This document shows, piece after piece, positions 1 to 64,000 of a DNA stretch of 64,000 nucleotides. Numbering within the stretch: the first letter of the stretch is position 1; each line of letters opens with the position of its first letter. The stretch is taken from contig NZ_CYRX01000031.1 in assembly GCF_001458315.1 (NCBI RefSeq), forward strand, positions 1 through 64,000, written 5' to 3'. The translations under genes were made by a program, and so were the position numbers. The notes beneath the pieces are model-generated. The model saw only the letters and a list, made by a program, of their open reading frames with translations, made no database searches and was not told where the DNA came from. This DNA comes from Thalassobacter stenotrophicus. GTDB lineage: Bacteria; Pseudomonadota; Alphaproteobacteria; Rhodobacterales; Rhodobacteraceae.

Positions 1-55
1 AATCCGTCCGGGGTCAGGGGAAACACGTCCCCAAGCGGGTTTGTGCAACAAAGCC
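1..55 (-). mobile_element. Terminal end of an insertion sequence (partial)
   Basis: Read on the minus strand, positions 55 to 40 spell GGCTTTGTTGCACAAA, which resembles the terminal inverted repeats of IS5/IS903-type elements (IS6-family ends are also similar). The 55 bp are clearly more GC-rich than the AT-rich DNA immediately to the right. The rest of the element, including its transposase and other end, lies outside the window, so the family cannot be fixed and no target-site duplication can be checked. Confidence 0.45.
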
Positions 56-662
56 GTAATACACCAACAAGTAGAACTACTTGATTTGATTTATGCGCAG
101 CGTAAGCCAGTGACTTTTCAGTACTTAAAGAACCAATTTCCTTAGAGGTTTTAAGTAGCTTCTCACCTTCAGTGCTTCGTTCTGTCTTTGACACAGCAGA
201 TTTGGTTGCTTTCTGACGAATGTTTTCAACACCACCTTCTGCATTAATCCAATCTGCAATGTTGTCTGCATACACTTCTTTGTTTTCTATTGCAGTCGTC
301 ATTACACGCACATAAGCACTAATACGCTTCTGTTGTTTTGTGTATTCAACACCATCAACGTAAAAAGAATAGACTGTAAGAAGCTGAACGATAGTTGGCT
401 TCTTATTGAGTTTTACACCTTTTCGTTCAATCTCACTTTGTATCCATTTACGCTTTTCAGTGTTGTTACTTCCAACAATGCTAAGCTGTTCGTACATTCT
501 GTAAATTGATGCAAAGATTGAGTACAGACGTTCGTTAGACGTTGCGTACTCTTTTCCGTACCAATCTGTTGCAGTTTGTTTAAGTACTGCAATTTCGTTT
601 TGAAACGATTGAAGTGCAAGTGCTGCTTCAGCTTGTGCGTTAGCTTTTGATTTAGTAGACAT
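1..662 (-). CDS. Unknown protein, 3' end apparently cut by an IS (partial)
   Basis: An open frame starts at ATG 662-660 with an AAAGGTG ribosome site just upstream and stays open to the left edge, about 220 codons. The protein starts MSTKSKANAQAEAALALQSF, is hydrophilic and mainly helical in character, with an N-terminal part that could be a coiled coil. I do not recognise the family. The genuine gene probably ends near position 56, where a GC-rich insertion-sequence end begins; the last 18 codons would then be IS-derived. Base composition is AT-rich, like the next two genes and unlike the chromosome beyond 2350, so this is transferred DNA. It is divergent from the gene at 824. Confidence 0.6.
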   Translation of the reverse strand, partial: MSTKSKANAQAEAALALQSFQNEIAVLKQTATDWYGKEYATSNERLYSIFASIYRMYEQLSIVGSNNTEKRKWIQSEIERKGVKLNKKPTIVQLLTVYSFYVDGVEYTKQQKRISAYVRVMTTAIENKEVYADNIADWINAEGGVENIRQKATKSAVSKTERSTEGEKLLKTSKEIGSLSTEKSLAYAAHKSNQVVLLVGVLRLCCTNPLGDVFPLTPDG

Positions 663-823
663 AGTATTCACCTTTTCTGTCATTGATTTGTGTTTTATCG
701 CTGTGATTAACGATATGTACAGAATATGGCGAAAGTGCTTTTTCAGTAATAATCACTGAATAGAAGGTTTGGTGGTTGATATGGAAATATGTACTATGTT
801 CATATCAATGAATAAGAATTTTG
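663..823. promoter_or_regulatory. Divergent promoter region with two palindromes
   Basis: This spacer separates two divergently transcribed unknown genes. It holds a perfect inverted repeat TTCAGT (742-747) / ACTGAA (755-760) and a second one, GATATG (778-783) / CATATC (801-806). Either could be an operator for a regulator of the foreign segment. No clear -35/-10 pair could be assigned. Confidence 0.4.
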
Positions 824-1606
824 ATGGATGATATGGCAAAGCGATTCTTTATCACTCAGCATCCTACGTTTGGTAGCTATGCAAACCCTATTAAGTCGAA
901 GATTGAAAAGTCTCCGTACTTTTATTGGGTTAAGGCATTGACGCTGAATGACGACTACGTTGAGTACTGTGCAAATCCATCGAATAATCGTTTCAAAACG
1001 AATGACAGCATCCATCAAGTTTACAAAGACTTTGGTGATGTAAGATATGAAGGTTGCGTATATCTTGCATTTACTCAGTGGTGGATTGAAAAGATTGATG
1101 AGTTTGATACACGTGGAACGTATTTGTTTGCTGAACCATTTACTGGCACTAAGGTTGAAATAGTTACAGATGGTGGTGACGCTACTAATGCAGCTAATGA
1201 CGAAAGCGTATTGTTAATTCGCATTCCTAAAATCATTAATCGAAAGCGAATTGATGAAGCAATTGATAGAATCCTTGCTTCTGAAATGCATTTTGAACGT
1301 GGTAGAAAAGTAAGAAATCCAAGCAGAAGTAACGCACGTTATCACTTGTCTAAACCAGTGAAAGTAGAAAGTCTTAAAGAAGCTTTTGAAGTCTATGAGT
1401 TAGAACGTGATGCAAAGATTAACGGCACTAAGATTTCAAACCTAAAACTTGCTAAAGCTGTTGGCATAGAAGTTCAGCAAAAGAAAACTGACGAACAAGC
1501 GCAAGATTACTCTTACCAAAGCGAACTGATTAACACTAAAGTTTGGAGACGTAAGAAGTTAGCTAAAGATGCAATAGCTAACGTTGTTAAAGGAAAGTTC
1601 GTCTAA
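824..1606 (+). CDS. Unknown protein of the AT-rich foreign segment
   Basis: The frame encodes about 260 aa. Translation could begin at TTG 821, ATG 824 or ATG 833 (MAKRFF); ATG 824 is listed because ATG is preferred, but no strong ribosome site separates them. The product has no signal peptide or membrane segment. The C-terminal third is rich in Lys, Arg and Glu and predicted helical, which would fit nucleic-acid binding, but there is no recognisable motif. The gene shares AT-rich codon use with its neighbours and precedes the DUF6641-type gene by 68 bp. Function unknown; likely plasmid or phage-derived. Confidence 0.65.
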   Translation: MDDMAKRFFITQHPTFGSYANPIKSKIEKSPYFYWVKALTLNDDYVEYCANPSNNRFKTNDSIHQVYKDFGDVRYEGCVYLAFTQWWIEKIDEFDTRGTYLFAEPFTGTKVEIVTDGGDATNAANDESVLLIRIPKIINRKRIDEAIDRILASEMHFERGRKVRNPSRSNARYHLSKPVKVESLKEAFEVYELERDAKINGTKISNLKLAKAVGIEVQQKKTDEQAQDYSYQSELINTKVWRRKKLAKDAIANVVKGKFV

Positions 1607-1622
1607 CTAATCTTTTCGGATG

Positions 1623-1673
1623 ACAGCCTTCGAACTCTGAAAGCACAATGCTTTTAGCTAATAAGGAGGCTGT
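1623..1673 (+). promoter_or_regulatory. Nested hairpins covering the ribosome site of the next gene
   Basis: ACAGCCT (1623-1629) pairs perfectly with AGGCTGT (1667-1673), and inside it AAAGCA (1640-1645) pairs with TGCTTT (1649-1654) around a 3-nt loop. The 3' arm of the outer stem overlaps the AAGGAGG ribosome site at 1663-1669, six bases before the ATG at 1675. The layout suggests translational control by ribosome-site masking; this is inferred from pairing only. Confidence 0.4.
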
Positions 1674-1674
1674 T

Positions 1675-2106
1675 ATGACTGTACTTGATACACTGAATTT
1701 CGTTGCTTTTAACCCACTTCAAAACAACAACCCTATCGCTGTTCGTCGTCGCAAGCTGATTGCAAAGATTGATGAACAAATACAACTTGCAGCTAATAAA
1801 GACTACACACCTACGCAGCAAAAGTGGGTTACTGACGAACATGGTAACCAACGCAAAGTAGAAGTTGCTAAACGAGTTAAGCGTTGGTGGAGTGCTAGTG
1901 TTGATGGAAAGATAAATCTTGTAGTGCGCTATGGAAGCAAGCCTTTAGAGTTCGCCAAAGGTAAGAATGCAATCGAACTAGCTAGTGAAGCAGAGGTTGC
2001 TGATGTGCTAGCTAAGGTGCGCGAAGCTGCTGAACTTGGTGAGTTAGATGCGCTGATAGAAAAGCAAGCGCAGTTTGGCAGACGAGTGACACAAAAGAAC
2101 AAGTGA
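1675..2106 (+). CDS. DUF6641-type small protein
   Basis: The gene encodes 143 aa. ATG 1675 is chosen over an upstream in-frame ATG at 1648 because AAGGAGG (1663-1669) is ideally spaced from it and the family begins with M-x-V-L-D-x-L-x-F. The protein has the family pattern of VRRRKLIAKIDEQI near the start, a central VAKRVKRWW segment, and a RYGSKPLEFAKGKNAIE motif before a helical C-terminus. I recall this family (DUF6641) from plasmids, phages and integrated islands; its function is unknown. It supports a mobile origin for the left 2.3 kb. Family name is from memory; moderate certainty. Confidence 0.7.
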   Translation: MTVLDTLNFVAFNPLQNNNPIAVRRRKLIAKIDEQIQLAANKDYTPTQQKWVTDEHGNQRKVEVAKRVKRWWSASVDGKINLVVRYGSKPLEFAKGKNAIELASEAEVADVLAKVREAAELGELDALIEKQAQFGRRVTQKNK

Positions 2107-2113
2107 ACGAAAG

Positions 2114-2153
2114 AAGACAAGAACGTGTGTGGTTATAGCACGTTCTTCGTCTT
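2114..2153 (+). terminator. Stem-loop terminator after the DUF6641-type gene
   Basis: AAGACAAGAACGTG (2114-2127) pairs with CACGTTCTTCGTCTT (2139-2153) with a single bulge. It begins 8 bp after the stop codon at 2106. The following T-tract is weak, so termination efficiency is uncertain. Confidence 0.5.
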
Positions 2154-2357
2154 ACAATGTGCAACAGACGATTGCGTAAACTATTGAATTGCAATAGTTG
2201 CACAAGCGTAAATAAAACGTGCAAAGTGAATGGTGAGTTACACATAAGTTGCACACAAACTATTTGTAGGTGGTAAATGATTGATATTAAACAATTAAAT
2301 ATCTACGTTACTACTGAGTGGGAATAATTCCCTAACGATACCCAAAGGAGTGCGGAA
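2154..2357. other. AT-rich spacer at the foreign/core boundary
   Basis: No credible gene is seen. Composition changes from AT-rich to GC-rich around 2310-2360, marking the edge of the foreign segment. A perfect 13-bp palindrome GGGAATAATTCCC lies at 2320-2332, just upstream of the acetyltransferase gene, and AAAGGAG at 2344-2350 is that gene's ribosome site. No tRNA or attachment-like repeat is visible at this boundary. Confidence 0.4.
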
Positions 2358-3077
2358 TTGCCCATGAAACAGGATTTCAGTGTCGAGGGTTTTTCCGCAC
2401 CTCCGCGCCCATCGGGCATCACCCTACACGGCCAGACCGTGCGACTAGAGCCTTTGGACCCGGATCGCCATGCCCTCGGGTTATATGAGGCCAACACCAC
2501 CGATACAGATGACCGCAACTGGGCCTATTTGCCCTACGGTCCCTTCCACGATTTTCCCAGCTATAGAGCATGGCTTGAGAGTGAGACCGGGCGCGAAGAC
2601 CCTGTGTTTTTCACGATCATACGCCTGTCTGATAATCGCCCCGTTGGCGTCGCGAGTTTTCTGCGGATCAATCCCGGTGACGGCTCAATAGAAGTTGGCC
2701 ATATCCACTTCTCACCGCTTCTGCAGCGCACGATTGAGGCGACCGAGGCGCTGTTTTTGATGATGAAGTGGGCCTTTGACAGCGGCTACCGGCGGTACGA
2801 ATGGAAATGCCACGCCCTCAACGTCAAAAGCCGCGCGGCCGCGCAACGCCTTGGGCTGTCCTATGAAGGTGTTTTTCGACAGGCGACGATCAGCAAGGGA
2901 CGCAACAGAAACACCGCTTGGTTCGCCGCTATCGACAGCGAATGGCCCGCCCTGCGCGCGTGTTTCGAGCGCTATCTGTCACCCGACAACTTCGACAGTG
3001 AAAACCGACCTAGGGTTTCGCTTTCGTCGCTGACCAGACCGCTGCTTTACAAAACAGACAGTCTGGACTTCAGCTAG
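2358..3077 (+). CDS. GNAT family N-acetyltransferase (RimJ/RimL type)
   Basis: The 239-aa protein has the layout of RimJ/RimL-like acetyltransferases: a leading LHGQTVRLEPLDPDRH block, a central strand with PVGVASFLRINPGDGSIEVGHI, and the late motif NVKSRAAAQRLGLSYEGVFR typical of the acetyl-CoA domain end. It would move an acetyl group from acetyl-CoA to an amine; the substrate is not predictable. TTG 2358 is preferred because AAAGGAG at 2344-2350 sits 7 bp before it; ATG 2364 is the alternative. It is the first core-like gene after the foreign segment and converges with the acyl-CoA dehydrogenase gene. Confidence 0.8.
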   Translation: MPMKQDFSVEGFSAPPRPSGITLHGQTVRLEPLDPDRHALGLYEANTTDTDDRNWAYLPYGPFHDFPSYRAWLESETGREDPVFFTIIRLSDNRPVGVASFLRINPGDGSIEVGHIHFSPLLQRTIEATEALFLMMKWAFDSGYRRYEWKCHALNVKSRAAAQRLGLSYEGVFRQATISKGRNRNTAWFAAIDSEWPALRACFERYLSPDNFDSENRPRVSLSSLTRPLLYKTDSLDFS

Positions 3078-3098
3078 CCGACCCTAGGCCGTGTTTTT

Positions 3099-4319
3099 CT
3101 AGAAAAACGCCTGCAAACCGGTCTGTGCACGCCCCAAGATCAGGGCATGAACATCATGGGTGCCCTCGTAGGTGTTGACGGTCTCAAGGTTCATCATGTG
3201 ACGGATGACTTGGTATTCTTCCTGAATACCGTTGCCGCCGTGCATGTCGCGGGCCATGCGCGCGATCTCTAGCGCCTTGCCACAGTTTTGACGTTTGATC
3301 ATCGAGATCATCTCTGGTGCCGCGCGGGCTTCATCCACCAGACGACCAACCCGTAGCGCGGCTTGCAACCCAAAGGTGATGTCGGTCTGCATGTCAGCCA
3401 GTTTCTTTTGGAACAGCTGTGTTTCCGCCAAAGGCTTGCCAAACTGCTTGCGATCCAACCCATAGGTGCGGGCCGCATGCCAGCAAAACTCTGCAGCACC
3501 CATCACACCCCAGCCGATGCCATATCGGGCCCGGTTCAGACAGCCAAACGGCCCTTTCAGCCCTTGGACATGCGGCAGCAGCGCCTCCTCGCCGACCTCA
3601 ACACCGTCCATCACGATTTCACCCGTGGTAGAGGCCCGCAACGATTGTTTGCCGCCGATCTTGGGCGCGGACAGACCGTCCATGCCGCGCTCCAGCACGA
3701 AGCCGCGGATTTTGCCCCCATGCGCCTCAGACTTGGCCCAGATGATGAACACATCCGCAAATGGCGCGTTCGAAATCCACATTTTCGAGCCCGTAATCCG
3801 GTACCCGGTCGCGGTTTTCTCTGCCCGGGTTTTCATACCAGCGGGGTCAGAGCCAGCGTCAGGTTCGGTCAGGCCGAAACACCCAATTAAGCTGCCCGCA
3901 GCCAGACCCGGCAGATATTTCACCCGCTGTTCTTCGCTGCCATAGGCATAGATCGGATACATCACGAGGCTCGATTGCACGGACATCATCGACCTATAGC
4001 CACTGTCGACGCGCTCGATTTCCCGGGCGACGAGGCCGTAGGTGACATAGGACGCACCAAGGCCACCGTATTCCTCGGGGATGGTGATGCCCAGCAGACC
4101 CGCCTCGCCCATTTGAGCAAAGATTTCAGGGGCCTCGACCTCTTGGGCGTAGTCGGCGATCACCCGTGGGGCGAGCTTATCGGCCGCGAAGGCCGCGGCC
4201 CCATCACGCAACGCGCGCTCATCGTCGCTCAGCTGATCTTCTAAGTAAAACGGATCGGCCCAGTCAAAGGTCCCCATGTCTGGCGCGTCTTTGGCTTTGA
4301 TTTCTCGTGTGACGTTCAT
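3099..4319 (-). CDS. gcdH: Glutaryl-CoA dehydrogenase
   Basis: The 406-aa protein is a full-length acyl-CoA dehydrogenase. It shows the N-terminal helical domain, the FAD-domain signature [17 protein letters not shown] (around residues 145-160) and the C-terminal [20 protein letters not shown] block, whose Glu is the catalytic base in glutaryl-CoA dehydrogenases. The enzyme oxidises and decarboxylates glutaryl-CoA to crotonyl-CoA in lysine and tryptophan breakdown. [20 protein letters not shown] is also typical of the GcdH subgroup. The stop codon lies in a 16-bp palindrome (3093-3108). It is monocistronic in this window. Confidence 0.92.
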
Positions 4320-4674
4320 GATCGATGCTCCCTCACAGTGTTGCGTGAACCCTACGCCAGCCTTTTGCGAGACGAAAGGGGTGCTGAGCCCTGTGGGTGG
4401 GGTTTGTTATGGAGCTAGAAGAGGTCCTGCCCGTCACTTTACAGCACTTTTTTAATGCCGGGGTTGTCCGTTATGAAATTGGAAACAATACTCACGCAAC
4501 AATGCTGACCTCCCAAAAACCTGCCCAGACGATAGGATTATCCCAGCATACAACCCAATTCCGGCCACATTTCCGCGCTAGGTAACGACAAGATTCGGCC
4601 ACAGTTGTCAGCGCCTCACCCAAATTGCGGGTGCTGAGACGGCATCATCAATTTATTTGCCTGTGGGGGCACAG
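4320..4674. other. Intergenic region without a recognisable gene
   Basis: This 355-bp gap separates the divergent gcdH gene and the gene at 4675. A 62-codon open frame at 4397-4585 has no ribosome site or family resemblance and is not called. CACCC/GGGTG arms near 4618-4635 could form a small hairpin. The region presumably contains both promoters. Confidence 0.4.
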
Positions 4675-5568
4675 ATGTTTGAACAGAACAGCGACAAGAT
4701 TGCAGCGTTGCAAATCCTCAGCGATGAGCTTGGCTTTTTTGAAGCCATTGACGCGCAGCACCGTGCCTTTCATGTGACCGCCGGAGATACCCTTTTGGTC
4801 ACGTTCGAGAGTGGTGCCAAACTGTGGGGGCCGGATGTGGCGACTGCGCTCGATGCGTCACTCCTGATGATCCACGCGGATGGGCCGACGTGGTTTCGCA
4901 GTCCCGACCTATTCGATTTTATCGATGACCTCACGGATGAGGGGTTCTTCGATGATTTTGACACGGTTCTTTTTGCTGGGGCCGGTATGGGGGCTTATGG
5001 CGCGGGGGCGTTTTGCGTGGCCGCCCCAGGGGCCGAGGTTTTGCTGATGCAGCCTATCGCGACGCTTGAACGCGCCAAGGTCCCGTGGGAGGTGCGTAAC
5101 CGCAAGGCTTGGTCGCTCCGCTGGGGCCCGCGCTACAGCTATGCGCCTCGGTCGGTTCAGGCGGCCAACCAAGTGACTGTTATCTCGGATCCAACCGAGA
5201 CATTGGATGCGATGCACGCAAGCCTGTTCCAAGACGACCACACCACGCATCTGCGCATCCCCCACGCGGGGCCGCGCGTCTTGACGACGCTGCACGGAAT
5301 GAACCTTCTGACGCCTCTGTGTGAGGCGGCGATGACCGGTTCTCTAACACGGCCAACCTTTGCAAAACTTTGGCGCGCCCGTCGCGATTACCGCCCCTAT
5401 ATCAAAGGTTTGCTCAAAAAACTGATCAAGGGCGATCGCAGAACCCTAGTCCGGCACCTGTCCCGCCATACGCTCGCGCGCAAAAGCGTTACCAGTCCCG
5501 CGCAGGAACTGGATTTGGTGAGTGAGGCCTTGGACAAAGCCAAGACCGTGCGCGCTCAGAGCTTGTAG
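4675..5568 (+). CDS. Roseobacter-type conserved protein, often labelled PAPS reductase
   Basis: The protein is about 297 aa from ATG 4675, with GGGGG at 4665-4669 as a plausible ribosome site; in-frame TTG 4657 and GTG 4663 are alternatives. A glycine-rich turn FAGAGMGAYGAGAF near residue 100, followed by AAPGAEVLLMQPIATL, resembles the nucleophile-elbow region of alpha/beta-hydrolase-like folds. Close relatives in Roseobacter genomes are commonly annotated as phosphoadenosine phosphosulfate reductase, but I see none of that enzyme's Cys signature, so the label looks unsafe. The C-terminus is basic. The 3' end overlaps the convergent carboxypeptidase gene by 13 bp. Function unknown. Confidence 0.65.
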   Translation: MFEQNSDKIAALQILSDELGFFEAIDAQHRAFHVTAGDTLLVTFESGAKLWGPDVATALDASLLMIHADGPTWFRSPDLFDFIDDLTDEGFFDDFDTVLFAGAGMGAYGAGAFCVAAPGAEVLLMQPIATLERAKVPWEVRNRKAWSLRWGPRYSYAPRSVQAANQVTVISDPTETLDAMHASLFQDDHTTHLRIPHAGPRVLTTLHGMNLLTPLCEAAMTGSLTRPTFAKLWRARRDYRPYIKGLLKKLIKGDRRTLVRHLSRHTLARKSVTSPAQELDLVSEALDKAKTVRAQSL

Positions 5569-7025
5569 AGATCACTGAATTTCGCTTCGAGGTAGCTGAG
5601 CAAAGGCTCAGGTCCCGGCGCTGCACCCGTGGCGTGGCTGATCGTTTCAACTGGGGTACGCAGACCACCATGAGTTTGTACGGCATCCCGCAACCATGTG
5701 GTTGCAGCCGTCGCATCACCCCGCGCGAGGCCCGCATCAACATCAGGCACTGCCGCGCGCATCGCCGCGTTCAAACAGCCCGCAAAAACGTTCCCAAGCG
5801 CATAGGTTGGGAAATACCCCATCAGGCCCACTGGCCAGTGGACATCCTGCAAAACCCCGTTGGACGGTTTATCCACCACAATCCCAAAGTCCGCAGCAAA
5901 ACGGTCATTCCATGCGGCCTCTAGGTCATCAACGGCCAAATCGCCCGCAATCAACGCGCGCTCCAGATCAAAGCGCAGCATGATGTGCAGGTTGTAGTTC
6001 ACCTCATCAGCCTCAGTGCGAATATATCCCGCCTCTGCCCGATTCACGGCCCGGTAAAAATCGCGCTCAGACTGCACGCCGATATCACCAAACGCATCGC
6101 GCATTTGTCCGTAAAACCAGCCGGTAAACGCTTCTGAGCGGCCCATTTGGTTTTCATAGATGCGGCTTTGGCTTTCGTGGACACCCATCGATACGCCCCG
6201 TGACAAGGGCGTCAGCAGGTAGCTTTGGTCGATATTCTGTTCATAGCAGGCATGGCCGACCTCGTGGATCGTCGAATAGAGGCAGTTAAACGGATCATCC
6301 TCCGCCACGCGCGTGGTGATCCGCACATCCCGCCCGGAGCCCGAGCTAAAGGGGTGGACGGCCAGATCAATGCGTCCGGTGTCAAAGTTGTAGCCGAAGG
6401 CCCGTGCGACTTTCTCTGACAAAGCTAACTGAGCGGCCTTTGCGAATGTGCCTTGCACCTTGGGGGCTGGTTCTGCCGCAAGCACGCGCGCCCGCAGATC
6501 GACCAGGCGCGGACGCATAGCGTCAAACATCGCACCGATCTCAGCGCCGTTCGCGCCCGGCTCATAATCGTTCAGAAGCGCATCATAAAGGTCACCATCG
6601 GTGGCCAGCGCCGCTGCCTCTTCACGCCGCAAGGCGACGACCTCGTTGAGGCGTGGCAAGAAGGCCGCGACGTCTTCGTCTGCGCGGGCCTTGGCCCATT
6701 CCCCTTGGCTCAGCGATGTGACCCGGGCCAGTTCCGCTGCCAAACGTGCGGGCACCTTGTTGTTGCGCGTATAGCTTTCGCGGATCAACCGCAGGGCCGC
6801 ATCCCCCACCGCATCGGGGGCCTTGGCCACGTCCAGCCAATCACCGATACGCGGATCGGTTCGGCGGGCGTGCAAAACGCCCTCCATTGCGGCCATTTCC
6901 TCGGCTCTTTGCGGGGCCGCGCCACGGGGCATGACCGTTTCTTGGTCCCAGCCAAGCCGATCCGCGACCTGCCCCAAAGCCTCGGTTTCGCGTTGGTGCG
7001 CCATCAGGTCGTCAAATGCAGGCAT
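5556..7025 (-). CDS. Carboxypeptidase M32 (thermostable carboxypeptidase Taq family)
   Basis: The 489-aa protein matches peptidase family M32 in length and motifs. The zinc motif HEVGH lies near residue 254 (IHEVGHACYEQN) and is followed by the family-specific HESQSRIYENQMGRS, which supplies the third metal ligand. DRLGWDQETVMPRGAAPQRA at the N-terminus is also characteristic. The enzyme is a cytoplasmic metallocarboxypeptidase that trims C-terminal residues from peptides. It lies 3 bp downstream of the heme A synthase gene on the same strand, suggesting co-transcription, although no functional link is obvious. Confidence 0.93.
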   Translation of the reverse strand: MPAFDDLMAHQRETEALGQVADRLGWDQETVMPRGAAPQRAEEMAAMEGVLHARRTDPRIGDWLDVAKAPDAVGDAALRLIRESYTRNNKVPARLAAELARVTSLSQGEWAKARADEDVAAFLPRLNEVVALRREEAAALATDGDLYDALLNDYEPGANGAEIGAMFDAMRPRLVDLRARVLAAEPAPKVQGTFAKAAQLALSEKVARAFGYNFDTGRIDLAVHPFSSGSGRDVRITTRVAEDDPFNCLYSTIHEVGHACYEQNIDQSYLLTPLSRGVSMGVHESQSRIYENQMGRSEAFTGWFYGQMRDAFGDIGVQSERDFYRAVNRAEAGYIRTEADEVNYNLHIMLRFDLERALIAGDLAVDDLEAAWNDRFAADFGIVVDKPSNGVLQDVHWPVGLMGYFPTYALGNVFAGCLNAAMRAAVPDVDAGLARGDATAATTWLRDAVQTHGGLRTPVETISHATGAAPGPEPLLSYLEAKFSDLYKL

Positions 7026-7028
7026 GGT

Positions 7029-8162
7029 TTAGCTCCGAACGGATTGTGGCAGGGGATATACGGCACGGTGACGGGCACGCATGACCAGAACGATCAGAAC
7101 AACCGCCCCAAACTGATGCGCAATGGCAAGATGCCAAGGCGCGGAGTTCATCACCGTCACGATCCCGATCAGCATTTGGACAACGCCCATGGCCAGAACC
7201 CCAGCAAAGGCCGCAGACGTGGCAGAATTGCCCGATTTGCGCCCACGCAGCCAGCCCCAGATCAGCCCTAAGAACAGAACGTAGCCCGCAATGCGGTGGA
7301 AGAACTGAACCGTGCCATCATTCTCAAACAGGTTGCGCCAAACGGGCTCTAGCACCCACATCTCGGGCGGGGTGAACGCCCCGGCCATCAGCGGCCAGTC
7401 GACGTAGTTGCGGCCGGCATCAATGCCCGCGACTAACGCACCCAGAAGGATTTGCACGAATGTCATAACCAGCAAGACGGTTGCGAATTGGCGCAAAGGC
7501 ACGTGGCCCTCACGGCGGGCCACCAGCAGCTCTGACTGTGGGCGCGACAGCATCAGCATGTACCACGCGATCAACGACAAGATCACAAAGGCCAATCCAA
7601 GGTGTGTTGCCAAACGGTACGAGGCCACGTCGAGCATGGTGCCCGTTAGGCCCGATGACACCATCCACCAGCCAATCGCGCCTTGCAGCCCACCAAGGGC
7701 CCCTAGCACTACAAGCCGGGGCGTCCAGCCAGCGGGCACCTTACGCGCCAGCAATAGGCCCAAAAGGCCCACGGCCCAGACAAGCCCGATCACACGGCCC
7801 AACTGGCGATGCCCCCATTCCCACCAATAAATGACCTTGAACTCAGCCATGCTCATGCCTTGGTTTTGCAACTGGTATTCGGGGATCGCGCGGTAGAGGT
7901 CAAACTCCGCCTGCCACTGCGCGGCATTAAGGGGGGGAACCGCACCCGAGATCGGGTTCCACTCCGTGATCGACAGCCCGGAATCCGTCAGGCGGGTCAA
8001 TCCACCCACGGCGATCATCAGTACCACCAAACCAAACAAAACGCCCAACCAAGCGCGTACAGCCTTGCGGCCACCCGAGCGGCCGGTGCGATCAATCACA
8101 CCCGCCTGTGTGGCCGGTTTTTCGGCCCCAGTCACATCTTCAAAAATCGAGCGTCCGGCCAT
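7029..8162 (-). CDS. ctaA: Heme A synthase (CtaA/Cox15)
   Basis: The 377-aa integral membrane protein has about eight hydrophobic segments and the conserved histidines of the family: WEWGHRQLGRVIGL, RLATHLGLAFVIL, FFHRIAGYVLF and AIAHQFGAVVL. VGGLTRLTDSGLSITEWNPI near residue 53 is a diagnostic block for the alphaproteobacterial Cox15-like type. The enzyme converts heme O to heme A for cytochrome aa3 oxidase. The soluble N-terminal 35 residues are variable. It precedes the M32 carboxypeptidase gene by 3 bp. Confidence 0.95.
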   Translation of the reverse strand: MAGRSIFEDVTGAEKPATQAGVIDRTGRSGGRKAVRAWLGVLFGLVVLMIAVGGLTRLTDSGLSITEWNPISGAVPPLNAAQWQAEFDLYRAIPEYQLQNQGMSMAEFKVIYWWEWGHRQLGRVIGLVWAVGLLGLLLARKVPAGWTPRLVVLGALGGLQGAIGWWMVSSGLTGTMLDVASYRLATHLGLAFVILSLIAWYMLMLSRPQSELLVARREGHVPLRQFATVLLVMTFVQILLGALVAGIDAGRNYVDWPLMAGAFTPPEMWVLEPVWRNLFENDGTVQFFHRIAGYVLFLGLIWGWLRGRKSGNSATSAAFAGVLAMGVVQMLIGIVTVMNSAPWHLAIAHQFGAVVLIVLVMRARHRAVYPLPQSVRS

Positions 8163-8242
8163 TCTGCCCTCCAGAATTTCGTTCTCGTCTTATCTATTCA
8201 GATAGTTGCGCGCGGCAACCCATGCGCCGCAAGGTCGCGGGC

Positions 8243-8998
8243 CTAGCCGCGTTCTTTCCAGCGGACCATTTGGCGCATCATTCCGTGGAACGTTTGGGCG
8301 TCCGCGCGCGTCAGGGGCATACGGCTCCAGACATTGCGCAGATGACGTTTCATTGAGGCCGCCTTGGCCTCTGGGAAAAAGAACCCAGCACGGTCCAGCG
8401 TCGCCTCATAATGGTCGGCCAGCGCGTCAATCTCAGCGTGATTGGCCCAAACCGTGCCCGCCATTTCCATTTGAGTAGCCTCGGCCTGTTCCACTTGGCG
8501 GCGCCATTCATACCCCATCAACAGCACGCATTGCGCAAGGTTAAGCGAGGGGAAATCAGGGTTCACCGGTACGGACACAATCGCATTGGCGCGCGCGATA
8601 TCATCGTTTTCCAGCCCTGCCCGTTCTGGACCAAACAGCACCCCCACACGCTGGCCTTGGGCCATGCGCTTGGCCGCCTCTTGCATCGCGGCCTCGGGGG
8701 TGAACACGGGCTTCGTCAGATCACGGTCGCGCGCGGTGGTCGCAAAGACGAAATCGCAGTCAGCGCAGGCCTCGGCCGTGGTATCGACAAGACGGGCCGC
8801 ATCCAACACACGCCCTGCCCCGCTGGCCAAGGCGACAGCGCGTTCATTGGGCCAACCATCCCGAGGAGCCACGACCCGCATGTGATGCAGGCCAAAATTC
8901 CACATCGCGCGCGCACTGGCACCGATATTTTCGCCCATTTGAGGGCGCACAAGGATTATCGCGGGGTGGGCGGCGGGCGGTGTAAACTGTTCGGACAT
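8243..8998 (-). CDS. TrmJ-like SPOUT RNA methyltransferase
   Basis: The 251-aa protein is a TrmH/SpoU-class methyltransferase. PAIILVRPQMGENIGASARAM at the N-terminus is the motif 1 region, VGVLFGPERAGLENDDI is motif 2, and PSLNLAQCVLLMGYEWRR is motif 3, together forming the knotted SAM site. Length and C-terminal extension fit TrmJ, which 2'-O-methylates position 32 of tRNAs. ATG 8998 (MSEQF) is preferred over an upstream start at 9022. It is divergent from the ThiE-like gene. RNA target assignment is from family similarity. Confidence 0.85.
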   Translation of the reverse strand: MSEQFTPPAAHPAIILVRPQMGENIGASARAMWNFGLHHMRVVAPRDGWPNERAVALASGAGRVLDAARLVDTTAEACADCDFVFATTARDRDLTKPVFTPEAAMQEAAKRMAQGQRVGVLFGPERAGLENDDIARANAIVSVPVNPDFPSLNLAQCVLLMGYEWRRQVEQAEATQMEMAGTVWANHAEIDALADHYEATLDRAGFFFPEAKAASMKRHLRNVWSRMPLTRADAQTFHGMMRQMVRWKERG

Positions 8999-9079
8999 GC
9001 CGCCTCCTACCGCGCGCCCCATTGCAGCGCAACGCCCGGCGGGTCTATGAACGGTGAAAACGTATCAGAAAGTCCGCCC

Positions 9080-9712
9080 ATGTCAGACGACCCCACACTT
9101 CCCGAACAGCCGCAGATCTATCTTGTGACGCCCCCCGCGTTTGAGCTGGAGACATTTCCGGACCTTTTGTCCGCCGTTTTGGACGTTCACGAGGTGGCCT
9201 GCCTGCGCCTCGCGCTTGCGACCAAGGACGAAAGCACCCTCGCCCGTGCCGCCGATAGCATCCGTGAACTGGCCCATGCCCGCGATCTGGCCGTGGTGAT
9301 CGACACGCATATCGGCTTGGTCGAGCGGTTGGGTCTTGATGGTGTGCACCTGACGGACGGCTCGCGCGCAGTGCGTAAGACACGGGCCGACTTGGGCGAA
9401 GATGCCATTGTGGGCGCGTTCTGCGGAACGTCCCGCCATGACGGTATGACTGCCGCCGAAGCCGGTGCCGACTACGTCAGCCTCGGCCCTGTGGGCAGCA
9501 GCGTTTTGGGCGATGGCAGCACCGCAGATTTTGACACGTTCGTTTGGTGGTCCGAGGTGATTGAGGTGCCAATCGTTGCCGAAGGTGCCTTGGATATCGC
9601 TTTGATCGAGGCGCTGGCTCCGCACACGGATTTCTTTGCAATCGGCGAAGAAATTTGGGCGACCGACGATCCGGCTGCTGCGATGAAGGCGCTTACTGCG
9701 CCGCTTCGCTAA
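9080..9712 (+). CDS. Divergent ThiE-like (thiamine phosphate synthase fold) protein
   Basis: The product is 210 aa from ATG 9080; ATG 9047 is an alternative start. It keeps the TIM-barrel layout of thiamine phosphate synthase: LGLDGVHLTDGS, GTSRHDGMTAAEAGADYVSLGP and PIVAEGALD near the end. However, the usual NDR segment before the central Asp is replaced by IDTH, and the QLR-x-K active-site strand reads LRLALATK. The pyrophosphate-site residues are therefore not conserved, so a genuine ThiE reaction is doubtful. No other thiamine genes are nearby. The 3' end overlaps olsA by 20 bp. Confidence 0.7.
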   Translation: MSDDPTLPEQPQIYLVTPPAFELETFPDLLSAVLDVHEVACLRLALATKDESTLARAADSIRELAHARDLAVVIDTHIGLVERLGLDGVHLTDGSRAVRKTRADLGEDAIVGAFCGTSRHDGMTAAEAGADYVSLGPVGSSVLGDGSTADFDTFVWWSEVIEVPIVAEGALDIALIEALAPHTDFFAIGEEIWATDDPAAAMKALTAPLR

Positions 9713-10532
9713 TCCCGTCTGCGGCGAGGCCTGCACGAATTGCGGCCTCGCACTGGCGCGCCAAGTCTTTGCGGCTGGTGACCTCGGCCGTTGCAATGGG
9801 CGCGTGGTAGCGCACCACAACTTGCCCCTGCTTTGGCGCGGCCAGCACCTTTAGCAGGTGGCTGCCAAAGCTCATATCACCCCACCAGCCGTAAAACGCA
9901 GGATCAGCGCCAGCCGGAGCGGTATACACAACCGACACCGGCTGTACCGCCATATCGCGCGGCACACCTGGCGCAAAGAACGCGGCAAAGAGCGTTGACT
10001 TGAAGGGAAGAACCCGGCGCCCGTCCGTGGATGTGCCTTCGGGAAAGAACAACAGTTTGTGCCCGGCAGATAGACGGTCTTCAAACACCTTTTGCTGGGC
10101 CTTTGCATCAGCGGCACGGCGGGCGATGAACACCGTTCCCGTCGCGCGCGCGAGCCAACCTATGCCCGGCCACCCAGCCACTTCAGCCTTTGACACGAAA
10201 TAAATCCGCTTGGACGCGTTGAGGGTAACGATATCAAGCCACGACGCGTGATTGGCCACAATCGCCCCATGGGCGGGCATGGGCGCGCCCTCAACCCGTC
10301 GCTGTATCCCGAGGATGACAAACGCCGCGATGCAAACCCCTTGGGTAATGTAGGGCGTCACGGGTCGGCTTACGCCACACAGTGGACGCTCAATCAGGCG
10401 CACGAGTAGCAAAAGGATCAGCCCACCAAACGTGACACAGCCAAGCACCAGCCCCCGCGAAATCACGCGCAGCCAACCCGCTGCACCGAAAGGGGTTTGG
10501 ACTGGGCGCTCACCGTTGTCCCATGGGGTCAT
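9693..10532 (-). CDS. olsA: 1-acyl-glycerol-3-phosphate / lyso-ornithine lipid acyltransferase
   Basis: The 279-aa membrane-associated acyltransferase has the PlsC motifs NHASWLD (catalytic His-x4-Asp) and FPEGTSTDG (acceptor binding), plus an N-terminal hydrophobic segment GLVLGCVTFGGLILLLLV. ATG 10532 overlaps the stop of the upstream gene in an ATGA arrangement. Because that neighbour is OlsB-like, this enzyme most likely adds the second acyl chain to lyso-ornithine lipid, though a PlsC role in phosphatidic acid synthesis cannot be excluded. Confidence 0.85.
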   Translation of the reverse strand: MTPWDNGERPVQTPFGAAGWLRVISRGLVLGCVTFGGLILLLLVRLIERPLCGVSRPVTPYITQGVCIAAFVILGIQRRVEGAPMPAHGAIVANHASWLDIVTLNASKRIYFVSKAEVAGWPGIGWLARATGTVFIARRAADAKAQQKVFEDRLSAGHKLLFFPEGTSTDGRRVLPFKSTLFAAFFAPGVPRDMAVQPVSVVYTAPAGADPAFYGWWGDMSFGSHLLKVLAAPKQGQVVVRYHAPIATAEVTSRKDLARQCEAAIRAGLAADGISEAAQ

Positions 10533-11296
10533 GGCCGATCCTTCCGCATGTAAAGTGCCCGCTGCTTTTCCGACAGATTGTCGATGTCGAGCACGAGGCA
10601 AACATCCGTCGTGTTAAACCGATGATCCACCCAAGCCCCCGCCCCGACGCACCCGCCCAAACGTAAGTACGCTTTGATCAGGGATGGCACGGCGCGCAGG
10701 GCTGCGGGGCGATCAATCTGTGCCTCGGGCAGCCGGTTCATATCCACCGCGTGAGGGGCCCTTGCGATGGGGCGCAGTTGAGAAGGCGCAAGATGCCGGT
10801 GGTGCAACAGCGACAGGGGGGCGGCCAAAGCCTCCGGGTCGGTGCCGTGAAATGAGGCAACACCAAAGAGAATTTCAACCTCACGCGTCAGGACCAAATC
10901 CGCGAGAGCCTGCCACAAGAGCATCATGCCAACACCGCCGCGATAGTCCAAATGCAAACAAGATCGTCCTAATTCCAGCACCTTCCGACCCGTCGTTAAG
11001 AGCGGTGTCAGGTCGTACTCACTGGCGGTGTACCAACCGCCCGCCTGCTTGGCCTGCGGGGCCATCATCAGGCGGTAAACGCCAACAACCGGGTCAGGCG
11101 CGCGGGTATGATCCAGCAAAAGCAGATGCTCAGCGTGATCATCGAAGGCGTCTTGTTCAAGCCGCGCGTCGTGATCCACCATCGTGCCGTCACCGCCCAA
11201 TTCTGCCACAAATACCTCATACCGTAGCCGTTGTGCGGCGCGGATATCCTCGGGGCTTGTTGCGAGGCGCGTTTCAAAGCGTGGCGTGGGGGACAT
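10529..11296 (-). CDS. olsB: OlsB-type L-ornithine N-alpha-acyltransferase
   Basis: The 255-aa GNAT-like protein carries the family blocks RLATSPEDIRAAQRLRYEVF, VVGVYRLMMAP, VLELGRSCLHLDYRGG and LVLTREVEILFGVASFHGTD, typical of OlsB/hemolysin-like acyltransferases. It would transfer a 3-hydroxyacyl chain from ACP to ornithine, the first step of ornithine-lipid synthesis at the inner membrane. ATG 11296 (MSPTPRF) is preferred over 11365 because homology begins right after it. It is translationally coupled to olsA by a 4-bp overlap. Such lipids replace phospholipids under phosphate limitation, which fits the phosphorus genes elsewhere in the window, but linkage is not shown. Confidence 0.88.
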   Translation of the reverse strand: MSPTPRFETRLATSPEDIRAAQRLRYEVFVAELGGDGTMVDHDARLEQDAFDDHAEHLLLLDHTRAPDPVVGVYRLMMAPQAKQAGGWYTASEYDLTPLLTTGRKVLELGRSCLHLDYRGGVGMMLLWQALADLVLTREVEILFGVASFHGTDPEALAAPLSLLHHRHLAPSQLRPIARAPHAVDMNRLPEAQIDRPAALRAVPSLIKAYLRLGGCVGAGAWVDHRFNTTDVCLVLDIDNLSEKQRALYMRKDRP

Positions 11297-11456
11297 TGAT
11301 GATGGGCTCGGGACATTTGTTGCACCGGGTGTATCAGACACCCGACAGGATGCAACGCGACGCAAAGTTGTGATCGTGATTGGGCCAACGCCCCTCGCCG
11401 TGGTAACTTTACGTTAACCTTTATGGGCGACACACATTCTCAGCCGCGGGGTGCGG

Positions 11457-11642
11457 CTACATATCATAAACTGGAATGAGCATTACCTTGGCACTGTCAA
11501 TCACCACCTTGCCTTCTTCTTCAAAGTTGACCGTGACACGCCCGCCAATGTTGGATTGGACTTGCCCAATCCCCCACTCCGGTGCCTGCGGATGGCGGAC
11601 CAACTGGCCGGGCTCAAGCAGTGCATTCATTTCTAAAGACAT
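11457..11642 (-). CDS. DUF3553 small protein
   Basis: The 61-aa protein has the compact beta pattern of DUF3553: LLEPGQLVRHPQAPEWGIGQ, then VQSNIGGRVTVNFEEEGKVV. These resemble the CarD/UvrD-like Tudor-type module, but no function is established. ATG 11642 has AAAGG upstream; a longer frame from 11735 has no support. Its start codon lies only 12 bp from the divergent chpT start, so the two mRNAs must overlap in antisense. Confidence 0.8.
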   Translation of the reverse strand: MSLEMNALLEPGQLVRHPQAPEWGIGQVQSNIGGRVTVNFEEEGKVVIDSAKVMLIPVYDM

Positions 11643-11654
11643 GGGAGACCTTTC

Positions 11655-12281
11655 ATGACCGATACAACCGAACGCCCTCTTGCCGATACTCAGAATGCCG
11701 ATTTGGCAGGACTGGTGGGCTCTCGGCTTTGTCATGATCTGATTAGCCCTATTGGCGCAATTGGCAATGGCCTTGAACTGTTGGAACTGTCGGGCAGCGC
11801 ACCCACAGAAGAAATCGCGCTGATCCGCGCATCAGTACAGGCCGCGTCTGCACGCATCTCCTTCTTTCGCATCGCTTTTGGCGCCGTAAGGGGCGAGCAA
11901 TTGATCAGCGCCCGTGAGGTCAGCACAACCCTGAACGCCATGTTTGACGGCAGCAGAACAAAGGTGTCTTGGGCGGTTGAGGAGAGCTATTCACGCACGG
12001 AAGTGCGGCTCGCGTTTTTGGCCATCGCCTGCCTTGAATCCGCGATGGCATGGGGGGGCATCATTGAGGTTCGCAGATCTCGTGACGCGTGGGTCCTGCA
12101 CGCCACCGCAGAGCGGCTGAAAATAGAAGAACCCCTGTGGGACACTCTGCGGAGGACACGCTCCAACGCAGAAATCACGGGCGCCACGGTTCAGTTTGGC
12201 TTGCTCGCGCAAACCGCGCTGGAAACACGCAGGCCCGTGTCAGTCACACTCTCGGATGGTTCGATTTCCCTGCTCGTTTAG
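11655..12281 (+). CDS. chpT: ChpT-type histidine phosphotransferase
   Basis: The 208-aa protein matches ChpT (DUF2328): an H-box helix GSRLCHDLISPIGAIGNGLE with His27 as the phosphorylated residue, then a degenerate Bergerat-like domain without ATP-binding boxes. In alphaproteobacteria ChpT moves phosphate from CckA to CtrA and CpdR, controlling cell cycle, motility and gene-transfer-agent production. Neither cckA nor ctrA is in the window. GGGAGA at 11642-11647, inside the divergent gene's start codon, acts as the ribosome site. Confidence 0.9.
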   Translation: MTDTTERPLADTQNADLAGLVGSRLCHDLISPIGAIGNGLELLELSGSAPTEEIALIRASVQAASARISFFRIAFGAVRGEQLISAREVSTTLNAMFDGSRTKVSWAVEESYSRTEVRLAFLAIACLESAMAWGGIIEVRRSRDAWVLHATAERLKIEEPLWDTLRRTRSNAEITGATVQFGLLAQTALETRRPVSVTLSDGSISLLV

Positions 12282-12303
12282 CGAGCAGGTCAAAGGTTAA
12301 GCG

Positions 12304-12329
12304 GGTCGCGCAAAGGTTAAAGCGCGACC
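12304..12329. terminator. Convergent-gene hairpin
   Basis: GGTCGCGC (12304-12311) pairs perfectly with GCGCGACC (12322-12329) across a 10-nt loop. It sits after chpT and overlaps the stop of the convergent carbonic anhydrase gene. No T-tract follows, so it may act only as a transcript-end stabiliser. Confidence 0.4.
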
Positions 12330-12838
12330 ATCCCATCCCGAAAGCGCCGCGCGTTGGCTTGATACCGCTCTGCGGACTTGATCAAGTTGGCGCGCACGGA
12401 TGGATTAAGCTCTTTGACGACTTTTCCGGGGCTGCCCAGTACCATTGAACCAGGTGGGATTTCCTTACCCTCAGTCACCAGGGCCCCGGCACCGATCAGG
12501 CTACCGGCGCCAATCTTGGCCCCATTCAAGATGATAGCCCCCATGCCGATCAACGCCCCCTCACCGATTTCGCAGCCGTGCAGGATCGCCTTATGCCCGA
12601 TTGTACAATTTGCGCCGATAACAAGTGGATAGCCCATATCGGTATGAAGCACGCAGGCCTCTTGGATATTGCTGCCGGCGCCGACAGTAATCCGCTCATT
12701 ATCGCCCCGCAGCGTCGAGCCGAACCAAACAGAGCTGTCCGTAGAAAGGGTAATCTTGCCAATAATGTTGGCATCCGGCGCGACCCAAGCGGTGGGGTCA
12801 ATCTCGGGGTGAACATCGTCTAGCGCGAAAATTGTCAT
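12317..12838 (-). CDS. Gamma-carbonic anhydrase family protein (hexapeptide repeat)
   Basis: The 173-aa protein folds as a left-handed beta helix with hexapeptide repeats ([23 protein letters not shown]). The zinc histidines sit in EACVLHTD and [10 protein letters not shown]. Relatives include CaiE/YrdA-type proteins and gamma-carbonic anhydrases; whether this member hydrates CO2 is not decided by sequence. Its start overlaps gmk by 4 bp (ATGA), forming a yicC-gmk-CA operon. The DabAB carbon pump at 40-44 kb is a separate locus. Confidence 0.85.
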
Positions 12839-13503
12839 GTTACTCTCTCCCTGAATTCTGCGTTCAACTCGCGTACAAACCCGGCCAAGCCCGGTTGCCT
12901 GTCACGGTGAAGTCTTTCGGCAGTCAAAATCGTTTTCAGCTTTTCCTCGGTCTCATCTATATCTTCGTTGACGAGAACATAATCGTACTCGGCCCAGTGG
13001 CTAATCTCAGCCTCTGATTGCGCCATTCGGGTCGCGATCACGTCGGGGCTGTCTTGGCCACGCGCCCGCAACCGGCGGTCAAGCTCTGCGATCGAGGGGG
13101 GAAGAATGAAAATTGAAACAACGTCCTTAGACAAGGTCGAGTTTCGAACCTGTTGCCCACCTTGCCAATCGATATCAAAAATCACATCGCGCCCGGCTTC
13201 GATTGCCTCTTGAACCGGGGCACGGGGGCTGCCGTAAAGATTGCCGAATACCTCTGCGTGCTCCAACATTTCTCCCGCATCGATCATGTCCTCAAAATCC
13301 GCGCGCTCGCGAAAGTAATATTCGCGTCCGTCCAATTCACCCGGACGTGGCGGGCGCGTGGTAGCCGACACCGAAAAACTTAACGATGCATCCCACGCCA
13401 TTAACCTACCCGCGAGGGTCGATTTTCCAGCACCCGATGGGGAAGACAGAATGATCAGAAGACCGCGGCGTGTGCCCGCCAATGAGGTTTGATTACTCGA
13501 CAT
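12835..13503 (-). CDS. gmk: Guanylate kinase
   Basis: The 222-aa protein has the P-loop [10 protein letters not shown] (about residues 20-29), the GMP-binding block [20 protein letters not shown] and the lid region [20 protein letters not shown]. It phosphorylates GMP to GDP with ATP. It overlaps yicC upstream by 11 bp and the carbonic anhydrase gene downstream by 4 bp, so the three are translationally coupled. Confidence 0.96.
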
Positions 13504-14371
13504 TTTGTACCTGTTCTCGCATTTGATCGATCACCGTCTTGAGGCTCAGACCGACCTCCGTCAACGCGGAAAACTGCGCTTTTGAACACATAGTGTTCGC
13601 CTCACGATTAAATTCCTGGGTTAAGAAGTCGAATTTGCGGCCAACAGGCCCGTCAATTTCCAACAACGCGCGCGCGGCGATGACGTGGGCGCGAAGGCGG
13701 TCTATTTCCTCGGTCACGTCCGCCTTTACGGCCAATGCGGCGATGTCATGCGCAGTCTTTTCCGGGTCGGCGTTGGCCTCTTGCACCCGCGCGACAGCTT
13801 CAGCGAAAACCTTGGCCATGTGGTCAGATCGCGCCTGAGCCAAATCAACGGCCGCGTCAGTTAAGCGTTCGATTTCATCGACTTGAGCCGAAAGGATGCC
13901 GCGCAACGCGGCGCCCTCTTCGGCCCGCATTAAGTTGAAGCTTTCGATCAAGTTAGCGAGGTCCGAGATCAGAACCTCAAGCGGGACAGTCACGATTGCC
14001 CCGGTGCCGACCTCAAGCACGCCGCGCAGCCCCAGTATGTCGGCCGCAGACATCGGCGCGAGGGTCATACCATGCGCATGCGCCTCTGCTTCCACGTTCT
14101 TCAGAGAGGTTAACACAGCCGACAAGGCATCAGGACTTACGCGCAGCGGCGCATCGCCCCCCGCCGGGGTCACTTTGAGCGAAAGACTGACGTTGCCCCG
14201 AGCCACAGCGGCGCTGAGGGCTGCGCGCACCTCTTTCTCCAATCCATCGACGCCATCGGGCAATCGAACACGAATATCGAGCCCACGGGCATTTACGCTG
14301 CGCACGTCCCAACTGCGGTGACTGTGCTCATCTCTGCGCTCCAACGCCGCAAAGCCGGTCATCGACTTCAT
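13493..14371 (-). CDS. yicC: YicC-family endoribonuclease
   Basis: The 292-aa protein starts with [13 protein letters not shown] and ends in the DUF1732 block [21 protein letters not shown], both diagnostic of YicC/YloC. The family has been shown to be a metal-dependent RNase in other bacteria. It sits directly upstream of gmk, the conserved neighbourhood for this gene, with an 11-bp overlap. Confidence 0.92.
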
Positions 14372-14572
14372 AGGTGTCTCCCCCTGCGGTTACCGTAACC
14401 TGCCATACCCTCAGGCCTATCAGAGAACAACGTTTACCCTTTTCAAAGTCGTTAACCATTGGTGAAGAAATTAGCGCTAATTTTTATTAACTCGTGTTAA
14501 ATCGAGGGCCGGAAAGTTTAACGAGTGGTTTCTGAGGTCTTTCACAGAGGCTTTGAAAAAGGTGCTGCGCTG

Positions 14573-15304
14573 ATGCAAAATTCAATCGATGGTCGCGGTG
14601 AGGCGGCGTGGAGCTTTTTGACCCAACGGCTCACAAGAACCAGCAAAACGTTTGGCGACGTGCTGCGATATTGGAATGCTTTGCGTGTCGGGACCGACCT
14701 GCCCGCGCGGTCCGATCTGGACCCTCGGGTGATCCAAACGGCCTTGGCCAACGCCTTCATTTTGGACCGAACGCGTCCCGGCACCATTCGGATTCGTGTC
14801 GCTGGCGGTCATATGAACGATCTGATGGGAATGGAAGTCCGTGGCATGCCAATCCGTGCATTCTTTGACCTGTTGGAACGTCGCCGATTGATGGATTTGG
14901 TGGAAACGGTCTTTACCAAGCCGGCTCTGTTAGAACTCGACCTTGTGTCGAACAATCGGTCTGGGCCGATCATCGAAGGCAAAATGCTGATCCTGCCCAT
15001 GCGCGATGCCGCAGGGAATGTTAACAAGGCGCTTGGGTGCCTGGTGACCCATGGTGATATCGGACAAACGCCCCGTCGGTTTCGCATTCAACGCGATGTT
15101 GTGACCCCGATTGTCGTGACACAAACCCCCAAACCTGCGCCCGCGATGGCGGGATTTAATGAGCCTGCGACTTCGTTTGAGGCTCGGCCAACGGGCGCGG
15201 CATCGACGCCAAATACCGGTATTGACGGCACCCCCCACATCCCGACGGATCTAGAGGCCGCATCCAAACCGGGGCCGGTCCCATGGCTTAGGATCGTCCG
15301 CTAA
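14573..15304 (+). CDS. PAS-domain protein (PAS_5 type)
   Basis: The product is 243 aa from ATG 14573, with AAGGTG a few bases upstream; GTG 14525 is an alternative giving 259 aa. The first 160 residues match the alphaproteobacterial PAS_5 pattern: LPARSDLDPRVI, FILDRTRPGTIRIRVAGGHM, then a hydrophobic core ending LGCLVTHGD. The remaining 80 residues are Pro/Thr-rich and low in complexity. There is no enzymatic output domain, so it is probably a sensory or scaffolding protein. Its ligand is unknown. Confidence 0.75.
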   Translation: MQNSIDGRGEAAWSFLTQRLTRTSKTFGDVLRYWNALRVGTDLPARSDLDPRVIQTALANAFILDRTRPGTIRIRVAGGHMNDLMGMEVRGMPIRAFFDLLERRRLMDLVETVFTKPALLELDLVSNNRSGPIIEGKMLILPMRDAAGNVNKALGCLVTHGDIGQTPRRFRIQRDVVTPIVVTQTPKPAPAMAGFNEPATSFEARPTGAASTPNTGIDGTPHIPTDLEAASKPGPVPWLRIVR

Positions 15305-15327
15305 ACCTTTGGCAAATCGCAAGAAAA

Positions 15328-15350
15328 AAGGCGCGTACGAGACGCGCCTT
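15328..15350 (-). terminator. Rho-independent terminator of the DAHP synthase gene
   Basis: AAGGCGCGT (15328-15336) and ACGCGCCTT (15342-15350) form a 9-bp perfect stem with a 5-nt loop. Read on the minus strand the stem is followed by a T-run (15327-15324), so it ends minus-strand transcripts from the DAHP synthase gene; it may also catch transcripts of the PAS gene. Confidence 0.75.
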
Positions 15351-15355
15351 CATTT

Positions 15356-15393
15356 GTCAGACAATTGATCGCAACCGACCCCAATTGTCTGAC
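15356..15393. repeat. 12-bp perfect inverted repeat between convergent genes
   Basis: GTCAGACAATTG (15356-15367) and CAATTGTCTGAC (15382-15393) are exact reverse complements with a 14-nt spacer. The left arm with flanking bases also contains TTGTCAGACAA, which fits the T-x-GTC-x-GAC-x-A pattern of FadR-subfamily GntR operators. It may be a second hairpin or a regulator site; its position after two genes argues for the former. Confidence 0.45.
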
Positions 15394-15407
15394 CTTTGAT
15401 ATATGCC

Positions 15408-16769
15408 TTAAACGGCGGCGCGACGCGCTTCACGCGTGCGTTGCAGTTCTTCGGCCACGAGAAACGCAAGTTCCAGCGACTGGCTGGCATTCAAACGCGG
15501 ATCACACGCCGTGTGATAGCGCGACGACAGATCTTCATCCGTGACTGCGCGAACGCCGCCCGTGCATTCCGTCACATCCTGACCCGTCATCTCAAAATGA
15601 ACGCCGCCAGGAACTGTGCCTTCCGCATTATGGATCGCAAAGAACTCTTGGACTTCGCGCAACACGCTCTCAAACGGGCGTGTTTTGAACCCAGTCGAAG
15701 ATTTGATCGTGTTGCCGTGCATCGGGTCACAGGTCCAGACGACTTTTGCGCCCTCTTCCCGAACCGTTTTGATCAAACGCGGCAAATGCTCACCCACGTT
15801 GCCTGCACCAAAACGCGCAATCAGCGTCAAACGCCCAGCTTCGTTTTCGGGGTTCAGCTTCGCCATCAGAACCTTGAGGTCCTCCGGCGTTGTGGTCGGG
15901 CCGCATTTCAACCCAATTGGGTTCTGAACACCACGGCAGAATTCAACATGGGCGCCGTCGGGCTGACGGGTACGATCCCCGATCCAAATCATGTGACCGG
16001 AACCAGCAATCCATTTGCCCGAGGTGCTGTCCAAACGGCACAGCGCCTCTTCATACTCAAGCAACAAAGCTTCATGGCTGGTGTAGAAATCAACTGTGCT
16101 GAGTTCAGCGTTGTTTTCTGCGGTCAGCCCCGCCGCCGTCATGAAATCAAGCGAGTCTTGGATCGCGTTGGCCATGTCGCGGTAGCGCGCCGACCAATCA
16201 TCGGTGGTGCCCAGCGTCCATGCGTGGACCTGATGGATGTCTGCATAGCCGCCCTTGGAGAACGCGCGCAACAGGTTGAGCGAGGCAGCCGCTTGTGTGT
16301 AAGCTTGCAGCATTTTGTCGGGGTTCGGAATGCGGGCTTCCGGTGTGAAATCCAGCTCATTGATGATGTCACCGCGGTAGCTGGGCAGCTCAACACCATT
16401 TTTCACCTCGGTGGGTGCCGAACGTGGCTTGGCAAACTGACCCGCCATACGGCCAATTTTAACCACGGGCACTTTTGCGCCGTACGTCAGCACCATCGCC
16501 ATCTGCAACATGACCTTAAAGGTGTCGCGGATGTTATCAGCGGAAAACTCCGCAAAGCTTTCGGCGCAATCGCCCCCCTGAAGCAGGAAGCCTTTACCTT
16601 CGGACACGTCCGCCAATGCACGGCGCAGCCTGCGGGCCTCACCTGCGAAAACCAGTGGAGGATAGCTGCCAAGCTTGCCCTCTGCAGCCGACAAAGCGGC
16701 TGGGTCGGTATACTCAGGCATCTGCACCCGAGGTTTGTTCCGCCAGTCTGTTTTGCTCCACGGTGTCAT
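15408..16769 (-). CDS. aroG: Class II 3-deoxy-7-phosphoheptulonate synthase
   Basis: The 453-aa protein is a plant-like (type II) DAHP synthase: [54 protein letters not shown] and [18 protein letters not shown] are diagnostic, with the Cys of GGDCAE and the late His and Glu as metal ligands. It condenses PEP with erythrose-4-phosphate to open the shikimate pathway. ATG 16769 is chosen for its GAGGAA site. A terminator follows at 15350-15328. Confidence 0.95.
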
Positions 16770-16952
16770 AGCCGCATTCCTCTTGTAAAAGCGCCCCATC
16801 GATGAGGCCCCAACTGTATAGCCCGATGATTTTTATTCCGCCAGACGTCCTTTACGCATGAACCGGGCTTGTCAGCGCTAGAAAATCCTGTTTTGCGTAA
16901 ATTTCACTGCGCGCGGGAGAACGCGGGAGCGATAAGAAAAGGGAGGCCGGTC

Positions 16953-17930
16953 ATGGTCATACAGCCAGCCAAAACAGAACGGCCACGCCACTTTGTGTTT
17001 GTGCTTTTGCCTAACTTTTCGATGCTCAGCTTTGCCTGCGCGATCGAGGCCTTTCGGATCGCTAACCGCATGGCGGAGCGTGAACTTTACTCTTGGACGC
17101 TTGCGGCTGAGGGCGGCGAAACGGTTCAATGTTCAAGCGGCATCACCTATCAGGTTGACCAAGACCTTGAGGAAACAAACCGAGACGACACAGTGTTGCT
17201 GTGCGGTGGTATTGGGGTCCAAGAATCAAGCACCAAACGACTGCTTAACTGGATCAGGCGGGAAGCACGTCGTGGTGTAACGCTTGGAGGGCTTTGCACG
17301 GCGGCCTATACCTTGGCCAAAGCCGGGCTGTTGGACGGGAAAAAAGCCACCATCCACTGGGAAAACCAAGACAGCTTTCTTGAAGAGTTTCAGGAAGTCG
17401 ACCTGACCAAATCGGTGTTTGTGATTGATGGCAACCGGATCACAACGGCGGGGGGCACGTCCTCCATCGATCTGATGCTAAAAATTATTGCGCAGGATCA
17501 TGGCGAGGACCTCGCGAGTCTCACGGCCGATCAGCTGATCTATTCCTCTATCCGGACGGACCAAGACACGCAGCGCCTGTCGATCCCGACGCGTATTGGC
17601 GTGCGCCACCCCAAGCTAAGCGCCGTCATCCGCAAGATGGAGCAGAACATCGAAGAGCCGATCTCGCCTTCGGTTCTGGCCCAAGAGGTTGCGATGTCGA
17701 CCCGGCAGCTTGAGCGTCTGTTTCGCCGATACCTCAACCGTTCGCCCAAGCGGTATTATATGGAAATTCGCCTCTCCAAGGCGCGCAACCTGTTGATGCA
17801 GACAGACATGAGTGTGATCAACGTTGCACTGGCCTGTGGTTTTGCCTCGCCCTCGCACTTTTCCAAGTGTTACCGTGCGCATTACAACACCACCCCCTAT
17901 CGGGAGCGCGGCACCCAAACGACGCGCTAA
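16953..17930 (+). CDS. GlxA-family (DJ-1/PfpI plus AraC) transcriptional regulator
   Basis: The 325-aa protein joins an N-terminal DJ-1/PfpI-like domain (HFVFVLLPNFSMLSFACAIE; LGGLCTAAYTLAKAGLLDG) to a C-terminal AraC double helix-turn-helix (SVLAQEVAMSTRQLERLFRR; GFASPSHFSKCYRAHYNTTP). The Cys in GGLCTAAY sits at the nucleophile position of the fold. Relatives include GbdR and CdhR, regulators of glycine betaine and carnitine use; the effector here is not predictable. ATG 16953 has GGGAGG 6 bp upstream, so the longer frame from 16869 is rejected. It ends 5 bp from the convergent kinase gene. Confidence 0.88.
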   Translation: MVIQPAKTERPRHFVFVLLPNFSMLSFACAIEAFRIANRMAERELYSWTLAAEGGETVQCSSGITYQVDQDLEETNRDDTVLLCGGIGVQESSTKRLLNWIRREARRGVTLGGLCTAAYTLAKAGLLDGKKATIHWENQDSFLEEFQEVDLTKSVFVIDGNRITTAGGTSSIDLMLKIIAQDHGEDLASLTADQLIYSSIRTDQDTQRLSIPTRIGVRHPKLSAVIRKMEQNIEEPISPSVLAQEVAMSTRQLERLFRRYLNRSPKRYYMEIRLSKARNLLMQTDMSVINVALACGFASPSHFSKCYRAHYNTTPYRERGTQTTR

Positions 17931-17935
17931 GGGTT

Positions 17936-19192
17936 CTATTTCGGCAAGACCAATTCTGCGCGCAGGCCACCCATGTCTGGGCTGTGTTCAAGCATCAATG
18001 TGCCCCCATGCGCGCGGGCCACATCCGTCACAATCGCAAGGCCAAGGCCGACAGATCCGCTCCCTGCCCCGCGTGCTGCGTCAAGGCGCGTAAACGGTCG
18101 GGTGGCTTTGGCGCGGTCTTTTGGGGCGATACCGGGGCCGTCGTCCTCGACAATGAAACGCAGGGCCGCCGGTGCGTCCTGAACGGTCATCCGAACATGT
18201 TTGCCATAACGAAACCCGTTTTTGATCAGGTTCGAAAGGGCGCGCTGCACAGCGCCTGCCTGCATTGGAGCAACGCAAGGTTTATCCGGCAAGATCACTT
18301 CCACCGTATCCCCCCCGCGCGCAAAACCGTCGGCCACGGTTTGCGCAAGGGTTACCGCGTTGAGCGGTTCCGCCTGTGTTTCCGCGCTTTCACGTGCGAA
18401 ATCCAGAAACGTATCGATGATCTGCGCCATTTCATCGACGTCGCTTTGTAGCCCTTCGGCGTCTGTCGGCTCCATCATGCTCAGTTCAAGCCGCATCCGC
18501 GTGAGCGGCGTGCGCAGATCATGGGACACGCCCGACAACAGAAGCGTGCGTTGATCAATATGCCGCTCAATCCGCTGGCGCATATCCAAAAACGCGGTGC
18601 CTGCCGCACGCACCTCTGTCGCGCCGGCGGGCGAATACGGCAATGATCGGCCCCGTCCAAACGCCTCCGCCACGCTGGCCAGTCGCCGTAGAGGCCGGAT
18701 TTGGTTGCGCATGAATAAGAACGCCACAAGTGTCATCAAAAGCGAAGTCGCCACCATCAACACCAACAACTGGTGCGGATTGCTCGCGGAAACACGGCTT
18801 CGTGCGAAACGGATCGTTTGACCGTCCACCCCCAAGACGACCCAATTGTCATCCGTGGCCAAATCCACGCCAGTAATGGCTGGAAATTCCTGCCGCAGAT
18901 GCCGCGCAACGACCCGCCCTGACAAATCATAGAACAATCGACTGTCGTCCACAGGGCCGCCCCCTTCGGACACCGTGATACCCAAGCGGTCCGCCAATTC
19001 CGGCACCTCAAGGACCAGTCCGAGGTCTCGCGACAGGGTCCCCGTCATTTGCAGCGTCACGTCTTCGAAATGCCGTTGCAGAAACATGACGGAAACGACA
19101 AGTTGGATCGTGATTATCGGCACGATCAAGATAAGAGCGGCGCGACCGTAAAAGCCACGAGGCAGCGCGCGTTTGAGAAAACCAGAGGCCAT
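17936..19192 (-). CDS. EnvZ-like sensor histidine kinase (orphan)
   Basis: The 418-aa protein has a transmembrane segment near residue 20, a periplasmic domain, a second membrane segment (LLVLMVATSLLMTLVAFLFM), a HAMP linker, the H-box LLSGVSHDLRTPLTRMRLE (His near residue 222) and an ATPase domain with N-box LSNLIKNGFRYG and G-boxes DDGPGIAPKD and GSVGLGLAIV. This is EnvZ architecture. No response-regulator gene is adjacent; the divergent neighbour is an MBL hydrolase. The partner must be encoded elsewhere. Confidence 0.9.
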   Translation of the reverse strand: MASGFLKRALPRGFYGRAALILIVPIITIQLVVSVMFLQRHFEDVTLQMTGTLSRDLGLVLEVPELADRLGITVSEGGGPVDDSRLFYDLSGRVVARHLRQEFPAITGVDLATDDNWVVLGVDGQTIRFARSRVSASNPHQLLVLMVATSLLMTLVAFLFMRNQIRPLRRLASVAEAFGRGRSLPYSPAGATEVRAAGTAFLDMRQRIERHIDQRTLLLSGVSHDLRTPLTRMRLELSMMEPTDAEGLQSDVDEMAQIIDTFLDFARESAETQAEPLNAVTLAQTVADGFARGGDTVEVILPDKPCVAPMQAGAVQRALSNLIKNGFRYGKHVRMTVQDAPAALRFIVEDDGPGIAPKDRAKATRPFTRLDAARGAGSGSVGLGLAIVTDVARAHGGTLMLEHSPDMGGLRAELVLPK

Positions 19193-19229
19193 AGGCGCAC
19201 CCTATCGGCCCCCCGGCGCGGAGTGAAGC

Positions 19230-20111
19230 GTGATCCAGACCCTAGCCCCCGACTTGCGCTGCATCCGCGCGCCTAATCCCAGCCCGATGACAGAAAAAGG
19301 CACGAATACATACCTGTTGGGTCGCACCGATATCGCGCTGATCGACCCAGGCCCAAAGGACACCAAACATCTTGAGGCGATTCTGACCGCGTTATCGCCC
19401 GGCCAGCGGATCAGCCACATCCTTGTCACGCATAGCCACCATGACCACTCCGGCCTTGTGCCTGAATTGGCGCAAGCAACAGGCGCGCCGGTCTATGGGT
19501 TTGGCCCGTCCCATGCCGGGCGCAGCGCGTTGATGGATCGCCTCGCACAGGACAATATTTTGGCGGGCGGCGAAGGGATTGATCCTGACTTTGCGCCCGA
19601 CGTCATCCTACCCGATCTTACCCAGATCGCTGGCACCGATTGGAGCCTGACCGCACATTGGACGCCCGGCCACATGGCAAATCATCTGTCATTTGAATGG
19701 CACGAGGGGCGCGCGCTGTTCACTGGGGATATCGTGATGGGATGGGCCAGTTCGCTCATCTCGCCGCCCGATGGGGACGTTGGCCAGTTTTTTACCAGCC
19801 TTGATCGCCTCGAAAGTGTTAACGCCGACATACTTTTCGCGGGCCACGGCGCACCGATTCACGCACCACGCGAACGGATTGAATGGCTGCGCAGCCACCG
19901 CACTGAGCGGCTGCGCGCCGCTCAAGCCGCGCTGACACGTGATCCTCAAAACTTGGAGGCGCTGATCCCCCAGCTTTACGCCGATGTCCCGCAAAAGATG
20001 TGGCCCGCCGCAGCGCGCAACCTGTTGGCCACCCTTATAGAACTGGAAAATAGAGGCGTCTGCCAAAGCGATCCCGCCCCGGGCTTGAACGCTCACTTTA
20101 GGCTACCGTAG
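19230..20111 (+). CDS. MBL-fold metallo-hydrolase
   Basis: The 293-aa protein has the metallo-beta-lactamase zinc motif THSHHDHSG, later ligands in WTPGHMANHLSF and LFTGDIVMG, and FAGHGAPI near residue 210. The layout and C-terminal winged-helix-like tail resemble LACTB2/RNase Z-like hydrolases of this fold. Substrate unknown. GTG 19230 is supported by GGAG at 19220-19223. It is divergent from the histidine kinase gene. Confidence 0.85.
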   Translation: MIQTLAPDLRCIRAPNPSPMTEKGTNTYLLGRTDIALIDPGPKDTKHLEAILTALSPGQRISHILVTHSHHDHSGLVPELAQATGAPVYGFGPSHAGRSALMDRLAQDNILAGGEGIDPDFAPDVILPDLTQIAGTDWSLTAHWTPGHMANHLSFEWHEGRALFTGDIVMGWASSLISPPDGDVGQFFTSLDRLESVNADILFAGHGAPIHAPRERIEWLRSHRTERLRAAQAALTRDPQNLEALIPQLYADVPQKMWPAAARNLLATLIELENRGVCQSDPAPGLNAHFRLP

Positions 20112-20213
20112 CGTCAGTCAGGCTAGCATCTAGAGGCAAAAACAAATCCTTTTGAAAAAGTCGCAAAAAGCCTCTGGACGCCCCCCGCACCCATTGTTAT
20201 AGCCCTCACATGG

Positions 20214-20288
20214 TCCGGCGTAGCTCAGCGGTAGAGCAGTTGACTGTTAATCAATTGGTCGTAGGTTCGATCCCTACCGCCGGAGCCA
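20214..20288 (+). tRNA. tRNA-Asn (GTT)
   Basis: A complete cloverleaf is present: acceptor TCCGGCG pairs with CGCCGGA (20278-20284), the anticodon loop carries GTT, the T-arm contains GGTTCGATCC, and CCA is encoded at 20286-20288. The 3' 45 bp are duplicated at 36713-36757, so the gene is the integration site of the downstream element and remains intact after integration. Confidence 0.97.
20244..20288 (+). repeat. attL: 45-bp direct repeat within tRNA-Asn
   Basis: This stretch runs from the anticodon stem to the encoded CCA of tRNA-Asn and is identical to 36713-36757. It marks the left end of the integrated element. Confidence 0.95.
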
Positions 20289-20536
20289 AAAAATTCAACG
20301 GCGTCAATGGCTTAGACCATAGGCGCCGTTTTGGCTTTGTATAACAAAAAGTTATAAACAGTTATAAACCGGTCAAACGAAATTTTTATTGGCTTGCATG
20401 CATCGCCCCCCTTCATTGCTGACGTATCCCAACACTCATCTACTATGATGGGAGCAGAATCAAAAAACCTTGTAATTCTGTCTGCGTCTGCCAACCTATA
20501 ATAAGGAAAGAAAATGTTTAATTGGCAGCGAGTTAG

Positions 20537-22081
20537 ATGAGCGCAGACTTCAAACAAACACTATGGAAAGCAGCAGACAAGCTGCGGGCACAAATGGATG
20601 CTGCTGAGTACAAGCACATCCTCTTGGGGCTTATCTTCCTAAAGTACATTTCAGATACCTTTGTTAAGCAGCAGAACAAGATCCGAGAGATGGTGTCAGA
20701 CCCTAACTCGGATTACTTCATAAGCGAAGAACCCGCTGAGTACGCAGAAGAGCTGGAAGAGCGAGATTACTACACGCAGGACAACGTTTTCTGGGTACCT
20801 CAGGAGGCACGTTGGGAAGCGCTGAGAGCCAAGGCTAAACAGCCCGATATCGGTTCGATGATCGATAACGCCATGTCAGCGATCGAGAACGAGAACAACT
20901 CCCTTAGAGGCAAACTAGACAAACGGTTTGGTCGTGCACAGCTGAGTCAAGGCGTACTTGGCGAGTTGATCGACCTGATCTCGACCATTGGCTTCGCTGA
21001 CAAGTACAACTCGTCCGATCTCCTTGGCGAAGTCTATGAATACTTCCTTGGTCAGTTTGCATCAGCCGAAGGTAAGAAAGGCGGTCAGTTCTACACGCCA
21101 TCTCACGTGGTGAAGACGCTTGTCGCTGTGTTGTCACCTCATTCAGGGCGGGTCTATGATCCCTGCTGCGGCTCTGGCGGCATGTTTGTTCAGAGCGAAG
21201 AGTTCGTCAAAGCACATGGTGGTCGTGTTGATGACATTTCGATCTATGGTCAAGAAAGCAACCCAACCACTTGGCGCTTGGCAGCAATGAACCTAGCAAT
21301 TCGTGGGTTCTCGGCTGATCTTGGCAAAGAGCCTGCGGATACCTTTGCACGGGACCAATTTCCGGATCTCAAATTCGACTACATCATGGCGAACCCTCCG
21401 TTTAACATCTCGGACTGGGGCGGTGAGAAATACGAGGGCGACACACGTTGGAAGTTTGGTCGCCCGCCAATCGGAAATGCCAACTACGCATGGTTACAGC
21501 ACATGCTGTGGAAGTTGCGTCCGGGCGGTCAGGCAGGGGTCGTTCTTGCCAATGGCTCGATGAGTTCCAACACGGGTGGCGAAGGTCAGATACGAGAGGC
21601 AATGGTGCGAGGTGACGTTGTTGAGGTCATGGTCGCATTGCCCGGTCAGTTATTCCTGAACACTCAGATTCCAGTCTGTCTTTGGTTCCTAACCAACGAC
21701 AAGACTATGAACGGACGAGACCGCAGAGGTGAGACTCTGTTCATTGATGCACGGCAGTTGGGAACCATGGAGACCCGTGTTCTGAAGGTCTTCACGGATG
21801 AAGACATTTCAAAGATTCAAGAGACAGTGCAGTCTTGGAAAATAGGTGAAGAATATGAAGACATAGCGGGATTTTGTAAGTCAGCATCTTTGGATGAGAT
21901 TGAGAAAAGTGGGTTTGTCCTAACGCCCGGACGATATGTAGGTGCTGAGAAACATTTAGACGACTCTCTGTCTTTCAAAGACAAAATAAGTGGACTGTTG
22001 AGTGACTTTAAATCTTTGAAAGATGAATCATCACGCTTGGATCACCTGATCTTTGAGCAACTCAAGGTATTCGATCAATGA
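20537..22081 (+). CDS. hsdM: Type I restriction-modification methyltransferase subunit
   Basis: The 514-aa HsdM has the N-terminal HsdM domain (KQTLWKAADKLRAQMDAAEY), the SAM-binding motif DPCCGSGGMF near residue 207 and the adenine-N6 catalytic motif NPPF near residue 285 (YIMANPPFNISDWGG). With HsdS it methylates adenines in a split recognition sequence, and with HsdR it forms the restriction complex. It is the first gene of an hsdM-hsdS-hsdR operon with 4-bp and 1-bp overlaps. It starts about 250 bp inside attL. Confidence 0.96.
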   Translation: MSADFKQTLWKAADKLRAQMDAAEYKHILLGLIFLKYISDTFVKQQNKIREMVSDPNSDYFISEEPAEYAEELEERDYYTQDNVFWVPQEARWEALRAKAKQPDIGSMIDNAMSAIENENNSLRGKLDKRFGRAQLSQGVLGELIDLISTIGFADKYNSSDLLGEVYEYFLGQFASAEGKKGGQFYTPSHVVKTLVAVLSPHSGRVYDPCCGSGGMFVQSEEFVKAHGGRVDDISIYGQESNPTTWRLAAMNLAIRGFSADLGKEPADTFARDQFPDLKFDYIMANPPFNISDWGGEKYEGDTRWKFGRPPIGNANYAWLQHMLWKLRPGGQAGVVLANGSMSSNTGGEGQIREAMVRGDVVEVMVALPGQLFLNTQIPVCLWFLTNDKTMNGRDRRGETLFIDARQLGTMETRVLKVFTDEDISKIQETVQSWKIGEEYEDIAGFCKSASLDEIEKSGFVLTPGRYVGAEKHLDDSLSFKDKISGLLSDFKSLKDESSRLDHLIFEQLKVFDQ

Positions 22082-23379
22082 GTGACGGCGTCATGTTGCC
22101 TTTGGGTGCGATTTGCAGAAATGCCTCGAGACGCTTTGTCCCCCCCGAAGACGGAAAAGTCTGGTTTATTAATACTGGCGATGTTGAGGGTGGAAGGTTT
22201 ACTCACAACGATCTGAGCGATTGGGACGGTCTACCGGGGCAAGCGAAAAAGGCAGTTGTCGAAGGGGATATTCTTTACAGCGAAATTAGACCGGGTAATG
22301 GTCGTTATGCATTTGTAGAGCAGCAGTATCCAAATGCGGTTGTGTCCACGAAGTTCATGGTCATTGAGGCGGGCAAATCCATCCTACCCAAGTACCTATA
22401 CCACGTGATCACGTCACCCGAACTACAAAACGCAATGAAGTTGATCGCAGAATCACGCTCCGGAACGTTCCCCCAGATTACGTTTGACTCTATTGCTCAT
22501 TTGGAACTGATGGTTCCGTCCAAATCAGAGCAGTTGGCGGTTTCTTCTTTTTTAGATGCCATAGAAGGGCGCATTAGAAATAATCAAAAGATGAACCAAA
22601 CCCTTGAAGGGATAGCCAAAGCAATCTTCAAGTCATGGTTCGTGAACTTTGATCCTGTGCGAGCAAAGGCAGAGGGTCGCCCCACAGGTCTTCCCCCTGA
22701 GATTTGTGATCTGTTTCCTGCTGAATTGGTGGATTCAGAGATGGGGGAGACGCCGAGGGGGTGGGAAGTAAAAACCATTTCTGACCTTGCGGATTGCGTA
22801 GGCGGCGCCACCCCATCGACCAAGAACCCCGAGTTCTGGGAAGGTGGTAAACATACATGGACATCCCCCAAAGATTTGTCAGACTCAAAGACTATCCATC
22901 TTCTCAAGACAGACAGAAAAATTACCGAGGCAGGTCTGAAGAAAATCTCCTCTGGACTGTTACCCGTTGGAACAGTCCTTCTTTCCTCAAGAGCGCCAGT
23001 TGGGTACCTAGCACTAACAACCGAACCCACAGCGATAAACCAAGGTTACATCGCACTTAAACCAAAGAGTAGAATCTCAAATTATTTCTTACTCCACTGG
23101 TGCGAAACTAACCTTGATGAAATCAAAAACAGGGCATCTGGCACTACTTTCGCAGAAATTAGCAAGGCAGCGTTTCGCCCCATACCCGCTATCGAACCCA
23201 GCAACAGCGCAATGCAGAAATTCCACCAAATTGTATCGCCAATTTACGAGCGGGTATTAGTGGCATCAAAAGAAATGGAAACCCTCGCCGAACTCAGAGA
23301 CACACTCCTACCCAAACTCATCTCCGGTGAACTCCGCATACCTGATGTTGAGAAGTTCCTTGAAGAGGCGGGTATCTGA
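22078..23379 (+). CDS. hsdS: Type I restriction-modification specificity subunit
   Basis: The 433-aa HsdS has two target-recognition domains, about residues 1-175 and 225-400, separated by a conserved helical spacer KMNQTLEGIAKAIFKSWFVNF; the C-terminal spacer ends in AELRDTLLPKLISGELRI. The two domains each read one half of a bipartite DNA site, which cannot be predicted here. The start overlaps hsdM by 4 bp. No phase-variable repeat or inverted duplicate of a recognition domain is visible. Confidence 0.95.
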   Translation: MSDGVMLPLGAICRNASRRFVPPEDGKVWFINTGDVEGGRFTHNDLSDWDGLPGQAKKAVVEGDILYSEIRPGNGRYAFVEQQYPNAVVSTKFMVIEAGKSILPKYLYHVITSPELQNAMKLIAESRSGTFPQITFDSIAHLELMVPSKSEQLAVSSFLDAIEGRIRNNQKMNQTLEGIAKAIFKSWFVNFDPVRAKAEGRPTGLPPEICDLFPAELVDSEMGETPRGWEVKTISDLADCVGGATPSTKNPEFWEGGKHTWTSPKDLSDSKTIHLLKTDRKITEAGLKKISSGLLPVGTVLLSSRAPVGYLALTTEPTAINQGYIALKPKSRISNYFLLHWCETNLDEIKNRASGTTFAEISKAAFRPIPAIEPSNSAMQKFHQIVSPIYERVLVASKEMETLAELRDTLLPKLISGELRIPDVEKFLEEAGI

Positions 23380-26300
23380 TGGCGTTGGTATCCGAGGATC
23401 TTGTTGAGCAGCAGAGCATCGAGTGGTTCAAAGACCTCGGTTATACCTACGTTTGCGGATACGACATTGCACCAGATGGTGAAACGCCAGAGCGCCATGA
23501 CTATCGCTCTGTTATTCTCAAAGACCGTCTTCTTTCCGCTCTCACTCGGATCAACCCCGATATCCCAAAATCTGCGATCAACACAGCGCTTGCGCAGCTT
23601 GTAAACCCTAACATACCCGCCCTGATGTCCGCCAACAGGCAAGTTCATTCATGGCTGACCAAAGGGGTTAAAGTAACCTTCCATGAAGGCACCCAAGAGG
23701 TCGGAAGGCAACTCAAGGTCATTGATGTTGATAACCCAAGCAACAACGACTGGCTGGTCGTCAATCAATTCACGATCCACGGTCAAAAGCAGAATCGCCG
23801 ACCCGATGTTCTGGTTTTCGTCAATGGTCTGCCGCTGTCGGTGATCGAGCTAAAGAACGTTGCCGACGAAAACGCTGACATCTGGGCAGCCTATAATCAG
23901 CTTCAGACTTACAAGACGGATATTCCCGACCTCTTCAACTACAACACATGTATGGTGATCTCAGACGGGATCTTTGCACGGCTTGGCTCGCTCTCAGCCA
24001 ATGAAGAGCGGTTTATGAACTGGCGCACGATTGACGGCGTAGAGGTTGATCCGCTGGGTAAGCACCGAGAATTGGAAACCCTGATCAAGGGGCTTTTCAA
24101 CAAGGATGTCTTCCTCAACTACCTTCGGTACTTCTGCCTGTTTGAAGACGACAAGACCGTCATCAAGAAGATTGCAGGATATCACCAGTTCCACGCTGTC
24201 CAAGCTGCCGTGGAGAGCGTCGTGAAAGCGTCGTCTTGGGACGGCAACAAAAAGGGTGGCGTTGTCTGGCATACCCAAGGTGCGGGCAAGAGCATTGAAA
24301 TGGCTTGCCTAGCCGGACGCCTGATTGCCGACCCACGGCTGGAAAACCCGACTCTAGTAATGGTGACAGACCGACAAGATCTGGATGGTCAGCTGTTCGG
24401 CGTTTTTGCGGGTGCTGGCGACTTGTTGGGTGAAGCGCCTAAGCAAGCGAATTCACGGTCAGAACTACGAGACCACCTCCGCAACCGACCATCGGGTGGG
24501 ATAATTTTTACGACGATCCAGAAATTCGGGTTGGACGCTGACGAAGACAAATTTCCGGTCCTGTCTGATCGACACAACGTAGTCGTCATCGCCGACGAAG
24601 CACATAGGACGCAATACGGGTTTAAGGCGAAGATCGACGGTGAAACGGGTGTGATCAAATACGGTCTCGCCAAATCACTTCGTGATGCCTTGCCCAATGC
24701 CACGTTTCTTGCGTTTACGGGTACACCGATTTCGCAGGATGATCGAGATACACAGGCGGTCTTTGGCAACTATGTGTCGATCTATGACATCCAGCAGGCG
24801 GTCGAAGATGGTGCAACGGTTCCAATCTACTATGAGTCCCGGCTTGCGAAGATCAACCTGAACCAAGAAGCGCTACCAACCATCGATGACGAAGTCGAAG
24901 ACATTCTTGATAGCGAAACGGCAGATGAGCGTGAGAAAGAAAAAGCGAAGTCACAATGGTCCGCACTCGAAGCCATTGTTGGGACAGACGCACGCCTTCA
25001 AGAAATAGCTGAAGACCTGATTGCGCACTACGAGACCCGAAGCCAGACCCAACCGGGCAAGGCGATGATTGTCACCATGTCTCGTGACATTTGTGTTCGG
25101 CTCTACGACCAGATCATCAAGTTGAAGCCTGATTGGCACTCTGACGACCATATGCAGGGCGCAATTAAGGTAGTGATGACAGCCTCGGCGTCTGACAAGG
25201 CGTACCTACAGCCGCACCACACGAACAAAGCGCAGAAGAAGGACTTAGAGAAGCGGTTCAAAAACCCTGACGATCCTCTAAAGCTGGTGATTGTCCGTGA
25301 CATGTGGCTAACGGGCTTTGATGCCCCCTGCCTTGCAACGATGTATATCGACAAACCAATGCAGGGAGCGAACCTTGCGCAGGCTATTGCCCGAGTAAAC
25401 CGTGTTTTTAAGGACAAACCCGGTGGCTTGGTCGTCGACTACATTGGGATTGCGCCGCAGCTCAAGGAAGCCCTTGCGACCTACAGCGCCGCCAAGGGCA
25501 AGGGGCGTCCAACAATCGATAGCAGCGAGGCTTTGCGGATCTTAAAAGAGAAGATCCAAGTCGCCAGAGACATCCTCCACCCCGTTGATTGGTCCGAATT
25601 CCGAACAAAAGCTTTGGCGCTTATCCCTGACTGCATGGATCACGTTCTTGGACAGGAAGACGGCAAGCGCCGATATGCGGATACCGTGCTTCAGATGACC
25701 AAGGCTTTTGCTTTGTGTGGCACCCTTGATGAAGCGCTCGAACTATCACCAGAGGTTGCTTTCCATCAAGCTGTACGGGCACCGCTGATCAAAGGTGATA
25801 ATCCCGACAAGCCTCCTCGGGATGTAAAGTACGAACTACGCCAGTTGGTTTCACAAGCCGTGGTTGGTGAGGGTGTATCCGACATCTTCAAACTTGCGGG
25901 CTTGGATAGTCCTGACATTTCTATCCTATCCGAGGATTTCTTGTCGGAAGTCATGAAGATGCCGCACAAGAACCTGGCGGTGGAGCTGCTTCAAAAGCTC
26001 ATCAAAGACGAGATCAAATCGAAATTTAAAACTAACGTAGTCAAACAGCGAAAGTTCAGTGACCTGCTTCAAGCATCCCTTGGGAAGTATGCTAATAGAG
26101 CGATTGAGGCTGCACAGGTGATCGAAGAGCTAATCGCAATGGCGAAGGCGTTCCGAGAGGATCTAGCTCGGCGAGATAGCCACAATCTGAGTGACGAAGA
26201 AGAAGCTTTTTATGACGCTTTAGCCAAGAATGAATCTGCACAGCAGGCGATGGGTGAGGAAGTGCTCGTCGAGATGGCACGAGAAGTTGCCAAAAAGCTC

Positions 26301-26474
26301 AGAGAAAACCTAACAGTTGATTGGGCGGTTCGTGATAGCGTTCGTGCAAAACTCCGCATTGTTATCCGGACACTATTACGAAAGTACAAATATCCACCTG
26401 ATCAATCGAAAGATGCTGTAAAAATGGTTTTGCGGCAGGCTGAAGTTATTTCAGAGTTCGAAATGGCTTATTAG
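23379..26474 (+). CDS. hsdR: Type I restriction endonuclease subunit R
   Basis: The 1031-aa HsdR carries the PD-(D/E)xK nuclease site RPDVLVFVNGLPLSVIELKN (around residues 142-160), Walker A HTQGAGKS near 297, DEAH near 405, and helicase motifs such as FLAFTGTPI and ARVNRVFKDKPGG. It translocates DNA and cuts unmethylated DNA away from the site. All key residues are present, so the system appears intact. It overlaps hsdS by 1 bp and is followed after 1 bp by the heparin-lyase-like gene. Confidence 0.96.
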   Translation: MALVSEDLVEQQSIEWFKDLGYTYVCGYDIAPDGETPERHDYRSVILKDRLLSALTRINPDIPKSAINTALAQLVNPNIPALMSANRQVHSWLTKGVKVTFHEGTQEVGRQLKVIDVDNPSNNDWLVVNQFTIHGQKQNRRPDVLVFVNGLPLSVIELKNVADENADIWAAYNQLQTYKTDIPDLFNYNTCMVISDGIFARLGSLSANEERFMNWRTIDGVEVDPLGKHRELETLIKGLFNKDVFLNYLRYFCLFEDDKTVIKKIAGYHQFHAVQAAVESVVKASSWDGNKKGGVVWHTQGAGKSIEMACLAGRLIADPRLENPTLVMVTDRQDLDGQLFGVFAGAGDLLGEAPKQANSRSELRDHLRNRPSGGIIFTTIQKFGLDADEDKFPVLSDRHNVVVIADEAHRTQYGFKAKIDGETGVIKYGLAKSLRDALPNATFLAFTGTPISQDDRDTQAVFGNYVSIYDIQQAVEDGATVPIYYESRLAKINLNQEALPTIDDEVEDILDSETADEREKEKAKSQWSALEAIVGTDARLQEIAEDLIAHYETRSQTQPGKAMIVTMSRDICVRLYDQIIKLKPDWHSDDHMQGAIKVVMTASASDKAYLQPHHTNKAQKKDLEKRFKNPDDPLKLVIVRDMWLTGFDAPCLATMYIDKPMQGANLAQAIARVNRVFKDKPGGLVVDYIGIAPQLKEALATYSAAKGKGRPTIDSSEALRILKEKIQVARDILHPVDWSEFRTKALALIPDCMDHVLGQEDGKRRYADTVLQMTKAFALCGTLDEALELSPEVAFHQAVRAPLIKGDNPDKPPRDVKYELRQLVSQAVVGEGVSDIFKLAGLDSPDISILSEDFLSEVMKMPHKNLAVELLQKLIKDEIKSKFKTNVVKQRKFSDLLQASLGKYANRAIEAAQVIEELIAMAKAFREDLARRDSHNLSDEEEAFYDALAKNESAQQAMGEEVLVEMAREVAKKLRENLTVDWAVRDSVRAKLRIVIRTLLRKYKYPPDQSKDAVKMVLRQAEVISEFEMAY

Positions 26475-26475
26475 A

Positions 26476-27288
26476 ATGAAGCAGAAAATGTCTGATACAC
26501 ACGATACAAGTTATATAAAAATTAAAAGAACTCTTACCATCTCGGCTTTAATTTTCATCCTATCCTCACAGAGCACACTAGCTCAATCTTTTCGAGACAA
26601 GGACTGGAATGTAAACTTGTGGGCAAATTGCGGCATGCCAAAAAGAGTTAACGGTACGAAACCTGCTCGCATGGTCAAAATTGAAGGTGATAAAAAGCTA
26701 ATGTTTAGCCTTGAAAAGGGTCAGGTTGGACCCTGCTCAACAGACAATATGGAAAGACATTCTGCTCCATATTGGGAGCGTGCAGAAGTCAGACAGCGAG
26801 ATCACCTAAAACTGGGTAAGGCTTACAACATTAGTTTCGAAGCAACTTTTATGGAGGGCTTCAAGGGACGTCAGGAGACCTTTTTTCAAATACACGGCTG
26901 GAATGGTGATTGTCACGCATACCCGCCTGTTATGATGCATTTTAGTGGTGGTACCCTAAATATCTGGGCACTCAGGGGTGTAGATCAAGAGGCTGGCAAA
27001 GAGTGGATGAGCTCGTCGCAAGGAAGCCATCGTTCTGTTCAGAAACGTATTGTTAAAATCAACCAATTGATTGGACGAACGACACTTTTCGAAATCCAAT
27101 TTGACACCCGTAAAGGCGGTAATTTATCAGTCTATGTAAATGGCGAGCCAGTAGTGGAAAATACATCTGTAGAGTATGCATCATGCGCAAAGCCCCACAT
27201 GAAAATGGGCATTTACCGTCCGGGTGGCTCTAATAACAAAAAATCAGCAGTTATGTTCGACGATGTAAACGTGAGAGTCATCGAGTAA
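26476..27288 (+). CDS. Secreted heparin-lyase-like (polysaccharide lyase) protein
   Basis: The 270-aa protein has a signal peptide (IKIKRTLTISALIFILSSQS, then cleavage after LAQ) and a jelly-roll-type domain. YWERAEVRQRDHLKLGKAYN, ETFFQIHGW, PPVMMHFSGGTLNIWAL and a C-terminal MGIYRPGG block resemble the heparin lyase I-like Polysacc_lyase family. It would act outside the cytoplasm on an acidic polysaccharide; substrate and activity are unproven. Starts at 26476 or 26488 are possible. It follows hsdR after 1 bp, so it is probably in the same transcript, an odd partner for restriction genes. Base composition is AT-richer than hsdR. Confidence 0.65.
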   Translation: MKQKMSDTHDTSYIKIKRTLTISALIFILSSQSTLAQSFRDKDWNVNLWANCGMPKRVNGTKPARMVKIEGDKKLMFSLEKGQVGPCSTDNMERHSAPYWERAEVRQRDHLKLGKAYNISFEATFMEGFKGRQETFFQIHGWNGDCHAYPPVMMHFSGGTLNIWALRGVDQEAGKEWMSSSQGSHRSVQKRIVKINQLIGRTTLFEIQFDTRKGGNLSVYVNGEPVVENTSVEYASCAKPHMKMGIYRPGGSNNKKSAVMFDDVNVRVIE

Positions 27289-27408
27289 CCAAACAGTTTA
27301 ATTCAAACGTAAAGGTGATATGTTCACACAATCGACAAGCATATTGCTTAAGTCGTTAAGTAGTAATAGTTTGGTATGGGTAATTAGGAAAAACATTTAC
27401 GACTCCAC

Positions 27409-30111
27409 ATGCGCTTTTCACAGTCACAATTTGATCCAATCCACACAGGACGTGCTGACCCCAGCCGTTACCTAATCATTGGTTTTGACACCGAGTATCA
27501 GCGATATACTGACGAAGACACCCGCACCTTAAACAACGAAGTACTCAGCTATCAATACTGCTGTACCGCAATCGAACAGTACGGCGATGATACCTCTGCC
27601 CCAGTTTGGTCAGGGCTGTTGAAGCCCAAGGGTCCGAAGGTTGAGGACCGCCTTTCGCTTGAAGAGTTCCTGACATCTGTTTTTGAAGACGGCTGTACCC
27701 GCTTCCCTAACCTAAAGATACCAAGCACGATCTACCTTGTCGCCCACTTCACTCGGGCAGATGTGCCAGGCTTTGCTGATTTCAAAGACGAAGCGACCCG
27801 ATCAGCCCTAAAGCTGGACAATATTCGCAACCTGTTCATGAACGTTGCCAACGACATCAGGTTGGATCTTGGTGATCCAGGCTCAGGTGATCTCATCCCT
27901 ATCAGCGTTAAGATCCGAGATACGATGACCCTCGCCCCTGCTGGTGCAAAGAGCCTTGCAGCGATTGGTGACATCCTTGGCTTCGAGAAAATCGAGCTTG
28001 GCGCAACGCCGCAGGAAGAGCTGTCGATTAAGCAAAACATGAAGTCATTCATGGAGCGAGATTGGAACACGTTCCGAAAATACGCTATCCGAGACGCCGA
28101 AATTTGCACCCAATACACCCTCAAAATGATCCGGCTCTATCAGGAGCGCACAGGCAAGTTTCGTATGCCAGTGACGCTGACCTCCATTGGCGTCGACCTG
28201 ATCCGCCAGTTCTGGAAGGACCAAGGCGTCAACCCGCTTGAGATCGTCGGCAAAGAAGAGATCAAAGAGAAATACTGGAGCAAGCGCTTCGGGCGATACC
28301 AGACAAAGAAAAAGGTAACTTACCTCAAGAAGATCCATTGGTCGCTCGACTTTTTCACCGAATGCTACCACGGCGGACGCAACGAGCAATTTTGGTTCGG
28401 TCCAGCGTTTGACGGTGTCTGGTATGACTATGACCTGTCCAGCGCCTACCCATCGGCGATGGCATTGATCGGTCGCCCAGATTGGGACAAATGCCGTCCA
28501 ATTCGTGACACCGAAGAATTGATTAATTTTGGATCAGCCGAGTTGGCGTTTGCTAATGTCGACTTTGAATTCCCTGCTGATGTTGCTTATCCAGTGCTAC
28601 CAGTCAGAACCGAGAACGGTTTGATCTTCCCTCGCAAGGGCAACAGCACGACCCACGTCAGCGAGATTCTGTTGGCACATCGCCTTGGCGCAAAGATCAC
28701 TTTGATTGAGGGGCGTTTCATCCCCTCTGGGCGACATGGAAACTTCAAAGAAGGTATCGATCGTCCAATCCGCCCTTTTGATGGGTTTACCCGATACTGT
28801 ATTGAGCAGCGCAAGAGATTCCCCAAAAAGACGTTGAATAACCTGTTCTGGAAAGAGCTGGTTAACTCGACCTATGGGAAGACGGCACAGGGTCTTCGGG
28901 AACGGCGAATTTATGACCTACGGGATCAAGATACCAAGCCTCTTGCAGAAAGCCCGATCACCAATCCAGCCTATGCGGCTTTCATAACGGCATTTTGCCG
29001 AGGCGTGCTAGGCGAGATCATGAACGCCCTCCCCCGTGATGTTGCCATTTTTAACGTGACGACGGATGGCTTCTTGACGACGGCGACTGCCGAGCAAATG
29101 GCAACAGCATCACAGGGGACATTAGCAAAGTTTTATCGATCATCACGGCGTCTTCTCACAGATGTTCCCGCTGGAGAAGAAGACGTTTACGAAATCAAGC
29201 ACATCATCAGAAAGCCGCTTGGCTGGCGAACACGGGCTCAAGCCACTCTTGTCCCAAGCGAAATGTTAGACTGGCAAGACACGGGCATTACGCCTAAGGA
29301 AGACGAGCGTTATGTGCTTGCCAAAGGCGGTATCAAACTACCTGATCCAGCATCAAAGCCAGCCGAAAACAGTCAAATAATTGATCTGTTCTTCAATCGC
29401 CAACCAACAGACACCATGATGATGAAACTAGGTCTCGGTATTCGTGATATGTATGTACTCGGCGCAGACTTCGTGGATCGTGAGATGGAAAAAGTCCTCT
29501 CCATGGAATTCGACTGGAAAAGGCGACCAAGCAAGCCTGTCATGGCTGAAGGACAAGGCTACCGACACCTTCAATTTCAGACTGAACCTTGGGAGACCAT
29601 TGAGCAGTTTCAAAAGACTCGTCAGTTATGGGAGCAATACAATCTGTCGGAGCGGCATTGCCTGAAAACGGTCGAAGATCTGGAAGCCTTCGCCAGTTTT
29701 CATGAAAGCAGTTTGAGCACCGAAGGCGATGCCTCGAAATACCTGCGCAAGGATCAGGGCGACCTCAAACGGCTGCGTCAGGAGTTATTAATCGCATGGA
29801 AATTGCGCAAGGCTGGCACTCATGATCTGAAGCCACATGCCTTTGGCAGAAAGAGTATTTTCCCTACCTACAGGCTCAAGGCAAAGGAAATGGCGGAAAT
29901 TCTAAACGACGAGATAGGCGTTCCATGTACAAAAACCGATGTAGATAATGCTGCAAAGAAACCAGTCTTTACGCCCCACCGAGTACCAAGCACACAAGAC
30001 GTTCGCACGAAACTTACACGTATAAAACGAGACCTGTTTCCAAAGCTCGAAATCGCTGAATTCATTAGTGGCGATGCTGAATTTCTTCTTATAGCCGAAA
30101 ACAAAATTTAA
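27409..30111 (+). CDS. Family B DNA polymerase, primer-independent (piPolB) type
   Basis: The 900-aa protein has a 3'-5' exonuclease domain, with Exo I as FDTEYQ (Asp27, Glu29) and later blocks near KIRDTMTLAPAG and KYAIRDAEICTQYT. The polymerase core has motif A YDYDLSSAYPSAM (Asp342), motif B KELVNSTYGK (Lys482 to Tyr489) and motif C as TTDG (Asp553) instead of the usual DTD. About 345 residues follow motif C. Protein-primed family B polymerases share the core, but this length, TTDG motif, tRNA-bounded island and absence of a terminal-protein gene fit piPolB, which starts synthesis without a primer. Ribosome site is weak. It converges with the short recombinase gene after 22 bp. Classification is from motif memory, not a tree. 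Confidence 0.82.
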   Translation: MRFSQSQFDPIHTGRADPSRYLIIGFDTEYQRYTDEDTRTLNNEVLSYQYCCTAIEQYGDDTSAPVWSGLLKPKGPKVEDRLSLEEFLTSVFEDGCTRFPNLKIPSTIYLVAHFTRADVPGFADFKDEATRSALKLDNIRNLFMNVANDIRLDLGDPGSGDLIPISVKIRDTMTLAPAGAKSLAAIGDILGFEKIELGATPQEELSIKQNMKSFMERDWNTFRKYAIRDAEICTQYTLKMIRLYQERTGKFRMPVTLTSIGVDLIRQFWKDQGVNPLEIVGKEEIKEKYWSKRFGRYQTKKKVTYLKKIHWSLDFFTECYHGGRNEQFWFGPAFDGVWYDYDLSSAYPSAMALIGRPDWDKCRPIRDTEELINFGSAELAFANVDFEFPADVAYPVLPVRTENGLIFPRKGNSTTHVSEILLAHRLGAKITLIEGRFIPSGRHGNFKEGIDRPIRPFDGFTRYCIEQRKRFPKKTLNNLFWKELVNSTYGKTAQGLRERRIYDLRDQDTKPLAESPITNPAYAAFITAFCRGVLGEIMNALPRDVAIFNVTTDGFLTTATAEQMATASQGTLAKFYRSSRRLLTDVPAGEEDVYEIKHIIRKPLGWRTRAQATLVPSEMLDWQDTGITPKEDERYVLAKGGIKLPDPASKPAENSQIIDLFFNRQPTDTMMMKLGLGIRDMYVLGADFVDREMEKVLSMEFDWKRRPSKPVMAEGQGYRHLQFQTEPWETIEQFQKTRQLWEQYNLSERHCLKTVEDLEAFASFHESSLSTEGDASKYLRKDQGDLKRLRQELLIAWKLRKAGTHDLKPHAFGRKSIFPTYRLKAKEMAEILNDEIGVPCTKTDVDNAAKKPVFTPHRVPSTQDVRTKLTRIKRDLFPKLEIAEFISGDAEFLLIAENKI

Positions 30112-30133
30112 TTTCTAAGATGATATCGAAAGC

Positions 30134-30733
30134 CTAGATCAGATCCACAATCTTCTGTCTCGCCTCACTATCACCTTCAATATAGCGTTGAGTGACCGCC
30201 AGTGAGGCATGCCCTGCCAGCATTTGTACATCACGTAACGACCCACCGACCGTGCTGATTTTACGAGCAGCGTTGGTGATAAATGTTCGTCGTCCACTAT
30301 GAGATGAGCAGCCCAGTAAACCTACGTCATTGTACCACCTCTTAAACATATTCACGACAGCCTGAGGCGATGTCTGAGCTGACCGTTCCGTAGTAATTAC
30401 ATAGGATTTTTCAAAATCAAACCCTCGACCCTGCTTGGCAACCTCTAACAGCTTCACCAAGTTAAGACGAAGTTGCTTGTTCAAGGGTATAACCCGTCCC
30501 GACCGACCCTTGGATGCATTATCTGTCAAATGAATTGCGTTACCGACTTCGCCCTCCGGTGTGAGGACCATCGCCCAGCGAAGGTTGGCGACCTCCTTTG
30601 CCCGTAGCCCTGCTCGTACAGACAGCAGAAAAACAGTTTGGTCACGAATACCATGTCGGCGTGTGAGGAGAAATGCAGTCAGTGAATCCACTTGACCCTT
30701 AGTCAGAATTTTTGCTTGTTTACCTAGAGCCAT
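30134..30733 (-). CDS. Short XerC/D-like tyrosine recombinase
   Basis: The 199-aa protein holds a complete tyrosine-recombinase catalytic domain: Arg in VRAGLRAKEVANLRW (near 43), Lys in ASKGRSGRVIPL, HSGRR (near 147), GHAS and the nucleophile Tyr in TQRYIEGD (near 182). The N-terminal core-binding domain of normal integrases is missing. It could be a helper recombinase for excision or dimer resolution of the element, or a captured XerC-like protein. It is the first minus-strand gene, reading toward the polymerase gene. Confidence 0.88.
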   Translation of the reverse strand: MALGKQAKILTKGQVDSLTAFLLTRRHGIRDQTVFLLSVRAGLRAKEVANLRWAMVLTPEGEVGNAIHLTDNASKGRSGRVIPLNKQLRLNLVKLLEVAKQGRGFDFEKSYVITTERSAQTSPQAVVNMFKRWYNDVGLLGCSSHSGRRTFITNAARKISTVGGSLRDVQMLAGHASLAVTQRYIEGDSEARQKIVDLI

Positions 30734-30969
30734 TTGGCACCTCTGATGTTGTTATATATCTGATTTATATTAATAAAATCAGTTACATACGGACACCGCA
30801 AAGTGCATAAAAAAGTTAGATTCAAATCAATTGGTTAGGGTTACTGGTTATTAAATATCTATTGAATAATCAGTGATGTCAGACAGATCTCATACCAAAG
30901 TTCGTCCTAAATTTGGTGCAGTTATCAAAGTATTCTGAATATCTAGAGGTTAATTAAAAGGAGATAGAT
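30734..30969. other. AT-rich spacer with a short att-like motif
   Basis: No gene is seen. It contains the upstream regions of the short recombinase and of the divergent orphan gene at 30970. AATCAATTGGT at 30825-30835 repeats an 11-bp part of the tRNA-Asn attachment sequence, followed by a partly similar TTAGGGTTA; this may be chance. Confidence 0.3.
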
Positions 30970-31497
30970 ATGACCTTCCAATATTCAGAAACTACCAAGA
31001 AATTAGACTTCGACATCATCATCGAAGATCAGAAAATATATTTTTCAGATTACCCCGATCAACCGATCTTTGAAAAAGGCATTCTTCCTGATGATTTCTG
31101 GGATCTTATGGAAATCAATTTTGAAAAATTATTTGATGATCTTCTTTGTAATTCAAAGGTACTCTCGATTTTGTATGGCTTATTAAAAGAAGAAAACGAA
31201 ACAGAATACTGCTCGGATACAGACATAAATGAAGTTATGGACCGATTTAACGAAATTACTGACCCGAATTTTATAACTCCGGAGGGTATGGAGTCTGCAA
31301 TCCAACTTGAAGCGCATGGGTTACATATTCAAATTAAAGGTTATGTTCACGAACCATGCTCGCTTGATAAATATTGGGATTACAAACAATCAAATCTATT
31401 GAAAGCGTGCTACAACCAAGGCTACGATATCGATCCTATGACCGGAGAGATAATCAATCACATCACAGGCGAGACGCTCCAGGAAAGTGAGATTTAG
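30970..31497 (+). CDS. Unknown acidic island protein
   Basis: The 175-aa protein has a strong ribosome site (AAAAGGAG, 6 bp before ATG). It is acidic, with two halves joined by a short loop and a C-terminal segment DPMTGEIINHITGETL that looks like a small repeated turn. No signal peptide or membrane segment. I do not recognise the family. Its end overlaps the convergent gene by 35 bp. Very AT-rich codon use. Confidence 0.6.
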   Translation: MTFQYSETTKKLDFDIIIEDQKIYFSDYPDQPIFEKGILPDDFWDLMEINFEKLFDDLLCNSKVLSILYGLLKEENETEYCSDTDINEVMDRFNEITDPNFITPEGMESAIQLEAHGLHIQIKGYVHEPCSLDKYWDYKQSNLLKACYNQGYDIDPMTGEIINHITGETLQESEI

Positions 31498-32161
31498 AAA
31501 CCGCTTCACAAACTGCATAACCTTTTTTCAAATACCTCCGCACTTGGCGAATTTGTCCTTCGTCATAGCGGAGGTTTCCTTTTTTATCAGGCATTGGATC
31601 GATTTGCAGTAAATAAGGCGTCCATTTGGATCTCGGTCGATCTTTTAGGCGATCTACCACCTCTGTGATAAATGCCGTATTAACAGCCGGCTTACCGAGC
31701 TCCTGCCAAATTCCATACATGAGCTGTATTTCATAAAGAACCTTACCTCGTATCTCCACGCCTTGCGTAAAACTGTATTTGCCAAACGCCGCACTCAAGG
31801 ACTTTACGGTCTCAGGATCTTGTCCTTGCTCTATCAGCTTGGCTCTTTGCTTATCTTCAATGAGCGCTTTGACATCTGACACTGACCTGGTTGCAGGCTG
31901 ATTTAGAGGTATTGCGACGTACATAACGTTGTCAGCAGCCGACACACTTTGCACTTCTTGCACATATGTAGTGCCAAATAGATGTTTGTGCTCTCTCCAC
32001 CAAGGATCGAACAACTGGTCACGAACGTCGCCCCACTGCTCATAGAACCCGTTTGAAGCAGCAAGACCAGCCTGCAAGTTTGGCTCCTTGTGCGCCATCT
32101 TTAGGAACTCGAACCAGAGTCGATACAACTGCTTGTTTGACTTGATTTTTGGCTGCTTCAT
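31463..32161 (-). CDS. Unknown island protein with Trp-rich N-terminus
   Basis: The product is 232 aa from ATG 32161 (TTG 32164 is a possible start; a GAGGA site lies upstream). The N-terminal part has LYRLWFEFLKMAHKEPNLQA and QWGDVRDQLFDPWWREHKHLF, followed by a basic helical C-terminus (RPRSKWTPYLLQID; GQIRQVRRYLKKGYAV). It could bind DNA, but no established domain is recognised. It is less AT-rich than the neighbouring orphans and is well conserved in codon pattern, suggesting real function in the element. Confidence 0.6.
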   Translation of the reverse strand: MKQPKIKSNKQLYRLWFEFLKMAHKEPNLQAGLAASNGFYEQWGDVRDQLFDPWWREHKHLFGTTYVQEVQSVSAADNVMYVAIPLNQPATRSVSDVKALIEDKQRAKLIEQGQDPETVKSLSAAFGKYSFTQGVEIRGKVLYEIQLMYGIWQELGKPAVNTAFITEVVDRLKDRPRSKWTPYLLQIDPMPDKKGNLRYDEGQIRQVRRYLKKGYAVCEAVSKSHFPGASRL

Positions 32162-32257
32162 CAAAATCCTCGGACAAATAAGGACCCTACCTTCGTCCTA
32201 ACTTATAAACTCTCAACTCGTACAATCAATTTACACAACAATCGAAAGGAAATATCA

Positions 32258-32566
32258 ATGAAACTATCCGACCTTTTAAAATTTGAACGCACACTAAATC
32301 GTCTCTCGTATTCTCATGAAATTGTACATTTCAATCGCAAACATTCGTACATGAATGATTTCAACGATGTGCCGTTTCCACACATAAAAAAGATTAAAAT
32401 AAAAGGTTCACAAGTTTCGACCCAAGTACATGGTTCATGTTGCTCTTGGAAAGAAATATTCCAAATTACAGACGAACTCATTCCAGAGCTTGAAAATCCG
32501 AATGAAATTTATCTTGAAGACATAGCATTGGACGGGAATATTCTGTTCGTTAGCCTCGGATCATAA
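32258..32566 (+). CDS. Small unknown island protein
   Basis: The 102-aa protein has AAAGGAAA upstream of ATG 32258. It is a soluble mixed alpha/beta sequence with a Cys-Cys pair in HGSCCSWKEIFQ. No family is recognised. It ends directly against the convergent gene at 32567. Confidence 0.5.
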   Translation: MKLSDLLKFERTLNRLSYSHEIVHFNRKHSYMNDFNDVPFPHIKKIKIKGSQVSTQVHGSCCSWKEIFQITDELIPELENPNEIYLEDIALDGNILFVSLGS

Positions 32567-32860
32567 TTACTTGAATGTCGCATTTGCTGTCACTTGAGCA
32601 GACACAGATCCAATCTGCCGCCGTTGAGCAACCAACCCATCCAATAAGTCAATTAACCCAATAACGACAGCATCGACCTTCTGGTCGGTGCTTTTTGCGT
32701 GTACGGCTGCCCTCAATGTCTGCTTGGCTTTGTTGTAAGATCGGACCGCATTATTGCCATGCTTTCGTCCTTGCAGAGCATAGGCAGCGACAGCACCTTT
32801 TTTGACAATGGCTTCCTCAAGCTGTTCCTGCTCTATCATAAACGTCTTGAAGCTTTTCAT
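32567..32860 (-). CDS. Small unknown protein (MKSFKTF start)
   Basis: The 97-aa helical protein begins MKSFKTFMIEQEQLEEAIVK, a start style common in small T4-like phage proteins, and is otherwise unrecognised. It overlaps the upstream gene by 4 bp (ATGA) with GAGG before its start, so it is the third gene of a translationally coupled trio with 32857-33045 and the ribbon-helix-helix gene. Confidence 0.6.
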   Translation of the reverse strand: MKSFKTFMIEQEQLEEAIVKKGAVAAYALQGRKHGNNAVRSYNKAKQTLRAAVHAKSTDQKVDAVVIGLIDLLDGLVAQRRQIGSVSAQVTANATFK

Positions 32861-33045
32861 GGCATCCTCAAGATGATGATTGAAACTTGTCCCGACTTAG
32901 CTGCCATGGCTTTAGCGGTTTTGGATAATGTATCAGCCATCGATAAATCATAAGGTTCAATCACTTCAATTTGGCTAATCCTGATCTTGTTCAAGTTCCT
33001 GATCAGCTCATGTTTGGTCTTCGGCATTGCAAGGCTAGATATCAT
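32857..33045 (-). CDS. Small unknown protein coupled to the RHH gene
   Basis: The 62-aa product starts at ATG 33045, which has GGAGG 5 bp upstream; an alternative in-frame ATG at 33057 lacks this. The sequence (MISSLAMPKTKHELIRNLNK and IRISQIEVIEPYDLSMADTL) is unrecognised. It overlaps the RHH gene by 11 bp and the next gene by 4 bp. Confidence 0.55.
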   Translation of the reverse strand: MISSLAMPKTKHELIRNLNKIRISQIEVIEPYDLSMADTLSKTAKAMAAKSGQVSIIILRMP

Positions 33046-33235
33046 CGTTACCTCCATCGCCGTAAAACCATCCTACAGGCTCATAAAGATCCTCTTTGGA
33101 CTGTTTAACAAAGTCTCTTATCATCCTATTCATTTCAGCTGTCATATTGGTCCTTAGCTGATGACAGGTTTCTTCAAATTGCATCTTGAGCCCTGATGGG
33201 ATCCTGAAATTCATCAGGAATACTTCTTGGTTCAT
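33035..33235 (-). CDS. Ribbon-helix-helix DNA-binding protein
   Basis: The 66-aa protein fits the Arc/CopG fold: a beta strand VFLMNFRIPSGL, helix KMQFEETCHQLR, turn TNMT and helix AEMNRMIRDFVKQS. Such proteins act as dimers that repress plasmid or phage promoters, or as antitoxins or excisionase-like factors. AAGGAG lies 6 bp upstream of ATG 33235. Its 5' side is the non-coding hairpin region at 33252-33362, a likely place for its operator. Confidence 0.75.
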   Translation of the reverse strand: MNQEVFLMNFRIPSGLKMQFEETCHQLRTNMTAEMNRMIRDFVKQSKEDLYEPVGWFYGDGGNDDI

Positions 33236-33251
33236 CTTGATCTCCTTGATT

Positions 33252-33362
33252 AATAAATCATGTAAATATTGAAGTTATTTATAAGAGTTGATTAATCTGT
33301 CCCTGCGGGACGAATGATCCTTTGGATCATTCAATCTAATGTTTTTTTAATCATGATTTATT
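33252..33362. repeat. Nested inverted repeats upstream of the RHH operon
   Basis: AATAAATCATG (33252-33262) and CATGATTTATT (33352-33362) are exact reverse complements. Between them lie two back-to-back perfect hairpins: GTCCC-TGC-GGGAC (33299-33311) and GAATGATCC-TTT-GGATCATTC (33312-33332), then a seven-T run (33342-33348). The layout could be a transcript leader, operator cluster or replication start of the element. Confidence 0.55.
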
Positions 33363-33377
33363 GTGGAATTGTTATTG

Positions 33378-33773
33378 GACACACTTCACCTTCCGACAGG
33401 TGAGGTATGTCCAAAAAGCTTGTGTCTATCGCCTTCGTCCACATCCCATTAGAGCAACCCGATAAGTTCGGGAAAGGGCGGTTAGCCGGTCTCCTTTTAT
33501 GCTCCGCTTCATGCCAGCGGTATAATCGATCAGCCAATGGGACGACTTAGATCAATCATCGAAGGTTACAGTGTTGCAGCGCCTTCATCGTGACAGAAAT
33601 ATTTAAGCAGCCAATCCGCCTTTGCTGCATAATAATAAAAACTGGGTCCTAACTGAGATTATCCACACCCGGCTCCACTCAAGTTACTCGGTTGCTCAAC
33701 AGGTTTGACGTCCTCAATGTATGTAATGTCTTTGTCTGACATGTTTATTTATACAAGATACAACCAACCATAC
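33378..33773 (+). ncRNA. Candidate structured non-coding RNA or replication region
   Basis: This block is about 48% GC where flanking island DNA is near a third GC, and lacks a convincing gene. It begins with a long hairpin (33378-33412; GGACA pairs with TGTCC, TTCACCT with AGGTGAg, one C-A mismatch) and contains further short stems CCCGA/TCGGG (33458-33472), CCGCT/AGCGG, GAAGG/CCTTC and GCAGC/GCTGC. On the plus strand it ends at the strong terminator 33774-33807. A 47-codon frame starts at ATG 33408 inside the first hairpin and cannot be excluded. Strand and function are inferred. Confidence 0.35.
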
Positions 33774-33807
33774 AAAAAAAAGGCGGACAAAAGCCCGCCT
33801 TTTTTTC
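33774..33807. terminator. Bidirectional intrinsic terminator
   Basis: GGCGG (33782-33786) pairs with CCGCC (33795-33799), flanked by A8 on the left and T8 on the right. It can end plus-strand transcripts of the candidate RNA and minus-strand transcripts of the gene at 33823-34185. Confidence 0.85.
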
Positions 33808-33822
33808 AATTTATATTATAAT

Positions 33823-34185
33823 TTATCCAAACATTGCTTCATCAAAGAAATACTGTGCAAAGTTCTTACGATTATCGGCAATGATACTTTGATCGACATA
33901 GCTATCGGTTTGCGTAGGGATGATCGGAACTGATTTAGTGTGCCCCAAGAATAGCTCGTGATTGAAGCGAATGATATACTCATTAAACAACCACTCTTTG
34001 ATCTCAGCATATCGTTTATCTTGATTATCCTTCATATCTTCATACAATCCAGCCGGCATAAATTCTTGATGATCTTCAAGAATTTTTTCAGCACGTGTCT
34101 TCAATAAAGACAATACACTTTCAATCATAACACCCACTTGGGATTCAATTTCTCTGATCTCATTGACGATTACTTGATTATTCAT
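33823..34185 (-). CDS. Unknown island protein
   Basis: The 120-aa protein has AAAGGAATG before its ATG. It is helical, with an N-terminal IREIESQVGVMIESVLSLLK amphipathic segment, and mixed charge, without membrane segments or known motifs. A terminator follows immediately. Its strand and position suggest a separate short transcript. Confidence 0.55.
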   Translation of the reverse strand: MNNQVIVNEIREIESQVGVMIESVLSLLKTRAEKILEDHQEFMPAGLYEDMKDNQDKRYAEIKEWLFNEYIIRFNHELFLGHTKSVPIIPTQTDSYVDQSIIADNRKNFAQYFFDEAMFG

Positions 34186-34303
34186 TTTATCATTCCTTTT
34201 TTTTACTTTCTGATAAAATTAGAATAACTCAAATGAACTCATAAAATTAGGACAACAGTTCTCACAAGTATTACCCCTAAAAAAAACAAGATGATCATGT
34301 ATC

Positions 34304-35422
34304 TTACTTCGAACGTTGCGCCTTTTCCCAGTAAGGAAACATTGTTTCATAGAATCTTTCTATTTCGATGGAAAACCACTCAACCCTGGATTTTATAGAC
34401 TCGGGTTCATCCCAATTGCCAAATTTCTCAAGCTCAGCTTTGGATAATTCAAATTTAATTCTTGATGCCTTCTTTTCATCCAGCCGCTGCCACTCAAGTT
34501 CGTTATTAAATGCACTGTTGAGTTCTGAAGAAAATTGATCCATCGCATCGAAAAGTTGTTTGTCGGCATCATTATTAAAATAAAGCTCAACTCTCAGTGC
34601 ATTTCGCCCAATAACCATTCCAAATCGTCCACGCCCCTTGTTAAAGCCTAAATACCAACGTGGTTGTGCTTTGACGTTATCAAAGTAGTTGATCTGACGC
34701 TCTTTAAGTCGAGCCTTTACCATTTTCCAAAAATCTAAAAGATCTGCTTCAGTTTGAGCGACTACGGCGCTTTTGCCTTTGTCTTCCTTATCTTTTTCTC
34801 GAATATCAACAATAAATTCACTGATTTCTGGAACCGGTATAATTTGCTCAACCTGCAAAAATATATCATCATCAAGACTGAAAGGTTTTGCTCTGAAGCA
34901 TTGAACCTGAATATCATGGTCACGAAGCCATAAGACAGTTGATGTAACTTCTTTTCTAAAATTATTAGCAACTAAAATTATTCTTTGATCTTTACGATTT
35001 AGAACTAAGGATTCATCATCCTCTGTTTCTAAGAAATCTAGTATTGTTGTTTTTGCACTTACACCTGATGAACTACCATCCAGATAGTCCTGAAAAATTT
35101 TCACAATTTGAGAAGTTGATAATGTTGAGCAATATGAGACATATTTAAGTGACTGCCAAACCACATCACGCCCAGTATCATCTAACTTATTTTCAATTAT
35201 AACGAGGCTACCTTCTTTATCTAAAGCAAGTAAATCTAGGCGTTCGTTAGTTTGACTAAACCCATTAAATTCTTTTTGTAATATGAGGAGGTCTTCGCCC
35301 AGAACATCTGGATTTTTGGCAATCCATTCCTGCAAATGCTCTCTCTCACGAAAGCCAAGCTCGGAGAAAGAACATTCTTGAAGTTGAACAATATTATTCA
35401 AATTCCGTTTAATCTGATACAT
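34304..35422 (-). CDS. DUF4268 / PD-(D/E)xK nuclease-like protein
   Basis: The 372-aa protein has an N-terminal nuclease-like core: NERLDLLALDKEGSLVIIEN followed by K gives the D-x(n)-E-x-K arrangement (Asp near 62, Glu near 76), as in NucS-like and DUF91-like proteins. The C-terminal third fits DUF4268 (FNKGRGRFGMVIGRNALRVE; FSIEIERFYETMFPYWEKAQ). Such proteins occur near restriction and defense genes; the activity is unproven. It starts 3 bp after the integrase gene stop and is read in the same direction, so both may share a transcript. Confidence 0.75.
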   Translation of the reverse strand: MYQIKRNLNNIVQLQECSFSELGFREREHLQEWIAKNPDVLGEDLLILQKEFNGFSQTNERLDLLALDKEGSLVIIENKLDDTGRDVVWQSLKYVSYCSTLSTSQIVKIFQDYLDGSSSGVSAKTTILDFLETEDDESLVLNRKDQRIILVANNFRKEVTSTVLWLRDHDIQVQCFRAKPFSLDDDIFLQVEQIIPVPEISEFIVDIREKDKEDKGKSAVVAQTEADLLDFWKMVKARLKERQINYFDNVKAQPRWYLGFNKGRGRFGMVIGRNALRVELYFNNDADKQLFDAMDQFSSELNSAFNNELEWQRLDEKKASRIKFELSKAELEKFGNWDEPESIKSRVEWFSIEIERFYETMFPYWEKAQRSK

Positions 35423-35425
35423 AAG

Positions 35426-36631
35426 TTATTCTCCAAAGCTTTGCAGGTTCTTCGCCATCTCTTTTGATAGCGGTAAGAACCGAGCATAAAAACGTTCGAT
35501 CTGATCAACAGATGTCCCAGCGTTCTTCGCAAGATTAAAAATGTTCACCTTACCCTCACTGTTAATAATCCTCATACAAATCGCTGTATGGCGCAAGGAG
35601 TACAGCGTATGCGTTTTGCCTGTCGGTGTATCGGTCTGAAGCTCGCCGAACCTCAGCACCTCGGTAAATAATCTTTGAACCATTGCTGATGCCGTTGTTC
35701 GGTTGGTGTACTGTGGGTAGAAGATATAGTCTTCAGGTTTTGCATTCGGGTAACGCTTCTGAATGCGTTCGTAGACGGACACAGCAGCAGGCATCGTGTT
35801 AGCCCCCCTAAAACCAGTCTTGCCATCTCTAACGGTCACAATGAGCCGCTTAGGATCATCAGCAATAGTAACGTCACTGTGCTTGATTGCGTATAGCTCT
35901 GAAGAGATAGGTCGGACGAAAGAATGCGTCAGGAATAAGATCATATCATAGAATTCATCGGTTACCGCAAAGCCCCGGACGCTTACGCCCTCTTTCGTTG
36001 CTCGCTTCACCGTGGATAGGAGTTTTTGATAGTTATCATCCTCCTTTGCAACCAATGGGTGAAACCTAAAGAATGGTCGTGGGTTGTCCTTTGTTTTCAC
36101 CCTTGGTGTTTGCGGGACAACGTCGATCACGCCTTCATCTCTGGCGATCTTCATCACATTCCTAAACGCTGCCATCAGAGTGTTCTTAGTCGAAGCAGCT
36201 AAGTCAGTCCGTCGCTTAGTCAGATCGGCAACATATTCTTGGTAAGTATGGGTCCGGATCTGCCTTACATCACGATCGCCAAAAAAGCGGACCAAGCCCC
36301 AATCTTCATTCTGGACCGCCCAATGCAATGCTTTGATGTAGCCTTGGCTACGTTCACCCGTCTGAGACTGAAGCCTCGACCTGTGCAGCAGCTTGAGAGC
36401 AAAATGGCTAAAGGTGTATTCACGCTCAACGGGCTTTTCGGACTTCAACAATGATAGAGCAAGTTCCTGTGCTACCTCCCTCGCCCGTATAACCGTGTCT
36501 TCACCAGTTGACTTAACCAGGTATTTCTTGGTCTTCTTATCCCAAACACGAACATACCACTTGGCTGAACGCTCAACACGATAAAGGGATAAGCCTTTGT
36601 AAAGCTTGATAGCTGAAGGTGCTTTAGACAT
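35426..36631 (-). CDS. int: Tyrosine-type integrase of the element
   Basis: The 401-aa protein has an N-terminal DNA-binding part, a SAM-like core-binding region (about 60-200), and a catalytic domain with Arg in FVRPISSELYA (near 242), Lys in VRDGKTGFRG, the SLRHTAI box (near 346) and Tyr in IERFYARFLP (near 380). It starts 82 bp from attR, as expected for the enzyme that recombines the tRNA-Asn repeats. The domain is full length, unlike the short recombinase at 30134. Codon use matches the island. Confidence 0.93.
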   Translation of the reverse strand: MSKAPSAIKLYKGLSLYRVERSAKWYVRVWDKKTKKYLVKSTGEDTVIRAREVAQELALSLLKSEKPVEREYTFSHFALKLLHRSRLQSQTGERSQGYIKALHWAVQNEDWGLVRFFGDRDVRQIRTHTYQEYVADLTKRRTDLAASTKNTLMAAFRNVMKIARDEGVIDVVPQTPRVKTKDNPRPFFRFHPLVAKEDDNYQKLLSTVKRATKEGVSVRGFAVTDEFYDMILFLTHSFVRPISSELYAIKHSDVTIADDPKRLIVTVRDGKTGFRGANTMPAAVSVYERIQKRYPNAKPEDYIFYPQYTNRTTASAMVQRLFTEVLRFGELQTDTPTGKTHTLYSLRHTAICMRIINSEGKVNIFNLAKNAGTSVDQIERFYARFLPLSKEMAKNLQSFGE

Positions 36632-36712
36632 TATTAAAAGCCAAAATCAAAGTTATATACCCTACCTATAAACTATATCCTAAGCCATTGACATTATTAA
36701 ACACCAAGATAC

Positions 36713-36757
36713 CTGTTAATCAATTGGTCGTAGGTTCGATCCCTACCGCCGGAGCCA
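36713..36757 (+). repeat. attR: 45-bp direct repeat of tRNA-Asn 3' end
   Basis: Identical to 20244-20288 and includes the T-arm and encoded CCA. Bases on either side differ from the tRNA locus (TAAAAT follows here, AAAAAA there), so the repeat length is exactly 45 bp. It marks the right end of the element. Confidence 0.95.
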
Positions 36758-36781
36758 TAAAATAATCGCACAGAAATAAAA

Positions 36782-38806
36782 CTACGGCGTTACGCGCGAT
36801 GTTAGCGCGTCTGCACGCTGTTGTAGCGGCGTGTCTTTGACACGCATGACGATTGGCGCGAGTTGCGCTCGAGCACGGTCCATTTGACCCGCTACAATCA
36901 GAGCTTCCACCAAGTTCAACTCAATCTCAGGTGCGCCACCGTCGGCGGCAAGTGCGGCGGCTTCCAACCGTTCCAATGCTAATTCCACATCCCCCTCGCG
37001 CAGGGCGATCCATCCCAATGTATCAAGAATGGCCGCGTTGCCCGGTTGAAACGCCAGTGCCTTTTGCGCCAGGTCTTTCGCCTCGGACAGGTCGTCAGCG
37101 CGGACTGCCAAGAACCAAGCCAATTGGTTCAGCGCGATGTAGCTGTCTGGCTGCACGGATAAAAACGCACGGTACGCGGCCTCAGCGGCTGCGTCCTCAC
37201 CCAGCGTTTCACCCAAAAGGCCTAGCCTAACCAAGACATCGGGGTCCTTACGGATTTTGGCGGCAGCCCCATAGGCCTCAAACGCGTCGCGCGCCTCACG
37301 TTGCGCAAAGAAATGATTACCGCGCATGACCTGAACCACCACGAAATCGGGCGCAATGCGGGCCGCACTATCTAGCAGATCAATCGAAGGCGCGCCCACA
37401 CGTGCAGCCGACTCTGCGGCGAAAAATGCCGCCAAAACGTCATTAGGATTGGCCTCAGCGATCTGGCGCAATTGCGGGGCCGCCCCGCCCGTGAGGGACA
37501 GACGCAAAAACAACGGCCCCGCCATGGCACGCGCAGTTTCCGGTGCAATGGTGGCCAAGTCAGCTTCGCTCAGACCATCAATCGCAAAGCCCGGCACGGC
37601 GTAGGACGCCATATTTAGCGCAGCCAAAGCTTGCTCAGGGGCGCCGTTCGCAAGGTGCCCGTAGGCCGCGAATAAGGCTTGCTCAGCGCCCTCCTCCACG
37701 AGCCCTTCGGGAGCATCACCGCCCAACGCCAGCGTTGCTGCCGCGACGCCCAAGCGCCCGGCCGGTGTTTCTGCAATCCTCTCGAATGCGGACAACGCCG
37801 CTTCGGCATCCGACTGCATCAGCGCGAGACGCCCACGTGCAAGATACCGCGAGGTCCCCTCCTCCATCTTAAGGATACCCGCCTGAGCCGCATCAGCATT
37901 GCCCGCTCGGAGAGCCGCTTCAACCCGAAGCATTGCCGCGTCCGGAATTAAGCCCGCGTAACGATCCAGCACAGCCCGCGTATTTTCAAAATCCCGAGCC
38001 TCAATCAGCGCCACAGCAAGACCACGCGCGGCATCTGCGTTATCGGGCTGCACAGCTAAACACTTTGAAAAGCTTTGCGCCGCATCCACAGGTTGTACCC
38101 GCAACATATCTAACCGCCCCAAGCCAAGCAGCACATCGCAAGCGACAGGATTGATCTCAACCGCGCGGGTCAGCGCGCTTTGGGCGCGATCAAGAAAGCC
38201 CGCCTCCGCTAAGGTCGCGCCGAAATTGGCCCAATAGGTCGCGCCGTCGGGCGCCAGTTCTGCGGCCCGCTCCATATGTGTCAAAGCCGCTGCAGGACCA
38301 TCGCGGCGATACACAACTGTCGCCAACACGTTGTGCGCGTAGGGGTGCGATCCATCAAGCGCGACGGCACGGCGAGCCGCCATCAATGCGCGCTCCAGTG
38401 TACCCTCCTCGCGGGCGATCAAGGCTCGTGCGATCAACAACTCCACCTCAGGAAGGCGCGCATCGCCCACCGCATCAGGCTCCAACAACGCGCGCGCGGC
38501 TTCGACGTCGGATTGCACCGCCCTCAGGATAGCGAGCAAGACCCGCGCCATGCCGTCAGCGGGATTGAGTTGCAGCAATTCTGTTGCGCGGGCTTCGATG
38601 CCACCCAAGTCCGCCCGGCTGCGCAAGCGCTCGGCCAAAATATCGCTGTTCAACCGTGTTTGAAACGCCGGTCCCTGCGTCGCACCATCAAAGGGCTGAG
38701 CGTTCTTCCACATCAGTGGATCAACAATCCCGGCCGTCGCAGGCTGCCACGCAGAAGACAGCAGAAACGTTGATATTACGAAACGAAGGGCGGCACGACG
38801 CGGCAT
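36782..38806 (-). CDS. Secreted TPR-repeat protein
   Basis: The 674-aa protein starts MPRRAALRFVISTFLLSSAW with a signal peptide ending near ATAG; ATG 38806 is chosen over an upstream start at 38872 for this reason. The rest is a series of about 34-residue tetratricopeptide helices (for example AHNVLATVVYRRDGPAAALT, YIALNQLAWFLAVRADDLSE). It is likely periplasmic, organising protein contacts. Next to a VPLPA-CTERM-type protein it may belong to a surface-protein or polysaccharide export locus, but a terminator separates the two genes. Confidence 0.85.
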   Translation of the reverse strand: MPRRAALRFVISTFLLSSAWQPATAGIVDPLMWKNAQPFDGATQGPAFQTRLNSDILAERLRSRADLGGIEARATELLQLNPADGMARVLLAILRAVQSDVEAARALLEPDAVGDARLPEVELLIARALIAREEGTLERALMAARRAVALDGSHPYAHNVLATVVYRRDGPAAALTHMERAAELAPDGATYWANFGATLAEAGFLDRAQSALTRAVEINPVACDVLLGLGRLDMLRVQPVDAAQSFSKCLAVQPDNADAARGLAVALIEARDFENTRAVLDRYAGLIPDAAMLRVEAALRAGNADAAQAGILKMEEGTSRYLARGRLALMQSDAEAALSAFERIAETPAGRLGVAAATLALGGDAPEGLVEEGAEQALFAAYGHLANGAPEQALAALNMASYAVPGFAIDGLSEADLATIAPETARAMAGPLFLRLSLTGGAAPQLRQIAEANPNDVLAAFFAAESAARVGAPSIDLLDSAARIAPDFVVVQVMRGNHFFAQREARDAFEAYGAAAKIRKDPDVLVRLGLLGETLGEDAAAEAAYRAFLSVQPDSYIALNQLAWFLAVRADDLSEAKDLAQKALAFQPGNAAILDTLGWIALREGDVELALERLEAAALAADGGAPEIELNLVEALIVAGQMDRARAQLAPIVMRVKDTPLQQRADALTSRVTP

Positions 38807-38850
38807 GAAAATTCCTAACTTTATAAAATAATCAAAGCGTAACATCAAAA

Positions 38851-38879
38851 ACCGCCCGCGTGAAAGCCACACGGACGGT
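38851..38879 (-). terminator. Intrinsic terminator after the vWA gene
   Basis: The minus-strand hairpin pairs ACCGTCCGTGTG-like and CACGCGGGCGGT-like arms (two G-U pairs) and is followed by T4 on that strand (38850-38847). It ends the vWA transcript before the TPR gene. Confidence 0.65.
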
Positions 38880-38904
38880 TCATTTGCTTAGTTATCCACG
38901 TGGC

Positions 38905-39930
38905 TTAGCCGCGACGACGCCGCGCAACGCCAAAACCCGCCAGAGCCAGCCCCAAGAGCAGGCCAGAAGCAGGAAGTGGGATTGGCGCAGTTGGGTTACC
39001 CCCGCCGCCATTGGTTGTCCCAAACAGGGTCAACGAAGAGGTCGCCGTTGTTTGATCAGAGAATGTTGCCACAGCCGTCCAGGTGTTGGCACCAAGCTTC
39101 AGGTTATACGCAGGCACCTTGAAGTTACCCAGTGCGTCAACCGTCCCCGCAAAGGTGTTGCCATCGGGATCAGTGATCTCAACCCCATCAACACCAACCA
39201 GAACGCCGCCAGAATTTCCGCCAAAAATATCGACGATGTCCTGAGGATTGTTGGAGAAGTTAACGAACGTCCCGCCACCAGCGGTTGCGACTGCGGCCAG
39301 TGTCGAGTTGGCAGCCCCAGGGAAGCCTACTGTATTCACCGTGTAGCCATCTGCCAGCGCAGCCGCTGCAGCCGCGACTGCCACCGACTGTGTGCTGCCT
39401 CCGTCCGAAATCAGCAAGATTTGCTTGCTGGTTCCCGCACGACCGTTTGCATCAAGCTCTCCATCCGCAGTAACGATCCCGTCGCGAATATCGGTGCCGC
39501 CGCTCGCCACGATGGCATTGATCGCGCTGGTCACGCCCGCGTCTGGAATTGGTGTCAGCGTTTGCCGCACAAAGCCGGAACTTTGGAACTCAACCACGCC
39601 AACATTGGATCCAGCAGGCAAACTGTTCACCAAGGCGTTCGCTGCTTGCTGCTGAAGAATGTCGCGCCGGACCGAGCTGCCATCGGGCAAGTTAACGAAA
39701 GCCCCCATAGAGCCTGACCCATCGAGCGCGAGCACGAGATCAAGACCGCCACCAACAACGCCGGACGCGTTGGCTTGCCCGTCGGGCATTGTCATCGTTC
39801 CGACAGGAAACGACGCCCCATTGGCCGGGTTAAGCCACCCGACAGAACCCGCCGCATGAGCGGCGGCCCCAAATGTTGTCAGCGCTAGGGCGAGCACTCC
39901 CCCGCGCACTAAAGATATGCTAAAATTCAT
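38905..39930 (-). CDS. vWA-domain protein with VPLPA-CTERM-type sorting tail
   Basis: The 341-aa protein has a signal peptide (MNFSISLVRGGVLALALTTF, AHA cleavage), a von Willebrand A domain with the MIDAS motif DGSGSMG near residue 70, and a C-terminal tail IPLPASGLLLGLALAGFGVA ending in Arg residues. That tail matches exosortase sorting signals (VPLPA-CTERM) of Rhodobacterales. It should be exported and processed by an exosortase encoded elsewhere. ATG 39930 has AAGGTGG upstream. Likely role: surface binding or adhesion. Confidence 0.85.
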   Translation of the reverse strand: MNFSISLVRGGVLALALTTFGAAAHAAGSVGWLNPANGASFPVGTMTMPDGQANASGVVGGGLDLVLALDGSGSMGAFVNLPDGSSVRRDILQQQAANALVNSLPAGSNVGVVEFQSSGFVRQTLTPIPDAGVTSAINAIVASGGTDIRDGIVTADGELDANGRAGTSKQILLISDGGSTQSVAVAAAAAALADGYTVNTVGFPGAANSTLAAVATAGGGTFVNFSNNPQDIVDIFGGNSGGVLVGVDGVEITDPDGNTFAGTVDALGNFKVPAYNLKLGANTWTAVATFSDQTTATSSLTLFGTTNGGGGNPTAPIPLPASGLLLGLALAGFGVARRRRG

Positions 39931-40485
39931 AAGACCACCTTCCAATTACTAATCACGCGAACTCACAAAAGGCCGATTCGCTGTAAATGTAGGTTAACAA
40001 ATCACTAAGCCGTTTCCAAAATTAGAATCAATTTTCACGGAACTTCCACGGACGCTGACAGATCAACATACTTTGAAAGACTCTGACTTCAGAGACACAA
40101 AGACAGCATAATTTATTTTTTAACAAATATTAACAACACTATATCATGAATAATTAACGTAGATACCTCCGCTTTCTCGGGAGTATCACATTAACCAAAG
40201 TTGCATAGATGAGGCGGTTTGACTGCAAATTCTGGCGCCGATTTCACCTTCAATTCAACTCACAGCCGCCAAATTTTACGCTCCGCGTATTTTCGGAGCA
40301 CGAGTGGTCTCACCAACCGACCGAAACATATCTTAAGATAAAAACCATAGATCAAAACGTAACTTTCTAGATCTACAATCACGCAAGGGCACAACGATCG
40401 CATCCCACCGAGCGCTCTTAAACACCCACCAAGACAGCAAAAGGGGGCAGTCAAAGACCGCCCCCAATCCGAAAGCCTCTCAGGC
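39931..40485. other. 555-bp intergenic region
   Basis: No gene is supported. The right part (39960-40230) is AT-rich and holds the vWA promoter region; a 64-codon frame at 40260-40454 has no ribosome site or family and is not called. The dabA terminator lies at 40443-40465. Confidence 0.4.
40443..40465 (-). terminator. Terminator of the dab operon
   Basis: GGGGGC/GCCCCC arms with inner GTC/GAC form a stem interrupted by one mismatch around an AAA loop; on the minus strand it is followed by T4. It lies 20 bp beyond the dabA stop. Confidence 0.75.
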
Positions 40486-42867
40486 TTATTCGGCCGCCAT
40501 CAAAGCCGCCTGCCCGCCTATCTGGCTCCAATTCCCATGGCCATCGTAGCGGGCCGTGATCTGCCCCTCATCATCCATGGCCAAGAGGTGCAGCCACTGG
40601 TTATCGAACAGGTCTGCGACGCTGGGATGTTTTTCCAGCACCGCGTTCATATCCTCGATCGGGGCCGCAATCACGACCGACAGCCGAAGCGGTTCATGCC
40701 TGAGCGTGTCGCCATCATGCACCGATTGCAGGGGCAGTCCGGCGCGTAGGTTTCCGCCGTTGCCTTCGACCACGCCAACACCGCCGGTGATATTGTGCAC
40801 CAACTTGTTGCCACCACCAAACGCCTCAGGTGCGACCGCCGACCCGTAGTACTGGAGCGATATCCAGCTCGCGACGACAACGGGCGCGGTCAGGATCAGT
40901 TCTAGCACCCCTTTTTCAGTATCCGCATGGTGGTTGTAGGTATGCAGAAACGCCTGCCCCCCAAGATCTAAACCGCGCGTCAATTCCCGTGGGGCTGCGA
41001 TAAACTTGGAACATCCGGCAAGCCCCCATTCGGGCCGGACCTGCGCCCAGTCCAAACCGCGCGCAATCAAATCGGCCTGCGTTTTGGCACCCGGCAGGCT
41101 ACCTGCCCGCTCTGCGCGTGCCTCTGCCCCCGCAGCCTTGAGCCAGAGCTTAAGCCGCTTGATGTCGTCGCTGTGCATACCCGCGTCGATATCCGCGTCG
41201 AACATATCCACCCGGTCAGAGGTTGTGTGATGTAGCGCACCCACGAACAGTGTGTCGGCCGGCACATCGATCTGCGCCCGCACCTCTGGATCGTTCAGTA
41301 GTTGGGCGAGGATCCGGACGTTGACCTCCCCCGTGTTGCCACCGCAAGCACCGCAATGCATCGCGCTCTCAAAGGGGGTGTTCACGACTTCGGCCCCATG
41401 CCCCGTGATCATGACCACCCGCGCAAAGGGCGCGCGTAATGACATTGCACCAAGGACCGTCTTGGCCGCTGTCACCTTGTCCTCAAGGGACAAATCCGTA
41501 GTCAGAACCGGGACCGGACCCCCTGCGACCTTGGCAGGCGCACCAAAGGTGTCTTTGATCAATTTGGGCAGGTATAGTGGCCCTGCGGCCTCAACAAAGG
41601 CAAAGGACCCTACAGCCGCCTGCCGAAACCGGCCCCACGCCCGTTTGGCCCGCGCCGCAAGCCTCAGCTCCGTGTCTTGCTCGGCGGAATGGCCGCTTTT
41701 GGCCCTAAGCGCGGGGGACAACAGAACCGGCGCAAGCGCTTGGGTCACATCCGACGCGACCGGTTGGTGGGTGATTGTCAGCCCAAAGAAGCCCGCGAAG
41801 CCAACGGTTTCGACCTCATCGCTTTGATTTTCGAGGGCACGCCGGAACACCTCGGACCGCACGTCGATGCAGAACGCGGCCTGAACCGCCGCCCGCTCAG
41901 GCCCCGCAACAGGAGTGCGGCTTGCCATTTGCGCGACCAGCTTGCGTTGCGCCGCCAGTTCCGCCGCGAGTTGCAGGGCACAGTCGATCCGATGATCTGC
42001 CGTTGGTGCCAGCGGCTTGGCATATTCAGCCAAAGCATCCAGCCAGACTGCACCGATTTCTGCGCGGTACATCTCAAACAACGCGGCCTCCCACACGATC
42101 CGAATGCACAAAAGGTCCGTCACAGCCTCATCCCGCGCGCCCGATTGCTCAGCCGCCCAAGCGTCCCGCCGCGCGAGTTGCGCCCAACCGCCGAGGGTCG
42201 AAAGGAGCCGGTGGAAGTACAGCTCCGCCTCTTGTGGCATCACGCCCAGCGTTTCAGCCGAATACGCCAGTGCAAGCGCGCCCGACGGGGGCAGGTTCGA
42301 GACGTACTCAGAGAACCCCTTAAGACCTTGGATCTCCGGGGTGATGTCCCGTTTGGCAAACCCGTGCCACGCCGGAAACGCAGCCATCGCAGGAGCGGGC
42401 CAAAGGGCTTGGCCGGCGTCAAAGTGGCTCGCGGCCCAATGGCCGATCCGCTCTTCGATCAGGCGCGGCCAATCAATGCCAGACACATCCGCCGCTAGGC
42501 CCGCTATAGTTGGCAAAGCGACAGGCGCCGGGGAGGTATGTGACGACGCGGCCTCATACAAGTCTGCGGCCGTCGCGGGCAGCCCGTCGGGGTTGGCTGC
42601 GATGGCGGCATCCAAATCCGCCAGCGTAATGTCGCCCTTGTCGATCTTGGCGACCAGATCCGCGCGCAGTTGCGTGACCCGGACACCTGCGACCTTTTCC
42701 AACCGTGCCGCCGTCAGCATCAAAGGCTCAGAGGTTTGGCCCAGAAAAGGGTTCACCGCGACGGTTTCCGCCAAGGCCCACATGGGCGGGATGGCGCGCG
42801 ATGCGATGTCCGCTTTTGCAAACAGTTCCAGCGTTGGGCCGTCAAATTGTGTGTTTTGAACCAGCAT
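40486..42867 (-). CDS. dabA: DabA, inorganic-carbon pump subunit (DUF2309)
   Basis: The 793-aa protein is a full-length DUF2309/DabA. The beta-carbonic-anhydrase-like site is visible: Cys and Asp in AAFCIDVRSEVFRRALE (near 332), His in ITGHGAEVVNTPFES (near 487) and Cys in HCGACGGN (near 504). In the DAB complex, DabA hydrates CO2 in a one-way, ion-gradient-driven reaction that accumulates bicarbonate in the cytoplasm. It begins 3 bp after dabB, and a terminator follows. Confidence 0.94.
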   Translation of the reverse strand: MLVQNTQFDGPTLELFAKADIASRAIPPMWALAETVAVNPFLGQTSEPLMLTAARLEKVAGVRVTQLRADLVAKIDKGDITLADLDAAIAANPDGLPATAADLYEAASSHTSPAPVALPTIAGLAADVSGIDWPRLIEERIGHWAASHFDAGQALWPAPAMAAFPAWHGFAKRDITPEIQGLKGFSEYVSNLPPSGALALAYSAETLGVMPQEAELYFHRLLSTLGGWAQLARRDAWAAEQSGARDEAVTDLLCIRIVWEAALFEMYRAEIGAVWLDALAEYAKPLAPTADHRIDCALQLAAELAAQRKLVAQMASRTPVAGPERAAVQAAFCIDVRSEVFRRALENQSDEVETVGFAGFFGLTITHQPVASDVTQALAPVLLSPALRAKSGHSAEQDTELRLAARAKRAWGRFRQAAVGSFAFVEAAGPLYLPKLIKDTFGAPAKVAGGPVPVLTTDLSLEDKVTAAKTVLGAMSLRAPFARVVMITGHGAEVVNTPFESAMHCGACGGNTGEVNVRILAQLLNDPEVRAQIDVPADTLFVGALHHTTSDRVDMFDADIDAGMHSDDIKRLKLWLKAAGAEARAERAGSLPGAKTQADLIARGLDWAQVRPEWGLAGCSKFIAAPRELTRGLDLGGQAFLHTYNHHADTEKGVLELILTAPVVVASWISLQYYGSAVAPEAFGGGNKLVHNITGGVGVVEGNGGNLRAGLPLQSVHDGDTLRHEPLRLSVVIAAPIEDMNAVLEKHPSVADLFDNQWLHLLAMDDEGQITARYDGHGNWSQIGGQAALMAAE

Positions 42868-42870
42868 ATC

Positions 42871-44427
42871 TTAGGCACCTTTCGCGTCAGATTTGGACCA
42901 GCTGCCGATCATCCGATCAAGAACAGCGTTGAGGTAGAAGCCGTTGGAAATATGAACCCGCAGGCCCTGTGCCGCCGGGTGATGAACCCACAGCGGGAAA
43001 CACGCCTGCGCCATCGCAAGAAGCCCGAATGAGATCACCGTGATCCCGATCAGAAACCACCCCAATGCACCGGGGATCGGCGCAGGCGGAAGCGTACCCG
43101 CGGTGATCCACACAGCCAATGTTTGGAGTGTAAAGTAGCCAATCGTGGTCGCAAGCGACGCGATGGCCATCCGCCGGGTCAGGGCTTTGGGCGCGGTATC
43201 CGCCAAGCCTTGGGCCAGCATATAGGCCACGCCAAACACGAGGACCGCACCCATCGCGAGGGCCTGGGGCGACTTGCCGCCCAACCCAAAGAGCGTTGCG
43301 ATGGCGGCGAAAATCACCACCGCAATTCCAAAGGCCCGCAGCACCGCACGCCCGTTGGGCACAGCCACCGGACCGGGCCGCGGGATGGCGGCAACCGCAC
43401 CGACCGCCCCGCCCGAGGACAAAAAGGCGTGCGCCTTGTAGAGCGAGTGCGCGACAATGTGCAAAAGCGCGAGAGCAAAAAGACCCAGACCACATTGCAG
43501 GATCATAAAGCCCATTTGTGCGATCGTGGACCATGCCAGTGCTGTTTTGATCGCGGGCTGGGTCAGCATCACGATGGACCCAATCAGGGCTGACGCACCG
43601 CCCAAGAACACCAGCGCCGAGAGCAAAACCGGGTTCAGCAAGATCAGGTCGGCAAAGCGGATCAATAAGAAACCGCCCGCGTTCACGACACCTGCGTGCA
43701 GCAAGGCGGACACCGGTGTGGGCGCCTCCATCACTTCGGTCAGCCAGCCGTGAAAAGGGACCTGCGCCGAGGCCAACATCGCCGAAATCGCCAAAAGGAT
43801 CGCGGCAAAGGTCCACATCCATGTGGTCTCAGCCTCCGCCAACAGCGTGGCGATATCACCTGTGCCAGCAGCCGCGTAAAGCATGACCCCCGCCAGAACC
43901 AACGCCCCATTTGAACCTTTGTTAACCATTGCCTTCTTGCGGCCAGCCAGTTGCGCGCCGGTCCGTGTGGCATAGGTCAGAAGCAGCCGCTGTACCGCGA
44001 CCCCTGCCCCAATCCAGCCCACAATCAACTGTACGATATTGCCCGCCGTCACCAGCAGAAGGACAGACCCGAGGGCCACACCGAGCCAGCCCATGAAGGC
44101 GGCCTGTGTTTTCTCTCCGTCCATGTAGGTGCGGGCGTAGCGCGACACGACCCAGCCGATAAAGCTGACCAACAGGGCCATCGTCAGCGACACCGCATCC
44201 AACCGGATCGAAAAGCCCAACTCCGCAAAGCCCAACAACGCCGAGGTCTGCGGGCCCTGCCCGATCACGATAGCGGCCCCCACAACACATACGGTCAAAG
44301 CCGCCAATGCCGCACTCTCAACCACGCGCAGGCTTTGGCCCCCGCGTGCCGGTGGGCGCGCAAACATCAACCCGCCCCCTGCAAGTAAGATCAACGGCGC
44401 GAGACCGAATAGGATGACACTGGACAT
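42871..44427 (-). CDS. dabB: DabB, NuoL-like membrane subunit of the carbon pump
   Basis: The 518-aa protein has about 13 membrane segments and the NuoL/MrpA-type core: VPFHGWLTEVMEAPTPVSAL, LLHAGVVNAGGFLLIRF and HSLYKAHAFLSSGGAVG. Together with DabA it forms the DAB carbon pump, where it conducts H+ or Na+. ATG 44427 is supported by GAGGAG. It is divergent from a LysR regulator that probably controls the pair. Confidence 0.93.
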   Translation of the reverse strand: MSSVILFGLAPLILLAGGGLMFARPPARGGQSLRVVESAALAALTVCVVGAAIVIGQGPQTSALLGFAELGFSIRLDAVSLTMALLVSFIGWVVSRYARTYMDGEKTQAAFMGWLGVALGSVLLLVTAGNIVQLIVGWIGAGVAVQRLLLTYATRTGAQLAGRKKAMVNKGSNGALVLAGVMLYAAAGTGDIATLLAEAETTWMWTFAAILLAISAMLASAQVPFHGWLTEVMEAPTPVSALLHAGVVNAGGFLLIRFADLILLNPVLLSALVFLGGASALIGSIVMLTQPAIKTALAWSTIAQMGFMILQCGLGLFALALLHIVAHSLYKAHAFLSSGGAVGAVAAIPRPGPVAVPNGRAVLRAFGIAVVIFAAIATLFGLGGKSPQALAMGAVLVFGVAYMLAQGLADTAPKALTRRMAIASLATTIGYFTLQTLAVWITAGTLPPAPIPGALGWFLIGITVISFGLLAMAQACFPLWVHHPAAQGLRVHISNGFYLNAVLDRMIGSWSKSDAKGA

Positions 44428-44522
44428 GGACGCTCTCCTCACTGGTGCTTGGGAGAGGATGTAGCGGCAGCCATATCATTTAATAAATACATTGTTTATC
44501 AGATATCATTCTGTTTAATAGA
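44428..44522. promoter_or_regulatory. Divergent promoter region of dabBA and the LysR gene
   Basis: The 95-bp spacer holds an AT-rich core with ATAAA-N7-TTTAT dyad symmetry near 44484-44500, flanked by two ATATCATT copies. This suits a LysR-type binding site controlling both directions, but exact promoter elements were not assigned. Confidence 0.5.
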
Positions 44523-45395
44523 ATGATGGCTGAACTCAACTACCACCACTTGCGATATTTTTGGGCCGTGGCACACGATGGCAACCTCACCCGCACGGCG
44601 GAGCGGTTGAACCTGTCGCAATCCGCGCTTTCGACGCAGATCAAATCTCTTGAGGCCCGCTTGGGCCACAAGCTGTTTGAACGGCGCGGACGACAGTTGT
44701 TACTGACCGAAGCGGGGCGCATTTCACTTGAACATGCCGATACGATTTTTGGTGCCGGCGAAGAACTTTTGAGCACTCTCAAGGGCGCAGGCGCATCGCA
44801 GCAGGTGCTGCGCGTGGGGGCTTTGTCCACGCTCTCGCGGAACTTTCAGTTACAGTTTTTGCGGCCCCTTCTGGGGCGCCCCGACGTTGAGATTATCCTA
44901 CGATCAGGGGGCGCGGCTGAACTGTACCCTGCCCTAGAGGCGTTGAACCTCGACGTTGTTCTCACCACCACTCCGCCATCGCGCGACGCGGCGACCAAGT
45001 ATTTGGCACATAAGCTAGATAGCCAGAATGTGGTCCTGGTGGGTAGCCATGCCCGTGTGGGCACAGGCTGTGATATCCGCGATTTGCTGGCAGAGCATCC
45101 GGTGATCTTGCCCACCTTCGAAAGCTCGATCCGCCCCGGGTTCGACGCCCTAATGGAGCAATGGAACATTCGCCCCCTGATCGCAGCAGAGGCCGATGAT
45201 ATGGCAATGATCCGACTGTTGGTCCGCCAAGACGTTGGCTTGGCAGTCATCCCGCCCATCGTGGTCGAGCAGGAAATTCGCGACGGACGGCTGCAAGTTG
45301 CAGGCGATCTGACGCTGCGGGAGGATTTCTATGCGGTCACGTTGGAACGTCGGTTTCCCAATCCGCTGATTACCGAGCTGCTTGGCCGCTCCTGA
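44523..45395 (+). CDS. LysR-family regulator next to the dab genes (NhaR-like)
   Basis: The 290-aa protein has a LysR helix-turn-helix (YFWAVAHDGNLTRTAERLNL then SQSALSTQIKSLEARLG) and a type 2 periplasmic-binding effector domain. NYHHLRYFWAVAHDG is typical of the NhaR-like subgroup. Its divergent position suggests control of dabBA, perhaps by CO2, bicarbonate or ion status; the effector is not predictable. ATG 44526 is an alternative start. The 3' end overlaps ynjD by 26 bp. Confidence 0.88.
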   Translation: MMAELNYHHLRYFWAVAHDGNLTRTAERLNLSQSALSTQIKSLEARLGHKLFERRGRQLLLTEAGRISLEHADTIFGAGEELLSTLKGAGASQQVLRVGALSTLSRNFQLQFLRPLLGRPDVEIILRSGGAAELYPALEALNLDVVLTTTPPSRDAATKYLAHKLDSQNVVLVGSHARVGTGCDIRDLLAEHPVILPTFESSIRPGFDALMEQWNIRPLIAAEADDMAMIRLLVRQDVGLAVIPPIVVEQEIRDGRLQVAGDLTLREDFYAVTLERRFPNPLITELLGRS

Positions 45396-46014
45396 GATGC
45401 AGGACCTCACCCCCGGCGGCCTCCGCATCCTGCGCGTCATGCGTGACCATAATGACGGGCAATTGCTTGGCCCGCGCGCGGGAAAACACAAGGTCCCGCA
45501 TCTGATCGCGCAGTGCGGCATCAAGGCGCGAAAACGGCTCATCCAGCAACAGCGCCTCAGGCTCCGATAGGAGCATCCGCATCAATGCCACGCGCGCACG
45601 TTGACCGCCCGAAAGGGTCGCGGGGTCACGATCTGCGTAGCCGGCAAGGTCGATCTCAACCAACGCTTGGTCCACAACATCGCGGCGGTTGGACACCCCA
45701 GCCGCCAGGCCAAAGGCCAGATTGGCCCCAACCGACAAATGTGGAAACAACAGGTGGTCCTGGAACAGAATGCCCAAACGCCGGGCCTCTGGCGCAAGGT
45801 TGGTGATATCGCGCCCCGCGAGCTCGGCCCTGCCGGTCGCTTGAAACCCAACGGGCAGCGTCCCTGTCAGCCACGCAAGCAACGTTGATTTCCCAACGCC
45901 AGAGGGCCCCATGATCGATAGGACTGCACCGGGGGCGACGTCCGCGGACACGGCCAACATCGGCGCATCCGCGCCCGGTGCTGTGATCGTCACATCTGTT
46001 AGTTTGAGCCCCAT
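45370..46014 (-). CDS. ynjD: ABC transporter ATPase (YnjD type)
   Basis: The 214-aa ATPase has Walker A GPSGVGKST, the signature LSGGQRARVALMRMLLSEPE, Walker B ALLLDEPFSRLD and an H-loop VTHDAQDAEA. Size and gene partners fit YnjD, the ATPase of the YnjBCD importer, for which thiamine-like or metal substrates have been proposed but not settled. ATG 46014 lies 1 bp after the permease stop. Confidence 0.9.
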   Translation of the reverse strand: MGLKLTDVTITAPGADAPMLAVSADVAPGAVLSIMGPSGVGKSTLLAWLTGTLPVGFQATGRAELAGRDITNLAPEARRLGILFQDHLLFPHLSVGANLAFGLAAGVSNRRDVVDQALVEIDLAGYADRDPATLSGGQRARVALMRMLLSEPEALLLDEPFSRLDAALRDQMRDLVFSRARAKQLPVIMVTHDAQDAEAAGGEVLHLRSGQAAR

Positions 46015-46015
46015 T

Positions 46016-47683
46016 TTAGCCCCCCCGCATGCCCCTGCGCCGCGCATAGATCATCGCGGGCAAGGCCAAGGCAAGCGCAAAGGGCAACAAGGCCGCCCCG
46101 GTTTGTGCCAGACCCCAAACTCCGATAGCGCGCCGATCCCCACCGGCGGCCAGAGCAACGGCTTCGGTCGCGAGGGTCGAGACACGGCCACCTCCGACCA
46201 AAAGTGTGGGCAGGTATTGCCCCACGCTGACCGCAATCCCAACGGCTGCAGCGGTCAAAAGCGGCGCCAACAGCATCGGCATACGGACCCGCCACAAAAC
46301 CCCATTAGGCGAGGCCCCAAGGCTAGCCGCAACTGTCGCCTGCCGTGTATCCCATGCGCGGAACGGGTCTGCGAACGCGAGGAACACGTAAGGCAACACA
46401 AAAACCAAATGCGCCGCGATCACAGGCCACAGCCCTTTGTCCCACCCCAGCCAAAGCAACAGCCCCTGTAGCCCCGGCAAGAAGGCCACCTGCGGCACGA
46501 TCAGGGGCAGATATAGCACCCAAAGGGCGGCGGGGTTCATCGGGCGACCCTCTCGGTGCTCCGCCTCAAGGCAGCCGATGACCAGCACAAGCGCGATCAA
46601 AACCGCAACTGCCGCGATGAATAGTGTCACGCCCGCCACCTCAATTGCCTCTGGCCCATGGCGCATCCAGCTGGAGAATTTGATTGTTTGAGGCCAAGCT
46701 TCCGGAAAGCGCCAGCGCCCCGCGAACGACCACACAGCAAGGCCCGCAAGCCCGGCCAAAACCGCCGCACTACAGGCCACGGCAGCGAACTGCCCCACCA
46801 CGCGCAGCGGCCAATCGCGACGCAGGCGTCCTCCACTGGTGGCCCACGCCTGCCCCCATTTGGCTACTGCCCACTCAGCCACGCGCCACGCCCCCAAGGC
46901 AGCCCCAACAAGGCCCAGTTGCAACAATGCCCCGGCCGCCGCCTGCATCCTTAGCATCAAATCAGGATCGCTCATCCAACGTACAATTTGCACCGAAAGC
47001 GTGGGCGGCGTGTTGGGCCCAAGGATCACCGCGACATCAACCACACTCATCCCATAAGCGAGCACAACATAAACTGGCAGGCGAATTTGCGCATAAACCG
47101 CCGGAAACACCGCGATCAGCCACCCCTTGATACGGCCATACCCCAAGGCACGCGTCACCCGGGCGTATTCCACATGATGCACTTGGCTCAGCGCGGCCAA
47201 GGTCATTAGCAGCAAAAACGGCATCTCCTTGGCGATCATCCCCGCCATCAATGTCGCGCCCCAAGGGTCTTGCACGATCAACAGGTCAGGCGGGCGTGTC
47301 CAGCCTGTGGCCCATGGGGACATCAACCGCGAAAGCCAGCCCGAGGGAGCCACCAGAAAAGCCAAGCCAAAGGCCGCCGCCGCATGGGGCACCGACAACA
47401 GCGGCGACAACAATCGCTCAAGCCATTGAAAGCTGCGCGTGCCGTGCCACCCCGCAACAATCAAGATCACAAGCAAAAGCGCCACAAGCGTGCTGATCAC
47501 ACCCACTGACACGGACAGCCAAACCGCGCGCCCAAGTCCCGGCCAGTCAAACAATGCCTCCCACGCGATGAGCGACATGCCCACGTGGCCTGCGGCAGGC
47601 AAATGCCCAAACGCAGGCATCACCGTGCCCCAAAGACCCGCCGCCACCGGCACCAATAAAGCCAGAACCGTGATAAACGGCAC
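46016..47683 (-). CDS. ynjC: Fused ABC permease (YnjC type)
   Basis: The roughly 555-aa membrane protein contains two permease halves, each with an EAA-like loop (ALGYGRIKGWLIAVFPAVYA; SLGASPNGVLWRVRMPMLLA), as in YnjC and ThiP/FbpB-type fused permeases. GTG 47683 is chosen because an in-frame ATG at 47809 lies inside ynjB and before a strong hairpin, but the ribosome site is unclear, so the start is uncertain. Confidence 0.82.
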   Translation of the reverse strand: MPFITVLALLVPVAAGLWGTVMPAFGHLPAAGHVGMSLIAWEALFDWPGLGRAVWLSVSVGVISTLVALLLVILIVAGWHGTRSFQWLERLLSPLLSVPHAAAAFGLAFLVAPSGWLSRLMSPWATGWTRPPDLLIVQDPWGATLMAGMIAKEMPFLLLMTLAALSQVHHVEYARVTRALGYGRIKGWLIAVFPAVYAQIRLPVYVVLAYGMSVVDVAVILGPNTPPTLSVQIVRWMSDPDLMLRMQAAAGALLQLGLVGAALGAWRVAEWAVAKWGQAWATSGGRLRRDWPLRVVGQFAAVACSAAVLAGLAGLAVWSFAGRWRFPEAWPQTIKFSSWMRHGPEAIEVAGVTLFIAAVAVLIALVLVIGCLEAEHREGRPMNPAALWVLYLPLIVPQVAFLPGLQGLLLWLGWDKGLWPVIAAHLVFVLPYVFLAFADPFRAWDTRQATVAASLGASPNGVLWRVRMPMLLAPLLTAAAVGIAVSVGQYLPTLLVGGGRVSTLATEAVALAAGGDRRAIGVWGLAQTGAALLPFALALALPAMIYARRRGMRGG

Positions 47684-47710
47684 CGCCCTTAGGCGACGAC
47701 CGCTTGCGAA

Positions 47711-47737
47711 AAGGGGCCGCCCATTGGGCCGCCCCTT
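47711..47737 (-). terminator. Hairpin between ynjB and ynjC
   Basis: AAGGGGC and GCCC arms pair with GGGC and GCCCCTT around a 3-nt loop, with one mismatch. Its place after the binding-protein gene suggests partial termination or mRNA stabilisation that keeps the binding protein more abundant than the permease. Confidence 0.6.
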
Positions 47738-47768
47738 CGCGTTATTTGAAATGTTGGCCGACACGCTT

Positions 47769-48968
47769 TTAGTTGGCGACGCCGTAGCGATCGATCCATT
47801 CGGCCTCAATCTTGGTCATCCACGATGGATGCGGCTCGGCCAGAACCTGCCCCAATTCAGCGGGCGACAGGGTCGCGATACCCAAATCTAGCGCCTCAAA
47901 CGCATCGGCCTGCGCGGGCGTCAGTTTGTCCATGTCCAGCACCGTGCCGTAGCCAAGAATGTTTGGATCTTGGGCGCGCAACTGCGCCTCGGCCGACAAA
48001 AGCGTGTTCGCAACGACCATTGCCCCTGCCTTGGAGCCAGAGTTGTACGGGATCGCAACAAACGACGCGTTGCCCAGTGTGCCGCCGTCCAGCACATAGG
48101 TGCGCACGGTTTCGGGCAGCTGATCATTGGCGATAGCGGCCGAGGCCTCACCCGGTGAGAAGGAAATCGCGAGGTCTGTTTCGCCATCATTGATCAGCTG
48201 TAACTGACGTGGACCTGTTTGCGGGTAGGCCCGCCCCTGACGCCATAGATGCGGGGTCAACTCCTCGAGGAATGCCCACATCGGCGCGGTCACAGCGTCA
48301 AAATCATCGCCCGCAGGGGATTGTAGGACGGATGCGTCGTCGACCAGCTCAATCAACATTTGCTTAAGGAACGTTGTTCCGAGGAAATCGGGCGGTTGCG
48401 GAAAAGTGAACCGACCGGGGTTGGCTGCGGCCCACGCCAACAAAGCTTCAGCGGATTTTGGCGGCTCTGGCAGGGTCTCTGTGTCGTGGATAAACACCAC
48501 CTGCGCCATGGCCCATGGACTCTCATAGCCTTCGGTCGGAACGGTGAAATCGGTTTGGACTGTCTTGCCGTCCACATCCACCAACGACCAGTTCGGCAAA
48601 TCTTCGGCGAAGGGACCGAACAGCAGGCCCGCCTGTTTCATCGAGGCGAAATTGGCCCCGTTGATCCAGATCATATCGACCGCACCATCGGTGTCTTGGT
48701 TCGCGGCTTGCTCGGCCAACACCCGGCTGACGGCGTCGGCGGTGTCCGTCAGCTTGACGTGTTCCAGTGTCACGCCGTAGTCGGCCTGCACCTTATCACC
48801 GATCCAGGCGATGAAATCATTCGTCGTGGTAGAACCGCCCCAAGCGTTCCAATAGACGGTCTGGCCACGAGCTTCGGCCGTGACTGCATCCCAATTTGTA
48901 GGGTCCGGATCAGCGAAGGCGGGGCTGGTCAGCGCGAGCGCGGCTGTGACGCCAAGAAGATGTTTCAT
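47769..48968 (-). CDS. ynjB: ABC transporter substrate-binding protein (YnjB type)
   Basis: The 399-aa protein starts MKHLLGVTAALALTSPAFAD with a clear signal peptide and has the YnjB-type pattern VYWNAWGGSTTTNDFIAWIG near the mature N-terminus. It captures a ligand in the periplasm for YnjC/YnjD. ATG 48968 has AAAGGA upstream. A longer frame from 49223 runs into the next gene and is rejected. Confidence 0.9.
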   Translation of the reverse strand: MKHLLGVTAALALTSPAFADPDPTNWDAVTAEARGQTVYWNAWGGSTTTNDFIAWIGDKVQADYGVTLEHVKLTDTADAVSRVLAEQAANQDTDGAVDMIWINGANFASMKQAGLLFGPFAEDLPNWSLVDVDGKTVQTDFTVPTEGYESPWAMAQVVFIHDTETLPEPPKSAEALLAWAAANPGRFTFPQPPDFLGTTFLKQMLIELVDDASVLQSPAGDDFDAVTAPMWAFLEELTPHLWRQGRAYPQTGPRQLQLINDGETDLAISFSPGEASAAIANDQLPETVRTYVLDGGTLGNASFVAIPYNSGSKAGAMVVANTLLSAEAQLRAQDPNILGYGTVLDMDKLTPAQADAFEALDLGIATLSPAELGQVLAEPHPSWMTKIEAEWIDRYGVAN

Positions 48969-48978
48969 GTAGGTCCTT

Positions 48979-49587
48979 TCAGTCAGTGAACACCGCGCGC
49001 GCAAGCAAAACGCGTGATCCGGCGGTGATGAAGCAAAGCGCGCCAAACACCCAAGCGAGTGGCGCGAAATATGAAGGGAACAGGCATAGGGCGACGAAGA
49101 ACGCGATGGTTTCAAATCCCTCAAGCAGCCCGCCCGTAAAGTACAACGATTTGGCGCCGCGTTTTGTGGTCTGCATCCCGCGTTTTTCCGCGAGGATCGC
49201 GTAGCCCAGAAACGAGGCCCCATTGATATAGAAACTGGTCAGCAAAAAGGCCCCTGCCGCGCCGTTCGTACCTGGGTCCGCAAGGACAAACGCCAAAGGC
49301 ACCGCCCCGTAGAACAGAAAATCACTCGTGATATCGAGGTAGCCGCCAAAGTCAGTTTTCCGCGTAGCGCGAGCAACCGCGCCATCCAGACCATCTGCGA
49401 TCCGGCTCAGCAGCAGAGGCACCAGCGCCATACCCGGCGTACCGATCGCGATCAGAACAGCCGACAAAAGCCCCAACCCCAGCCCAACCAGAGTGACCGT
49501 ATCAGCCCCAACGCCTGCCCGCGCCAACCCCTGCCCCAAACGATTGAGCGGCGGATCGATCAGCGGACGGATTTGGGCGTCAAACAT
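48979..49587 (-). CDS. ynjF: CDP-alcohol phosphatidyltransferase (YnjF type)
   Basis: The 202-aa membrane protein has the family signature spread over DGLDGAVARATRKTDFGGYL and DITSD, i.e. DG-x2-AR-x8-G-x3-D-x3-D. It joins a CDP-activated lipid to a small alcohol; the acceptor is unknown. Linkage to ynjBCD repeats the E. coli ynj cluster. It lies 10 bp upstream of ynjB, so they are probably co-transcribed. Confidence 0.88.
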   Translation of the reverse strand: MFDAQIRPLIDPPLNRLGQGLARAGVGADTVTLVGLGLGLLSAVLIAIGTPGMALVPLLLSRIADGLDGAVARATRKTDFGGYLDITSDFLFYGAVPLAFVLADPGTNGAAGAFLLTSFYINGASFLGYAILAEKRGMQTTKRGAKSLYFTGGLLEGFETIAFFVALCLFPSYFAPLAWVFGALCFITAGSRVLLARAVFTD

Positions 49588-49751
49588 GGGACGTCCTATG
49601 GTTGGAGGCACGTTGGGCGTCCGGTGTGCAACGGCCACGCGCACAAGGCAAGATGGACACACGCAAGTGTGACAAAATCTTGGTGTCGGAATGGGCCATT
49701 GCACCTCTGGCAGAATCGGACGCGCTGCCGTAACTCGTTCTCACCACAGTG

Positions 49752-49842
49752 CGGAGACTTGGCAGAGTGGTCGAATGCACCGGTCTTGAAAACCGGCGAC
49801 CGTTCACGCGGTCCGAGGGTTCGAATCCCTCAGTCTCCGCCA
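49752..49842 (+). tRNA. tRNA-Ser (TGA)
   Basis: A type II tRNA: acceptor GGAGACT pairs with AGTCTCC (49832-49838), anticodon loop CTTGAAAA gives anticodon TGA, a long variable arm follows, the T-arm holds GGTTCGAATCC and CCA is encoded at 49840-49842. Confidence 0.97.
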
Positions 49843-50718
49843 TATAAACTTCGCAAGTCGTTGTTTTTATTTTGAAATCCGAATTTCACAAAGTTGACAG
49901 ATACAGCTCAAGATACACTTTGCGTCTTGCTTGGACTGTGCATCAAAAAGATGCCGCCCTTGTGCTGTTGGACCAATTCAAACCCGTCGCAGTTCACTGC
50001 GGAATGCGTGACCTTATCCAGAACAATGCGGGCGCCACTCTGAGAGAGCTGTGGTTTGGTTGAGCTTGAAATTGTCGCGTGAGCAGAGATGGCGTTCCTG
50101 ATTGAAATGGTTTTGGACGGATGACCGCACTGAGACAAATTTTTGCAGAGATCGCATTTGCTTGAAGCGCAGCACCATCCGTTCTGGTCCTCCAAATGGC
50201 AGGTGGGAATTCTGAGCCCGATTATTGCCCCATCGGTCCTTTTCCGACATATCCGCGACGCCGATCACTTTCATTGCGGGACCATAAGAACCCCGTTTTA
50301 CGGTCTGGGCGCTTGGTGACATCGCTTTCTAGCAGCTCGCTTTCATGATCAACCGCCCGCCAGAGAGAGTGCGTCTCGCCGTTGATCTGTACGAAAACCC
50401 CGTCTAGGTGCCTCTACCTGTTTGAGTAGGAGCGCATTCTACTCATCCGGCCTCTTTGGGTCTCAGCCGCGAGCATGGCACCAAATCTGCTCCAACAAAA
50501 CCCGACCATTTCGAGGCTGATCTTGATCCCGCGCTCATGCAGCACGCCTTCGACATTGCGCAGTGAGAGCGGACACCGAAGGTACAGCATGACCGCCAAG
50601 CAGATCGTCTCAGGGCTGGATTGGTAATCGCGAAATGGAGAGCGTTTTGTTGTTCAGCAAAACTACGAAACCACCCTGCCCGCCTCTAGCTCGTGTTGTC
50701 TGACAGTGCAGCCTAGCT
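49843..50718. other. Non-coding stretch containing a degenerate IS remnant
   Basis: Between tRNA-Ser and phnM there is no intact gene. The transposase remnant fills 50014-50650. Positions 49843-50013 show only a 63-codon frame without family. Clear terminal inverted repeats of the IS could not be assigned, although GCACTGTCAGACAAC on the minus strand at 50709-50695 is a candidate end. Confidence 0.45.
50014..50650 (-). pseudogene. IS6-family transposase, disrupted
   Basis: On the minus strand, 50649-50417 encodes SPFRDYQSSPETICLAVMLY, LRCPLSLRNVEGVLHERGIK and SRFGAMLAAETQRGRMSRMR, typical of IS6-family transposases. A stop follows after SYSNR, then RHLDGVFVQINGETHSLWRA and VTKRPDRK continue, and after a frameshift with a loss of some tens of residues the C-terminal NSHLPFGGPERMVLRFKQMR and SLQKFVSVRSSVQNHFNQER appear. 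The premature stop, frameshift and internal deletion show it is inactive. Confidence 0.9.
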
Positions 50719-51861
50719 TTACCCGACCCGCCGACCTTGGCTCCAGGCGCCGCGCAAAAGTGGTGTGCTCTCGACTGGCCGTACCCGTAACACATCGCCG
50801 CGAAGCCCCTTTTGCAACATACCACGGTCCGACAACAACACCGCATTTGCTGGATTTTTGGTTACTGTCGCAATCGCGCGCGGCAGATCATCCCAGATTG
50901 CGGCCAGTCGAAACGCGGACAACAGCAAGGCGGCAGGCACATAGTCAGAGGACACAATGTCCAACAGGCCCAATCGCGCCAGATCTTCAGCAGCGACATT
51001 GCCGGAATGCGATCCGCCGCGGATCAAGTTCGGGGCCCCCATCATCACGGCGATCCCTTTCGCGCGACATGCCTCAGCCGCCTCAACGGTGGTCGGAAAT
51101 TCAGCAAAGCCCACGCCGTTTTGCGCGGATATGGCGACATGCTCCGACGTGGTATCATCGTGGCTGGCCAAAACAGCCCCAAGGCGATTGGCCTCCGCCA
51201 CAGCACCGGTCTCATGCTTGGCCCCATACCGCTTTTGCAAATCAAGCAGGTTGTCCACGTGGGCCGCGAATTCTACATCGTTCATGCCGCGCTTTTTGGT
51301 CACATAGGTCTTGAGGGCGGTCAAATCGCGGAATTGCCGCTGTCCCGGTGTGTGGTCCATCAGGCTGACGATACCGACGCGGTCCTCGGGCCCGAAGGCG
51401 GCGAGTTCCTCCAACAACGTCTCGGAGCACACCTCAGCCCGTAGATGGAGGAAATGGCTGATCTTGAAATAGCCTGCCGCACGGGCCGCCAACAACTCAT
51501 CGGCCAATTTGCGTGCATAATCGACATAGCGCCCCTTACCGCTATGGATGGAGCCCACGCGCATCGCATCAAACACCGTCGTGATCCCCGTGGACGCCAA
51601 TTCCGCGTCATGGGCAATCAAAGCGGCAAGGTGGGGCCAATCGACTTCGGGGCGGGGTTCGATATGCCGCTCTACGTTGTCAGTGTGCAGCTCAACCAAG
51701 CCGGGCATCACATAATCACCGCCGCAGTCAATTGCGCCTTCGGGCATCGCATCCCCCTCGGCCACATCAGCGATGATACCCTGTTCGATGGTGACCGCGC
51801 CGGTGATGACCTGATCGTCCAAAACAACCTGAGCATTGGCAAGGATAAGGCTGCCTGACAT
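50719..51861 (-). CDS. phnM: PhnM, ribose methylphosphonate triphosphate diphosphatase
   Basis: The protein is 380 aa from ATG 51861 (MSGSLILANAQ); ATG 51912 would add 17 residues. It is an amidohydrolase-fold enzyme with the metal motif VELHTDNVERH (around residues 57-67), SHDDTTSEHV and VSSDYVPAALLLSAFRLA. PhnM removes pyrophosphate from alpha-D-ribose 1-methylphosphonate 5-triphosphate before C-P bond cleavage. It is separated from phnN by the opposite-strand DUF1045 gene, so it needs its own promoter or read-through. Confidence 0.92.
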   Translation of the reverse strand: MSGSLILANAQVVLDDQVITGAVTIEQGIIADVAEGDAMPEGAIDCGGDYVMPGLVELHTDNVERHIEPRPEVDWPHLAALIAHDAELASTGITTVFDAMRVGSIHSGKGRYVDYARKLADELLAARAAGYFKISHFLHLRAEVCSETLLEELAAFGPEDRVGIVSLMDHTPGQRQFRDLTALKTYVTKKRGMNDVEFAAHVDNLLDLQKRYGAKHETGAVAEANRLGAVLASHDDTTSEHVAISAQNGVGFAEFPTTVEAAEACRAKGIAVMMGAPNLIRGGSHSGNVAAEDLARLGLLDIVSSDYVPAALLLSAFRLAAIWDDLPRAIATVTKNPANAVLLSDRGMLQKGLRGDVLRVRPVESTPLLRGAWSQGRRVG

Positions 51862-51910
51862 ATCGCTGTCATAAGTCTTTGCCAAAGACGGCGGAGAAAA
51901 GGGAGAGTTC

Positions 51911-52582
51911 ATGTCATACACTCGATTTGCGATTTATTATGTGCCACCCGAGGGCCAATTGGCAGACTTCGGTGCCACGTGGCTGGGATGGGATTGTGTG
52001 CAGGGCGCTGAGACCCGTTTGCGTGATGTGCCCGGTTTGCATGACATCACTATGACACCGCGCAAATATGGGTTTCATGGAACGCTGAAGCCCCCCTTTC
52101 GGCTGGCTGAGGGGCGGGACCAAGCGGGCCTGATGGCTGCGGCCTCTGTTCTGGCGGACCGTCTGCACCCCACGACCTGCGAGGGGCTGGAGTTGAACGC
52201 GCTGGGTCGGTTTCTGGCACTGACGCCCTATGGCGCGATGGCGGCGCTGCGACACTTGGCCGAGCGTTGTGTGATTGATCTTGACCCGTTTCGCGCCCCG
52301 GCGACGGTGGCCGAACTGGAACGCCGCCGCAAATCGGGCCTGAGCGCGCGCCAAGATGCGCTGCTCATCCAGTGGGGTTATCCATACGTGATGGAGGAAT
52401 TCCGCTTTCACCTGACGCTGACGGGGCAATTGCCCGCAGACGACGTGCCTGCGTGGCAGGACACCATCAAAAGCCACCTGCCCCACCTGCCCCAGCCCTT
52501 TACAATTGATCAAATCGCCCTGTGTGGAGAACGGGCAGACGGACGTTTTGAGGTGATCCAACGCTACACACTCACCGGTTGA
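51911..52582 (+). CDS. DUF1045 phosphonate-operon protein (2H phosphoesterase-like)
   Basis: The 223-aa protein belongs to the family found in C-P lyase operons (DUF1045). It shows two His-x-Thr-like motifs, HGTLKPPF and FHLTLTG, as in 2H phosphoesterases, and opens with YTRFAIYYVPPEGQLADFG. Its reaction is not established; a cyclic phosphate substrate of the ribosyl pathway is plausible. It is encoded opposite to the phn operon: divergent from phnM and overlapping phnN by 19 bp. Confidence 0.85.
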   Translation: MSYTRFAIYYVPPEGQLADFGATWLGWDCVQGAETRLRDVPGLHDITMTPRKYGFHGTLKPPFRLAEGRDQAGLMAAASVLADRLHPTTCEGLELNALGRFLALTPYGAMAALRHLAERCVIDLDPFRAPATVAELERRRKSGLSARQDALLIQWGYPYVMEEFRFHLTLTGQLPADDVPAWQDTIKSHLPHLPQPFTIDQIALCGERADGRFEVIQRYTLTG

Positions 52583-53109
52583 AGAGCCGTGACAGCACAT
52601 GTCACCGTGTCCGACAGCGCGCCGTCGTTTGATACGTGAATGACCTCAAGCCCCATGGGCAATGGTCTTGCCGCCTGCGCCAAGCGGCCCGCAATCTGCT
52701 CTGGCGTCTCACGGCCACGGGCGGTGAGCCTCTGGGCCAAAGTTTCAGGCAGCGCGGTGATGTTCAGCACCACCATATTGGGGAACAACTCAGCCGCTTC
52801 AGGCAAGGCTTTGCGTGAGAAGTTCACGAGACAGTCCTTGCCTCGCTTGAGGTGATATTTCACGATCACGGGCACACCGTAGAACAGCCCATGTGCGCCC
52901 CAACTGATCGTAAACGCGCCGTTTTCTTTCATGGCCTCAAACTCAGCCTCGGAAACCGCGTCAAAATCTTCCCCGCCCAAGTCGGGTGCGCGCGTAATAA
53001 CTCGGCGCACCAAATGGGTGCGCGGGCGGCTTTCATGGATGCCAAGCATAACGCTGTCCTTGCCGACGCCAGAGGGGCCAACAACCGCAATGAGACGTCC
53101 CTGTGTCAT
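52564..53109 (-). CDS. phnN: PhnN, ribose 1,5-bisphosphate phosphokinase
   Basis: The 181-aa protein has a P-loop VVGPSGVGKDSVM at the N-terminus and the GMP-kinase-like fold of PhnN (RPRTHLVRRVITRAPDLGGE). It makes PRPP from ribose 1,5-bisphosphate, the last step of the C-P lyase pathway. Its start overlaps the phnL stop by 4 bp. Confidence 0.92.
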   Translation of the reverse strand: MTQGRLIAVVGPSGVGKDSVMLGIHESRPRTHLVRRVITRAPDLGGEDFDAVSEAEFEAMKENGAFTISWGAHGLFYGVPVIVKYHLKRGKDCLVNFSRKALPEAAELFPNMVVLNITALPETLAQRLTARGRETPEQIAGRLAQAARPLPMGLEVIHVSNDGALSDTVTCAVTALQPVSV

Positions 53110-53789
53110 GCAACCATCCCCGGCGTGAATGTGCGCACATCGATCTCTCGGTCGCAGACGCGGGCGCGCGCGGCCTCATCGTGGAAAATCCCGATGATTG
53201 CCGCACCGCGCGCCTTGGCCTCTTCAATCAGTGACAGCACGACCTCACGGTTGGTGGCATCCAAGCTGGCCGTGGGTTCATCCAACAGCATCGCGGGATA
53301 GGTATGGGCAAAACCGCGCGCTATGTTGACGCGCTGCTGTTCCCCGCCGGAAAACGTCGTGGGCGAGAGGCTCCACAGCCGCTGGGGGATGTTGAGTTGC
53401 TCCAGCAACGTCTCGGCCCGCGCCTGCGCATCCTGCGCCGACTCGCCCACCACGCGCAGCGGCTCAGCCACCACATCCAGCGTCGAGACGCGCGGGACCA
53501 CGCGCAAAAACTGGCTGACATAGCCCAACACCTCACGGCGCAGGGCAATCACGTCACGCGGCTCCGCCTGTACCAGATCAACGCCGCCAATCCGGATCTC
53601 GCCCGCTTGGGTCAGATAATTGCCGTAAATCATACGCATCAGGGTGGATTTTCCCGCGCCCGAATTGCCGGTCAGGGCGACACATTCCCCCGCAGCCACG
53701 CTGAAGGAGACGTTGTTCAACACCTCAATCACGGCGCTGCCTTGGTTGTGCAGTGTAAAGGTCTTGGAAACATTCTTAAGGTCAATCAT
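53106..53789 (-). CDS. phnL: PhnL, C-P lyase ABC-type ATPase
   Basis: The 227-aa ATPase has Walker A GNSGAGKST, Q-loop SQFLRVVPRVSTLDVVAEPL, signature FSGGEQQRVNIARG and Walker B LLDEPTASLD. PhnL has no membrane partner and belongs to the C-P lyase complex. It lies 3 bp after phnK. Confidence 0.93.
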   Translation of the reverse strand: MIDLKNVSKTFTLHNQGSAVIEVLNNVSFSVAAGECVALTGNSGAGKSTLMRMIYGNYLTQAGEIRIGGVDLVQAEPRDVIALRREVLGYVSQFLRVVPRVSTLDVVAEPLRVVGESAQDAQARAETLLEQLNIPQRLWSLSPTTFSGGEQQRVNIARGFAHTYPAMLLDEPTASLDATNREVVLSLIEEAKARGAAIIGIFHDEAARARVCDREIDVRTFTPGMVA

Positions 53790-53792
53790 GGC

Positions 53793-54563
53793 TCAAACCT
53801 GCAAAACGGAGCTGACGAGGAGTTGGCTATAGGCGTGCTGCGGGTCATCTAGAACTTGGTCCGTCAGGCCCGCCTCAATCACGTGGCCCGATTTCATAAC
53901 CATCAGGCGATCTGCCAACAATCGCACCACCGCAAGATCATGGGTCACGATGATCGCCGACAGCCCCATGTCGCGCACCAAACCGCGCACCAAGTCCAAC
54001 AGCCGCGCCTGGACCGAGACGTCCAAACCGCCCGTCGGCTCATCCATAAACACCAATCGAGGGCCGGTAACGAGATTGCGCGCGATCTGGAGCCGCTGCT
54101 GCATCCCGCCCGAAAACGTCGTGGGGCGGTCATCGATGCGCCCAGCGTCAATCTCAACCCGCTCAAGCCAATCGGCCGCCTTGCCGCGGATATCGCCGTA
54201 ATGACGCTCTCCCACGGCCATAAGCCGCTCTCCCACATTGCCGCCGGCACTCACCCCCATGCGCAGACCGTCCCGCGCGTGTTGATGGACAAAGGCCCAA
54301 TCCGTCCGGCTGAGCATGCGGCGTTCGGGCTCTGACATGGTGACGGTGTCCGTTGGACCAGCCACACGCGTGTCGAACACGACCTGTCCCGCGTCGGGCA
54401 CCAGGTGCCCGGCCATACAGTTCAGCAAGGTGGATTTGCCGGACCCACTTTCGCCCACGATCCCCATTACTTCACCGGGGTACAGGTCGAACGACACATC
54501 CGCACAGCCGATATGCGCGCCGTAGCGTTTGGTGATGCCTTTGACTGACAGCAAAGGTGTCAT
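53793..54563 (-). CDS. phnK: PhnK, C-P lyase ABC-type ATPase
   Basis: The 256-aa ATPase has Walker A GESGSGKST, signature FSGGMQQRLQIARNLVTGPR and Walker B LVFMDEPTGGLD. PhnK binds the core C-P lyase complex PhnGHIJ. ATG 54563 overlaps the phnJ stop by 4 bp; the longer frame from 54626 is rejected. Confidence 0.93.
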   Translation of the reverse strand: MTPLLSVKGITKRYGAHIGCADVSFDLYPGEVMGIVGESGSGKSTLLNCMAGHLVPDAGQVVFDTRVAGPTDTVTMSEPERRMLSRTDWAFVHQHARDGLRMGVSAGGNVGERLMAVGERHYGDIRGKAADWLERVEIDAGRIDDRPTTFSGGMQQRLQIARNLVTGPRLVFMDEPTGGLDVSVQARLLDLVRGLVRDMGLSAIIVTHDLAVVRLLADRLMVMKSGHVIEAGLTDQVLDDPQHAYSQLLVSSVLQV

Positions 54564-55417
54564 GCTGCGTCCTTTCCTTTGTGGCCCGCCGCCTGACGTG
54601 CCTCGCAATAATCCGTATCGGAGCAAACGAACATCCGCCCGCCCGTGTCATCGACAATCAACTCATCCAGATAGCTATCCTCAGCCCCGCACATCCCGCA
54701 GGGGTGATCGGCCTTGGACGCCTCAAAAGGATGATCCTCGAAGTCCAAACTCACCACTTTCGTATAGGGGGGAAGCGCGTAGATCCGCTGTTCCCGCCCC
54801 GCGCCAAAAAGTTGGATGGCGGCCATATCGGCCATCTTGGGGTTATCGAATTTTGGAATGGGCGAAGGGTCCATCACATAGCGACCCTCAACCCTGACCG
54901 GATAGGCATAGGAGGTCGCGATATGTCCGTGGCAGCTGATATCTTCATAGAGCTTCACGTGCATCAGCCCATATTCCTCAAGACTGTGCATCTTGCGCGT
55001 CTCGCTTTCGCGCGGCTCCAGAAACCGTAGGGGCTCTGGGATGGGCACCTGATAGACGAGGATTTGCTCCTCGCTCAGCTGATCCTCGGGGATGCGGTGG
55101 CGCGTCTGAATGACAGAGGCGTCCGCCGTGGCGGTGGTTGTCGCAACCCCGGCTGTCCGCTCAAAAAAGGTCCGGATGGACACCGCATTGGTGGTGTCAT
55201 CCGCGCCCTGATCGATAACCTTGAACGTGTCATCGGGGGTCAGCACTGCCGCAGAAACCTGCACGCCACCCGTGCCCCAGCCATAGGGCATTGGCATTTC
55301 GCGCGACGCAAAGGGCACCTGATAGCCGGGGATCGCAAGCCCCTTGAGGATCGCGCGGCGAATCATCCGCTTTGTCTGTTCGTCCAGATAGGCGAAGTTG
55401 TATGCCTGATCGGTCAT
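54560..55417 (-). CDS. phnJ: PhnJ, C-P lyase radical SAM subunit
   Basis: The 285-aa protein begins AYNFAYLDEQTKRMIRRAIL and carries the cysteine set CGMCGAEDSYLDEL ... FVCSDTDYCE near the C-terminus that binds the 4Fe-4S cluster and supplies the radical Cys. It cleaves the C-P bond of 5-phospho-alpha-D-ribose 1-methylphosphonate, releasing methane from methylphosphonate. It overlaps the preceding HAD gene by 4 bp. Confidence 0.96.
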   Translation of the reverse strand: MTDQAYNFAYLDEQTKRMIRRAILKGLAIPGYQVPFASREMPMPYGWGTGGVQVSAAVLTPDDTFKVIDQGADDTTNAVSIRTFFERTAGVATTTATADASVIQTRHRIPEDQLSEEQILVYQVPIPEPLRFLEPRESETRKMHSLEEYGLMHVKLYEDISCHGHIATSYAYPVRVEGRYVMDPSPIPKFDNPKMADMAAIQLFGAGREQRIYALPPYTKVVSLDFEDHPFEASKADHPCGMCGAEDSYLDELIVDDTGGRMFVCSDTDYCEARQAAGHKGKDAA

Positions 55418-56007
55418 AGAAGCCCCCTTGCTTTCAAACCACGTTCCAGCGCGTCGGGGCCGGTAAAGCGGATCGCATCCATGCCCGCAGCCTGCGCGCC
55501 GATGCAATTGTGCAAACCATCATCGGTGAAAACACAGTCCTCCGCCGCGACCCCGGCCACGGAACAAAAATGCCGGTAAATCGCCACGCTTGGCTTCACC
55601 ATGCCGATTTGGCCGGACACCACTGTGGTTTCAAACACCTCGGCCAATTCGGGGTGCGCCTTGCACCCTTCTGGCCATGTTTCGGCAGACCAATTGGTGA
55701 TCGCAAAAACACGGACCCCGGCCTGTTTCAACGCATAGAGGATATCCCATGTGCCCGTGATTTTGTTGGGGACGGTTTGCGCGTACCGCTCAACGTATTG
55801 GGCCAGCCGCTTGCCATCCTCGGCATCGGGCAAGGCATCCGCGGCACCCAGAAAGGAGGCCCCTGCGTCACAGGCAAAGTTCAATTTGTCGAAGTTGATG
55901 CGGGTTAAAAAGGCCTGCGTCTCGGCCTCTCCCATCTCATGGCTCCATGCGAGCATCGGGTTCCAATCCACAAGGACCGCGCCGATGTCAAAAACGACAT
56001 GTTTCAT
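55414..56007 (-). CDS. HAD-family hydrolase inside the phn operon
   Basis: The 197-aa protein has HAD motif 1 VVFDIGAVLVDWN (nucleophile Asp), motif 2 AITNWSAETW, motif 3 Lys in MVKPSVAIYRHF and motif 4 CVFTDDGLHN. It is a predicted phosphatase. Four-base overlaps with phnI and phnJ show it is a built-in operon member, so it may dephosphorylate an intermediate or side product of phosphonate breakdown. Confidence 0.88.
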   Translation of the reverse strand: MKHVVFDIGAVLVDWNPMLAWSHEMGEAETQAFLTRINFDKLNFACDAGASFLGAADALPDAEDGKRLAQYVERYAQTVPNKITGTWDILYALKQAGVRVFAITNWSAETWPEGCKAHPELAEVFETTVVSGQIGMVKPSVAIYRHFCSVAGVAAEDCVFTDDGLHNCIGAQAAGMDAIRFTGPDALERGLKARGLL

Positions 56008-57095
56008 TCCGCAGCCTCCTGCACGTGGCCCGTTTCGGCCTCACGGCGCAGTTTGCGCACCAATTCCAACTCCGACTGAAAGTCGACGTAATGGGGCAGT
56101 TTGATATGCTCCAAGAACCCTGTCGCTTGGATGTTGTCCGCGTGATAGAGCACGAATTCGGCGTCCTGCGCGGGTGCGCCGACGAAGTCTTCGCCCAACT
56201 CTTCCCAACGCAACGCCCGGTCCACGAGCGCCATGGAGATCGCCTTGCGTTCGGTTTGGCCGAACACCAATCCATACCCACGGGTGAATTGCGGCGGCTC
56301 GGTTTTGGACCCTTTGAACTGGTTGACGGTCTCACATTCCGTCACCGTGACCTCCCCCACCTCAATGGCGAACCCCAGCTCGGGGATTTCCATCTCGACC
56401 GGCACGGCCCCAATGCGCAGCTCCCCCACAAAGGCGTGGTTTCGCGCGTAGCCGCGTTGTGTGGAATAGGCGAGCCCAAGGGTGAAGCCCTCATCCGCGC
56501 GGGTCAGTGCTTGTAGCCGCAGGGCGCGGTCGGCGGGCATCTCCAGCGGCTCACGCGTCAGGTCCGGCGGGGGCGTGTCGTCGTGCGGCGCGCCCTCAAT
56601 CAGCCCCTCCCGGTTCAAAAATTCTGACACATGGGGCACGTCCTCGGCGGTGATGCCGGAGCGTGTGGGCGCCTGGGGCACCTCACCATCGGCCGCAAGT
56701 TTGAAATCCAGCAGACGGTGGGTGTAGTCAAATGTCGGCCCCAGAACTTGCCCACCAGGCAGGTCCTTGAACGTGGCCGAGATGCGGCGATCACAGGTCA
56801 TTTTGCCCGTGTCGACCGGCTCTGACGCGCCGAACCGGGGCAAGGTCGTGCGGTAGGCGCGGATTAAAAAGATCGCTTCGATCAGGTCGCCACGCGCCTG
56901 TTTGATCGCCAGCGCCGCAAGGTCCGGATCATAGAGCGAACCCTCCGCCATCACCCGGTTCACCGCAAGGCTCAGCTGTTCGCGGATCTGAGCAACGCTG
57001 AGTTCTGCGATATCCGTGTCACCCCGGCGTTCTTCGGCCAGCCATGCGTGGGCGTTTTCAATGGCCCGCTCACCCCCTTTGACAGCAACGTACAT
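56004..57095 (-). CDS. phnI: PhnI, C-P lyase core subunit
   Basis: The 363-aa protein begins MYVAVKGGERAIENAHAWLA and has RDLIEAIFLIRAYRTTLPRF-like blocks (GDLIEAIFLIRAYRTTLPRF) typical of PhnI, a nucleosidase-type core subunit needed to join ATP ribose to the phosphonate. The stop of phnH and the start share one base (TAATG). Confidence 0.95.
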   Translation of the reverse strand: MYVAVKGGERAIENAHAWLAEERRGDTDIAELSVAQIREQLSLAVNRVMAEGSLYDPDLAALAIKQARGDLIEAIFLIRAYRTTLPRFGASEPVDTGKMTCDRRISATFKDLPGGQVLGPTFDYTHRLLDFKLAADGEVPQAPTRSGITAEDVPHVSEFLNREGLIEGAPHDDTPPPDLTREPLEMPADRALRLQALTRADEGFTLGLAYSTQRGYARNHAFVGELRIGAVPVEMEIPELGFAIEVGEVTVTECETVNQFKGSKTEPPQFTRGYGLVFGQTERKAISMALVDRALRWEELGEDFVGAPAQDAEFVLYHADNIQATGFLEHIKLPHYVDFQSELELVRKLRREAETGHVQEAAE

Positions 57096-57658
57096 TACAT
57101 CACCTCCGTCGTGCGCGGCAGCGCGGCAAACCGGTCGCCACTGGTGAAAAGGAAATCCAACCCCAAGGGGAACAAAGTTGCGTTCGCCTGAAACGCGGCG
57201 ACCTCGGGCAGTGACAGCGCCGCGCGACCCTTGATGCCCGGACCTTTGAGGAGGGTGCCAGAGGCAGACAGATCCGTACGCTCCACGATCAACGTGGCAG
57301 AGCGGTCTGGGTATTCAGAGGTGCCGATGCGGTAGGCCGACAGCGGCGCCAGCGCGTCCCACGTACCGATGGCAAACATGCAATGAGCAGGGCCCGCAAA
57401 GGGCGCGCCCGTGTGAAAGGCCAACCAATTGCGCACGGCGTCGCAATCGCATGCGCCCGCCAGATACACGGGCGTGTCCGTATCACATAGGGTCAGCAGC
57501 ACAGCACCGGCGGCGGGGGACAGGGGCGCCGGCGGAGTGGCGCCTGCGATATCGTGGATCGTGCCGGGGCGGGCCATCGCCTCCATCACGCTGCGAAAGG
57601 CGTGGGCTGATTGGATGGCCGGGTCCGCGAAACCGCCCGAAAGTATCTCTGCCTGCAT
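57095..57658 (-). CDS. phnH: PhnH, C-P lyase core subunit
   Basis: The 187-aa protein has GFADPAIQSAHAFRSVMEAM and ARPGTIHDIAG near its N-terminus, the standard PhnH opening. It is a pseudo-PLP-fold subunit of the PhnGHIJ core. It shares one base with phnG upstream and one with phnI downstream. Confidence 0.94.
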   Translation of the reverse strand: MQAEILSGGFADPAIQSAHAFRSVMEAMARPGTIHDIAGATPPAPLSPAAGAVLLTLCDTDTPVYLAGACDCDAVRNWLAFHTGAPFAGPAHCMFAIGTWDALAPLSAYRIGTSEYPDRSATLIVERTDLSASGTLLKGPGIKGRAALSLPEVAAFQANATLFPLGLDFLFTSGDRFAALPRTTEVM

Positions 57659-58131
57659 CAGTCTTCGCCCCGTACCATGGTGAAAAAGTCGACCTTTGTG
57701 GCCGCCGCCTTTGCGGCGCGTGCGGCTTTGGCTGCCGCTTGTTCCGCTTCCAACGGATCAATCACTTGGGCGCGCAGGACCTCTGCCTTGTCGGTTTGCA
57801 TCAACGCATCAACCAAGGCCGCCGCCTGCGCATCGACCTTGTTGCGGCCCTTGATGTAGGCATGTCCGACCTCGCCCGTGTCGAGCGTCAGCGCGCAACG
57901 TGTGATCGTCACTTCGCCCAAATTGAACGGTGCGCCTGTGGCCCCTGCCCGCGCACGCACCATCGTGCTGCCGATTTCTGGTGCGCGCAGCCACGCGAAT
58001 TCGGGGCGCGCGATTGCAGCGTCCAGCAATTGCGCGACCCGCCCCTCAGACGCCTTGGCCAGCACGCTCATCCACGCTTTGCGAGGATTGATTTCGTCGA
58101 CGGTATCTTTCATCTCGACAACATTCCGCAT
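57658..58131 (-). CDS. phnG: PhnG, C-P lyase core subunit
   Basis: The 157-aa protein contains the PhnG segments RKAWMSVLAKASEGRVAQLL, GATGAPFNLGEVTITRCALT and GEVGHAYIKGRNK. It is the first gene of the minus-strand phn operon, divergent from phnF across 63 bp. Confidence 0.93.
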   Translation of the reverse strand: MRNVVEMKDTVDEINPRKAWMSVLAKASEGRVAQLLDAAIARPEFAWLRAPEIGSTMVRARAGATGAPFNLGEVTITRCALTLDTGEVGHAYIKGRNKVDAQAAALVDALMQTDKAEVLRAQVIDPLEAEQAAAKAARAAKAAATKVDFFTMVRGED

Positions 58132-58194
58132 ATCTATACAACTATACTTATCTTATCACGACCACGTAGCAGCAACAGCGGAGAATTGTGAATT
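58132..58194. promoter_or_regulatory. phnG/phnF divergent promoter region
   Basis: The short spacer is AT-rich around 58130-58155, including CTATACAACTATA, a TATA-N4-TATA arrangement that may be a PhnF operator overlapping the promoters. GGAG at 58180-58183 serves phnF. Confidence 0.5.
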
Positions 58195-58920
58195 TTGCGT
58201 GACACATCTGGCAAGACCCCGATCTGGAAGGCCATCGCCGATGCCCTGCGCGTTGACCTGTCGGAGGGACGATATGGACCAGGAGATAAACTCCCGACCG
58301 AGACAGCCCTCGCGGAGCGCTTTGCCGTGAACCGTCACACCGTGCGCCACGGGATCTCTATGCTGGTGGAAGAAGGACTGTTGCGCACCCGGCGTGGTTC
58401 AGGCGTTTTTGTGGCCGCTGTGCCAACGGATTACCCCATCGGGCAACGCGTTCGGTTTCACGAGAACCTGATTGCCGCTGGGCGACGTCCCGACAAACGG
58501 ATCCTATCGGTCGAGACCCGCGCCGCAACACGCGGAGAGGCGGAGGCGTTGCACCTGTCTGCGGGCGATCCGGTCTGTTCCTATCACGGGCTATCGCTTG
58601 CGGATGGCCAACCGATTGCCGTGTTTGAAAGCCTCTTTCCCCTGCCCCGTCTGACGCAGATGCCAGAGGCCCTAAAAACCACCAGCAGCGTCACAGAGGC
58701 CCTGCGCGCGGCAGGCGTGGCGGATTACACCCGCGCCTCAACCCGGCTGACGGCAGTGCGCGCAACGGCGACCCAGGCCTTGCACCTGATGCTGACAGAG
58801 GGCGATCCGCTGTTACGCTCCTCCGGCGTTAATGTGGATGAGACAGGGATACCCGTCGAATATGGCCGCACATGGTTTGCAGGGGACCGCGTCACACTGA
58901 CCCTTGAGGGGGCGCGTTAA
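58195..58920 (+). CDS. phnF: PhnF, GntR-family repressor of the phn operon
   Basis: The 241-aa protein has an N-terminal winged helix-turn-helix of the GntR/HutC type (KLPTETALAERFAVNRHTVR then HGISMLVEEGLLRTRRGSGV) and a C-terminal UTRA ligand domain ending WFAGDRVTLTLEG. It is expected to repress phnG onward when phosphonate intermediates are absent. Translation starts at TTG 58195 because an in-frame stop (TGA) lies just upstream and no ATG precedes the domain. The 3' end overlaps the convergent gene by 4 bp. Confidence 0.9.
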   Translation: MRDTSGKTPIWKAIADALRVDLSEGRYGPGDKLPTETALAERFAVNRHTVRHGISMLVEEGLLRTRRGSGVFVAAVPTDYPIGQRVRFHENLIAAGRRPDKRILSVETRAATRGEAEALHLSAGDPVCSYHGLSLADGQPIAVFESLFPLPRLTQMPEALKTTSSVTEALRAAGVADYTRASTRLTAVRATATQALHLMLTEGDPLLRSSGVNVDETGIPVEYGRTWFAGDRVTLTLEGAR

Positions 58921-59921
58921 GCAGGACCCGCCGACACCCGCGCGACAACCGCGTCATGGTCCGACAAGGGGCGGCCCGTTGCATCAAGCGAGGGCAAGAT
59001 CCCGGTCGCAACACAGGTCATGTCGCGCCCACACAGCCAATCAAGCTTCATCTGGCGATCAGGATGCTGGGTCAACAGGCTGGGGCGCGTGGTCATGCCC
59101 TCCGCCGTGAACGACCACTCATACCCGCGCTTTTCCGCCCGCTGAAACAGCGCCTCATCTTGCCAATCATAGTTCGGGGGCATGTGATTTCCGGTGTTCA
59201 GATCGCCGCCAATGATAACCGGCAGACCCGGGGCAAAGGCGTCCACCGCATCCATCAGCCGATCAAACTGCTCCGCACGATGCGCGCTGCCCGCGTTGCT
59301 TTCTAGATGCGTTGAGACCACACAAATCGGCCCATCCGCACCGAGCACGACAGCGGCAATCGCGTTGCGCCCACCAACCCGCGGTTGGTTCCTGTCACCG
59401 CCGAATTCGGGCACGAACCAATAGCCGTGATCATCCAGCCGGATCATCGTCGCCTTCTCAAACGGCACCGCACTCAGGATGGCATTGCCGTGCCAGCCCC
59501 GCGCGTTGAAATCATCATCGCAAAAGGCGCGCTCAATCTCACTGCCCAAGTCCATCTCAAAGAACTCAACACCAAAGGCATAGGTCATGCCGAGGCAGCG
59601 GGCGACATCGGCGGTGGTGTGGCGTTGTTTGGTCCGCGCCATGCCGTGATCCATCTCGGACAGCAGGACAATTTGCGGAGCGATACCGGCCATGTGGGCG
59701 GCAGTATCCTCGGGGAAAAGACACCGCTCAAGGTTCCAGGCAAGGACAGTAAAGGCCGCAGGCAACCGCTGCATTGAGGCCGCACCGCCCAGTTGCACCG
59801 CATTCAGCGCCTCAAACCGCCCCAACAGCGCGCGATGCGCATCAGGGGTGCGCGGTGCGGTGGCAATCTCGCTCACCTCACTGCCTGAAATCAACTTTAG
59901 CTCCGGCACATTGGGGGTCAT
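58917..59921 (-). CDS. EEP-family phosphatase/nuclease next to ugpC
   Basis: The 334-aa cytoplasmic protein has the endonuclease/exonuclease/phosphatase motifs: [44 protein letters not shown] and LSDHDAVVA. It starts with a 4-bp overlap of the ugpC stop, so it sits where many genomes carry ugpQ. It may therefore cleave imported glycerophosphodiesters, a guess based only on position. Confidence 0.85.
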
Positions 59922-60955
59922 ATCCGGTTTCCTTCGACCGCATCAAATAGACATAGCGCGTCGGGCTTCACACCCACGCGCAGAGGACCGGTCTGCGCGA
60001 CGCTTTCGTTGGCGACATGCACCGTAACCGCCTCTTCGCCCAGCTTCCCGTGCAGCAGGCGGTGCGCGCCCAACTCCTCAACCAAATCCACGTGAATGGT
60101 CAGATCACCCTCAGGATCTGGACTGAAATCCTCAGGCCGAATGCCTGCGATTACCTTGCCACGATGGGGCGCGGGACCGAATGAAACACCCTCCAGCATC
60201 ACCTGCCCCCCGTCCACGACCGCAGGCAGCAAGTTCATCGGTGGCGCGCCCATAAAGGACGCCACAAAGGTGGTGGCCGGGTTGTGATAGACCTGCGCCG
60301 GAGTGCCGATCTGCTCGACCCGGCCCTCATTCATCACGATGATGCGGTCTGCCATGGTCATGGCCTCGACCTGATCGTGGGTGACATAGATTGACGTCAC
60401 GCCCAACCGCCGCTGAAGCGCCTTGATCTCGATCCGCATCTGGTTGCGCAATTTGGCGTCCAAATTGGACAGCGGCTCATCGAACAAAAACAGGGCCGGA
60501 TCGCGCACAATCGCCCGCCCCATCGCCACGCGCTGCCGCTGCCCCCCGGACAATTGGCTGGGCTTACTCTCCAGATAGGGCGTCAGGTTGAGCATGGCGG
60601 CGGCCTCATCCACCTTGCGCGCAATCTCGGACTTAGCAGTACCGCGATTTTTGAGGCCATAACCGATATTTTTGCGCACGGTCATGTGGGGGTAAAGCGC
60701 ATAATTCTGGAACACCATGGCGATGTCACGATCGGCAGGGTCTACGTGGTTGACGACACGGGTGCCAATCGACAGATCCCCTGCCGTGATATCCTCTAGC
60801 CCTGCTACCATCCGCAGCAGTGTGGATTTTCCGCAGCCCGACGGGCCAACCAGAACCGCGAACTCTCCCTCCTTGATCGTAAAGTTCGTCGGCTTCAAAG
60901 CCTCAAACCCGTTGGGATACGTTTTTGTGATGCTGTTAAATTGAACCTGCGCCAT
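59918..60955 (-). CDS. ugpC: UgpC, glycerol-3-phosphate ABC transporter ATPase
   Basis: The 345-aa ATPase has Walker [10 protein letters not shown], signature [20 protein letters not shown], Walker [13 protein letters not shown] and a C-terminal MalK-like TOBE regulatory domain. It powers uptake with UgpA and UgpE. It starts 11 bp after ugpE. Confidence 0.92.
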
Positions 60956-60966
60956 TTTTCTTTTGC

Positions 60967-61833
60967 CTACTTGTCGGATTCAGTGAGGCCCTTGACGAAC
61001 CAACTTTGGAAGAAGACCACCACCAGAACGGGGGGAATAACGGCCACCAAGGCCAGAACGTTCGAACGGCCGTATTCCGGCACCACAGCGCCTTCCAGAA
61101 CTTGAACGATCTGCTTGATGCCGCGCACCAAGGTGTACATGTCCTCATCGGTCGTGATCATCGTCGGCCACAGGTATTGGTTCCAGCCGTAGACGAACAT
61201 GATGATGAACATCGCCGCGATCATGGTTTTGCTTAGGGGCATAAGGATATCGATGAAGAACTTGACCGGGCCCGCGCCATCGATCCGGGCGGCCTCAACC
61301 AATTCTTCGGGCACGGAGCGGAAAAACTGCCGAAAGAAAAACGTGGCCGTCGCGGAGGCGATCAAGGGGATGATGAGGCCCTGATAGGTGTTCAACATGC
61401 CCAGCCATTGCACCACCTCATAGGAGGGCAAAATGCGCACTTCGAGCGGCAACAAAAGCGTCGTAAAAATCAGCCAAAACGCCAGCGTGGCGAAACGCAG
61501 CCGGAAGTAAACAATCGCATAAGCGGCCAACATGCCGATAAGGATTTTACCCACCGCGAACCCGATCCCGAGGATCAAGCTGTTCTTGAGCATCGACAGC
61601 CCGGAGTTTTCCCCCGCGAAGCCCGACGCCTCAAACATCGCCTTGTACAAGTTGTCATCGAACTGATCGCCGATTTTCAGCGTGGGGCCTGTCTTGATGA
61701 TTTCGGTGTCGGGGATGGTTGTCATCTGCAACAGCATCACCAGCGGCAAGATCATGAACAGGCTGCCCAGAATAAGCACGCCATGATCCACGATCATCGA
61801 AAGTTTGAGTTTGCGCATTTTGGAAAGGCTCAT
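60967..61833 (-). CDS. ugpE: UgpE, glycerol-3-phosphate ABC permease
   Basis: The 288-aa membrane protein has six hydrophobic segments and an EAA loop ([20 protein letters not shown]) as in MalG/UgpE permeases. It overlaps ugpA by 4 bp. Confidence 0.92.
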
Positions 61834-62711
61834 GTGTAGTGGATCCGCCGGTCGATCAGGCGGAACTGAAAGATCGTGAGCGCCAGCACCAACACCATCA
61901 GGATCACGGATTGTGCCGACGACCCGCCCAGATCATTGCCGCGGAACCCATCGACATAGACCTTGTAGACCAGCGTCATGGGGTTGTTGCCCGGCTCTCC
62001 CTTTACCACCGTGTCGACGATGCCAAAGGTGTCAAAGAGCGAATAAGTGATGTTGATAATCAGCAGGAAAAAACCAGTGGGCGCCAACAGCGGAAAGGTC
62101 ACATCCCAGAACCGCCCCATGGCAGAGGCGTTGTCGATCAACGCCGCCTCGCGCACTGAACGCGGGATGGATTGCAGGCCCGAGAGAAAGAAAATGAAGT
62201 TGACCGGCACCTGTTTCCACACTGACGCCAGCACCATGGCAAAAGCGGTGTCGTTAAAGTTCACTCCCACCAGATAGGTGTAGTTAAACATGCCGAAAAA
62301 CTGCGTCAGCGGACCCCAGCTTTGGTTGAACATGATCACCGCGATAAAGCCCGCAACAGGCGGTGCCACGGCATAGACCCACATCAACAGGGTGCGGTAC
62401 GTCTTGGCGCCGCGCAGGATCTTGTCGGCCTTAACCGCCAACAACAATGCGATCGCAAGAGAGAAAAACGTCACCAGCACCGAGAACACGACAGTGAAGC
62501 TCGCGATGCGGTGGTATTCGCGGCTGGTAAATAAATCCGCGTAGTTCTGGAGGCCCACGAAGGTGGACCCAAACCCAAAGGGATCTTGCAAATAGAACGA
62601 AGACTGCAGGGCCACGACCGTGGGCCAATAGAAAAAGACTGCGATGATCACGAGCTGCGGCAGCAACAAAAAGACTGGCAGCGATACAGTGGTAAATCCG
62701 GCGCGTTTCAT
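61830..62711 (-). CDS. ugpA: UgpA, glycerol-3-phosphate ABC permease
   Basis: The 293-aa membrane protein has the MalF/UgpA layout, with FYLQDPFGFGSTFVGLQNYA after the first segment and EAA loop REAALIDNASAMGRFWDVTF. ATG 62711 is chosen over 62732 because GGAGGGG lies just upstream. Confidence 0.93.
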   Translation of the reverse strand: MKRAGFTTVSLPVFLLLPQLVIIAVFFYWPTVVALQSSFYLQDPFGFGSTFVGLQNYADLFTSREYHRIASFTVVFSVLVTFFSLAIALLLAVKADKILRGAKTYRTLLMWVYAVAPPVAGFIAVIMFNQSWGPLTQFFGMFNYTYLVGVNFNDTAFAMVLASVWKQVPVNFIFFLSGLQSIPRSVREAALIDNASAMGRFWDVTFPLLAPTGFFLLIINITYSLFDTFGIVDTVVKGEPGNNPMTLVYKVYVDGFRGNDLGGSSAQSVILMVLVLALTIFQFRLIDRRIHYT

Positions 62712-62732
62712 GATCCCCTCCGGCAAAAACAT

Positions 62733-62760
62733 GGGCGGCTGCCGTTAGAAGCAGCCGCCC
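62733..62760 (-). terminator. Strong hairpin between ugpB and ugpA
   Basis: GGGCGGCTGC (62733-62742) and GCAGCCGCCC (62751-62760) form a perfect 10-bp stem with an 8-nt loop, followed on the minus strand by a T5 run. It probably reduces read-through so that the binding protein is made in excess. Confidence 0.8.
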
Positions 62761-62783
62761 AATCGAGTTATCGACGACAGGCC

Positions 62784-64000
62784 TTAGCCTTGGGTCTTGG
62801 CAAACCGTGCAAGCAGTTGGTTTGCTTCGGTCTCGATGTTCTGGAACGCGTCCTCAACCGACGTCTCTCCGGTCAGGATACGGCCGTATTCACGGTTCAT
62901 CACGTCACGGATTTGCACGTAAAAACCCATGCGGTAGCCGCGTGTGTTGTCGCCTGCGTCGAGGGAAAGCTGCTGGATACCAACCTCGGCTGCGGGCTGC
63001 TCATTGTAGTAGCCCTGCGCCTTGGCCATGTCGTAGGCGGCCTCAGTGATTGGCACATAGCCAGTCTCTTTGTGCCAGAAGACCTGTGTTTCGGGCGACG
63101 ACAGATACTCAAAGAACTTCGCGGTTGCTGCGTTTTCTTCTGCCGAATGACCGGACATGGCGAACAGGGCTGCACCACCGATGAAGGTCTGCGTGGGCTC
63201 TGTGGTCACAGCTTCCCAATAGGGCATGAAGGTGGCCGAGAAATCAAAACCGAGGTCTTTTTTCGCAAGCCCACCGAAGGAGCCCGAAGAGCCGAGCCAG
63301 ATTGCGACTTTGCCTTCTTCAAACGGTGTTTGGTTGTCGCCCCAACCGGTGCCGTACCATTCGAACAGACCGTTTTCTTTCCAGTCGGACAAAGCGGTGA
63401 AGTGTGCCTTGATTGCGTCGTTGTTCACGAGGATCTTGGTGTCCAAACCATCGTAGCCGTTGTCATTCGTGGCGAATGGCAGGTTGTGACGGCTGTGGAA
63501 GTTTTCGGTAAAGATCCAAGGTAGGTGCGATTGCGCCAGCGGGATGTAGCCTGCTTTTGCCAGTGCGGGCGCCGTGGTTTCTTGGAACTCTTCCCATGTC
63601 TTGGGGGCCGAAACGCCAGCCGCTTCCAACGCATCAACATTGTAGTACATGATGGGCGAGGAGGAGTTGAACGGCATGCCGATCATCTTGCCATCGCTGT
63701 CAGCGTAAAAATAGCGCACGCCCGAAATGTAGTCTTCGATGTCAAAGGCAACGCCGTTTTCGGACAACAGGGTTTGCACCGGGATCGTCGCACCCTCGGC
63801 ACCGATCACTGTGGCAGCACCGGCATCAAACACCTGCATGATGTTTGGCTGCTCACCTGCGCGGAATGCGGCGATACCAGCGGTGAGCGTTTCTTCGTAC
63901 GAGCCCTTGAACACGGGGGTCAGCTGAACATCGCCCTGGGAGGCGTTGAAGTTTTCAACCATCTGGTTGACGGTCTCACCCAGCGCGCCACCCATGGCAT
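62784..64000 (-). CDS. ugpB: UgpB, glycerol-3-phosphate binding protein (partial)
   Basis: The 403 visible residues match UgpB: MGGALGETVNQMVENFNASQ at the visible start, VALTPVF-like strand, and C-terminal GFYVQIRDVMNREYGRILTG. Codons for His-Ala precede the first Met at the edge, matching the family's HAMGG, so the signal peptide and mature N-terminus lie outside the window. It binds glycerol-3-phosphate or glycerophosphodiesters in the periplasm and leads the ugpBAEC operon. Confidence 0.92.
   Translation of the reverse strand, partial: AMGGALGETVNQMVENFNASQGDVQLTPVFKGSYEETLTAGIAAFRAGEQPNIMQVFDAGAATVIGAEGATIPVQTLLSENGVAFDIEDYISGVRYFYADSDGKMIGMPFNSSSPIMYYNVDALEAAGVSAPKTWEEFQETTAPALAKAGYIPLAQSHLPWIFTENFHSRHNLPFATNDNGYDGLDTKILVNNDAIKAHFTALSDWKENGLFEWYGTGWGDNQTPFEEGKVAIWLGSSGSFGGLAKKDLGFDFSATFMPYWEAVTTEPTQTFIGGAALFAMSGHSAEENAATAKFFEYLSSPETQVFWHKETGYVPITEAAYDMAKAQGYYNEQPAAEVGIQQLSLDAGDNTRGYRMGFYVQIRDVMNREYGRILTGETSVEDAFQNIETEANQLLARFAKTQG

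Follow-up and report, generated by a model that had tools for sequence, protein, structure and literature searches.

The window analysed here is a 64,000-nucleotide stretch of DNA from the marine bacterium Thalassobacter stenotrophicus, in which an element of 16,469 bp occupies the one tRNA-Asn gene with this sequence in the genome. The left boundary is an intact tRNA-Asn(GTT) gene (20214..20288, plus strand; ARAGORN), whose portion from the anticodon loop to the 3' end constitutes the left att copy (20244..20288, plus strand). The right att copy (36713..36757, plus strand) is the 3' half of the tRNA gene only. As the initial annotation had noted, this direct repeat is exact over 45 bp; it is 98% identical over 51 bp, and the 45-mer has exactly two copies in the genome (3.59 Mb in 33 contigs) with up to three mismatches allowed. 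The element has a G+C content of 45.8%, lower than the 58.6% and 59.6% on either side.

The restriction and lyase block described earlier was recognised in full on the plus strand, comprising hsdM, the type I methyltransferase gene (20537..22081; PF02384, 2e-105), hsdS for the specificity subunit (22078..23379; PF01420, 3.4e-35), hsdR for the restriction subunit (23379..26474) and a gene for a polysaccharide lyase family protein (26476..27288; PF14099, 2.5e-15). A 900-aa family B DNA polymerase (27409..30111, plus) follows, and then a 199-aa tyrosine recombinase (30134..30733, minus). At the right end a PDC-S11 candidate defence protein (34304..35422, minus; PADLOC, 5.5e-134), in which Pfam finds a NucS-like nuclease and DUF4268, lies beside a 401-aa integrase (35426..36631, minus). 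The PDC-S11 candidate gene and the 199-aa recombinase are both additional to the earlier gene list.

The remaining genes are small. Orphan ORFs of 175 aa (30970..31497, plus) and 102 aa (32258..32566, plus) are without Pfam match, and one of 120 aa (33823..34185, minus) has DUF2714 below cut-off. A 233-aa protein of unknown function (31463..32164, minus) has a relative (39% identity) within the tRNA-Asn island of genome G045. Relatives of a 97-aa protein (32567..32860, minus) adjoin the 199-aa recombinase in loci L002, L112 and L113. Two 66-aa proteins are encoded on the minus strand: the first (32857..33057) has relatives in L002 and L112, and the second (33035..33235), ribbon-helix-helix-like by eye only and without Pfam match, in L112 and L117. 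Profile alignment of the window's orphan genes with four conserved clusters of relatives gave no match, and a repeat search of 30.1–36.8 kb gave no convincing iteron array.

Sixteen ORFs of the element were scanned with Pfam, and ten each with PHROGs and NCBIfam. Across these scans no relaxase or conjugation machinery of integrative conjugative elements was recognised, and cell-to-cell transfer would therefore need help. Nor was a uracil-DNA glycosylase or an excisionase recognised in the same scans, although a small excisionase could escape them.

Integrase, second recombinase and attP arms

The integrase located near the right end by the initial annotation falls below Pfam cut-offs but matches the PHROG integrase family phrog_1 (1.8e-19). 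Its catalytic residues are R240, K271, Y344, R347, T373 and Y382, a set which matches that of the protein's own relatives in a family alignment. The 199-aa recombinase consists of a catalytic domain only (PF00589, 8.9e-22; phrog_216, 1.9e-32) with a complete set of catalytic residues (R44, K75, H145, R148, H175 and Y184), and is proposed to be a multimer resolvase.

A short way inside each att copy is one partner of an imperfect 20-bp inverted repeat pair. In the right-hand attP arm (20303..20370, plus) one partner occupies 20303-20322, and TTATAAAC occurs twice, at offsets of +63 and +73 relative to the att core. The left-hand arm (36650..36712, plus) contains the other partner (36673-36692) together with degenerate copies of the arm motif, picked out by eye at about -60 and -47, and has no site fitting TTAT[AG][ACG]AC. 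Arm-like sites of this form number 2–4 per 240 bp, at similar distances, in seven of the eight attP regions examined, the eighth (L112, Arg) having none; as background, shuffled sequence gives 0.07–0.14 and the interior of the element 0.08.

The polymerase and comparison with known pipolins

The family B assignment of the 900-aa protein is borne out by a match to PF03175 (1.6e-10), with exonuclease residues D27 and E29, D342 in motif A and TTDGF at 551-555 as motif C. In the alignment TTDGF is present in all 18 Rhodobacteraceae-type rows, the window included, where phi29 and PRD1 have CDTDS, and a passage of PMC7544198 describes piPolBs as having a motif C without the first Asp. Motif C alone is not decisive, since His1 and a Microbacterium phage, both among the six protein-primed-type rows, lack this Asp too. 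A lysine (K597 in the window) is found in 23 of 23 piPolB-type rows; the same position is Glu in five of the six other rows and a gap in one.

A maximum likelihood tree was built from 29 rows, 23 of piPolB type and six from phages or viruses taken as protein-primed. The two sets are split at 100/97, with long-branch warnings from the program that include the Microbacterium phage beside the piPolB side. The window polymerase groups with pipolin-type polymerases of E. coli, Staphylococcus and Lactobacillus, and lies inside a 13-row Rhodobacteraceae-type clade (100/100); the named piPolBs form one clade only together with other rows. Joining the 13-row clade to the six protein-primed-type rows is rejected (p-AU 0.0104). 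The enzyme falls with the piPolBs, as had been anticipated, and the firm placement among protein-primed polymerases that the initial annotation named as refuting its reading did not arise. Among solved structures phi29 polymerase is the closest in fold; by sequence, the single protein gave no match in the PDB and a profile only one at E=0.3. The evidence supports a piPolB-clade enzyme for which primer independence is predicted.

According to passages of PMC9710591 and PMC7385651, a single gene, piPolB, defines pipolins, which often also have att repeats overlapping a tRNA gene and tyrosine recombinases. Both accompanying features are present here, as the 45-bp pair at tRNA-Asn and the two recombinases of 401 and 199 aa. 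Two E. coli pipolins at tRNA-Leu (NZ_AP038238.1 and NZ_CP041442.1) share with the window a piPolB-clade polymerase, a position beside a tRNA gene and two tyrosine-type recombinases. Both also carry type I restriction genes, which are thus ordinary cargo. The window differs from them in its tRNA-Asn site, in its catalytic-domain-only second recombinase and in having no recognised uracil-DNA glycosylase or excisionase, features common in the E. coli type, albeit not defining. When its integrase is compared with the E. coli enzymes, the tRNA-proximal integrase gives no match at E<=1, and the second recombinase matches over just 68 residues (E 0.001).

S. epidermidis pSE-12228-03 and L. fermentum pLME300, which we take to be the plasmids meant when pipolins of these species are mentioned, can be likened to the window in that, on a circular replicon, they carry a polymerase whose motif C reads TTDG. 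The former also has a recombinase gene near the polymerase, as in the window. In both plasmids there is a relaxase and, over the stretch shown, no listed integrase; the element shows the reverse, an integrase with no relaxase recognised. The two species are named as having plasmid pipolins in a passage of PMC9710591. The initial annotation had regarded the gene content as unlike that of described examples. Alphaproteobacterial pipolins are already pictured in PMC9710591 (Fig. 3), however, so unfamiliar content does not speak for a new kind of element. A literature search for pipolins with Rhodobacterales or Roseobacter found no report, which is not to claim that none is in print.

Rhodobacteraceae relatives and the empty site

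The polymerase clade is made up of Rhodobacteraceae pipolins whose sites are tRNA-Phe, Asn, Arg and Lys, the last in an apparently circular 8.76-kb contig. An integrase of the window's cluster is present at 15 of 19 Rhodobacteraceae-type PolB loci. Nine tRNA-Phe elements with both att copies on one contig span 12.0–25.8 kb. The tRNA-Phe pipolins G200, G800, G801, G804, G805, G806, L006, L009 and L029 have polymerases of the window's clade and an integrase homologous to the window's (36–38% identity). Several carry defence cargo, as does the window, and in the three compared (L006, L009 and L029) the arm-site spacing is close to that of the window. They differ in the integration tRNA, Phe as opposed to Asn, and most have a serine resolvase cluster, whilst the window and L002 have the 199-aa tyrosine recombinase instead.

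L002 is a contig of 8,837 bp whose ends overlap exactly over 77 bp. Its PolB is 64%, its integrase 68% and its 199-aa recombinase 68% identical to those of the window, and its att-like core is the 3' half of a tRNA-Lys. This att is closest to Bacillota plasmids (95.5%) and enterobacterial plasmids (91%), and the host is not assignable from it. L002 suggests a circular form with a small working gene set; tandem arrays, which are present in G800 and G045, could alternatively explain the overlap.

The metallo-beta-lactamase-fold gene left of the tRNA occurs in 171 of 198 genomes at E<=1e-60, and 28 of the 30 loci read, the one in the window among them, have a tRNA-Asn just downstream of it. An empty site of the kind that the initial annotation proposed to look for was found in G011, where the 45-mer occurs once in the genome, beside this gene. 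G011 is of another genus; Thalassobacter itself is represented in the compared set by one genome only. The other tRNA-Asn loci were seen with flanks of up to 1.5 kb and may hold elements. The TPR-protein flank was rejected as a marker: in a search of 81 genomes, the matches listed besides the window's own were weak repeat matches.

Mobility, replication and exchange of modules

The earlier reading of a pipolin-like element is supported by the clade of the polymerase, by its motif C, by the att pair and by the integrase, and 20244-36757 is probably a pipolin, an integrative mobile element that looks intact. Its boundaries, polymerase clade, integrase, arm-like sites and cargo are directly legible in the sequence. 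The 401-aa integrase would bind the arm sites and catalyse recombination between the att copies, so that a circle with a 36757-20289 junction is freed and an intact tRNA gene stays behind. This circle would be copied by the piPolB-type polymerase with no separate primase, and its multimers may be resolved by the 199-aa recombinase, a task that would fall to the serine resolvase in the tRNA-Phe relatives. The host would gain type I restriction and the PDC-S11 candidate defence gene.

It is rather unlikely, albeit worth weighing, that the polymerase is instead cargo serving repair, damage tolerance or defence, with the integrase alone moving the island and no self-encoded replication needed. The role of piPolB is called unclear, with mention of damage tolerance and repair, in a passage of PMC9710591. 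Integration does not depend on the polymerase, since L011, G326 and G045 have related PolBs in truncated or split form, and an intact PolB is missing from elements with homologous integrases: L112, L113, L116 and G045 have integrase and 199-aa recombinase without it, three of them with a small Rep. Yet loci without intact PolB often have another replication-type gene (Rep in L113, L116, L117 and G045; AAA_25 with MobA/MobL in L118), suggesting that the slot taken by PolB is one for replication, even if PolB and Rep occur together in L029 and, weakly, in L032. The serine resolvase or 199-aa recombinase that accompanies PolB in many elements likewise argues against a cargo role.

A former pipolin, now an immobile fossil island, is a little less likely again: several relatives are degraded and the same-genus empty-site comparison is limited to one genome, but both att copies are perfect, PolB and both recombinase genes are open, and the catalytic residues are complete (199 aa) or as in the protein's relatives (401 aa). 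An integrated protein-primed linear plasmid or phage is very improbable, for although the phi29-like fold and the inverted repeats would suit it, the polymerase lies outside the protein-primed clade in the tree and AU test, its TTDGF differs from the CDTDS of phi29 and PRD1, no capsid gene was recognised (16 ORFs with Pfam, 10 with PHROGs), the inverted repeats are located in the attP arm region and L002 looks circular.

With the locus read as a pipolin, it is attractive to consider, if only tentatively, that one chassis of integrase and 199-aa resolvase-like recombinase, whose attP arms resemble one another and which in many cases has the 97- and 66-aa genes, accepts exchangeable replication modules, either piPolB (window and L002) or a small HUH-type Rep. 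On this view piPolB might be a self-replication cassette that can be swapped, with the 199-aa recombinase having replaced the serine resolvase. In L113 (tRNA-Thr, about 4.7 kb) the integrase is 63% and the 199-aa recombinase 80% identical to the window's; in G045 (tRNA-Asn, about 53 kb) the values are 94.5% and 59%. Where the window has PolB, both lack an intact one and have a Rep instead, whose match to Pfam REP_ORF2-G2P is above cut-off in L113 and just below it in G045 (26.3 bits against 27.8). G045 belongs to another genus (DAHP synthase 85%, gene beside tRNA-Asn 46%), yet its integrase is nearly that of the window, and its tRNA-Asn island combines Rep with a piPolB remnant. Such pairs of relatives, with near-identical integrases and different replication genes, offer a good system for asking what the polymerase is for: here two comparable elements share a tRNA, one having piPolB and the other Rep with a piPolB remnant.

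The pipolin reading and the polymerase

The reading of the island at 20244-36757 as a pipolin is supported, and its family B DNA polymerase (PolB) is predicted from sequence to be primer-independent. The 45 bases of tRNA-Asn(GTT) (20214-20288) from the anticodon loop to the 3' end have one exact second copy, at 36713-36757, and no other in the T. stenotrophicus genome (33 contigs, 3.59 Mb searched), confirming the perfect tRNA-derived repeat pair of the initial annotation. The integrase, type I restriction genes, heparin-lyase-type gene and PolB listed there were all recovered; absent from that list were a 199-aa tyrosine recombinase, encoded directly downstream of the polymerase gene, and a candidate defence gene, PDC-S11, adjoining the integrase. 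From the tRNA end to the end of the right att copy the element measures 16,469 bp, with a G+C content of 45.8%, compared with 58.6% and 59.6% on either side. The G+C content at the window start (1-2000) is 38.5-38.8%, perhaps the edge of another island.

PolB matches PF03175 (Pfam, 1.6e-10), with no match in NCBIfam and none by sequence in the PDB. In a tree of 29 sequences and 905 columns, 23 rows of piPolB type were split with support of 100/97 from six others (phi29, PRD1, Cp-1, His1, a Microbacterium tectivirus and an archaeal virus), all of which we take, in part from general knowledge, to be protein-primed. Window PolB and 12 other Rhodobacteraceae-type rows form a clade at 100/100, in which its sister is the polymerase of contig L002 (89/96); the E. 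coli rows attach at 84/80, and five rows labelled as known piPolBs form no clade of their own. Constraining the Rhodobacteraceae clade to join the six others costs 25.3 log units (p-AU 0.0104). A firm placement with protein-primed polymerases, named at the outset as the outcome that would speak against a pipolin, was thus not obtained. Long branches mark ten of the rows, and three joins of such branches drew warnings from the program, so the order of the deepest branches is unsure.

Motif C reads TTDGF in 18/18 Rhodobacteraceae-type rows and CDTDS in phi29 and PRD1. Its first Asp is missing in primer-independent PolBs, according to PMC7544198. The His1 and Microbacterium phage polymerases of the non-piPolB set likewise lack this residue, and the position of K597 (window numbering) is a better separator than motif C: every one of the 23 piPolB-type rows has Lys there, and the six others have Glu (five) or a gap (one). 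The exonuclease residues D59/E61 and motif A D368 of an E. coli polymerase (L093) are presumably those mutated in the published E. coli enzyme. An AlphaFold2 model of window PolB (mean pLDDT 86.6, pTM 0.82) has phi29 polymerase as its closest PDB structure (2pyj, E 1.3e-14, TM 0.65 by target length), a predicted closeness as expected for the superfamily.

Searches by tblastn with window PolB matched 46 of 72,556 plasmid records, from Pseudosulfitobacter, Staphylococcus, Fusobacterium and Helicobacter, and, weakly, 6 of 50,697 phage records. An IMG/VR 'viral' contig (L073) encodes a PolB 43% identical to that of the window and is perhaps a pipolin misfiled as viral. Roseobacter-type genomes also contain a distant second lineage of piPolB-like genes (25-26% identity; L024 and L086, the latter in G792); at L024:14608-20152, in Pseudosulfitobacter plasmid p4, the gene is interrupted by an IS66 insertion and followed downstream by a relaxase gene.

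By way of a relative in a different family of the phylum (L085, G668), the comparison was extended to E. coli: piPolB matches are present in 299 of 5,426 complete genomes, above the 1.1% (25/2,238) given for a strain collection in PMC7385651. Two E. coli elements were fetched; both are islands adjoining tRNA-Leu, in agreement with that source, and each has a pair of tyrosine-type recombinases as well as type I restriction genes.

The Rhodobacteraceae group and its integration sites

Beyond the pipolin reading, the Rhodobacteraceae elements form a clade that has an integrase and an att design of its own. Scanning genome contigs for PolB turned up 10 loci; matches were found in 10/394 family genomes and, by a profile search (A1), in 3/398 phylum genomes, both counts including T. 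stenotrophicus. Contig and family scans together, each locus counted once and G335 (38 residues) excluded, yield 19 Rhodobacteraceae-type loci, among them L002, filed under a Flavobacteriaceae MAG. PolB is common to all 19 by construction, because it was used to fetch them; the next most shared gene is the integrase, then the resolvase cluster. Integrases of the window's cluster occur in 15 of the 19; the window's own has Y344 and T373 at positions where His is usual, a trait shared with its relatives. Outside these 15, integrases of the window's kind lie next to a tRNA-Asn att copy in G045 (94.5%) and G223 (62%), on a different contig from PolB in G223, and contig ends truncate the loci of G178 and G237. 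Both att copies lie on one contig in nine tRNA-Phe elements (L006, L009, L029, G200, G800, G801, G804, G805, G806). Three copies at tRNA-Phe form a tandem array in G800 (C15 19385-61457, L079-L081), where a PolB-less type I restriction element adjoins the PolB element.

The motif TTAT[AG][ACG]AC, counted on both strands in both flanks of each of eight elements, occurs 2-4 times per 240 bp in seven of the eight attP regions, against 0.07-0.14 expected in shuffles and 0.08 inside the element, counts biased towards the motif by its definition after most stretches had been viewed. Right-arm sites lie at +73 in six attP regions and at +63 to +65 in five, and left-arm sites at -56 to -60 in six and at -47 in two (L002, G045). 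The window attP has right-arm sites at +63 and +73 and, by eye, only degenerate copies in its left arm; no site was found in the attP region of L112, at tRNA-Arg. These are putative integrase arm sites.

PADLOC matched seven of nine large cargo proteins of relatives, chosen by size (type IIG/I restriction, Lamassu LmuA/LmuB, Hachiman HamB, DRT8, PDC-S37). Defence genes are therefore frequent cargo across the group, and hsdMSR and PDC-S11 in the window are in keeping with this.

Resolvase and replication genes

Resolvase type also appears to have changed in the window element. A serine resolvase cluster (12 proteins, 11 element sets; PF00239 in all three members scanned) is found beside a tRNA-Phe att in ten sets, the eleventh being a locus without a tRNA (L005) whose genome has tRNA-Phe att copies. 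No serine resolvase was seen in G326, G178 or G237, and neither this nor the 199-aa recombinase in the short contigs L028 and L032. The window and L002 have the 199-aa tyrosine recombinase and no member of the serine cluster. The six catalytic residues of the 199-aa protein are complete (R44, K75, H145, R148, H175, Y184), and its open frame, at 205 aa, is too short to hold an N-terminal domain. Matches at E<=1e-20 occur in 25/394 family genomes, T. stenotrophicus included.

Seven places with relatives of this recombinase (54-84% identity) were fetched, and some are elements with a small replication protein (Rep) at the place taken by piPolB in the window. Rep is encoded in L113 and L116, scoring above the Pfam cut-off, and in L117 and the att-bounded G045 stretch containing L115, scoring below it; three Rep proteins inspected have an H-Y-H stretch, which we take to fit the HUH type. 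In L118 an AAA_25 protein is accompanied by a MobA/MobL relaxase, the scanned ORFs of L112 include no recognised replication gene, and L114, a 3.5-kb contig, was left unclassed. Homologues of the window's integrase are present in L112 (26%), L113 (63%), L116 (38%) and G045; none was found in L114, L117 or L118. As L029 and, weakly, L032 have PolB and Rep together, the two are not strictly exclusive. The gene company of the 199-aa recombinase suggests a putative multimer resolvase. At L113:6332-11047 lies a very small tRNA-Thr element (about 4.7 kb) of integrase, HUH-type Rep and 199-aa recombinase.

The G045 island and the L002 contig

G045, from another genus, has three copies of the tRNA-Asn 45-mer on one contig. 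Two of them bound a 53-kb stretch encoding, besides Rep and the 94.5% identical integrase, HsdM and HsdR 89% identical to those of the window, HsdS only 39% identical (L119 16635-17839 versus window 22078-23379), the 199-aa recombinase (59%), a 233-aa protein (39%) and a C-terminal PolB remnant (82% over 126 residues). Chromosomal identity in the two comparisons made was 85% for DAHP synthase and 46% for the gene adjoining tRNA-Asn. The island is best read as a chassis of integrase and 199-aa recombinase that moved laterally, with its restriction specificity swapped.

L002 is an 8,837-bp contig with identical 77-bp ends, as a circular molecule of 8,760 bp would give. Evidence for a circular form is strongest in this contig; a tandem array could produce the overlap too. 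Among its products are PolB (64%), the integrase (68%) and the 199-aa recombinase (68%), together with the 97- and 66-aa proteins. Its att-like core resembles the 3' half of tRNA-Lys(TTT), likewise starting in the anticodon loop (anticodon read by eye), and no complete tRNA was found in the contig. L002 also carries a flagellin gene as cargo (2645-4537; Flagellin_N 5e-37, Flagellin_C 7.8e-19).
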